Shown one piece after another: positions 1 through 29,316 of a stretch of DNA of 29,316 nucleotides. Positions within the stretch are counted from its first letter, which is position 1. Each line of letters starts with the position of its first letter. A program made the position numbers and the translations under genes. Origin of the DNA: a virus; IMG/VR virus record IMGVR_UViG_3300031215_000052, positions 1-29,316 of that record; one strand, 5' to 3'. The notes under the pieces are model-generated. The model was not told the DNA's origin and made no database searches. It worked only from the letters and a program-made list of their open reading frames with translations.

Positions 1-53
1 ATGACTAATTTCTGGCGGTAAATTTGACAAGCATTTTCTGTACAGCCAATTAA

Positions 54-62
54 TGCTAAAAT
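54..62 (+). promoter_or_regulatory. Extended -10 promoter, leaderless start
   Basis: TGC followed by TAAAAT (57-62), then exactly six bases, then the ATG at 69. Transcription would begin at or next to the start codon, and no Shine-Dalgarno sequence is visible. A TTGACA at 24-29 lies too far upstream (27-base spacer) to be its -35 box. The same geometry recurs at 2337, 8065 and 19936. Confidence 0.6.
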
Positions 63-68
63 AAAAGC

Positions 69-404
69 ATGAAAACTATAGAATTGACGTTTATTAAAAA
101 GGTTGCTGATTCAGTTGATGCATTTAACAATCCAACATATACAACACAAAATATAGCTGTACCTGGTTGTTTGATAGCGCCAATTACAGAACCAACTAGC
201 GCTAGAGAACAGCAAGCAATAGAACAATCTAAAGATCAGATCAGAATCCATATACCTAAATCTTATACTGGTGATGTTAGCAATTCTGATATTGTTTATG
301 GCGGTAAAACGTTTCACCTAGATAGTGATAGTGTTTCTTTTATGAATGAGAATACTCCAACGCCCTGGAATCGTTATATCAGAGCTGAAAGCGTAAATGC
401 TTAA
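69..404 (+). CDS. Putative head-to-tail stopper (head completion) protein
   Basis: Protein of 111 residues, rich in beta-strand pattern, with a basic-hydrophobic N-terminus, a GCLIAPI segment, a central helix (about 43-53) and a C-terminal stretch ending near PWNRYIRAESV. This layout (short beta protein with a YGGKTFHL-like strand) matches head-closure/stopper proteins of siphoviruses, which seal the portal channel and receive the tail. The gene is followed 2 nt later by a tail-terminator-like gene, which supports a neck role. It would be translated from a leaderless message. The family call rests on pattern and context, not on a diagnostic motif. Confidence 0.55.
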   Translation: MKTIELTFIKKVADSVDAFNNPTYTTQNIAVPGCLIAPITEPTSAREQQAIEQSKDQIRIHIPKSYTGDVSNSDIVYGGKTFHLDSDSVSFMNENTPTPWNRYIRAESVNA

Positions 405-406
405 TT

Positions 407-763
407 ATGAATATTGAAGCTACAGTAATTACATGGTTAAACTCTATTCTAGATGATGGATGGATTGCATACGGTGATAAGCCAAAAGGTGAGAATGCTG
501 AATTTGTTTTAGTTGATAGGACTGGCGGTCCTAGAGAATCAATGGTTTTAGATCAAGCAGAAATACTAATTGAAGTGTATGAAAAAAATAGCAGATCCGC
601 AGCTAGTATTAAAGCTGATAATATAGCTGATAGAATTATTGAATTAGAAGCTTACGCTTCAAACATTACGCGCGCTAAAGTAAATTCAGTTGTTAATCTA
701 GATGATACTGTAGATAGTTATTACAGATATCAAATTTATTGTGATGTGTTTAACAGGCGCTAG
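407..763 (+). CDS. Putative tail terminator protein
   Basis: Protein of 118 residues. It opens with a helix (IEATVITWLNSIL), followed by a strand-rich middle (AEFVLVDRTGG), a helix of the form SAASIKADNIADRIIELE, and a final strand pair ending YYRYQIYCDVF. This helix-strand pattern is typical of siphovirus tail terminators, which cap the last ring of the tail tube and dock to the head. It begins 2 nt after the preceding neck gene and is probably translationally coupled to it. Placing stopper and terminator ahead of the scaffold and capsid genes is unusual. Confidence 0.6.
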   Translation: MNIEATVITWLNSILDDGWIAYGDKPKGENAEFVLVDRTGGPRESMVLDQAEILIEVYEKNSRSAASIKADNIADRIIELEAYASNITRAKVNSVVNLDDTVDSYYRYQIYCDVFNRR

Positions 764-773
764 TATAAAATAG

Positions 774-803
774 TTGTTCAGATTAATATGGTTATGTTAT
801 AGT
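774..803 (+). promoter_or_regulatory. Promoter for scaffold/capsid genes
   Basis: TTGTTC (774-779) and an extended -10 TGT-TATAGT (795-803) with an 18-base spacer, in the 89-bp gap before the scaffold gene. The roughly 43-nt leader holds a small hairpin (CAGG 822-825 with CCTG 832-835) and a good Shine-Dalgarno AAAGGA at about 838-843. Confidence 0.55.
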
Positions 804-852
804 TAGTTTAAGTCAGAAATACAGGTTACGCCCTGGAAAGGAAAGCGGATAA

Positions 853-1329
853 ATGGCTGAATATTTTACAAAAGATGGTGATGAGTACAAAAAAGTAGAT
901 GATACTTTATTTACTCAATCTGATATAGATACAACTATCATGCCTGATAGATTGAATCGTGAACGCAAGAAATATGCGGATTATGATGATCTAAAAGAAA
1001 AGGCTGGTAAATTCGATTCTGTAACAGAGGAACTGAACACTAAAATTACTACAGCTGAATCTGCTAAAACAGATTTGGTAAAGCAACTTGAAAAAGCAAA
1101 GCTGGATACAGAAAAAGTAAGAATAGTGAATGAGTTTAAACTATCTGCAGATCATGAAGAATTTGTTACAGGTGATACTGTTGAAGAATTGCGCAAGAAG
1201 GCTGAAAAGCTATCACGCGGAGTTGGTACAACAAAAATTACACCTAAGAAATCTGGCAAACCAGAAAACGCAGAAACAGATTCAAAAGTTCTAGCAGGAA
1301 AATTATTTGGCAAAAAATCTGGCGATTAA
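853..1329 (+). CDS. Capsid scaffolding protein
   Basis: Highly charged 158-residue protein that is mostly helical. A long coiled-coil stretch (about residues 45-95, rich in K, E, A and L) is followed by a lysine-rich C-terminal tail ending KLFGKKSGD. Low hydrophobicity, coiled coil, basic C-terminus and position 34 nt before the major capsid gene are the classic signature of a scaffold that directs procapsid assembly and binds capsid subunits through its C-terminal tail. No protease motif is visible, so a separate or host protease, or scaffold exit without cleavage, is implied. Confidence 0.75.
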   Translation: MAEYFTKDGDEYKKVDDTLFTQSDIDTTIMPDRLNRERKKYADYDDLKEKAGKFDSVTEELNTKITTAESAKTDLVKQLEKAKLDTEKVRIVNEFKLSADHEEFVTGDTVEELRKKAEKLSRGVGTTKITPKKSGKPENAETDSKVLAGKLFGKKSGD

Positions 1330-1363
1330 ATTAAATTAATTCTTAGAAGGAATAATAATCGTT

Positions 1364-2266
1364 ATGGCAAATCCTCTTTTAACTACAGCTTTAGATCTAG
1401 CTAATCACACTGGTGATGCATGGTCTAAAAACATTCGCGGTGGTGTTCTATCCACACTAGCGCCTTCATTACCTGATATTAAAGTTGGTTCAACTGATCA
1501 CTTTACATTTACAGGCACACCAAAAGCAGAACTAGTTGGTGAAGGTGAAAATAAATCTTCACAAGATGGCACACCTAGCAAGGTTACTGCTAAAACATAT
1601 AAAGTACAGATCACTTACCGCTTTAGCCATGAGCTAATGTGGGAAGATGAAGATTACCAGGCTGGTATTGTTGATGGTCTAGTAGCTAATGTTGCAACTG
1701 CACTTAGTCGCGCACTGGACTTGCTAGCTATTCATGGTGTAAACCCTGCAACTGGTACTGTTTCTGCAAGTGTTAGCAACTACTTCACTAAAGCTGGCAA
1801 CGGTGTTGGTCAAGTAACAGCAACCGCTGATGCTAGTGCAGATCTAGAATCTGCAGCAACACAGCTACAAGGTGCTGGTTACGTTGCAACTGGTATAGCA
1901 ATGGATCCGCTATATGCAGGCGCACTATCACGTGTTAAAGATACTGATGGTCGCAAACTATACCCTGAACTTGGTCTAGGTTTTGGATTTACAAGTTTTG
2001 AAGGTCTACAGGCTGCATCTAGTGATACAGTATCTGGAAGGCAAGAGCTTGCTGCACTTGATGTTAAAGTTAAATCAATCGTTGGTGACTTTAACGCATT
2101 CAAATGGGGTGTAGCACGTGAAATGCCACTAGAAACCATTGAATTTGGTGATCCAGATGGTCAAGGTGACTTGAAGCGCACAAACGAAATTGCAATTAGA
2201 GCTGAATCAGTTCTAGGATTTGCAATCTTTGATGGCGCAGCATTCTCAGTCATTGCAGATGCCTAA
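1364..2266 (+). CDS. Major capsid protein (HK97 fold)
   Basis: Protein of 300 residues, the right size for an HK97-fold capsid subunit without a long delta domain. Features seen include a glycine-threonine-rich N-arm, the segment TYKVQITYRFSHELMWED typical of the E-loop to spine-helix transition, a long helix with VANVATALSRALDLLAIHG, and a C-terminal beta region ending in RAESVLGFAIFDGAAFSVI. It follows the scaffold gene and is closed by a strong terminator, as expected for the most highly expressed structural gene. Its codon choice is biased toward GGT, GCA and CTA. The call is confident from length, layout and context. Confidence 0.85.
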   Translation: MANPLLTTALDLANHTGDAWSKNIRGGVLSTLAPSLPDIKVGSTDHFTFTGTPKAELVGEGENKSSQDGTPSKVTAKTYKVQITYRFSHELMWEDEDYQAGIVDGLVANVATALSRALDLLAIHGVNPATGTVSASVSNYFTKAGNGVGQVTATADASADLESAATQLQGAGYVATGIAMDPLYAGALSRVKDTDGRKLYPELGLGFGFTSFEGLQAASSDTVSGRQELAALDVKVKSIVGDFNAFKWGVAREMPLETIEFGDPDGQGDLKRTNEIAIRAESVLGFAIFDGAAFSVIADA

Positions 2267-2288
2267 ACGCTAAAGCAATAGCTACAAT

Positions 2289-2317
2289 AAAAGCCTGGTT
2301 AATTCCAGGCTTTTTTG
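2289..2317 (+). terminator. Rho-independent terminator after capsid gene
   Basis: Nine-base stem AAAGCCTGG / CCAGGCTTT around the loop TTAATT, followed by a T-run. It ends the capsid transcript, and the next promoter starts 5 nt later. Confidence 0.9.
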
Positions 2318-2321
2318 TTTA

Positions 2322-2330
2322 TGCTAAAAT
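2322..2330 (+). promoter_or_regulatory. Extended -10 promoter, leaderless start at 2337
   Basis: TGC-TAAAAT immediately after the capsid terminator. The -10 box ends six bases before the ATG at 2337, and no Shine-Dalgarno is visible. An earlier in-frame ATG at 2331 directly abuts the -10 box, so it could not be included in the mRNA. Confidence 0.65.
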
Positions 2331-2336
2331 ATGTAC

Positions 2337-2543
2337 ATGGTAAGAAAACAGCGCTTATTTTTTAACACTAAAACTGGTAGTATTGTTAGTGCTTTAAAGC
2401 ATCAGGTTAAACGTTTACCAGAAGATTATCAAGAAATAGAATTTACTAAAAATGAATCAGGTACAGCGGTTATGCGGTTTAGGTTTAATGGCGCAACTGT
2501 AGATGTATTAGATAATACAGAAAAGGCGCTACCAAATGGCTAG
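2337..2543 (+). CDS. Small hypothetical protein in head module
   Basis: A 68-residue basic protein beginning MVRKQRLFFNTK, with strand-like segments (IEFTK, AVMRFRFNGATVDVL). I do not recognise a family. The start at 2337 is chosen over the in-frame ATG at 2331 because the promoter geometry (TAAAAT, six bases, ATG) matches the other leaderless genes in this genome. It overlaps the next gene by 8 nt. Its place between capsid and MuF-like genes suggests a minor structural or assembly role, but that is inference. Confidence 0.7.
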   Translation: MVRKQRLFFNTKTGSIVSALKHQVKRLPEDYQEIEFTKNESGTAVMRFRFNGATVDVLDNTEKALPNG

Positions 2544-2844
2544 TGAAACCCAAAAAACCTATATTGCTGATTTAGCTACAGTAAAAACTAAAGAGTTTAA
2601 AGAAGTAAAAGAACTTATTTTAGCAAGTGGAATTGTTTCTGATCAAGCTGAAATAGTAAATAGCGCGCAATCAATTGCACAAATAACTGATGCACTAACA
2701 GATTTGCAAGCATCACAGTTTATAGATGTTTTGATTAAATCTAAAACACCAAAGCGTGAAAACGCTTATTCATCTAAAAGAATAGATAAAACAATTGCTG
2801 CACTTGATGATATAAAAAAAACAATTGCAGCCTGGACGTTTTAA
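2536..2844 (+). CDS. Hypothetical helical protein
   Basis: A 102-residue helical protein. It begins SETQKTYIADLA and continues with repeated short helices (SIAQITDALTDLQASQFIDVLI), resembling the small Q-x-x-x-I-x-x-L / A-x-x-x-I-D-x-L helical modules found at the ends of various phage DNA-associated proteins. The C-terminal part has two lysine-rich helices. No catalytic residues are evident. It overlaps its upstream neighbour by 8 nt and abuts the MuF-like gene with no gap, so it is cotranslated with head genes. Function unknown. Confidence 0.65.
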   Translation: MASETQKTYIADLATVKTKEFKEVKELILASGIVSDQAEIVNSAQSIAQITDALTDLQASQFIDVLIKSKTPKRENAYSSKRIDKTIAALDDIKKTIAAWTF

Positions 2845-3378
2845 ATGGATTATTCAATTTTTACTAAAACAATACTGGCAAAAGTGTTGAAGGCGTTAGC
2901 TTTAATAAATAATCCAGAAATTGAACCTGCAGTAAGGCAATTAAATCAAGAAATATTATTTAGAGAAGTTGGTCAATCAGTTTACGCTAAAATTTATGAA
3001 ATGAATGCATTTGATTTTGAAATAGAATTTACTACTGGCGCAGGAATAGATGATAGATATTATGGATTGGCAAAAGTAGCAGGCGCAAGTGTTGCAACTG
3101 GCGCGCTAGGTCTTGATGAATATGTTGAAAACTATATTGATAACACAATAGGTAAAGCGCAAAAAGATGCGGTATCAAATGCGCGCCAAAGTGGTAAATT
3201 TCCTACTGTAACACGCACTGAATCATCCAGCGCTTGTGAATGGTGTCAATCTAAAACTGGCACATTTACAGATCCTGATTCTTCTATATTTGCGCGGCAT
3301 GGCGGTTGTAAGGGCAAGATTGTTACAGAAGGCTTTAAATCTAGGAATGGCTTATTAGGCAATTATGCAAGTAGCTGA
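2845..3378 (+). CDS. MuF-like minor head (morphogenesis) protein
   Basis: Protein of 177 residues whose C-terminal third carries the hallmark of MuF-type minor capsid proteins: an arginine-rich strand (TVTRTESSSA), then C-x2-C (CEWC), then a glycine-rich segment, then FARHGGCKGKIV with the paired histidine and cysteine. MuF proteins bind the portal on the inside of the procapsid and may be ejected with the DNA. The family is commonly fused to or next to the portal; here the portal gene follows after one intervening gene. The protein is short compared with full MuF proteins (often 250 or more residues). It overlaps the RusA gene by 14 nt. Confidence 0.75.
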   Translation: MDYSIFTKTILAKVLKALALINNPEIEPAVRQLNQEILFREVGQSVYAKIYEMNAFDFEIEFTTGAGIDDRYYGLAKVAGASVATGALGLDEYVENYIDNTIGKAQKDAVSNARQSGKFPTVTRTESSSACEWCQSKTGTFTDPDSSIFARHGGCKGKIVTEGFKSRNGLLGNYASS

Positions 3379-3739
3379 AATAACGCTAAATGATAATGTA
3401 ATAGTTAAAAAAAATAACCGCGCTTTATGGCAAAATGAAGATGGCAGGCAAATGAGCGCGCCCAGCAAAGACTTTAAAGCCTGGCAAAAATCTGCAATGA
3501 TTGAATCAAGAATGCAGTGTAGAACGCGTTTTATCAAGCCTGTTTCATTAGAAGTAATTGTATATTTTGGCACTAAACACAGATCTGATCTAGATAATAG
3601 ATTAACTAGCATTCTGGATATGCTGGTTGAATGCGTAATACTAAAAGATGATAGCTGGTTATGTATACCACTGATTCAGGTGCAAGCTGAATATCGTAAA
3701 AAGAAGCCTGGCGCATTCATACGTATTACAGAGCTTTAG
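3365..3739 (+). CDS. rusA: RusA-family Holliday junction resolvase
   Basis: Protein of 124 residues with the RusA signature: R-x-D-x-D-N at about 73-78 (D75, D77), then L-D-M-L with D85, then V-I-x-D-D (D95-D96), and a lysine-rich segment (RKKKPG, 111-116) before the final beta strand IRITEL. In this family the conserved aspartates bind magnesium and cleave four-way junctions symmetrically. The length is right for a dimeric RusA. The gene sits inside the head module rather than in a replication operon, overlapping the MuF-like gene by 14 nt, so the resolvase should be made late, when concatemers or branched DNA are cleared for packaging. Confidence 0.85.
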   Translation: MQVAEITLNDNVIVKKNNRALWQNEDGRQMSAPSKDFKAWQKSAMIESRMQCRTRFIKPVSLEVIVYFGTKHRSDLDNRLTSILDMLVECVILKDDSWLCIPLIQVQAEYRKKKPGAFIRITEL

Positions 3740-3764
3740 CATAATGTGATAAAATAAGCATATC

Positions 3765-3773
3765 TGATATAAT
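3765..3773 (+). promoter_or_regulatory. Extended -10 promoter for portal operon
   Basis: TGA-TATAAT in the 91-bp gap before the portal gene, leaving a leader of about 50 nt that contains the shared 31-nt element and the Shine-Dalgarno AAAGGA. Confidence 0.7.
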
Positions 3774-3788
3774 AGAACTAACAATAAT

Positions 3789-3819
3789 TTACGCTTACGG
3801 TTGCGGTAAAACTGGCTAA
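3789..3819 (+). repeat. Shared 31-nt leader element, copy 1 (portal)
   Basis: A 31-nt block with one mismatch to 8390-8420. The core TTACGGTTGCGGTAAAACTG lies between an extended -10 promoter and the start codon in both copies. It can fold weakly (TTACG with CGGTAA around GTTG). It lies in the transcribed, untranslated leader, so it is more likely an RNA-level or operator signal than a duplicated gene fragment. Confidence 0.75.
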
Positions 3820-3830
3820 AAAGGATAAAT

Positions 3831-5174
3831 ATGCCAGCACAAGTGCAACCAGTAGATCCAGTAACAGAAATGCTAGAAAATGCAGCAAGTGATCTGTTAG
3901 AAACTCTTACACTTAAATCTTCTAAAGTCAAAACTAAATATGAATACTATAATGCTGATAATGGCATTAGGGATTTTGGTATTTCTACACCTAAAAGCAT
4001 GGTTCACACAATGCCAGGTATTGGATGGGCTGGTAGAGCTGTAAACACACTATCTGATAGAGTTTTATTTGATGGTTTTGCACAAGATACATTTGGTATC
4101 AATAATTATTTTGAAGATATTAATGCTTATAGTGTCATTGGAAAAGCTAAACAAGATGCGTTTATTGCAGGTTGCGCTTTTATTATGGTTGCTGATGATG
4201 AATTGACTGATCGTAAATTACTAGTGCCATTTACTGCAGAAGAAGCAACTGGTGAAATAGATCAAACAACTGGTTTATTGAAATATGGTTTAGCAGTAAC
4301 TAAATGGTCACCACCACCAAAAAAAATAAAAAATATTAAGTATACACCATCTGATTATATGGTGTTTACACCTAACTATACTGCAGTTTTTGTAGGTCGC
4401 ACATTGTCAGAAATAGTACCAAATCCAACAGGTCGCGTTTTACTGCATCCAATTACACATAGATCCAGCGCTGATCGTCCATTAGGTAAATCTAGGCTTA
4501 CAAATACCGCGCGCAGAATTATACAAGAAGTTGGAAGATTAAAAAGGCGTGAAGAAATAGCAGAAGAATTTTATGCACTACCACAGCGTTATATTAATGG
4601 ACTTGCAGAAGGTGCTACTAAAGATCCTAATTTGGATTCTGCAGTTGGTAAAGTATGGTCAATTACTAAGGATGAAGAAGGTGAAAAACCTGATGTAGGT
4701 CAATTGCCGCAAATGTCAATTGATGGATTCATTGGCGCTAAAAAAGATAAAGCACGTGATTTTTGCGCAGAAACTGCATTAACACTTAGAAACTTAGGTT
4801 ATGAAACAGGAAATCCATCTAGTCCTGAAAGTTTAGCTGCAATGTCAGATGATTTGTTATTAGAAGCTACAAATTCACAAACAGAAATGGGTAATCAAAT
4901 TAAGCAGATTGCTATTACACTTAGATTGGCTGCTAATCAAACGGATACAATACCTGAACAATTGAATGATCTAATACCAGCCTGGAAGCCTATATTCCAG
5001 GTAGATATTGGTGCTGCAGGTGATGCAATGTTTAAATTGTTCAATGTCATGCCAGAACTACAAGGCACAGTATCTGGTTATAGAATGCTAGGTATTGGAA
5101 TTAGAGAAGCTGAAACACTTGCAAAAAAGCGATTGGCAGCGCAAGGCAGTAGCTTCATGAAGGGTAATCAATAA
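3831..5174 (+). CDS. Portal protein
   Basis: Protein of 447 residues with the layout of SPP1 gp6-type portals. The N-terminal helices are followed by GIGWAGRAVNTLSDRVLFDGF, a wing region with strands (YMVFTPNYTAVFVGR), then HRSSADRPLGKSRLTNTARRII (the stretch preceding the stem), and a long helical C-terminal half with LAAMSDDLLLEATNSQTEMG. The dodecameric portal forms the DNA entry and exit channel at one capsid vertex. The gene has its own promoter and leader and lies downstream of the capsid gene, opposite to the usual portal-before-capsid order. The adaptor gene follows 1 nt after the stop codon. Confidence 0.85.
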   Translation: MPAQVQPVDPVTEMLENAASDLLETLTLKSSKVKTKYEYYNADNGIRDFGISTPKSMVHTMPGIGWAGRAVNTLSDRVLFDGFAQDTFGINNYFEDINAYSVIGKAKQDAFIAGCAFIMVADDELTDRKLLVPFTAEEATGEIDQTTGLLKYGLAVTKWSPPPKKIKNIKYTPSDYMVFTPNYTAVFVGRTLSEIVPNPTGRVLLHPITHRSSADRPLGKSRLTNTARRIIQEVGRLKRREEIAEEFYALPQRYINGLAEGATKDPNLDSAVGKVWSITKDEEGEKPDVGQLPQMSIDGFIGAKKDKARDFCAETALTLRNLGYETGNPSSPESLAAMSDDLLLEATNSQTEMGNQIKQIAITLRLAANQTDTIPEQLNDLIPAWKPIFQVDIGAAGDAMFKLFNVMPELQGTVSGYRMLGIGIREAETLAKKRLAAQGSSFMKGNQ

Positions 5175-5175
5175 C

Positions 5176-5604
5176 ATGCCTACTTTAACACCATTTGCTA
5201 CTACAGCTGAATTAGCAGCTTACTGGCGCACTTTAACTGCAGAAGAAACAACAAGATCTGCAGTAATGCTTACACTAGCTAGTAATAGGCTAAGGGTATT
5301 GGCTACTAATGAAAGCGTTGATCTGGATACTAAAATAATAGATGATGAAGCGTTTAAATCAACCTTGCAATGGGTTGTAATGGAATCTGTAAAACGCGCC
5401 ATTGCAACACCAACAGATCAACCATCTGTAGAAACATGGTCACAGACTGCAGGTCCATATTCTGAAAACTATAAATATGCTAATTCTAGCGGTGATATTT
5501 ACTTTAAAAAAGCAGAATTGTTTGCACTAGGAATAAAAGGAAAACAGTCATTAGGAAGTATCAGTACTACAAAAACTGATATATATGGTGAGTCAATAGT
5601 TTAG
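5176..5604 (+). CDS. Head-to-tail adaptor (connector) protein
   Basis: Protein of 142 residues starting with helical segments (TTAELAAYWRTLTAEE, RSAVMLTLASNRLRVLA) and a further helix with WVVMESVKRAIA, then a glycine/tyrosine-rich tail (TAGPYSENYKYANSSGDIYF) leading to a last helix. This is the pattern of Gp19/Gp15/Gp42-type connectors that form the ring directly under the portal. Immediate adjacency to the portal gene (one base between stop and start) supports the call. Confidence 0.75.
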   Translation: MPTLTPFATTAELAAYWRTLTAEETTRSAVMLTLASNRLRVLATNESVDLDTKIIDDEAFKSTLQWVVMESVKRAIATPTDQPSVETWSQTAGPYSENYKYANSSGDIYFKKAELFALGIKGKQSLGSISTTKTDIYGESIV

Positions 5605-5605
5605 T

Positions 5606-5866
5606 ATGGATATTAAGTTTATAGCATTAATATTCATAACACTGGTAGTAGGTGCATTTAGTGGATATTTAATAGGTCGCACTAAAACATTTGGTGATAC
5701 TAAAGTTAGCATACTACAGATTTTTGGAATGACTGCATTTTTAATGTATTTTGGTGGCGCTATTGGTGGTCTTATTGAATTTAATGAAGTAGCATTGAGT
5801 ATAATATTAGCGTTTACTAGCGGTGAAACAGTCGGTGAAGCAATTAAGGGAGTTACAAAAAAATGA
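5606..5866 (+). CDS. Small membrane protein, two predicted helices
   Basis: Protein of 86 residues with an N-terminal hydrophobic helix (about 4-23, ending GYLIGRTK) and a second hydrophobic, glycine-rich region (about 37-75). It starts 1 nt after the adaptor stop codon and overlaps the next gene by four bases (ATGA). It is not a recognisable holin, since a better candidate sits next to the endolysin at 15728. A membrane protein inside the head-tail operon is unexpected for a virion role; superinfection exclusion or another host-envelope role are possibilities. Confidence 0.65.
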   Translation: MDIKFIALIFITLVVGAFSGYLIGRTKTFGDTKVSILQIFGMTAFLMYFGGAIGGLIEFNEVALSIILAFTSGETVGEAIKGVTKK

Positions 5867-6387
5867 AGCATCAAAGAAATATTATCAAAGATTTAAAATA
5901 TTCTTTACTTGGTATGATGGTTGTTTTTTTATTATCTTTACTTGGTTTTGCAGGATTTAATTTTGCACAAGGTCAATATTATAATTATCAACAAAATCAA
6001 GATCAACGCTACTATCAAACAGTTAGTAGTGATGAGCTTCTTAATGTTAAGTCTGTTTTAGCACCTGAAAAACTAGAGCAGGGCAAAGATCTGTTGGTTG
6101 AATTTTGTAGAGAACCAATAGCAAGAATAGTCGCAGTAAATAATATTAGAACTTTTTACATTGATGAAGATGGTAAAGAAGTTGCAGTTAAACAGCGTCA
6201 ATTACCAGATGGTATAGAATATGAAACAACAGAAGATAATTGCCCTATAATTGCAATACAGGCAATAAATCAACCACAACAATTAGGATTGTATAGATTT
6301 TGCCAGCGCTTTGAATTTCCAGTTAGAGGTAATGAAAAAATTGCTACTTTTTGTACAACTGAATACGAATTGATTCCACCTAAATAA
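5863..6387 (+). CDS. Membrane-anchored extracytoplasmic protein
   Basis: Protein of 174 residues with a basic N-terminus (KHQRNIIKDLK), one strong membrane helix (about 13-35), a glutamine/tyrosine-rich linker, and a beta-rich outer domain holding four cysteines (in EFCREP, DNCPII, RFCQRF and TFCTTE). Four cysteines in an exported domain suggest disulfides. The topology (short inside, long outside) and the ATGA overlap with the upstream membrane gene suggest the pair acts at the envelope. A lipoprotein is unlikely because no lipobox is seen. A second single-helix, cysteine-bearing exported protein lies at 22043. Confidence 0.65.
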   Translation: MKHQRNIIKDLKYSLLGMMVVFLLSLLGFAGFNFAQGQYYNYQQNQDQRYYQTVSSDELLNVKSVLAPEKLEQGKDLLVEFCREPIARIVAVNNIRTFYIDEDGKEVAVKQRQLPDGIEYETTEDNCPIIAIQAINQPQQLGLYRFCQRFEFPVRGNEKIATFCTTEYELIPPK

Positions 6388-6393
6388 TACTTA

Positions 6394-6402
6394 TGTTATA
6401 AT
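6394..6402 (+). promoter_or_regulatory. Extended -10 promoter for major tail protein
   Basis: TGT-TATAAT just after the preceding stop codon, giving a leader of about 60 nt with the Shine-Dalgarno GAAAGG close to the ATG at 6469. Confidence 0.7.
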
Positions 6403-6468
6403 TGTGTTATAGGGTAGAGCTTCTGAAACATGTTGTTGTACTGATATTCTTATGAAAGGTTATTAATT

Positions 6469-7017
6469 ATGAATGATGCTAGCAACGTAACATTTGGTAA
6501 ACCAAAATCAACTGGTGCAGTATTTGTAGCACCTGCAGGCACAGCAATACCTGTTGATGCAACAACTGCTTTAGATGCAGCGTTTGAAGGTCTAGGCTAT
6601 GTTAGTGAAGATGGTTTAGTAAACAGTACAGAAGCAGATACAAGTTCTATAAATGCATGGGGTGGTGATCAGGTTCTAGTTGGTCAAACTACATTTAATG
6701 AAATGTTTACAGTAAACGCAATAGAAACTAATGCAGAAGCATTAAAAGTCTATTACGGTGAAGATAACGTAACAGTTGTTGGTGATGCAATAACAATTAC
6801 ACAAAATAGCGATATGCTACCAAATGTTGTTGTTGTTTTTGAGCTAGTGCTTACAGGTGGCAGGATTAAAAGAATCGTAGTACCAAATGCACAGATTACT
6901 GATCGTAGCGGTGAAATTACTTATGTAGATGGTGAAGCAGTCACATATCCACTAGTATTTACAGCGTATCCAGATGGTAGTGGTAATACGCACACTGAAT
7001 ATATCGCAGTAGTTTAA
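6469..7017 (+). CDS. Major tail (tube) protein
   Basis: Protein of 182 residues. The N-terminus reads GKPKSTGAVFVAPAGTAIP and is followed by FEGLGYVSEDGLVNSTEADTS, the pattern of siphovirus tube proteins where a mobile N-arm precedes strands that stack into hexameric rings. The C-terminal half is beta-rich (VVVFELVLTGGRIKRIVVP, then ITYVDGEAVTYPLVFTAY). It has its own promoter and terminator, as expected for an abundant virion protein, and is followed by the tail chaperone genes. Confidence 0.85.
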   Translation: MNDASNVTFGKPKSTGAVFVAPAGTAIPVDATTALDAAFEGLGYVSEDGLVNSTEADTSSINAWGGDQVLVGQTTFNEMFTVNAIETNAEALKVYYGEDNVTVVGDAITITQNSDMLPNVVVVFELVLTGGRIKRIVVPNAQITDRSGEITYVDGEAVTYPLVFTAYPDGSGNTHTEYIAVV

Positions 7018-7040
7018 TCTAAAGCGTTTAAATACATTAG

Positions 7041-7065
7041 CACCTGGTCATGCCAGGTGTTTTTG
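7041..7065 (+). terminator. Rho-independent terminator after major tail gene
   Basis: Seven-base stem CACCTGG / CCAGGTG with loop TCATG and a following TTTTTG. The promoter for the chaperone genes starts 5 nt later, the same terminator-promoter arrangement as after the capsid gene. Confidence 0.9.
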
Positions 7066-7069
7066 TTTA

Positions 7070-7078
7070 TGCTATAAT
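7070..7078 (+). promoter_or_regulatory. Extended -10 promoter for tail chaperones
   Basis: TGC-TATAAT directly after the tail-protein terminator. The leader is about 23 nt and ends in GGAG at 7096-7099, which is placed well for the ATG at 7108. Confidence 0.7.
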
Positions 7079-7107
7079 TTTAGTATTAAATTAACGGAGT
7101 GGATAAA

Positions 7108-7413
7108 ATGCCAGATACTAAAGAAGTAGCTAATAAAAACCCTAAAAGCACAGTAACAGATTTAGAAATTGATGGTTTTAAATTTACTGTTGATACAGAT
7201 CTAATTGATGATGTTGAAGCATTTGAATGGATTAATGCCATTGAATCAGAAAACAAAATAACAGCAGTAGTACCATTGCTTCATTTTCTTATTGGTAAAG
7301 ATGGTTATGAAAAGATGAAAGCGCACTACATTGAACAGGATGGTAGATTTAGAGCTACTAAGTTGATGGAAGTTTACCAGCTAATAATTAAGCATTTTAA
7401 CCCAAAAGGCTAA
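7108..7413 (+). CDS. Tail assembly chaperone (G-type)
   Basis: Protein of 101 residues, acidic at the N-terminus, with a beta segment (VTDLEIDGFKFTVD) and helices ending IIKHFNPKG. Size, position between the tube protein and tape-measure genes, and the slippery site at its 3' end identify it as the shorter of the two tail chaperones that coat the tape measure during tail assembly. The start at 7108 is preferred over an in-frame GTG at 7099 because GGAG (7096-7099) is spaced correctly for the ATG. The stop TAA is at 7411-7413, just after the frameshift heptamer. Confidence 0.85.
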   Translation: MPDTKEVANKNPKSTVTDLEIDGFKFTVDTDLIDDVEAFEWINAIESENKITAVVPLLHFLIGKDGYEKMKAHYIEQDGRFRATKLMEVYQLIIKHFNPKG

Positions 7414-7435
7414 CGCTTGCCAGAATACGTTGGCA
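7401..7435 (+). other. Programmed -1 ribosomal frameshift site
   Basis: Heptamer CCCAAAA at 7401-7407, in the required phase (zero frame C-CCA-AAA), one codon before the stop. A 5-bp hairpin follows (TGCCA 7418-7422 with TGGCA 7431-7435). Slipping back one base keeps lysine pairing exactly and opens the second frame, which runs without a stop to 7811. This is the known G/GT mechanism of long-tailed phages. Confidence 0.85.
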
Positions 7436-7811
7436 GTATTTTGATGAGCTTGAAGCAGATTTTCAAGAGTATTACCGCATAGATATAAATGATTTATCAG
7501 TGCAGCCTGAACGCCTGGCAAGGCTTCTATTTCAATTGCCTAGACAATCTAGGGTATTTACTAAACTAGCACCAGAAAACCAGTGGAGTTGGCAGGAAAT
7601 ATTGTTAAATAAAAGCAATTACTTACTTGAAGTGCTTACATGGCAAAAAACTAAAGATGCGCAAAAAAGAAATCCATCTAAAGCACCTAAAATATTCATT
7701 CCAGATTTTATGCCTAAACAAGAAACGCAAACAGCAATCAATAAAGATTCTGAATTACATGATTCAAAATCAATTGATGCAATACTATCAAAACCGCGCC
7801 AGAATAAATAA
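7407..7811 (+). CDS. Tail chaperone T-domain, made as a -1 frameshift fusion
   Basis: Open frame of 134 codons from the slippery site to the TAA at 7809-7811, giving a fusion of about 234 residues with the upstream chaperone. The segment right after the shift reads WQYFDELEADFQEYYRID, leading into NDLSVQPERLARLLFQLP, a pattern typical of T-domains; the rest is basic and helical. The first plausible independent start (GTG at 7500) would cut this conserved part away, and no ribosome site precedes it, so I read this frame as expressed only by frameshifting. The fusion is the minor chaperone that recruits tube subunits to the tape measure. Confidence 0.85.
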   Translation, partial: RLTLARIRWQYFDELEADFQEYYRIDINDLSVQPERLARLLFQLPRQSRVFTKLAPENQWSWQEILLNKSNYLLEVLTWQKTKDAQKRNPSKAPKIFIPDFMPKQETQTAINKDSELHDSKSIDAILSKPRQNK

Positions 7812-7868
7812 TGTGTTCAGTTGTCGTATAGTCGCGTAAAGCCATTTGGCTATACAATACCTATTAGT

Positions 7869-7918
7869 TATAAACACACTATTAACGCAGGTCAACTAGC
7901 GTTAAACACATGTTTATA
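7869..7918. other. Two-tier stem-loop in a 253-bp non-coding gap
   Basis: Outer stem TATAAACA / TGTTTATA (8 bp), a 5x5 internal loop, inner stem TTAACGC / GCGTTAA (7 bp) and a 10-nt loop. A T-rich tract (GCGTTTTATT) follows, so it may end the chaperone transcript. A smaller inverted repeat (GTATAG / CTATAC, around AGCC-ATTT-GGCT) lies at about 7826-7855. The rest of the gap 7812-8064 has no gene I can support. Confidence 0.6.
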
Positions 7919-8052
7919 GCGTTTTATTGTTCGTATTTTGTTCTACCACTTCCCTGCTTAGTATATTATGAAATATTTTTTACGTTTAAGGTGTTAAATT
8001 ATCAAACAGGGGATGCAACAGGGTGGATAGGGCAGGCTGATTACGCGTAAGG

Positions 8053-8058
8053 TATACT
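8053..8058 (+). promoter_or_regulatory. -10 box, leaderless start at 8065
   Basis: TATACT followed by six bases and the ATG at 8065, the same spacing as at 69, 2337 and 19936. A possible AAGG at 8049-8052 lies 12 bases from the ATG, too far for a good Shine-Dalgarno. No clear -35 box. Confidence 0.5.
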
Positions 8059-8064
8059 ATTAGT

Positions 8065-8358
8065 ATGGGTAGAAATGAATCATTTCAGTTAGATGTTAAA
8101 GGCGGTCAAGATGTTTTACAAAAGATGGCTGCACCATTAGTAAAACAATCTGCAGAAGCAATAGCTGCAAGGGCGCGCGGAATGGCTTCTAGCCTATCTA
8201 GCAATCCACCAACTATAACTGTAGAAACTAAAGTAGGAACTATTAAAAGAGGTCTTAGGGCTATAGCTACTGTTAAAGCAGAAGGCAGTGATGCGCATGA
8301 AAATTATATAGGTCATAAGGTCCTAGCAAAAGCTAAAGATGCAGGGCGCGTTAATTAG
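8065..8358 (+). CDS. Putative minor neck/tail-completion protein
   Basis: Small basic protein of 97 residues. An N-terminal helical half (VLQKMAAPLVKQSAEAIAARARGMASSL) is followed by a strand-rich half (TITVETKVGTIKRGLRAIATVKAEG) and a short tail. The pattern of a helix rich in A and R followed by strands recalls small neck or tail-completion proteins normally found beside the stopper and tail terminator in phages of Gram-positive hosts. Its location between the tail chaperones and the tape measure is then unusual. It is probably leaderless. Family assignment is weak. Confidence 0.4.
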   Translation: MGRNESFQLDVKGGQDVLQKMAAPLVKQSAEAIAARARGMASSLSSNPPTITVETKVGTIKRGLRAIATVKAEGSDAHENYIGHKVLAKAKDAGRVN

Positions 8359-8367
8359 TAATTGTTA

Positions 8368-8376
8368 TGTTATAAT
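8368..8376 (+). promoter_or_regulatory. Extended -10 promoter for tape measure operon
   Basis: TGT-TATAAT shortly after the preceding stop, with a leader of about 53 nt containing copy 2 of the 31-nt element. Confidence 0.7.
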
Positions 8377-8389
8377 TTGAGTATATAAA

Positions 8390-8420
8390 TTACGTTTACG
8401 GTTGCGGTAAAACTGGCTAA
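8390..8420 (+). repeat. Shared 31-nt leader element, copy 2 (tape measure)
   Basis: Matches 3789-3819 at 30 of 31 positions and has the same placement: after an extended -10 box and shortly before a purine-rich ribosome site. The surrounding sequence (both promoters' flanks and the coding starts) is not similar, so the element itself is what is conserved. Confidence 0.75.
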
Positions 8421-8435
8421 TGAAGGGTTAAGATC

Positions 8436-10358
8436 TTGGCTGATATCGGAACTGGCTATATACGAATAGCACCAAACATGACTGGCATACAAGGCAAAAT
8501 TGCTGGTGGTATGAAAGGTGCTGGTGCAAAAGCTACTAGGCAGCTAGGTGAAGAAGTTAATTCTAATTCTGGTGGTTTTAAAAACGCAATTGGTAAATTA
8601 GGTGGAATAGCTAAAACTGGTGGATTAGCAATTGCTGGTGGTATGGCGGTTGGTATAGCTGGACTTGCAGCACTAACTGGTAAGGCATTGCAATCTGGTG
8701 CTGAACTAGAACAGCAACTAGGTGGTGCAGATGCAGTATTTGGTGAATATGCAAGCAGTATAAAACAATCTGCAGAAGATGCATTTTCTGAATCTGGTCT
8801 AAGCATGAATGAGTTTCTGCAAGGCGCTAACAAAATGGGTTCATTGTTTCAAGGCGCTGGATTCAGTGTAAAAGATTCAATGGAAATGTCTAGCGATTCA
8901 ATGCAGCGCGCATCAGATGTCGCTTCTATTATGGGTATTGATACCACCAGCGCGCTAGAAGCAGTTGCAGGTATGGCAAAAGGTAACTTTACCATGATGG
9001 ATAACTTAGGTGTAGCAATGAATGACACATCTATTCAGGCATTTGCACTAGAACAAGGCATTACAAAATCTACTAGTGCCATGAGCGCACAAGAAAAAAT
9101 TGGATTAGCGCAACAAATGTTTATGCAAAAAACTGCTAAATATGCTGGTAACTATGCAAAAGAAAATGCATCACTATCTGGATCAATCAATACAACCAAA
9201 AAAGCATTTGATAATTTAATGACTGGTGAAGGTGATATTGATGGTTTTATAGAAATGCTATTAAATACAATAGAACTAGCAGTGCCTAAGATAATTGATC
9301 TACTACCTAAAATTGTTACTGGTATAAGCGCGGTCCTATCTGCACTAGTGCCTGCAATCGCTAAAGCATTACCTGTTCTTATACCAGCACTTATTGGTGC
9401 AGTTGTTACTTTGATTCAAAGCTTAGTTGCGGCAATGCCTATGATAATAGGGGTTTTGCTAGAAGCATTACCACTTGTTATTGATGGATTCATCACTTTA
9501 TTTATAGCAATATTGCAAGCGCTACCAGAAATTGTAAAAACAATAGCTAACGCTATACCAACAATTATTGATTCAATTGTTAATGGTCTTACTAATCCAG
9601 AATCATTGAACGCTATAATTATGGGTGCTGTAGATTTGTTATTAGCATTAGTAGAAGCTATACCAATAATTATTCCAGCATTAATTGGCGCAATACCTAT
9701 TATTCTAAGAAATATTGTGCAGGTTTTAACCAGTCCAGCATTTATTAGAGCAATGATTAATGCAGGTGTTCAACTACTACAGGCACAGATCCAGGGTATG
9801 ATTAGCATGGGTGGATCTGTAGCAAGCGCAGCATGGGATATCATAGGAATAATTAAAGATACATTATCACCTTCTAATTTATGGGGTATTGGTACTGATG
9901 TTGTAAAAGGTTTATGGCATGGTATTCAGTCAATGGGTGGCTGGATTAAAGATAAAGTTATTGGTTTTGTAAAAGATAAAATACCTGCACCTGTTAGAAA
10001 AGCGCTTGGAATTAATTCACCATCAAAAGTATTTGCAGAAATTGGTAGGCATGTTGATGAAGGTCTAGTAAAGGGAATTGAAGATAATAGTTTTAGAGTG
10101 AAACAATCCGTAAAACACATGACAGATCAAGCATTAGCAGGTGTAACAGATCCTAGTTTTAACCCTAGCGTTGCTTTTTCAGGTAGTACATCAGGCGGTG
10201 GCACACTTGCTGGTGGTGGCGCTACTACAAATAAAACAATTTCTATTGGTAATATATCACTTGGAAGCACTGGTGCAGTTCAAGAGTTTTTCAGACAGCT
10301 AAACCAGGATACAATAAACGTAGGCATGGGATTAACACCAGTGCAGGGGAATCAATAA
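8436..10358 (+). CDS. Tape measure protein
   Basis: Protein of 640 residues, the second longest here. It is helical and alanine/glycine-rich at the N-terminus, has a long central hydrophobic part built of repeated A-L-P-x-I-I-type segments (about residues 285-440), and ends with the common tape-measure tail (WGIGTDVVKGLWHGI, then INSPSKVFAEIGRHVDEGL). It sets tail length, and the usual rule of about 0.15 nm per residue would give roughly 95 nm. Translation starts at TTG (8436) with the purine-rich site GAAGGG 9 bases upstream, after a shared leader element. An uncommon start codon plus a leader suggests controlled expression. Confidence 0.9.
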   Translation: MADIGTGYIRIAPNMTGIQGKIAGGMKGAGAKATRQLGEEVNSNSGGFKNAIGKLGGIAKTGGLAIAGGMAVGIAGLAALTGKALQSGAELEQQLGGADAVFGEYASSIKQSAEDAFSESGLSMNEFLQGANKMGSLFQGAGFSVKDSMEMSSDSMQRASDVASIMGIDTTSALEAVAGMAKGNFTMMDNLGVAMNDTSIQAFALEQGITKSTSAMSAQEKIGLAQQMFMQKTAKYAGNYAKENASLSGSINTTKKAFDNLMTGEGDIDGFIEMLLNTIELAVPKIIDLLPKIVTGISAVLSALVPAIAKALPVLIPALIGAVVTLIQSLVAAMPMIIGVLLEALPLVIDGFITLFIAILQALPEIVKTIANAIPTIIDSIVNGLTNPESLNAIIMGAVDLLLALVEAIPIIIPALIGAIPIILRNIVQVLTSPAFIRAMINAGVQLLQAQIQGMISMGGSVASAAWDIIGIIKDTLSPSNLWGIGTDVVKGLWHGIQSMGGWIKDKVIGFVKDKIPAPVRKALGINSPSKVFAEIGRHVDEGLVKGIEDNSFRVKQSVKHMTDQALAGVTDPSFNPSVAFSGSTSGGGTLAGGGATTNKTISIGNISLGSTGAVQEFFRQLNQDTINVGMGLTPVQGNQ

Positions 10359-10359
10359 A

Positions 10360-11154
10360 ATGAATGGTTTAATCAGTTTTAATTCAAATAGCTTGCAAAC
10401 ATACGATATTGCAGCACAAACAGGCATTATTACGAATGTTATAAATCATGGTAGCATACCAGATAAAGTTGCTAACTTATACCAAATAGCTAATTCAAAT
10501 TCTAGTGCAATACCATTTATAGATTATCCTAGTAAAGCCATTTCAATCAGTGGCGTGATTAAGGGTAGTGATCAAGAAGATTTAGATACTAGAATTGATA
10601 CTTTTAAAGGTTATTTTAATGGTAAAAACCATAACCTAGATATTAACTATAAAAGCACAAACAGGCGCTATACTGCTACAGCTACAAATGTAGGAATTAG
10701 TGAAAGAACTGGCGCACTGTTATATGTTGAATTTACTGTTGAATTTATCTGCACAAAACCATTTGGTAAAGATATTATTGCAACAGAAATAGCAAATGTT
10801 TCAGGTAATACGTTATCAACAGTAACATTTAACCCTGTTATTGGTGGCAATGCACCAGAACAATTACCAATAACAACAATTACGTTAAACGCAATCACAG
10901 GATCTGGTGATTATGTGCAGTTATCAAATGATGGCAATGATCAGAAGCTACTAGTATTTGGCAAAAACTTGCAGGCTGGTGATGTAATAGTAATAGATGG
11001 TGTTTCTAGAGAAGTTACAATAAACAGCCAATTGGTAGATTTTGAAGGTTCATTTTTAGAGTTTGAACCAGGCGCACAATCATTGACTTATACAGATGGT
11101 TTTGATAGTCGCAACTCTGATATATTAATTGAATACCAGAAACAATATCTATAA
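10360..11154 (+). CDS. Distal tail protein (Dit-like)
   Basis: Protein of 264 residues. The N-terminal half has the Dit pattern: an opening beta segment, YPSKAISISGVIKGSD, then a helix with LDTRIDTFKGYFNGK and strands (NHNLDINY, then YTATATNVGIS). The C-terminal half is a beta-sandwich-like domain (LPITTITLNAITGSGDYVQL), as in longer Dits with a galectin/carbohydrate-binding-like extension. Dit hexamers join the tube to the tail tip. It directly follows the tape measure gene (1 nt gap) and overlaps the hub gene by one base (TAATG). Confidence 0.8.
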   Translation: MNGLISFNSNSLQTYDIAAQTGIITNVINHGSIPDKVANLYQIANSNSSAIPFIDYPSKAISISGVIKGSDQEDLDTRIDTFKGYFNGKNHNLDINYKSTNRRYTATATNVGISERTGALLYVEFTVEFICTKPFGKDIIATEIANVSGNTLSTVTFNPVIGGNAPEQLPITTITLNAITGSGDYVQLSNDGNDQKLLVFGKNLQAGDVIVIDGVSREVTINSQLVDFEGSFLEFEPGAQSLTYTDGFDSRNSDILIEYQKQYL

Positions 11155-13352
11155 TGATTAAACAACTGCAAGTAACTAAACCAGCAGTAACAACCAGCAC
11201 TACACCATCAACAGGGGGTGATAGCTGGATAAACCCTAATAACATACTGGTTGATGATAATACATCTTCTACACTAGCATTTACTACAGGCGGTAATTTT
11301 GGCGCACTGTTGGTTGCTGATGGTTTTGATTTTAAAATACCAGATTCAGTTGTAATTGATGGCATAGCACTATCAATTGATGGAAGTGAAACAGGATGCA
11401 CGGGCACAATCAATATTGGCTTGCCTGGTAGCACTTCTATTGATTTAGGTACTCTAAACACTACTTATGGTGGTAATAATGATCTATGGGGCTTAGAATC
11501 AATTAGCCATGCAGATTTAGCAGATATTGAAATAAATATTTCTGTAGATGATTTATCTGGCGGTGATGGTATTGCATCAATTGATTACCTGGCAGTTACT
11601 GTTCATTATCACATTGATCTATCAGTAGAACCAACAGAAGTACCAACTAGATTTGCATACAAAGTTTATTCAAGAGAAGGAACTTATTTAGGTGAATTAC
11701 CAGATGTATCTACACCATTTGTATTTTCACAGGATATTAATAGCGCTGGATCTACTTTAAACATTACATGTGGTAAATTTATTGATAATGCAACTACTAC
11801 AGATACGTTATTAACGGAAGATCTAGAAGATATATTAACAGAAGGTGATCTACCAATTTTAGCAACTGCTACCAGTACATTAGTAGCAAAAGGCGCATCA
11901 GATGAAGAAGCCATATATAAAAACTCAAATAGGGTGCAGGTTATTATGTATAACTATTGGCATCCAAATGGTAAATTAGTTTTTAGTGGTCAAATAAATC
12001 GCGTATCATTTCAATATGGTACTGGCAATGAATCAGTTACATTAACAGTGTTCAGTGATGGCGTAGATCTAGTAAACTATATTGCACGTGGTTTATCTGG
12101 TGATTATGTATTGGATCAATCAGAATTGAATACTGGTGGCAGTATTGGTAACAATCAATCTGCATCTGGTCCGTTTTGGCGCAGAAGTGGTCAAACATTT
12201 ACAACTGGTGCAGGTGTAACAAATATTGGTGCAATTAGCTTAATGTTACGTGCAAATGCTAACGTGACTATAAATGTATTTGATGCACCTAATGGTAATT
12301 TACTAGGATCTACAAGTAAAAGAGTTGATACACCAGGATTTGATAGAACAGAAGTGCAATTTGCTTTTCCGCAACTTATAGAAGCTGCAGAATTAACACA
12401 ATACTTTTTTGATATAAGATTGCAACCTGGTCAAAATCTAGAAGTACAAAATGGATTTAGTATTCCATATTCAGGCGGTGAATGCTGGTTATCTCAATAT
12501 GATGGTGGTGGCGGTGGCGCTTATGAAGAATATGGTGGTAATTTATGGTTTAAAACATTTTCTGGTACTTTAGTTACAACTACAACTTATGTTGATGAAG
12601 ATCCTACAATTGGCATGATGCGGTCAATATTGAATGATTATGTTAGTAGGGGTGGATATATCACTGAAAGAAATTTTGAAACAACTGGTTTAGAATTAAC
12701 TTACACATTTAGCCAGGCTACTATTTTTGATGGTCTTAGAAACGTATTAGAAATGTCACCTGCAGGCTTTTATTCATTCATTGATTTAGGTACTGCACAA
12801 ATGGATATATTACAAATATCTGATTCTGCAGATTTTACAGTTGTTAGGGGTAAAGATGTTAATGCACTTGATGTTGCATTAACCATAGAATCAGTTAAAA
12901 ATACGCTACTGTTTACAGGTGGTGAAATTTCAACAGATCCATCTGTAAACTTATTCAAATATTACCAGGATAGCGAAAGTGCTGCATTTTATGGTACTAG
13001 AATGGCTACAAAAACAGATAACCGCGTTGTTTTAGATCCAACAGCTAATGCAGTGGGTTCTTCATTCATTGATGAATCTTCAAAAGAAGAACAAGAAACA
13101 TCTGTAACTGTTCTAAATACATCAATGGATATATCACTACTTACACCAGGCAAAACACTAGGATTTAGAAGTTTTACTAATTTTATTGATTCACTAGTGT
13201 TGCAAATTGTAAGGCGTGATGTACAGCCTGGATTTGGTGCAGTTAAACTTACATTAGGACGTTTACCGCTAAATACAAGCTTAGAAGTTCAAAGAATCAA
13301 TAGAGAATTGCAGAATGAACAGACAGTTAATAACCCTGATCAACCAGATTAA
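11154..13352 (+). CDS. Tail hub / minor tail protein (Tal-like)
   Basis: Longest protein in the window (732 residues). Residues about 25-155 form a beta-sandwich-like domain, acidic and rich in T, D and S. From about 165 the hub-type segment begins (FAYKVYSREGTYLGELPDV), typical of gpJ/Tal N-terminal domains. A second beta domain with a glycine run (YDGGGGGAYEEYGG) lies near 445-460, and the final third returns to hub-like sequence (IFDGLRNVLEMSPAGFYSF). It probably forms the trimeric tail tip contacting the host. The N-terminal domain before the hub core is an addition and could bind sugars. No peptidase motif is visible. Confidence 0.75.
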   Translation: MIKQLQVTKPAVTTSTTPSTGGDSWINPNNILVDDNTSSTLAFTTGGNFGALLVADGFDFKIPDSVVIDGIALSIDGSETGCTGTINIGLPGSTSIDLGTLNTTYGGNNDLWGLESISHADLADIEINISVDDLSGGDGIASIDYLAVTVHYHIDLSVEPTEVPTRFAYKVYSREGTYLGELPDVSTPFVFSQDINSAGSTLNITCGKFIDNATTTDTLLTEDLEDILTEGDLPILATATSTLVAKGASDEEAIYKNSNRVQVIMYNYWHPNGKLVFSGQINRVSFQYGTGNESVTLTVFSDGVDLVNYIARGLSGDYVLDQSELNTGGSIGNNQSASGPFWRRSGQTFTTGAGVTNIGAISLMLRANANVTINVFDAPNGNLLGSTSKRVDTPGFDRTEVQFAFPQLIEAAELTQYFFDIRLQPGQNLEVQNGFSIPYSGGECWLSQYDGGGGGAYEEYGGNLWFKTFSGTLVTTTTYVDEDPTIGMMRSILNDYVSRGGYITERNFETTGLELTYTFSQATIFDGLRNVLEMSPAGFYSFIDLGTAQMDILQISDSADFTVVRGKDVNALDVALTIESVKNTLLFTGGEISTDPSVNLFKYYQDSESAAFYGTRMATKTDNRVVLDPTANAVGSSFIDESSKEEQETSVTVLNTSMDISLLTPGKTLGFRSFTNFIDSLVLQIVRRDVQPGFGAVKLTLGRLPLNTSLEVQRINRELQNEQTVNNPDQPD

Positions 13353-13356
13353 TAAA

Positions 13357-13365
13357 TGCTATAAT
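13357..13365 (+). promoter_or_regulatory. Extended -10 promoter for tail fibre gene
   Basis: TGC-TATAAT five bases after the hub stop codon; an AAGGA ribosome site precedes the ATG at 13384. Confidence 0.65.
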
Positions 13366-13383
13366 AAACATAAGGATTAAACA

Positions 13384-14031
13384 ATGCCAAAAATTACCGC
13401 ACTACCAACACTAACAACACCAGCTATACCTGATGTATTTGCAATAGTTGATGATAGCGCTGGTGAAACTAAGAAAATAACACTGCAAACTTTAAAAAAT
13501 TTCTTTAGTCCAACTGGTGTAATTGCAGATTATGCAGGCGCAACACCACCAGATGGTTGGTTACTCTGTTATGGTCAAGCAGTTAGCAGAACAACCTATG
13601 CTGAATTATTTACCGCTATTGGTACCAATTATGGTACTGGTGATGGTAGTACTACATTCAACATACCTGATGAACGTGGTGTTGTTACTGCAGGTAAAGA
13701 TGATATGGGTGGCACTCCAGCAAACAGGCTTACAGGTTTAGCTGGTGGTGTTGATGGTAGCGTATTAGGTGCAATTGGCGGTCTACAGCAACATACACTT
13801 ACTGCAGCGCAAATGCCAGTACATACGCACACACAGAACCAGCACAGGCACTTAATGACAAGTGTTGCAATAGGTGCAACTAGAAACTATTCCAATTTTG
13901 GTAGTGATGCTGGTATTGTGGGTAATAGATTTACTGATTATGAAACTGCATCAAACCAAAATGCTGGTAGCGGTGGCGCGCACAATAACGTACAGCCAAC
14001 AGGTATTAAAAATAGAATAATTAGATACTAG
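13384..14031 (+). CDS. Tail fibre with phage tail collar domain
   Basis: Protein of 215 residues. The N-terminal 40 residues form a short helical/strand attachment region (ITALPTLTTPAIPDVFAIVDD). Residues about 45-100 are a tail collar domain (PDGWLLCYGQAVSRTTYAEL, then TFNIPDERGVV). The middle carries HTHTQNQHRH (about 143-152), an alternating-histidine stretch like the metal-binding regions of trimeric fibre tips, and the chain ends with the usual collar-domain terminus (NVQPTGIKNRIIRY). It is the best candidate for the receptor-binding protein and has its own promoter. Confidence 0.85.
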   Translation: MPKITALPTLTTPAIPDVFAIVDDSAGETKKITLQTLKNFFSPTGVIADYAGATPPDGWLLCYGQAVSRTTYAELFTAIGTNYGTGDGSTTFNIPDERGVVTAGKDDMGGTPANRLTGLAGGVDGSVLGAIGGLQQHTLTAAQMPVHTHTQNQHRHLMTSVAIGATRNYSNFGSDAGIVGNRFTDYETASNQNAGSGGAHNNVQPTGIKNRIIRY

Positions 14032-14042
14032 GAGTACAAACA

Positions 14043-14360
14043 ATGCCAACTTATTATGCACAAAATACGAACACAGAAGTTACTGCAAAAGTATGCAGAA
14101 AAATTAGTGAAGAAGTAAAAACACCTAATGGTGTAATTACTGTTATGCAAGGTAGTTATATTATTGAAGATCAAAATGGAAATATATATGCAATGCATCC
14201 TGATCAATTTGAATCTGAATATGATAAATCTAAGAATAAAGAATTAGAAAAAATTCAAAAACAAATTGCTAATGATGAAGCAGAACTAGAAGAAAAATTT
14301 ACACAAGAAGCGGAAGAAGCTAAAAAAGCCGCTAAAACTAAAAAGAAAAATGGCAAATAA
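14043..14360 (+). CDS. Hypothetical protein with coiled-coil lysine-rich tail
   Basis: Protein of 105 residues. The first 60 form a compact strand-rich domain (an NGVITVMQGSYIIEDQNGN-type beta hairpin, then MHPDQFESEY). The last 45 are a highly charged coiled coil ending KAAKTKKKNGK. Similar small proteins often lie behind fibre genes in phages of Gram-positive hosts, but I cannot name a function. A good AGGAG precedes the start. Its 3' end overlaps the HNH gene by 11 nt. Confidence 0.7.
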   Translation: MPTYYAQNTNTEVTAKVCRKISEEVKTPNGVITVMQGSYIIEDQNGNIYAMHPDQFESEYDKSKNKELEKIQKQIANDEAELEEKFTQEAEEAKKAAKTKKKNGK

Positions 14361-14655
14361 AAAACCTGCATTTAGCAGAACAGAATGGGCAGAAGCACGT
14401 AAACGCGCAATATCTACTAAAGATCCGTATTGTGCTATTTGCAAAAACTTTATAGATATGGATGCACCAGCTTTTTCACCATTAGCTGTAGAAGTAGATC
14501 ATATTGTACCCAGGTCAAGAGGTGGCGCGCTATTTGAACTTGAAAACCTGCAATTAACACACAGCAGGTGCAACCGTCAAAAAGGCGCAAAAATGGATTC
14601 TGATTATGATGGTGGTAAAGTAGAAAATCCAGTACCATTATCTAACAATTGGTAA
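14350..14655 (+). CDS. HNH endonuclease
   Basis: Protein of 101 residues with a complete HNH motif: C28-x2-C31, then VDHIVPRSRGG (D50, H51), then NLQLTHSRCNRQKG with N66, H71 and C74. The paired cysteines bind a structural zinc, and the histidines and asparagine form the beta-beta-alpha-metal active site. Single-domain HNH proteins in tailed phages often assist terminase in DNA packaging, but this one is in the tail/lysis region, so a homing or free-standing nuclease is equally possible. Confidence 0.85.
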   Translation: MANKKPAFSRTEWAEARKRAISTKDPYCAICKNFIDMDAPAFSPLAVEVDHIVPRSRGGALFELENLQLTHSRCNRQKGAKMDSDYDGGKVENPVPLSNNW

Positions 14656-14657
14656 TC

Positions 14658-14666
14658 TGATATAAT
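14658..14666 (+). promoter_or_regulatory. Extended -10 promoter for lysis operon
   Basis: TGA-TATAAT just after the HNH stop codon, followed by the Shine-Dalgarno AAAGGGG before the ATG at 14687. Confidence 0.7.
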
Positions 14667-14686
14667 AAAACCATAAAGGGGTTGTT

Positions 14687-14800
14687 ATGATATTAAAACT
14701 TTATAAAGATGAACAGGTAGATTCACCTGCACCTGCAGTTGGTCCTAATGAACCATTAGAAGAAGCTGCACCTGGCAGGAATGAAATTTATAAGCCATGA
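14687..14800 (+). CDS. Small ORF (37 aa) leading the lysis operon
   Basis: ATG at 14687 has a strong ribosome site (AAAGGGG), and the reading frame runs 37 codons to a TGA that overlaps the endolysin ATG as ATGA. The peptide is acidic and proline-rich in its second half (PAPAVGPNEPLEEAAPG). No membrane helix is present. It could be a true small protein, or a leader peptide that couples endolysin translation to ribosome passage. Confidence 0.6.
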   Translation: MILKLYKDEQVDSPAPAVGPNEPLEEAAPGRNEIYKP

Positions 14801-15726
14801 TGGTAGCTATTAGCGCTGATGCTTATGCAGCAACTAGACTAAATGTCTTTTTTCCAGCAAACAATCAAACATCAGTAGATGGTAATTTAACTGGTCAATG
14901 CGTAACTTTAGTTAAATGGTTTATGGCTGAAATGACAGAAGTACCCTATCCTTTTTCTGCTAGAGGTCATGCAAGATATGCAGGTGATACGCTAGTTGCA
15001 CAAGGTCATGCTATAGTTGTATCTGCAAAAGATAGAAAACCTGGTGATATAGTAACTTGGAAATATGGTAAATATGGTCATACTGGTATTTTATTATCTG
15101 GTGATAGAGTGTTTGAATCAAATGTAAATGCAGGTAATGTACAGCGCAGGGTTGTTGATGGTTCTTATGTTTATTCATCCAGAATAGGCAAACTAGATGA
15201 AGCCTGGCGCAATGCAAACCTAGTAGTGTATAGAATTAAGACTTATAAAGGGGATAACATGCCAACATTAGTAACAAAAGAATTTGCTAGAATGCTACAT
15301 TCAGAAATGGAAGGATGGGATCTAGGCAAAACACACACAGGTGTATACGATAAAGTTTTTATGGATGCATGGGGTGGCAAACCTATTGAAGATCTATTAT
15401 GGCAAAAATGGAAAACAAACGAAGCATTTAGAGGTCAAAGAGAACGCAACCGCAAATTCTATGATATGTATTCATCTGTTATTAGTGGATTGTCAGATCG
15501 TCCTACAGTTGCTGAATATGAAAAGGCACTAGCACAGATTAATGTAGAAGCTAAAAAAGCACAAGAAGCAGAGCAACGCGCGCAAAAATCCTATGATGAA
15601 GCAAAAGCTGCAACAATTAAAGCTGGTGAACTGCAAGATGAAAAAGAAACTGCAGAAAAAACTGGCAATGCATTTATGCGCTGGTTAGGTGATCAATTAA
15701 ATAAATTAATAGGTAAAGGTAATTAA
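14797..15726 (+). CDS. Endolysin, CHAP domain with C-terminal coiled coil
   Basis: Protein of 309 residues. Residues about 10-150 form a CHAP domain: GQCVTLVKWF holds the nucleophile Cys35, and YGHTGIL holds His95, followed by the acidic/amide position near 107-109. CHAP enzymes are amidases or endopeptidases that cut peptidoglycan peptides. The middle part (about 155-235) is helical and tryptophan-rich, possibly wall-binding. The end is a long coiled coil (about 235-285, rich in A, K and E) and an amphipathic helix (FMRWLGDQLNKLIG). No signal peptide is seen, so export depends on the adjacent holin. ATG at 14800 is an alternative start. Confidence 0.8.
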   Translation: MMVAISADAYAATRLNVFFPANNQTSVDGNLTGQCVTLVKWFMAEMTEVPYPFSARGHARYAGDTLVAQGHAIVVSAKDRKPGDIVTWKYGKYGHTGILLSGDRVFESNVNAGNVQRRVVDGSYVYSSRIGKLDEAWRNANLVVYRIKTYKGDNMPTLVTKEFARMLHSEMEGWDLGKTHTGVYDKVFMDAWGGKPIEDLLWQKWKTNEAFRGQRERNRKFYDMYSSVISGLSDRPTVAEYEKALAQINVEAKKAQEAEQRAQKSYDEAKAATIKAGELQDEKETAEKTGNAFMRWLGDQLNKLIGKGN

Positions 15727-15727
15727 T

Positions 15728-16003
15728 ATGAACAATGTAGCAGTTACTGAAACACTAAAGACAATTGGACGCGGCATCTGGTTTAGTTTGCTAGGTATAG
15801 TAGTTTTGATACTTACAGCCATTACAACCAGTCCTAGCGTTATAGAAGCAACTTTAACACTACCAGTTATAGGCACAGAACTATCTGCAGGTACAGCTAT
15901 TGTTGCTGCAACCGCAATGCTAACTAAAATCATTGATAGATATATTCATACATCTAAAAAAACAAGCATTGCAGGTATAGCGCCAAAATTCTTACAGAGA
16001 TGA
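15728..16003 (+). CDS. Holin
   Basis: Protein of 91 residues with two hydrophobic segments (about 15-37, and about 43-65, the second glycine/alanine-rich) and a basic C-terminus (IHTSKKTSI...FLQR). It lies 1 nt after the endolysin, with a ribosome site in the endolysin 3' end and a terminator just downstream. Size, two-helix topology and position fit a holin that opens the membrane for the endolysin at lysis time. Confidence 0.75.
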   Translation: MNNVAVTETLKTIGRGIWFSLLGIVVLILTAITTSPSVIEATLTLPVIGTELSAGTAIVAATAMLTKIIDRYIHTSKKTSIAGIAPKFLQR

Positions 16004-16038
16004 AAATAATTAAACTAACTAATCTAGCATGAACTTAC

Positions 16039-16065
16039 GCCCTATCTTAGATGATGGGGCTTTTT
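16039..16065 (+). terminator. Strong terminator ending the lysis operon
   Basis: Eight-base stem GCCCTATC / GATGGGGC (one G-T pair) around a 6-nt loop, followed by TTTTTG. It lies inside the 5' part of an open frame from 16029, showing that the real start of the next gene is downstream. Confidence 0.85.
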
Positions 16066-16085
16066 GTTTACCTGCTACACAAGGA

Positions 16086-16313
16086 ATGGAAATAGTAGTG
16101 ATAGATAAACAACACATGCGTGATGCAGCAGATAGAGCAACAAAACTAATTGATATGTTGCGCCATGATAGTGAATTTAGAACACCACTGGATGATTTAG
16201 CTTACATAGCACTAGAAACACTTAATGATGCAGTAAATGATCCTGTAGATCCTATGCAGATAGATGAATACCATTTGCTAAGTGGTGCAATTCAAAGAAT
16301 CTATTTAGACTGA
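16086..16313 (+). CDS. Small hypothetical helical protein
   Basis: An open frame extends from 16029, but its first codons form the lysis-operon terminator, so I place the start at ATG 16086 (75 residues); GTG at 16098, better spaced from AAGGA, is an alternative. The product is an acidic, all-helical small protein (AADRATKLIDMLRHD, then PLDDLAYIALETLNDAV, then LLSGAIQRIYLD). A weak extended -10 box (TGC-TACACA, about 16073-16081) precedes it. No family recognised. Confidence 0.55.
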   Translation: MEIVVIDKQHMRDAADRATKLIDMLRHDSEFRTPLDDLAYIALETLNDAVNDPVDPMQIDEYHLLSGAIQRIYLD

Positions 16314-16326
16314 ACAAACATTTTAT

Positions 16327-16704
16327 TCATTTAACCTGTTCTAAAGATTTACTACCCTTCATGTTATTGCAGTAGATGCAGGCAGGTTTAATATTATCTA
16401 AATTAAAGCGCAAGCCTGGCGCGCGTGATCTACTAACAACATGGTCTAGCGTTACACTATCCGCATCTAATCTAACAGGACACCAGGGATGGATATTTAA
16501 ATAACAAATCCAATATATACCATCAACAGGTGGTGGGTTTTTCCTAAACCATGTAGCGCGTGTTATGAACCATTGTTTAGTTGTTTTTCCTATTTTTTTA
16601 ATAGGCACTTGCTTTAATGCTTTTTTAGGTTTTTTAAAACATTGATATGGATAATGCCCCATTGCGTGACAAATTTTGCAAGCTTTTTTTGGTCTACGGT
16701 CCAT
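16327..16704 (-). CDS. Zinc-knuckle HNH endonuclease, only minus-strand gene
   Basis: About 125 residues. The N-terminus has a CCHC zinc knuckle, C-x2-C-x4-H-x4-C (CKICHAMGHYPYQC), followed by a lysine-rich linker. The C-terminal half is an HNH nuclease: WICYLNIHPWC, then TLDHVVSRSRAPG (Asp-His pair), then NLDNIKPACIYCNNMKGS. Zinc knuckles bind single-stranded nucleic acid, so this may be a structure- or RNA-guided-site nuclease; packaging help is plausible given the nearby terminase. ATG at 16704 (minus) is chosen because GGAG lies 8 bases upstream; ATG at 16710 is too close to it. Its coding strand carries three GACC, reversing the rule for plus-strand genes. Confidence 0.85.
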   Translation of the reverse strand: MDRRPKKACKICHAMGHYPYQCFKKPKKALKQVPIKKIGKTTKQWFITRATWFRKNPPPVDGIYWICYLNIHPWCPVRLDADSVTLDHVVSRSRAPGLRFNLDNIKPACIYCNNMKGSKSLEQVK

Positions 16705-16729
16705 TTTCATAACTCCAGTCTTTTTTATC

Positions 16730-16760
16730 AGTATAGCAACAGTTGCGCTTGTGCTATAAT
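16730..16760. promoter_or_regulatory. Back-to-back divergent promoters
   Basis: Plus strand: TGC-TATAAT at 16752-16760 for the packaging operon. Minus strand: TGC-TATACT at 16738-16730 for the zinc-knuckle HNH gene. The two -10 boxes are 19 bases apart and share upstream DNA, so the polymerases would compete. The plus leader includes a CAGGT / ACCTG hairpin (16780-16792). Confidence 0.6.
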
Positions 16761-16814
16761 TACAGCATAAAACCGTATACAGGTACTACCTGGTAAAAAG
16801 AAGGGAACGCGGCA

Positions 16815-17285
16815 ATGGCTAATAAAGATGTTGAAGTAAAGATTCATATTGTTAAGATAAAAGATCTAACTAAGAATGAATCAAATCCGCGCAAAATAAA
16901 CAGCAAGAAATATGAACAGTTAAAAAAGTCGCTTAAAGATTTTCCTGAAATGAAGAAACTTAGGGAAATTATAGTAGATGAAGATCTAACGATTCTAGCA
17001 GGGCATCAAAGGATATACGCACTTGAAGATCTAGGCTATGATGATGTAGAGATTAAGCAAGCGTTTAACCTAACACCAAAACAGAAGCGCCAATTTATTA
17101 TAAAAGACAATGATCACAGTGGTGAATGGGATACAGATATTCTAGCTAATGAATGGGATACTACAGAACTAGCAGAATGGGATATGCCAGATTTTTCTGA
17201 TGCTGGTGATGATAAAAAAGAAAACAATAGCAAAACACCTAATATGGTTGAATGCCCTGAATGCCTGCACGAATTTGAAGCATAG
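16815..17285 (+). CDS. ParB-like nuclease-domain protein with zinc ribbon half
   Basis: Protein of 156 residues. The N-terminal domain shows the ParB/sulfiredoxin-type pattern: NPRKINSKKYEQLKKSL (24-40), then LTILAGHQRIYALEDLG with G-H-Q-R at 63-66, then the ligand-side helix. The C-terminus has an acidic linker and CPECLHEFEA, a half zinc ribbon. Such proteins are often placed ahead of terminase genes or DNA methylases in phages and may bind or cleave DNA or hydrolyse CTP. No partition system is visible, so a packaging or nuclease role is more likely. Confidence 0.8.
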   Translation: MANKDVEVKIHIVKIKDLTKNESNPRKINSKKYEQLKKSLKDFPEMKKLREIIVDEDLTILAGHQRIYALEDLGYDDVEIKQAFNLTPKQKRQFIIKDNDHSGEWDTDILANEWDTTELAEWDMPDFSDAGDDKKENNSKTPNMVECPECLHEFEA

Positions 17286-17297
17286 GAACTAGCAGAA

Positions 17298-18026
17298 ATG
17301 CCAGTATCTAGCAAGTCATTAAAACAGTATAAGAAAAAACCGCGCCAGGCGGTTGTTAAAAAGCGCCATAATAAATTACCACACAAATCAAAAGCTATAC
17401 CAGAAGCAACACATGAAAAATGGTTTTTTAGTTTAGAGAATACATATTTTGTTCAATTAGCTAAAGAATGGAATGAACGCAACTTGAAGATTAATATCAA
17501 GATGCAAGATGATTATGATCAATGGTTTAACTATTTCAAAAATCTATCACCTAACAAAAACAAAATGTTAGTTAGTACTGGTAAAGATATTATTCCAACA
17601 GAAGGCTATGCAGCACTAGTTAGATGGATGGACGTTATGAACAATCCAGCAAGAATAGATAAAATACACCAGGCTGGACTAACTAAAAAGCACAATGCTG
17701 ATAAAGATGCTAAAACAATTGTTGAATTATCGCAATCTAATGATCGTCTAGGGGTTTTAAAAGCAATTAGGGATCAGATAGCCATGAAGCTAGAAAAAGG
17801 CGCTGGCGCGCGTGATACAGCATCTTTAGCGCGTGAAATGACAGAGATCATGACACAGATTGCTGATTATAATAAAAGGCTTGGTCCTAAAAAGAATACA
17901 GAACTAGGTAGATTGCTTGATGATATGCCTGAAAATCTTAAAAAACGTCCTGGTAAAAATGGCGGTGGCGCAGATAACACCAGCTTTAGATCAAGAATAA
18001 CAATAGAGGATGTACAAACAACATGA
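17298..18026 (+). CDS. terS: Terminase small subunit
   Basis: Protein of 242 residues. It has a basic N-terminus (KSLKQYKKKPRQAVVKKRHNK, abbreviated), a middle region with YFKNLSPNKNKML, and a C-terminal block NDRLGVLKAIRDQIAMKLE...ARDTASLAREMTEIMTQIADY, the helical oligomerisation/DNA-recognition pattern common in small terminases of phages of actinobacteria. It starts 12 nt after the ParB-like gene and is separated from terL by one small zinc-binding gene. It should recognise the packaging site and regulate the large subunit. Confidence 0.7.
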   Translation: MPVSSKSLKQYKKKPRQAVVKKRHNKLPHKSKAIPEATHEKWFFSLENTYFVQLAKEWNERNLKINIKMQDDYDQWFNYFKNLSPNKNKMLVSTGKDIIPTEGYAALVRWMDVMNNPARIDKIHQAGLTKKHNADKDAKTIVELSQSNDRLGVLKAIRDQIAMKLEKGAGARDTASLAREMTEIMTQIADYNKRLGPKKNTELGRLLDDMPENLKKRPGKNGGGADNTSFRSRITIEDVQTT

Positions 18027-18283
18027 TTGGCGTTTACATAACAATAAATGGTGAACCAATATTTGCTAGAACTGCAGTTAATAGGCTAAAAGAACATGGT
18101 TGCTATATTCAAGATGATGGCATGCGTATTATGCATGATCCTGATGATGGTGCAGTAGAACTAGCTATAAAGATGCTACATAGCATTGAACCGCATCCTG
18201 ATGAACTAACATTGTGCAACAATTGTTATTGCATGACTAAAACTTGGCATGGCGGTTGCGGTAAATGCAGGGCTAAAAAATAA
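18023..18283 (+). CDS. Small zinc-binding protein between terminase genes
   Basis: Protein of 86 residues. The first 60 form a small strand-helix domain (VYITINGEPIFARTAVNRLKEHG, abbreviated). The last 25 hold a cysteine cluster: C-x2-C-x-C, then TWHGGCGKC, suited to one zinc site. It overlaps terS by 4 nt (ATGA) and terL by one base (TAATG), so the three are tightly coupled and probably made in fixed ratio. Function unknown; a packaging accessory is a reasonable guess. Confidence 0.65.
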   Translation: MIGVYITINGEPIFARTAVNRLKEHGCYIQDDGMRIMHDPDDGAVELAIKMLHSIEPHPDELTLCNNCYCMTKTWHGGCGKCRAKK

Positions 18284-19755
18284 TGCCTGAATCTAGAAAA
18301 GGAAATCAAAAGCCTAGAATTGATATATACAAAAACGGTGATATTTGGCTAGCAGATAAAACAATAAGATTAGTTGCAGCATACGGTATAGAGCTTCTAG
18401 AATGGCAAAAGCAAGAACTATACAGGTGGATGGCACTAGATGATGAAGGCAAATGGACTAATCCAGATTGCGGTTTATTAGTACCACGCCAAAATGGTAA
18501 ATCAGAAGTTATTATTGCGCGCATTATTGGCGGTATGGTGTTTTTAGGTGAAGCGTTGATTTATACCGCACAATCTGAAACAACTGTTAATGAAATTAAA
18601 AGGCGTATCCAGCGCTTCTTTTATGATGCAGAAGAAGAAATTAGGGATATGCTAACTGATGAATTTGATAGTGAACCTAAAAGCCTGGATTATGTAGAAC
18701 TTAGAAACAGGGGTAGATGCATATTTAGAACAAGAACTAGAACTAATGGTTTAGGTAGCACAAATGATGTTTTGATACTTGATGAAGATCAAGAAGAAAC
18801 TGATGCACAGCAAGAAGCGCTACTACCAACTATTTCATCTGGTAAAAACCAGAACTATCAAACCATCAGAGCAGGCACACCACCATCAGGCGGTGGTAAA
18901 GGCACTGTTTTTATAAGAATGCGGCAATCGGTCCTAGACGGTAAATCAGAAGAACTATGCTGGCAAGAATGGTCAGTTGAAACAATAACAGATCCTGATG
19001 ATGTTGAAGCCTGGTACATGGCAAACCCTAGTTTAGGTTATTTCCTACAATTAAAAGCAGTAAAAGCTGAATCTACCAAGATGGCGCTGGATAGTTTCAA
19101 TAAAATGCGTTTAGGATGGGTTGCAGGTAAAGAGAACCAGCGCGCTATAACAGATGATCAATGGAATGCGCTTATTGTTAAAAAAGTAGAATTACCAGAA
19201 AATCCAAATCTAGTTTATGCAGTTAAATTTGCGCCAGATAGAAGTTCAGTTTCACTATGTGTTGGTGTTTTAATGCCTAGCGGTTTAGTTCATGTTGAAT
19301 TAATGGATCGTAAACCTATGAGCGCTGGCATGCATTGGTTATCAATGTGGTTACTATCCAGATGGCGCGGTTGCAATAAAATAATAATTGATGGCGCAGC
19401 TGGTACAACATTGCTAGTAGAAGAACTGTTAAGATCTGTTGAACCTGGCAGGCGTAAACGTTTATCAAAAATAATACTAACACCTAATGTTAAAGAAGCT
19501 GGCGCAGCATACGGATCATTTTATGAAGCAGTAGATCAAAAACTACTAACACACTACAACCAGCCTGCATTAACCATGTCAATCAGAACAGTAAAGAAGC
19601 GTGATATAGGCAGGGATGGCATGTTTGGTTATGCAACCATGAACAATGATATTCAGAGTGATCCAACAGAAGCAGCTGCATTTGCTAATTATGGCGCTAT
19701 AAGGTTTAAAGCAACTAGATCTAAATCTGGCACAGGTCAATCTGTATCAGTCTAG
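18283..19755 (+). CDS. terL: Terminase large subunit
   Basis: Protein of 490 residues. ATPase domain: adenine-binding/Q-motif-like WQKQELYRWM (41-50), P-loop variant LVPRQNGKSE (66-75), and Walker B VLILDED (163-169) with the glutamate; ATP coupling TIRAGTPPSGG (195-204). The nuclease domain begins near YAVKFAPDRSS; in relatives the residue aligned with K of VKF is often aspartate of the RNase H-like active site, so this position deserves a look. Later motifs IIIDGAAGTT and SDPTEAAAFANYGA fit the remaining acidic residues. It drives DNA into the procapsid and cuts the concatemer. Confidence 0.9.
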   Translation: MPESRKGNQKPRIDIYKNGDIWLADKTIRLVAAYGIELLEWQKQELYRWMALDDEGKWTNPDCGLLVPRQNGKSEVIIARIIGGMVFLGEALIYTAQSETTVNEIKRRIQRFFYDAEEEIRDMLTDEFDSEPKSLDYVELRNRGRCIFRTRTRTNGLGSTNDVLILDEDQEETDAQQEALLPTISSGKNQNYQTIRAGTPPSGGGKGTVFIRMRQSVLDGKSEELCWQEWSVETITDPDDVEAWYMANPSLGYFLQLKAVKAESTKMALDSFNKMRLGWVAGKENQRAITDDQWNALIVKKVELPENPNLVYAVKFAPDRSSVSLCVGVLMPSGLVHVELMDRKPMSAGMHWLSMWLLSRWRGCNKIIIDGAAGTTLLVEELLRSVEPGRRKRLSKIILTPNVKEAGAAYGSFYEAVDQKLLTHYNQPALTMSIRTVKKRDIGRDGMFGYATMNNDIQSDPTEAAAFANYGAIRFKATRSKSGTGQSVSV

Positions 19756-19788
19756 CAATGAACAAGTTTGTTATGCTATATTATCTGT

Positions 19789-19865
19789 AAGCAGTAGTGC
19801 AGTAAGACACGCTACAGCCTAACGACTCCACACGTGGCAACTAGAACCTATGGGTTCTTTTTGCT
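19789..19865 (+). ncRNA. Candidate small RNA with own promoter and terminator
   Basis: An extended -10 box TGC-TATATT (19774-19782) starts a transcript of about 75 nt. It contains a hairpin with stem GCaGTAGTG / CGCTACaGC (19791-19799 with 19810-19818, one A-A mismatch and one G-T pair, loop of 10) and ends in a rho-independent terminator AGAACC-TATG-GGTTCT (19843-19858) with T-runs. No open frame or tRNA fold is evident. It may also be read through from terL, where the terminator would end the packaging operon. Confidence 0.5.
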
Positions 19866-19900
19866 TTTTAGGCTATGTTATAGATTAATACATAATACTA

Positions 19901-19929
19901 TTGACAAATAACAAAGAATAAGCTATACT
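19901..19929 (+). promoter_or_regulatory. Consensus promoter, leaderless start at 19936
   Basis: TTGACA (19901-19906), a 17-base spacer, and TATACT (19924-19929), then six bases and the ATG at 19936. This is the clearest leaderless case because both promoter boxes are near-consensus and fix the start site. Confidence 0.8.
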
Positions 19930-19935
19930 GTAGCT

Positions 19936-20127
19936 ATGATAACAATCAAACAAATAATCAAAAACAAATATTACAAATACGTACCAGGTGAATTTTTTCC
20001 AATTTACACAAACAATGAACTAATAAACAAAAAAGAATTTCACATGTATAAAGCTAAAAGAGCAATATGGATCACTAGCTACTACATTCAGGCTATTAAG
20101 CGTAACTATAAGCTTGCACAACAGTAA
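19936..20127 (+). CDS. Small basic hypothetical protein, leaderless
   Basis: Protein of 63 residues, strongly basic and tyrosine-rich (NKYYKYVPGEFFPIY, then FHMYKAKRAIWITSYYIQAIKRNYK). No motif recognised; charge and size allow nucleic-acid binding. It has a dedicated near-consensus promoter and stands alone just before the probable origin, so it may be among the first genes expressed on infection. Leaderless translation is inferred from promoter position and lack of a ribosome site. Confidence 0.65.
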   Translation: MITIKQIIKNKYYKYVPGEFFPIYTNNELINKKEFHMYKAKRAIWITSYYIQAIKRNYKLAQQ

Positions 20128-20147
20128 TAGTTTTATCCATCTATAGT

Positions 20148-20281
20148 ACTATATAAAAATGTTCATAGAACAATCTATACACTATATAAAAACACCTCTG
20201 TTAGTTATCCACACAATACACAGGTTTATCCACAGTCATAAGTATTTAGATTTGCCATTAATGAAATTTAGATGCTATATT
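20148..20281. other. Probable replication origin (DnaA boxes plus AT-rich repeats)
   Basis: Two perfect DnaA boxes TTATCCACA, at 20205-20213 and 20226-20234, same orientation and 21 bp apart (two helical turns). Just upstream is an AT-rich tract with a 12-bp direct repeat ACTATATAAAAA at 20148-20159 and 20181-20192, like an unwinding element. A third box lies at 21173-21181 and a fourth, in coding DNA, at 24517-24525. The 192-bp gap has no gene; an extended -10 box TGC-TATATT (20273-20281) at its right end drives the next gene. Host DnaA use is inferred. Confidence 0.6.
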
Positions 20282-20319
20282 TAATTCAAGACTAAAAACA
20301 ATTTGTGGGGGTACAATCA

Positions 20320-20826
20320 ATGTCTTATAAACTTAATAACACTAGAAAAGAAACAATGCTAAAACGCATTGGTGATGCTGCAACACTAGTAGATGATCAT
20401 AGATTTTTACCATTTTACAGAGGTGTTCAGATACGTTTAGAGAAAATGGGCAAACTTGAAGAATGGCAGTTAATGATTGAAACCGCTAAAACTAAAGATA
20501 ACCCTAGCAGGTATTTTGCAATGATCTGCAAGATGGTTAGGGATGGCACATATAAATTTGCTAAGAAAATCAAAGAAATTGCATCTAGCACTTCACTTTA
20601 TATATCAGATAAGATAGCTAAATTTGGTTTTGGCAAGTATCAAAAGTACTGGACGCACAAAAGTAATGAGTTTATAAACAAAAATGGCATGGCTGGATTC
20701 ACTGAATTACTAGAATATGCAGAACGCAAGGGCATATCACAGAAATATTTAGCAAAAATGCTATTAAACGGTAAACCACCACGCCAGTATTATGAAGAAA
20801 ACGTTTTAGGCGTATCAAATGGCTAA
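20320..20826 (+). CDS. Hypothetical protein beside origin, possible replication factor
   Basis: Protein of 168 residues, basic and helical: ETMLKRIGDAATLVDDHRFL, a helix ending WQLMIETAK, then NPSRYFAMICKMVRDG, then lysine-rich middle helices, and a C-terminal ISQKYLAKMLLNGKPPRQYY that could be a helix-turn-helix. The segment N-P-S-R-Y-F-A recalls helical domains of some plasmid/phage replication initiators, but I cannot assign a family. The ATG at 20320 is preferred over GTG 20305 because the G-run GTGGGGG at 20305-20311 is the ribosome site. Confidence 0.6.
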   Translation: MSYKLNNTRKETMLKRIGDAATLVDDHRFLPFYRGVQIRLEKMGKLEEWQLMIETAKTKDNPSRYFAMICKMVRDGTYKFAKKIKEIASSTSLYISDKIAKFGFGKYQKYWTHKSNEFINKNGMAGFTELLEYAERKGISQKYLAKMLLNGKPPRQYYEENVLGVSNG

Positions 20827-20829
20827 TAA

Positions 20830-20982
20830 GTGATTGAATTTATTTTAATAATTTTACTACCAGTATTTTTCATATTATGGTTTATCTACCAATTGCTAAA
20901 AATTACATTCATAGTGGTATGGATCTTTATTTTATCGGTCCTGGCGCTATTATCTAAAATTATATTTGCGATAAAACAATAA
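20830..20982 (+). CDS. Small membrane protein (GTG start)
   Basis: Frame of 50 codons starting at GTG 20830, 3 nt after the preceding stop, ending at TAA 20980-20982. Almost entirely hydrophobic: two likely membrane helices separated by YQLLK, with a basic end (AIKQ). No ribosome site is obvious, so it is probably translationally coupled. Similar tiny membrane proteins lie at 22428 and 26655. Function unknown. Confidence 0.5.
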   Translation: MIEFILIILLPVFFILWFIYQLLKITFIVVWIFILSVLALLSKIIFAIKQ

Positions 20983-21037
20983 ACCATATACAGTTTAAAT
21001 GTAAAGCAACTAAAACTAAAAAAGAACGGTGGAAAAA

Positions 21038-21199
21038 ATGCAAAACTTAATAAACTTATTTATAAAACTAACAGCAAAAAGGATTCATTGCCCTTGCGGA
21101 ATTAACTTAAAAAGCAATCAGGCTGCAATGGATCATTTAGCAACGCATGATGATGTTATTGGATGTTTAGATTTATCCACAGATTCAGTAATTTGGTAG
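21038..21199 (+). CDS. Small zinc-finger protein (C2H2-like)
   Basis: Frame of 53 codons with GGTGG upstream and a basic N-terminal helix (LINLFIKLTAKR), followed by a finger of the form C-x-C-x12-H-x3-H (from HCPCGINLKS to DHLATH). Apart from a single residue between the cysteines this matches the classical C2H2 spacing. It may bind DNA; its location next to the origin and early promoter makes a regulatory role attractive. A perfect DnaA box overlaps its 3' end. Confidence 0.6.
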   Translation: MQNLINLFIKLTAKRIHCPCGINLKSNQAAMDHLATHDDVIGCLDLSTDSVIW

Positions 21200-21208
21200 C
21201 ATTTCTTT

Positions 21209-21247
21209 TTGACAAACCCTATATGGTTACTTATAATAATTAGTAAC
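21209..21247 (+). promoter_or_regulatory. Consensus early promoter with palindromic operator
   Basis: TTGACA (21209-21214), a 17-base spacer, TATAAT (21232-21237). An inverted repeat GTTACT (21226-21231) and AGTAAC (21242-21247) exactly brackets the -10 box with 10 bases between, as an operator would. It drives the long early operon, with a strong ribosome site GAGGGAG before the ATG at 21275. Confidence 0.8.
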
Positions 21248-21274
21248 ATTAGGTAAACAGAGGGAGTTGTTTTA

Positions 21275-21640
21275 ATGGGTATGTTTGGAAAAAAAGATAA
21301 TGAAAAACTATCAGGTACATTTATGGGTGAATCTATACCCAGGGCTGTAAATCCAGTTAATTATGATACTGTTCTAGACTATTTAACCAGTCTAAATGCA
21401 GAAGATTTTGAAAAGATATTTAAAGTATCAACTATATACAGAAAAGCTAATACAGAAGCTGCAGATGTACTAGGTTTAGTAGAAACTGCAACAGCAAGCA
21501 TTTCTACTGAATTAAGTGAAGATGAACAAGATGATGAAGATCTAGAAAATCTGCTAGATGATGATGAACTTAATAATGCATTCTTAGATGCAGAATCAGA
21601 ACCACCAGTTAAAAAAGTAACTGCTAAAAAGATTCAATAA
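21275..21640 (+). CDS. Acidic hypothetical protein, first early gene
   Basis: Protein of 121 residues with a helical core (PVNYDTVLDYLTSLNAEDFE, then IYRKANTEAADVLGLVE), a very acidic stretch (ELSEDEQDDEDLENLLDDDE) and a basic tail (KKVTAKKIQ). It is first in the operon behind the strongest promoter of the window. A DNA-mimic-like acidic segment is consistent with anti-host functions, but that is only suggestive. It overlaps the next gene by one base (TAATG). Confidence 0.65.
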   Translation: MGMFGKKDNEKLSGTFMGESIPRAVNPVNYDTVLDYLTSLNAEDFEKIFKVSTIYRKANTEAADVLGLVETATASISTELSEDEQDDEDLENLLDDDELNNAFLDAESEPPVKKVTAKKIQ

Positions 21641-22041
21641 TGAATGATATGGTATCGCCTAGCAAATTACCTAAAACAATAGATGGCAAAATGCAACGCG
21701 TTATCATAGCATTTGATGTTGATGGCACATTAATAAAAAATGAAACAGATGATTTTAGGCATGGAGTACCAGGTAAAAATGATGTACCTATAATCCATCA
21801 AATAAATACACTGCAAGTTCTATCAACTTATAAAAACATTAGAATTGTAGTATGGTCAGGCGGTGGCAAGCAGTATGCAGAAACATGGGGTAAAAGACTA
21901 GGATTAGATAAATATGTATGGCGTTATGCTAGCAAACTAGAACATAGAGAAATTTCACAAGATTGCGCATTTCTAATAGCAATAGATGATATTCAATCAA
22001 CAAACTTAGGTGATATTAATTTAATAGTTAGGGAAAAATAA
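21640..22041 (+). CDS. HAD-superfamily phosphatase
   Basis: Protein of 133 residues with HAD motifs in order: IIAFDVDGTLI (nucleophile D26, acid/base D28), VVWSGGG (motif II serine 73), and AIDDIQ with the D116-D117 pair (motif IV, magnesium). The motif III lysine is probably among the K/R residues at 77-100. There is no cap domain, so the substrate may be large, for example the 3' or 5' phosphate of a nucleic acid, as in phage polynucleotide kinase-phosphatases, or a nucleotide. No kinase domain is present. Confidence 0.8.
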   Translation: MNDMVSPSKLPKTIDGKMQRVIIAFDVDGTLIKNETDDFRHGVPGKNDVPIIHQINTLQVLSTYKNIRIVVWSGGGKQYAETWGKRLGLDKYVWRYASKLEHREISQDCAFLIAIDDIQSTNLGDINLIVREK

Positions 22042-22042
22042 G

Positions 22043-22426
22043 ATGAACAACAATAATCAAAAAGGTAATATAGATCTAATTTTAATATTAGTAGGTGTAT
22101 TTTTTAGCATATTTTTAATTTTAGCGCTTTTATCTGTAAGTTTTAAAGGTTCAAATGAAAGAGTTTCAGGGGTGGTTTACAATACTACAAATGATACGTT
22201 TATAGCAGGCAATACTAGATTTAGCATAAGGGCTGCAGAAAATACATTTGTTTCAGAAGAAAACAAAAGTTCATACTGTTTACCACCAAATTCAGAATAT
22301 ATAGATCTTATCAACCGCGCAGCAGAAAACAAGGATATTAAAGTTGTTGTACGTGCTGAAAAGTATTTTGCTATTAAAGCGCCCTGGACTTGCTATAACA
22401 ATGTAGTTGTAGAAGAAGTAAAATAA
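22043..22426 (+). CDS. Membrane-anchored exported protein
   Basis: Protein of 127 residues with a short polar N-terminus, one strong membrane helix (about 11-33), and an exported beta-rich domain (VSGVVYNTTNDTFIAGNTRF) containing two cysteines (SYCLPP and PWTCYNN), likely paired. The topology resembles the late protein at 5863, though the sequences are not obviously related. Early expression suggests modification of the host envelope, such as superinfection exclusion. Confidence 0.65.
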   Translation: MNNNNQKGNIDLILILVGVFFSIFLILALLSVSFKGSNERVSGVVYNTTNDTFIAGNTRFSIRAAENTFVSEENKSSYCLPPNSEYIDLINRAAENKDIKVVVRAEKYFAIKAPWTCYNNVVVEEVK

Positions 22427-22427
22427 C

Positions 22428-22541
22428 ATGATACCAATATTAAATAAATTCTTAACAGTCCTGCTATACATAATCACAATAGCTGTATTAGTAGCGTTGC
22501 TAAGTTTAATACTAGATTTTATTTTCTGGATTTGGATGTAA
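22428..22541 (+). CDS. Very small membrane protein
   Basis: Frame of 37 codons starting 1 nt after the preceding stop. Sequence is a single long hydrophobic helix (LLYIITIAVLVALLSLILD) with aromatic residues at the end (FIFWIWM). It directly follows another membrane gene, suggesting the two act together. Confidence 0.5.
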   Translation: MIPILNKFLTVLLYIITIAVLVALLSLILDFIFWIWM

Positions 22542-22543
22542 CT

Positions 22544-22798
22544 ATGAAGATAGCTTTAGATGATAGCCTGGTAACATATTCATTGAAATATGCAACAATG
22601 GTTGGTGATCCAGAAATAACTAATTATATCTGCAATAGAATATCTGAATCAGTAGCTGGAATGTCTAGAGCAATAACACAATATTGCATAGATGATCTAG
22701 ATAAATATTTACGTGAAGCATCACCAGATTATTTAAAAAGTTCACCATTAAGAAGATTGTTAGAAGTGCTAGAATTGCACATTAAGGAATATAAATAA
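22544..22798 (+). CDS. Hypothetical helical protein
   Basis: Protein of 84 residues starting at ATG 22544, 2 nt after the preceding stop; an upstream in-frame TTG at 22532 would overlap that gene and is less likely. The product is helical (LVTYSLKYATMVGDPEI, then CIDDLDKYLREA, then LRRLLEVLELHIKEY). No family recognised. It overlaps the next gene by one base (TAATG). Confidence 0.65.
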   Translation: MKIALDDSLVTYSLKYATMVGDPEITNYICNRISESVAGMSRAITQYCIDDLDKYLREASPDYLKSSPLRRLLEVLELHIKEYK

Positions 22799-23001
22799 TG
22801 GGATTTTATAGCACACACATCTGGAAAAATGGCGCAATTACAACTGTAGAACGTATTGGAGATAATGATATTTCATTAAGGGTGCAAGATTCAGATGAAA
22901 ACATGCTAGTTGATATAATCGCTGGTGAATACGAAATGTTATGCATAGCGCATTCAATATTAAGTGTTTTAACTACCCAGGACGTTGCACAAGATGAGTA
23001 A
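22798..23001 (+). CDS. Hypothetical protein
   Basis: Protein of 67 residues that is strand-rich at the start (GFYSTHIWKNGAITTVERIG, then ISLRVQDSDENMLVD) with a final helix (YEMLCIAHSILSVL). Acidic. No recognised domain. Sits in the chain of overlapping small early genes. Confidence 0.6.
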   Translation: MGFYSTHIWKNGAITTVERIGDNDISLRVQDSDENMLVDIIAGEYEMLCIAHSILSVLTTQDVAQDE

Positions 23002-23197
23002 ATCAGTTGGTGAAGATATATTAATAGAACTAAAGCGTAATAGGGAATTGTTACAAATGTATATAGAAATTGGTCCTGCAGGTTCATTTGGCGCTGCAAT
23101 GATCAATCAAGATATTGATAATGCTGAAAAAGCTTTATCAGAAGGCAATATAATAGAAATATTAAAGAGTTATGAAAAGTTAAAAAACAATGAGTAA
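22994..23197 (+). CDS. Hypothetical helical protein
   Basis: Protein of 67 residues (ATG 22994), overlapping the previous gene by 8 nt. Two amphipathic helices (DILIELKRNRELLQMYIEIG, and NQDIDNAEKALSEGN leading to ILKSYEKLKNN) around a GPAGSFGAA turn: a helical hairpin. No family recognised. Confidence 0.6.
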   Translation: MSKSVGEDILIELKRNRELLQMYIEIGPAGSFGAAMINQDIDNAEKALSEGNIIEILKSYEKLKNNE

Positions 23198-23429
23198 ATA
23201 TATTACATCACCAACAATGTATGTTGATAGGTTTACTGAAAAAGTGATACAGCCTGATGAAAACTTAGTAAAACAGTTTCATTCATATTTAGATATGGTT
23301 GCAATAACGAATAAGCAACTTGCAATGGCAATAGATATGACTGTTTCAGATATTCTAAAATTTAAAGATCCAAATAGAATGAATCAACTAACACCACCTG
23401 AAATATTAAAAGGCAATAATGGACGGTAA
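23190..23429 (+). CDS. Hypothetical protein with possible helix-turn-helix
   Basis: Protein of 79 residues, overlapping neighbours on both sides (8 and 11 nt). The stretch VAITNKQLAMAIDMTVSDIL has the spacing of a Cro/C1-type helix-turn-helix core (helix, tight turn, recognition helix), but the domain would be minimal. A small regulator is possible, for example for the early operator at 21226-21247; this is a weak inference. Confidence 0.55.
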   Translation: MSKYITSPTMYVDRFTEKVIQPDENLVKQFHSYLDMVAITNKQLAMAIDMTVSDILKFKDPNRMNQLTPPEILKGNNGR

Positions 23430-23673
23430 AAGCCAGGCATGGAAAGATGCAGCAGAAACGCTTCTAAAGGCGCTAGCACTAGAAAACAAGTACATAGTAG
23501 GTGATATGGTCATTTTATTTCTAGAATCGGCTGGATATGGCTTAGATGATTACGCAGTACTAGGTGGCGTATTCAAAAGAGCTGCTAAAAAGGGAATAAT
23601 TACTAAAATTGATTCACCTACTAAATCTGCACAAAGCTTATGGCAAAGTAATCTATGCAAGGTAAAGCCATGA
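23419..23673 (+). CDS. Small winged-helix-like phage protein
   Basis: Protein of 84 residues. The stretch VGDMVILFLESAGYGLDDYAV followed by LGGVFKRAAKKGIITKID fits a small phage family in which a helical N-half precedes a helix ending A-x-x-x-G-x-I and a strand, close to a winged helix. The C-terminus SLWQSNLCKV fits the family's closing tryptophan. DNA-binding is likely but untested. Its stop overlaps the next start (ATGA). Confidence 0.6.
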   Translation: MDGKSQAWKDAAETLLKALALENKYIVGDMVILFLESAGYGLDDYAVLGGVFKRAAKKGIITKIDSPTKSAQSLWQSNLCKVKP

Positions 23674-23831
23674 TAAATAAACTAAAGTGCTTTTTAGGTT
23701 TTCATAAATGGGAAGCTAAAGGTCCAACAAGAATTGAACATAACAGCAAATGGGATAGTAAAGAAATTGCTATTGGAATCTGCACTAGATGCGGTGAACT
23801 AGCAGAAATAAGAAGGGATTATAACTGGTAA
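23670..23831 (+). CDS. Small zinc-binding protein, DUF1660-like
   Basis: Frame of 53 codons, starting in an ATGA overlap. The pattern KCFLGFHKW (C7, H12, W14), a spacer, then ICTRCGEL (C38, C41) matches the C-x4-H-x-W ... C-x-x-C layout of DUF1660 prophage proteins, which appear to bind one zinc. Function unknown. Confidence 0.6.
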   Translation: MINKLKCFLGFHKWEAKGPTRIEHNSKWDSKEIAIGICTRCGELAEIRRDYNW

Positions 23832-23835
23832 ATTT

Positions 23836-24111
23836 ATGAAACAGATAACACCACCAATAGAACCACAATCTAAACCAAAACCAATTACGCAATCAGGTAG
23901 AATAATCAGAATGCTTACTGATGCAGGATCTAGAGGTGTAGAAAACCACAAATTTCCAGAAGCAGGAATACTGCAATATGGCGCTAGAATCAATGGCTTA
24001 CGCAAGGACGGTCACAGCATTTATTGTGAACAAAAGAAGATAGATGGTAGAGCAACAGGCACATTTATCTATTATCTAGGTGATGCGCCTGATCCAGAAG
24101 GTAGTAAATAA
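23836..24111 (+). CDS. Helix-turn-helix DNA-binding protein
   Basis: Protein of 91 residues with a proline-rich N-terminus (PPIEPQSKPKP), then a small winged-helix domain of the HTH_39 type: SGRIIRMLTDAG, then KFPEAGILQYGARINGLRKD, then a strand pair (HSIYCEQK and GTFIYYLG). Typical of small phage regulators or excisionase-like proteins. It could control this operon. Overlaps the next gene by one base (TAATG). Confidence 0.65.
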   Translation: MKQITPPIEPQSKPKPITQSGRIIRMLTDAGSRGVENHKFPEAGILQYGARINGLRKDGHSIYCEQKKIDGRATGTFIYYLGDAPDPEGSK

Positions 24112-24269
24112 TGACTAAAGTTGTATATACAGAATACCAGCGCGAAATAAATACCATTGCTGAAATAGCAGAAAAGCTACAATATATCCGCACAATGCTA
24201 GATGATCGTACTAGAAAACAGCGTGTATTGCGTGAAATACGCATTAAATGGCTAGAAGGTAAGAAATAA
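24111..24269 (+). CDS. Small coiled-coil protein
   Basis: Frame of 52 codons, chained by TAATG overlaps on both sides. Highly charged single helix/coiled coil (EIAEKLQYIRTMLDDRTRKQ). No family recognised. Start and stop overlaps support translation. Confidence 0.6.
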   Translation: MTKVVYTEYQREINTIAEIAEKLQYIRTMLDDRTRKQRVLREIRIKWLEGKK

Positions 24270-24682
24270 TGGATTGTGAACAAATCGGTGAAGGCATAAT
24301 TATTAGCGGTAATTTTGCTGAACGCACTAAAGAAATGCCAAAAGATTTTGATCATACTACTACTGGTAAATGGTATGCACCGTATACAATGCAGTGGCGT
24401 GAAACATTAGGCGGCACTATCTGCAGTTGCAAACAGGTTAAAGTAAATTTTGCGCCATATTATGGATATGATTATTTCCACATGGATTATTGCAATCTAA
24501 TGAAAAAACTTAGAGATTATCCACAAATTGAATCATTGGTTGAAACATATCTACCAGCAATGCACCAATATCATGATGCAGTGCCAGCTGATACGCACAC
24601 ACCGCTATATATCAAAGGTCGTAGCAGCAAAGGGAAGCGCATACCAGTAAATGTAACTAAAGGAGAACAACTAGATGAGTAG
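24269..24682 (+). CDS. Hypothetical protein at left edge of cassette
   Basis: Protein of 137 residues with CSC and further cysteine/histidine residues in the middle (TICSCKQVKVNF, then FHMDYCNLMKKL) that could bind a metal, and a lysine/arginine-rich end (KGRSSKGKRIPVNV). It uses the phage's own codon style and contains GGTC near 24619, but its last codons lie within the direct repeat that begins the foreign cassette, so its C-terminus (TKGEQLDE) may have been altered by that insertion. Confidence 0.6.
   Translation: MDCEQIGEGIIISGNFAERTKEMPKDFDHTTTGKWYAPYTMQWRETLGGTICSCKQVKVNFAPYYGYDYFHMDYCNLMKKLRDYPQIESLVETYLPAMHQYHDAVPADTHTPLYIKGRSSKGKRIPVNVTKGEQLDE
24660..24681 (+). repeat. Direct repeat A, copy 1
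   Basis: 22-nt block covering the ribosome site (AAGGAGAACAA) and start of the methyltransferase gene; matches 25204-25225 at 21 of 22 positions, with the ATG at the same place in both. Confidence 0.8.
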
Positions 24683-25205
24683 GCAGGTTTTTTCTCATAC
24701 GACACAAGATGAGTATTACACACCCAAATATGCTGTAAAAATAATTGCAGATAGAATACTACCAAGTACAGAAGTGATATGGTGTCCATTTGATAAAGAG
24801 GATAGTAATTATGTAGTAGTTTTACGCAACATGGGCTTTAAGGTGGTGGCAACGCATATAGACAACGGAGAGAATTTTTTGACTTATAAACCAGTTTTCC
24901 CTTTTGATATGATAGTAAGTAACCCACCTTTTTCCCTAAAGACAGAGATACTCCAGAAGTGCCTAGAATATGATAAGCCCTTTGCACTACTACTACCGTT
25001 TACTATGTTAAACTCCATAAAAACCATCAATCAAATAGCTAAGTGTGATATACAGTTTTTGATAATGGACAGACGCATTAGTTTCAATGGGGAAAGACCT
25101 AATTTTACTTGTTGGTATGTCTGTTATGATGTGCTGGACAGAAGCATAGAATACTACTTGTTTGATAAAGACCCTAAAGAATTATATAAACTTGAAATCG
25201 CTTAA
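24675..25205 (+). CDS. Putative N6-adenine DNA methyltransferase
   Basis: Protein of 176 residues. Motifs seen: EYYTPKYAVKIIADRI (14-28), a feature of Rossmann-fold adenine methyltransferases that precedes the cofactor site; IWCPFDKEDS (35-44) in the place of motif I; and MIVSNPPFSLK (79-89), where NPPF is catalytic motif IV for amino-methylation. The protein is small with no obvious target-recognition domain, and relatives in phages are sometimes annotated otherwise. I see no restriction partner, so a self-protective or orphan enzyme is likely. Its DNA style is foreign to the phage. Target site unknown. Confidence 0.75.
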   Translation: MSRQVFSHTTQDEYYTPKYAVKIIADRILPSTEVIWCPFDKEDSNYVVVLRNMGFKVVATHIDNGENFLTYKPVFPFDMIVSNPPFSLKTEILQKCLEYDKPFALLLPFTMLNSIKTINQIAKCDIQFLIMDRRISFNGERPNFTCWYVCYDVLDRSIEYYLFDKDPKELYKLEIA

Positions 25206-25225
25206 GGAGAACAAGTAGATGAGTA
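25204..25225 (+). repeat. Direct repeat A, copy 2
   Basis: Second copy of the 22-nt ribosome-site/start-codon block, just before the second cassette gene at 25219. With copy 1 it brackets the methyltransferase gene precisely, so recombination between them would remove or add that gene cleanly. Confidence 0.8.
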
Positions 25226-25440
25226 AAGTAGATGATATATTACTAATATTAGACTCTGAATGGCAATACAAGATTGACACTGCCAAAGAACAACTACTAG
25301 CCGAGGTGTTGGATATGATAGGGGGCTGGCATAAATACCCAAGCAAAGCATTACCAGGTGATGAAGCCTACGTCATAGCTGAAACAATAAATAAGCGTAA
25401 CACCGAACTCCGTCAAGCAGCTAAAGAAAGGTTTAAGTAA
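25219..25440 (+). CDS. Hypothetical protein in cassette
   Basis: Protein of 73 residues, helical and charged (ILLILDSEWQYKIDTAKEQL, then YVIAETINKRNTELRQAAKE). No family recognised. It has foreign codon use like the methyltransferase, a good AGGAG ribosome site inside repeat A, and a one-base overlap (TAATG) with the next gene, so the three cassette genes are co-translated. Confidence 0.6.
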   Translation: MSKVDDILLILDSEWQYKIDTAKEQLLAEVLDMIGGWHKYPSKALPGDEAYVIAETINKRNTELRQAAKERFK

Positions 25441-25664
25441 TGAGTAATACACTTAATGCACTTAATGCACTAGAAGCATTCAAAGATGCTCTAGTGAACG
25501 ATGCAAGAGCTAAATCAAATGGGTACGTCAATGGCGATATGTTCTATGACAATACTATGACTATATTAGGAAGAGAGCCTAGTTCTGCTGAATGGCAACA
25601 CTTCAAGAATGTAAGAATCCTTCACCGTGAAGTTGACCATAAAGATGGGTGGGAGAAGCTATGA
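25440..25664 (+). CDS. Hypothetical protein in cassette
   Basis: Protein of 74 residues. It starts with a short internal duplication (ACTTAATGC twice in the DNA, giving LNALNAL), followed by a helical body and the C-terminal SSAEWQHFKNVRILHREVDH. Foreign codon style and one GACC at 25635. Its stop overlaps the next start (ATGA), where repeat B recurs, marking the right edge of the cassette. Function unknown. Confidence 0.55.
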   Translation: MSNTLNALNALEAFKDALVNDARAKSNGYVNGDMFYDNTMTILGREPSSAEWQHFKNVRILHREVDHKDGWEKL

Positions 25665-25867
25665 GTAATACAGCAGAGAAAGAATTAGAAAAAAACTGTG
25701 GCACTAGAGTATATCGCGGATCAGTAGGCTGCAAATGTTTAACCTGCACTACCATTAGCAGTGAAGGTTTAGTTATTCATGATGATATGCATGCCAGATA
25801 CCTGTTTGATTGGACTGGTGAAGGCGTTAAATACTTTACAACTAAAGAAGAAGTGGGTAAATCATGA
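25661..25867 (+). CDS. Small cysteine-rich protein
   Basis: Protein of 68 residues. The block CGTRVYRGSVGCKCLTC resembles the small H/C-G-T-x-x-x-Y-x-x-G-C-x-C-x-x-C modules common in phages of actinobacteria, probably a zinc site. I use ATG 25661 (ATGA overlap) rather than ATG 25649, which would overlap the upstream gene by 16 nt. Its first codons are repeat B, so the junction with the cassette lies at or before them; the rest returns to the phage's own codon style. Confidence 0.6.
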   Translation: MSNTAEKELEKNCGTRVYRGSVGCKCLTCTTISSEGLVIHDDMHARYLFDWTGEGVKYFTTKEEVGKS

Positions 25868-26163
25868 ATAGTACAGGTCATAAATCATTAAAAATGCCTG
25901 GTGGCACTAAACTAATTGACTGGATCAAACCAACACTACACCAGGAAGCAGGCTTTTTTAACGTAGCTAGCATACCAACAGATCAACAAATAGCTTTAGT
26001 CATATCTGCACTAAGAATGCACACAATAATGGTTCACGCTGCACAGTATGATCAAAGCGAATTAGCTGATAGAAGTAAAGTAACTGAATTTCATGCAATA
26101 GAATCTAGTATAGGTAGATATTTTAGGGATGTAGCAGATTTAGAATTAAGAAGGGGTGAATAA
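25864..26163 (+). CDS. Hypothetical protein
   Basis: Protein of 99 residues, ATGA-coupled to its upstream neighbour. Helical second half (DQQIALVISALRMHTIMVHA, then FHAIESSIGRYFRDVADLEL), histidine-containing. No family recognised. Confidence 0.6.
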   Translation: MNSTGHKSLKMPGGTKLIDWIKPTLHQEAGFFNVASIPTDQQIALVISALRMHTIMVHAAQYDQSELADRSKVTEFHAIESSIGRYFRDVADLELRRGE

Positions 26164-26165
26164 TC

Positions 26166-26435
26166 ATGAACAATAAACCAACAAATAGAGTAATAATACT
26201 AAATGAATCACTAATAGGATCTATCATTAAAGATATATTCACATTTGGCATGTTTGCAGGATTGATGTATTTCAATCATAGAATATTATCAGGCAGCACA
26301 TTTGTAGATGTTTTATTCATAATCCTAGTTATGATGTTTATACAAGGCAAGTTTAGTAGCCGCGCATTTAGTGGTAGCAGCAAAAGTGCTATAAAATGGT
26401 TAGAAGATAGGGATAAGCAAAATGTCAGAAGCTAA
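26166..26435 (+). CDS. Membrane protein, two or three helices
   Basis: Protein of 89 residues. Hydrophobic segments at about 14-38 (SLIGSIIKDIFTFGMFAGLM) and 46-62 (TFVDVLFIILVMMFIQG), with a serine/lysine-rich end. No motif recognised. One of five or so small membrane proteins in the early operon, suggesting envelope-directed activities. Confidence 0.6.
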   Translation: MNNKPTNRVIILNESLIGSIIKDIFTFGMFAGLMYFNHRILSGSTFVDVLFIILVMMFIQGKFSSRAFSGSSKSAIKWLEDRDKQNVRS

Positions 26436-26658
26436 ACAGAAACAATTCATAATACCGCCTGTTATTTCAGTTCATGGATGTGAATTAGATCTAATCAAAA
26501 TAGAAATGCTTGATGATGCAGGTCATGCATACTATGAAACTAGGTATCCTAAGATAGATACAGTAGCTGAATGCAGCATAAGCTTTAAAGATGGTCCAGG
26601 CTTCATGCAACGTTTAGCAACCGCTGGTGGATCTATATTAGAGGATAAGAAGCAATGA
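26422..26658 (+). CDS. Hypothetical protein
   Basis: Protein of 78 residues, strand-rich (FIIPPVISVHGCELDLIKIE, then YETRYPKIDTVAECSISF). Overlaps the upstream membrane gene by 14 nt and the downstream one by four (ATGA). No family recognised. Confidence 0.6.
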   Translation: MSEAKQKQFIIPPVISVHGCELDLIKIEMLDDAGHAYYETRYPKIDTVAECSISFKDGPGFMQRLATAGGSILEDKKQ

Positions 26659-26825
26659 AAAAGCTAATCCGTATAATCTTCATGATTTTACTAACACCAC
26701 TATGTATATTCAGTTGCACCATTGGTAGCCTAATCTTATGGGTAGTAACAGATGAAAGTTTAAAGCATTATATTGATGAATACATAAGAGGCTATAAACT
26801 ATTTTGGAGTGCAGTATTACTATGA
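26655..26825 (+). CDS. Small membrane protein
   Basis: Frame of 56 codons linked by ATGA overlaps at both ends. A basic start (KKLIR) precedes a hydrophobic region (IIFMILLTPLCIFSCTIGSL) and a short charged, aromatic tail (YIDEYIRGYKLFW). The double overlap is good evidence that it is translated. Confidence 0.6.
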   Translation: MKKLIRIIFMILLTPLCIFSCTIGSLILWVVTDESLKHYIDEYIRGYKLFWSAVLL

Positions 26826-27043
26826 ATAAAACAGGGAATCTAATAGATATTATAAAAAATAAGCCTAATATTGCAATGAATCTATCTAGAGCTTCTAAAA
26901 TAATATTGACTAACTATCAACAATTAGGAGATTACATTGCATTTGTTATTATAACTGATGATGAAGTAACACCTGAAATTATTATAAGTAAAAAAGCATT
27001 AAGAGAATTTGCAACAGAGGTATTGGAAAAAACAAATGAATAA
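26822..27043 (+). CDS. Hypothetical protein
   Basis: Protein of 73 residues from ATG 26822, inside an ATGA overlap; an in-frame upstream TTG at 26804 is less likely. Helix (LIDIIKNKPNIAMNLSRASK) followed by strands (YIAFVIITDDEVTPEIIIS) and a final helix. No family recognised. Confidence 0.6.
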   Translation: MNKTGNLIDIIKNKPNIAMNLSRASKIILTNYQQLGDYIAFVIITDDEVTPEIIISKKALREFATEVLEKTNE

Positions 27044-27272
27044 GCTAAATCATATATACAGCATTCATAAAATAGAACTGAAAGATGGCATCAGATCTAG
27101 CAAGGTTTACCTAGATCAAGCAGCTAAAAAAAGAGTGCAAACACTAATGAATCAAGCCGCTAAAACAGCTAGGCTTGATGAATTAGAACAGATATGCAAT
27201 GCATCTAAAGATTCACCAATATCAACTAAGGATATACAATATAGAATTAAAGAACTAGAAAAGGAATCATAA
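27036..27272 (+). CDS. Hypothetical helical protein
   Basis: Protein of 78 residues, ATG 27036 overlapping the previous gene by 8 nt (the frame opens earlier but only with weak starts). Basic helical body (LDQAAKKRVQTLMNQAAKTA) and a C-terminal helix (STKDIQYRIKELEKES). No family recognised. Confidence 0.6.
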   Translation: MNKLNHIYSIHKIELKDGIRSSKVYLDQAAKKRVQTLMNQAAKTARLDELEQICNASKDSPISTKDIQYRIKELEKES

Positions 27273-27274
27273 CC

Positions 27275-27535
27275 ATGAATATTCAAGATAGAATAGATCA
27301 AGCCAAAAAACAAATCAACTGGCAAGAAGGTAGAGAACCTACAGCATTAGAGTATTTGCGCAATTACAGGCATGGAAGCATTGGTGAAGTTCACATGCTA
27401 GCAATACTAAGTGCTGAAAAAGCATTTATTAAAATGGAAACTTTAGAAATTACTGATCCTAATCTAAATTTAGCAGTAGATTTAAACAGTGATTACCCTA
27501 AAGTAATAGATCTAACTACTAAGAAGGAGTTTTAA
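27275..27535 (+). CDS. Hypothetical protein
   Basis: Protein of 86 residues, 2 nt downstream of its neighbour. Helix with DRIDQAKKQINWQEGREPTA, then LEYLRNYRHGSIGEVHMLAI, ending in an acidic strand-like segment. No family recognised. Confidence 0.6.
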   Translation: MNIQDRIDQAKKQINWQEGREPTALEYLRNYRHGSIGEVHMLAILSAEKAFIKMETLEITDPNLNLAVDLNSDYPKVIDLTTKKEF

Positions 27536-27536
27536 C

Positions 27537-27821
27537 ATGGACACTAAACAATACTGGAAGAATCGTAAAGAAGGCAAGCGCGGTCAAGGTGAACGCAATG
27601 AACAAACATTTTATGCAAAAGGTGATGATATTAAATACTTAACGCGTGAAGGTAAAGAAGAATTATATCCTAATGCCACTGGCAGCCACATGATAAAAAA
27701 AGATGGCAGGTTGCAGATGGTGAATCGTAAAGAAGCGCGTAGCAAATCTAGAAGCCATCCAGCTACTAAGAAAAACTATGCATATCAAGTTAAGAAGCGC
27801 AATTTTAGCCATGCCAGCTAA
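27537..27821 (+). CDS. Basic hypothetical protein
   Basis: Protein of 94 residues, extremely basic (KQYWKNRKEGKRGQGERN at the start, KEARSKSRSHPATKKN towards the end), likely nucleic-acid binding. Good AAGGAG ribosome site. No motif recognised. Overlaps the next start by 11 nt. Confidence 0.6.
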   Translation: MDTKQYWKNRKEGKRGQGERNEQTFYAKGDDIKYLTREGKEELYPNATGSHMIKKDGRLQMVNRKEARSKSRSHPATKKNYAYQVKKRNFSHAS

Positions 27822-28068
27822 GAATCCTAAAACAGGTGTATATGAACTGCTAAAAGATCTACCTGATTACAAGGCTGGTCAAAGGTTCACACTATACCAG
27901 GATTCAATGAAATCACTTAGAGTAATGGACAATGGCAACAAGATAGAGTTTTGCAAATACATATATGACTTTATACTAATACCTGAATGGTTTAAGTATT
28001 TAGGCAAGTCAGAACCAGCTGCATTTAATAAAGCACCAGTAAAAGATAAGGATATAAATCATGGGTAA
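27811..28068 (+). CDS. Hypothetical protein
   Basis: Protein of 85 residues from ATG 27811; the longer frame from 27778 would sit deeper inside the previous gene. Small beta-rich pattern (AGQRFTLYQDSMKSLRVMDN, then EFCKYIYDFILIPEWFK). No family recognised. Confidence 0.6.
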   Translation: MPAKNPKTGVYELLKDLPDYKAGQRFTLYQDSMKSLRVMDNGNKIEFCKYIYDFILIPEWFKYLGKSEPAAFNKAPVKDKDINHG

Positions 28069-28498
28069 TTTAACTGATCACGCTAAATATGAACTAGAAC
28101 TAGCAGGATTATTTGATAAAGATTCAGATTATGATGGCATGCTAGGCACAGCAGTCATGGAATTAGTAGAAAAGTTTTCTGAACAAGGTCACAGTGGCGC
28201 AAGCGCCAGCATAGTTCTATCACTGTTTAAAGAAGTAGTAATGTTTAAGAATCTTACACCTATTACTAGTAATCCAGATGAATGGTTAGATCAATCAGAA
28301 ATGAGTGAAGAACCTATATGGCAAAACAAACGTAGAAGCAGTAGCTTTTCACGTGATGGTGGCAAAACTTGGTATGATATTGATGATCGTAAGTATAATA
28401 ACGGTGATACATGGAAGAAAAAGCCAAATGGCGCGGAAAAATCACCTGAAACACCTAAACCAACTAAAAAAGCTAAGAAAACTAAAGATGCAAGCTAA
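28061..28498 (+). CDS. Conserved-type phage hypothetical protein
   Basis: Protein of 145 residues. The N-terminal part (HAKYELELAGLFDKDSDYDG, then MLGTAVMELVEKFSEQGHSG) is a helical block I recognise as recurring across many unrelated phages, though its function is not known to me. The middle contains NPDEWLDQ and a short strand region QNKRRSSSFSRDGGKTWYDI, and the tail is lysine/proline-rich. Confidence 0.75.
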   Translation: MGNLTDHAKYELELAGLFDKDSDYDGMLGTAVMELVEKFSEQGHSGASASIVLSLFKEVVMFKNLTPITSNPDEWLDQSEMSEEPIWQNKRRSSSFSRDGGKTWYDIDDRKYNNGDTWKKKPNGAEKSPETPKPTKKAKKTKDAS

Positions 28499-28733
28499 AC
28501 CTACTGTATTTACTACTGATACGTGTTCTAAATGCCCTGCAGTAAAGAAATGGATGGCACATAAGGGTATTGAATACAATGAAGTGAACATTACTAATGA
28601 TATAAGCTTAATCAAACCTGCTAGTGATATATCAGGTATGTTTACAGTGCCACAAACGCTTGCACCTAATGGGGTAGTTATTGTTGGTCCTAATTATGGC
28701 AAACTTGCGCAGAATATCATCAATGACAGGTAA
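28488..28733 (+). CDS. Glutaredoxin/NrdH-like redox protein
   Basis: Protein of 81 residues from ATG 28488. Thioredoxin-fold pattern: strand VFTTDTC, active site C13-S-K-C16 followed by PAVKKWMAHKGIEYNEVNI, then the cis-proline strand TVPQTLAPNGVVIVG and a last helix. NrdH proteins reduce ribonucleotide reductase; no reductase gene is in the window, so it may serve the host enzyme. It overlaps its upstream neighbour by 11 nt. Confidence 0.8.
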   Translation: MQAKPTVFTTDTCSKCPAVKKWMAHKGIEYNEVNITNDISLIKPASDISGMFTVPQTLAPNGVVIVGPNYGKLAQNIINDR

Positions 28734-28965
28734 TATATTAGGCTGTATAGCTAGAAATAGCACTACAACTGATGGCATTAAGATATCTGGTCACGTGTTC
28801 AGTGCAGAATATGCCACTGTAGATGAAGAAACAGATAGAATATATCTATTAGATATATGTATTGATTGTGGCAAGCCTAGTGCTAGTTTTCTTAGTGAAG
28901 GCAGCACTATGAAAGATAAATTGCTAGATACCTACAAGGTAATCATGAAAGTAGGTGCTGAATAG
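28723..28965 (+). CDS. Hypothetical protein, last gene of early operon
   Basis: Protein of 80 residues from ATG 28723 (11-nt overlap). Contains ICIDCGKP, a C-x2-C, and another cysteine near the start (ILGCIARN), so a metal or disulfide is possible. Strand-rich centre (SGHVFSAEYATVDEETDRIY). No family recognised. Confidence 0.6.
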   Translation: MTGNILGCIARNSTTTDGIKISGHVFSAEYATVDEETDRIYLLDICIDCGKPSASFLSEGSTMKDKLLDTYKVIMKVGAE

Positions 28966-29316
28966 GTAGTTACATTGGTGCTGCAAGGCAAATGATTTGT
29001 TCTTTAGCGTTGCAGGTGAATGGTCGCAGCATAGTAGTAGAAGCGTAATGCGTTAATGCAAAGCTGATTAGATAACCAGCCATAACCAGTGAGATGGTAT
29101 TAGGTTTAATAAGCGCCACATTGTTGATGGCGCTTATTAATTTATTGTTTACATCTAGCAAGCTACCACGCCATCCAGCGCTAGATCATATTTTAATAAT
29201 AAAATAATAGTGTTTATAAAATTGGTGTTCAAATAGATTGTAGGTACTTTATTTTTAATTTAAGCGTGGGTAATTTACATGGGGGGAGTACCACCTTCAT
29301 CTTGTGAAACCTGCAC
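28966..29316. other. Non-coding right end
   Basis: 351 bases without a supportable gene. It contains one GGTC (about 29009), a strong terminator (29106-29147), an AT-rich stretch (29185-29260) and a run of six G at 29281-29286. No tRNA, integration site or promoter of the local type was recognised. Confidence 0.6.
29106..29147 (+). terminator. Very strong terminator ending the early operon
   Basis: Perfect 13-base stem TTAATAAGCGCCA / TGGCGCTTATTAA with a 9-nt loop, followed by TTTATTGTTT. The left arm is also preceded by AT-rich DNA, so it may work in both directions. Confidence 0.85.

Follow-up and report, generated by a model that had tools for sequence, protein, structure and literature searches.

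Results

Gene content of the phage and its relatives

The window (virus record G000, analysed over its full length of 29,316 bp) is, by its genes, a small tailed phage, with structural and packaging genes for a major head protein, a portal, a tape measure, Dit and the terminase large subunit. About 55 ORFs lie on the plus strand, and one convincing gene, encoding an HNH endonuclease, lies on the minus strand (Table 1). Named phages gave no near DNA match; L017 is identical to the window across positions 301–8799. Ten relatives were read in pieces with mechanically called ORFs, and the capsid, portal and terminase of relatives are 60–80% identical to those of the window. A terminase search of cellular genomes returned no relative, and capsid alignment did give matches; the closest matches in cellular genomes are MAG contigs of Candidatus Saccharibacteria (capsid 59% and 54%, terminase 65%). 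Since these are the nearest cellular relatives, Saccharibacteria are probably the hosts of the phage and its relatives, as judged through MAG contigs only.

A compositionally foreign block of four small ORFs looks imported (Table 1). Its first ORF, with relatives also among unrelated phages, encodes a predicted methyltransferase-like protein, with weak EcoRI_methylase and N6_Mtase matches in Pfam; the first two GACC copies of the window both lie inside this gene.

Table 1. Location of the features of the window referred to in the text.
Feature	Position	Strand	Basis
One-orientation words, whole record	1–29316	+	Counts and codon+junction shuffle
HNH endonuclease gene, sole convincing minus-strand gene	16327–16710	-	phrog_338 HNH, E = 2.4e-9
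Compositionally foreign block, four small ORFs, carrying the three GACC exceptions and the sole GCTC	24675–25867	+	CTC, CGA and GAG enriched, GCGC absent, GC3 above neighbours
Predicted DNA (adenine) methyltransferase-like protein, 176 aa, first gene of the block	24675–25205	+	phrog_799 DNA methyltransferase, E = 1.1e-31
GACC exception 1	25096–25099	+	Exact count
GACC exception 2	25170–25173	+	Exact count
GACC exception 3	25635–25638	+	Exact count
Sole plus-strand GCTC of the window	25488–25491	+	Exact count

GGTC and GACC in the window

The initial annotation described a near-absolute polarity of GGTC over GACC, with about 70 copies against three. An exact recount gave 70 GGTC and three GACC, the latter at the positions originally reported; ACC occurs 286 times, not roughly 200. 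The intergenic GGTC copies had been placed correctly or nearly so, with 7047 corrected to 7046 and 29009 to 29022. Outside the foreign block Gly-Pro is written GGT-CC in six of six cases, as described, and the preference for CGT in Arg-Pro also stands (CGT 3, AGA 0), with one CGC case. The HNH gene does carry three GGTC on the plus strand, which read GACC in the coding sense.

How much of this split calls for a special cause was judged against shuffled sequences. A codon-preserving shuffle predicted 47:11 against an observed 62:3 (P ∼ 0.002–0.004 per word), and a shuffle that also keeps the dinucleotides at codon junctions predicted about 48:8 (GGTC 61 versus 47.7; GACC 3 versus 7.6, P = 0.053). 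With the junction-preserving null GACC is only the 61st lowest of 256 4-mers, and GACC avoidance was accordingly rejected as the strongest anomaly of the window. Without the foreign block the split becomes 70:0 (binomial p ∼ 2e-3, 2.3e-3), a post hoc figure, as the block was left out after the data had been seen, and one whose p value would fail correction across 120 word pairs.

Ordinary codon usage on a genome with its genes on one strand, together with avoidance of the palindrome GGCC and with no strand-reading agent, goes far towards explaining these numbers, as both shuffles indicate. The ratio is high because nearly all genes lie on the plus strand, the Asp codon GAC is rare and GGCC is avoided (0 versus 19–20 expected). 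Most of the GGTC excess represents displaced GGCC, GGC-C being down by ∼ 16 and GGT-C up by ∼ 12. Palindrome avoidance acts on both strands in the wider group as well, GGCC being absent from most relatives and TCGA from many. Codon usage thus accounts for most of the 70:3 split and leaves a small but real residue.

As a property of the clade the 4-mer claim fails, because the relatives carry GGTC and GACC about equally (near 1:1) and use both orientations freely, the observation that the initial annotation itself had named as decisive against it. GGTC/GACC was rejected as the clade-wide word; that word is GGTCC.

Longer words are polar in the window and across the clade

Outside the foreign block the window contains several words in one orientation: GCTGA:TCAGC 40:0, GAGC:GCTC 25:0, GGTCC:GGACC 14:0, CGCAG:CTGCG 19:0 and CACAG:CTGTG 31:0. 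In the window alone only GCTGA (p 1.2e-8) and GAGC (p 2.5e-5) passed Bonferroni correction against the codon+junction null, and codon usage cannot yield their counts. The window also avoids CTC on the plus strand (21 versus 116 GAG), a real effect; in the relative G001, however, it is apparently the transcript that words except GCTC follow, and we treat CTC avoidance as a separate matter.

The same behaviour was found in the relatives. GGTCC:GGACC stands at 37:0, 23:0, 43:0, 36:0, 30:0, 43:1 and 48:1 in seven of them, is looser in two (44:6 in G003, 31:4 in G006) and in G012 the word is nearly absent in either orientation. CGCAG:CTGCG is 36:0, 69:0, 29:0, 36:0, 38:0 and 48:1. Further polar words belong to particular genomes, such as GAGC:GCTC (108:0, G001), GCAGC (46:0, G005), TTAAC (37:0, G003), and CCCAG (23:0) and GTTGA (36:1) in G011; the set of words varies between close relatives. 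Eighteen genome–word pairs, spread over nine of the 11 genomes tested, were Bonferroni-significant (4-, 5- and 6-mers, codon+junction null), with up to four words per genome; words were discovered and tested on the same related genomes, whose lineages are non-independent. The scan covered plain words (non-degenerate, ungapped); the polar ones are 4–5 bp long, and no 6-mer passed Bonferroni correction. In G016:C8 the preference is opposite (TCAGC 56, GCTGA 6), but its link to the physical strand is not clear and we do not rely on it.

One orientation is avoided with sharp specificity

The avoidance is confined to exact words. In the relatives GGACC was observed twice against 74 expected, and 13 of its 15 one-base neighbours occur at 0.78–1.56 times expectation, the exceptions being GGTCC (2.4 times) and GGGCC (0.55 times), in which the avoided GGCC is embedded. 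CTGCG (1 versus 87 expected), TCAGC (0 versus 20) and GCTC (0 versus 33) are similarly depleted. The kept orientations are near their expected numbers (CGCAG 256/238, GAGC 133/123, GCTGA 40/33; GCAGC and TTAAC likewise); therefore the opposite orientation is avoided and the kept one is not favoured. GGTCC is the sole enriched kept word (260 versus 109 expected), in part only because GGC-CC is also forbidden by GGCC avoidance. In nearly all cases the kept orientation is the one that codon usage makes commoner, as would be expected if any uniform orientation suffices. Kept words are distributed over the entire genome length with no orientation switch.

AGACC, the EcoP1I sequence that the initial annotation had offered as a parallel, is absent from the window (0 versus 1.9–3.9 expected). 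Since the relatives are rich in it (302 observed versus 194 expected), an EcoP1I-like specificity is not indicated.

Polarity follows the physical DNA strand

Minus-strand genes provide the decisive comparison, since they separate the effect of the transcript from that of the DNA strand. Within such genes of nine relatives, seven words together gave 97:0 for the kept physical orientation; the corresponding intergenic count was 77:1, and the remaining sequence gave 667:13. The coding-sense preference in these genes is reversed, and the physical plus strand shows the kept word only. The genes are real, among them glycosyltransferase, methyltransferase, epimerase, CHAP/LysM and HNH genes; the possibility that they are spurious ORFs was rejected after checks by codon likelihood and Pfam, and a transcript-level (mRNA) cause was rejected by the reversal itself. 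For GGTC in the window alone the corresponding figure is 9:0 (3:0 in the HNH gene, 6:0 intergenic). The proposed link between polarity and the physical strand, weak in the window, is thus strongly upheld for the longer words of the relatives: polarity follows the DNA strand independently of transcription.

The 97:0 count also refutes codon usage as a full explanation. We regard it as unlikely that codon usage and GGCC avoidance make up the whole account, but they still account for most of the magnitude of the 70:3 ratio.

Controls

The procedure recovered the known polarity of T7 (CTGCTG 36, CAGCAG 0 versus 6.8 expected) and none in T3 (CAGCAG 6 versus 7.8 expected). At p < 1e-5 seven named control phages had no polar 5-mer, HP1 and KHP30 no absolute polar 5-mer, and of 16 further loci (prophages or distant relatives without relation to the clade core) 15 had none; the lone exception was a phage contig from a Saccharibacteria MAG (L133, ATTAA:TTAAT 24:0). 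A Saccharimonadia chromosome (864 kb, sampled in 15 pieces; one genome, host status unproven) showed a mild leading-strand skew for these words and no absolute polarity, and a host replication signal was rejected, as the chromosome stretches sampled are without polarity.

These data bear on the alternative, raised at the outset for replication or packaging and extended here to recombination, of a strand-specific signal (a primase, Chi-like or KOPS-like site) that is useful one way only. The constant orientation along the genome and the enrichment of GGTCC in several relatives would suit such a signal. However, words other than GGTCC are avoided one way and not enriched the other, they differ between close relatives, several unrelated words act at once and the chromosome has only its mild skew. 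We consider such a signal very improbable.

Discussion

Proposed escape from orientation-dependent restriction

We think it fairly probable that the polarity reflects selected one-orientation placement of the recognition words of restriction enzymes, most likely of type III (Mod/Res). Type III enzymes recognize asymmetric sites and methylate a single strand; efficient cutting needs two sites placed head to head (PMC3874151). Their sites are reported as 5–6 bp (PMC3874151) or 4–6 bp long, including GAGCC (PMC8259958), and the motif of HP0593 is GCAG (PMC3874151). The polar words match such sites in length and asymmetry. With the relatives considered, the type III parallel of the initial annotation gives the best fit, and all the features described above suit this mechanism operating for several enzymes together. 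The enzymes load at an asymmetric sequence of 4–6 bp, and cleavage requires two of them, coming from head-to-head sites, to meet. With all sites facing one way no head-to-head pair would arise and the genome would escape while the number of sites stays normal; mutations creating the opposite orientation would be purged. The several words per phage (GGTCC and CGCAG in most relatives, GAGC and GCTGA in the window, and GCAGC, TTAAC, CCCAG and GTTGA elsewhere) could then testify to encounters with several enzymes in hosts. On this explanation by restriction escape, the GGTC:GACC split of the window would be the clade's GGTCC signal, amplified by codon usage and GGCC avoidance.

Some observations stand against a type III agent. 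The polarity of GGTCC persists across phages that are 60–80% identical in structural proteins, which would need a widespread or stable specificity, whereas specificities in type III systems are regarded as quick to change. GGTCC is also over-represented beyond what GGCC avoidance accounts for, and the GGTC/GACC split of the window loses significance on correction. Clear type III Res genes were found in about 15 of 295 sampled Saccharimonadia genomes (two Res families searched), which places such enzymes in some members of the probable host group but only in ∼ 5% of the sample. A text search of the literature for the polar words as type III motifs gave nothing useful.

Another orientation- or strand-sensing defence could leave a similar one-strand mark with normal site numbers. 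Type ISP enzymes, which also need converging translocation, cut head-to-head sites, but the target described for one of them (LlaGI, 6 bp) is longer than the polar words of 4–5 bp (PMC4666363). Head-to-tail nicking has also been reported for type ISP enzymes, which speaks against them. With a sequence-specific nickase, nicks in one strand would be survivable and nicks in both strands would give double-strand breaks; we know of no short-motif nickase of this kind in these hosts. Either agent seems to us improbable.

Turning back to restriction escape by uniform site orientation, we put forward only tentatively that this phage clade of Saccharibacteria (Patescibacteria), by confining each target word to one strand, escapes a number of orientation-sensing restriction systems simultaneously, possibly including non-type-III defence. 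If so, phage genomes would disclose which sequences the restriction systems of uncultured hosts recognize. T7 has so far supplied most of the case for single-orientation escape from type III enzymes; several one-way words in each genome of a clade would establish such escape as a durable, multi-enzyme strategy. Phage sequence alone might then serve as a simple readout of orientation-dependent enzymes in uncultured hosts and supply exact motifs for which long-read methylomes could be searched.

Comparison with known systems

The m4C type III enzymes Eco86II (GAGCC), DthLIII (CACC) and FnoB1III (CGCC) have asymmetric sites of 4–6 bp methylated on one strand (PMC8259958) and resemble the polar words in this respect; none of their motifs is exactly a polar word, GAGC being shorter than GAGCC. 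The selective removal of host restriction sites described by Rusinov et al. (2018) (PMC6286503) has its counterpart in the lack of GGCC and TCGA on both strands of the present phages. However, that survey detected no systematic tendency of phages to avoid known type III sites in a strand-asymmetric way, whereas here avoidance is one-stranded and clade-wide; the present case is therefore unusual and calls for caution.

The closest likeness is to T7 and EcoP15I. T7 escapes this enzyme because its 36 sites face one way, while T3, with sites in both orientations, is restricted (PMC3874151). Both cases concern a short asymmetric site present in many copies, in a single orientation and in normal number, in a dsDNA phage most of whose genes share a strand. 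T7 differs in that a single enzyme is involved and that its polarity is weaker against a codon null (CAGCAG 0 versus 6.8), whereas here a whole clade carries up to four Bonferroni-significant words per genome, and its minus-strand genes prove the linkage to the physical strand.

Gene content

The table lists one operon found in relatives of the window and two genes of the window itself. The operon was found in several relatives, at matching places. From its sequence match, the Tad3-like gene is a predicted anti-defence gene in a phage that probably infects Saccharibacteria. The ParB-like gene is flanked by the HNH endonuclease gene on one side and the terminase small subunit gene on the other.

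Coordinates and matches of the features
Feature	Position	Strand	Match
Glycosyltransferase, methyltransferase and NAD-dependent epimerase operon	L126 (from a relative):164-3500	minus
Tad3-matching protein (Tad3, type I Thoeris inhibitor)	window 28061-28498		PF25185, E=1.4e-34
ParB-like/nuclease domain protein	window 16815-17285		phrog_498, phrog_620, phrog_940

Word avoidance

The coding DNA of the window holds 18 CTC where a codon shuffle predicts 129, a depletion seen in each of the two off-codon frames. Over the whole plus strand (1-29316), CTC is strongly avoided (21 versus 116 GAG). Both trinucleotides are almost absent from the 15 kb contig L054 (CTC, 2 observed versus 69 expected; GAG, 10 versus 71), a three-letter avoidance that covers both strands. 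In the related genome G001, words other than GCTC seemingly track the transcript.

GGCC (up to 67 expected) and TCGA (up to 36) are absent or nearly absent from the window and many relatives (L006-L026); this is classic two-strand palindrome avoidance. G012 (L128 and L129) and L028 differ from other members of the clade in having almost no GGTCC or GGACC (1:0), a pattern that would fit avoidance of the degenerate palindrome GGWCC in them.
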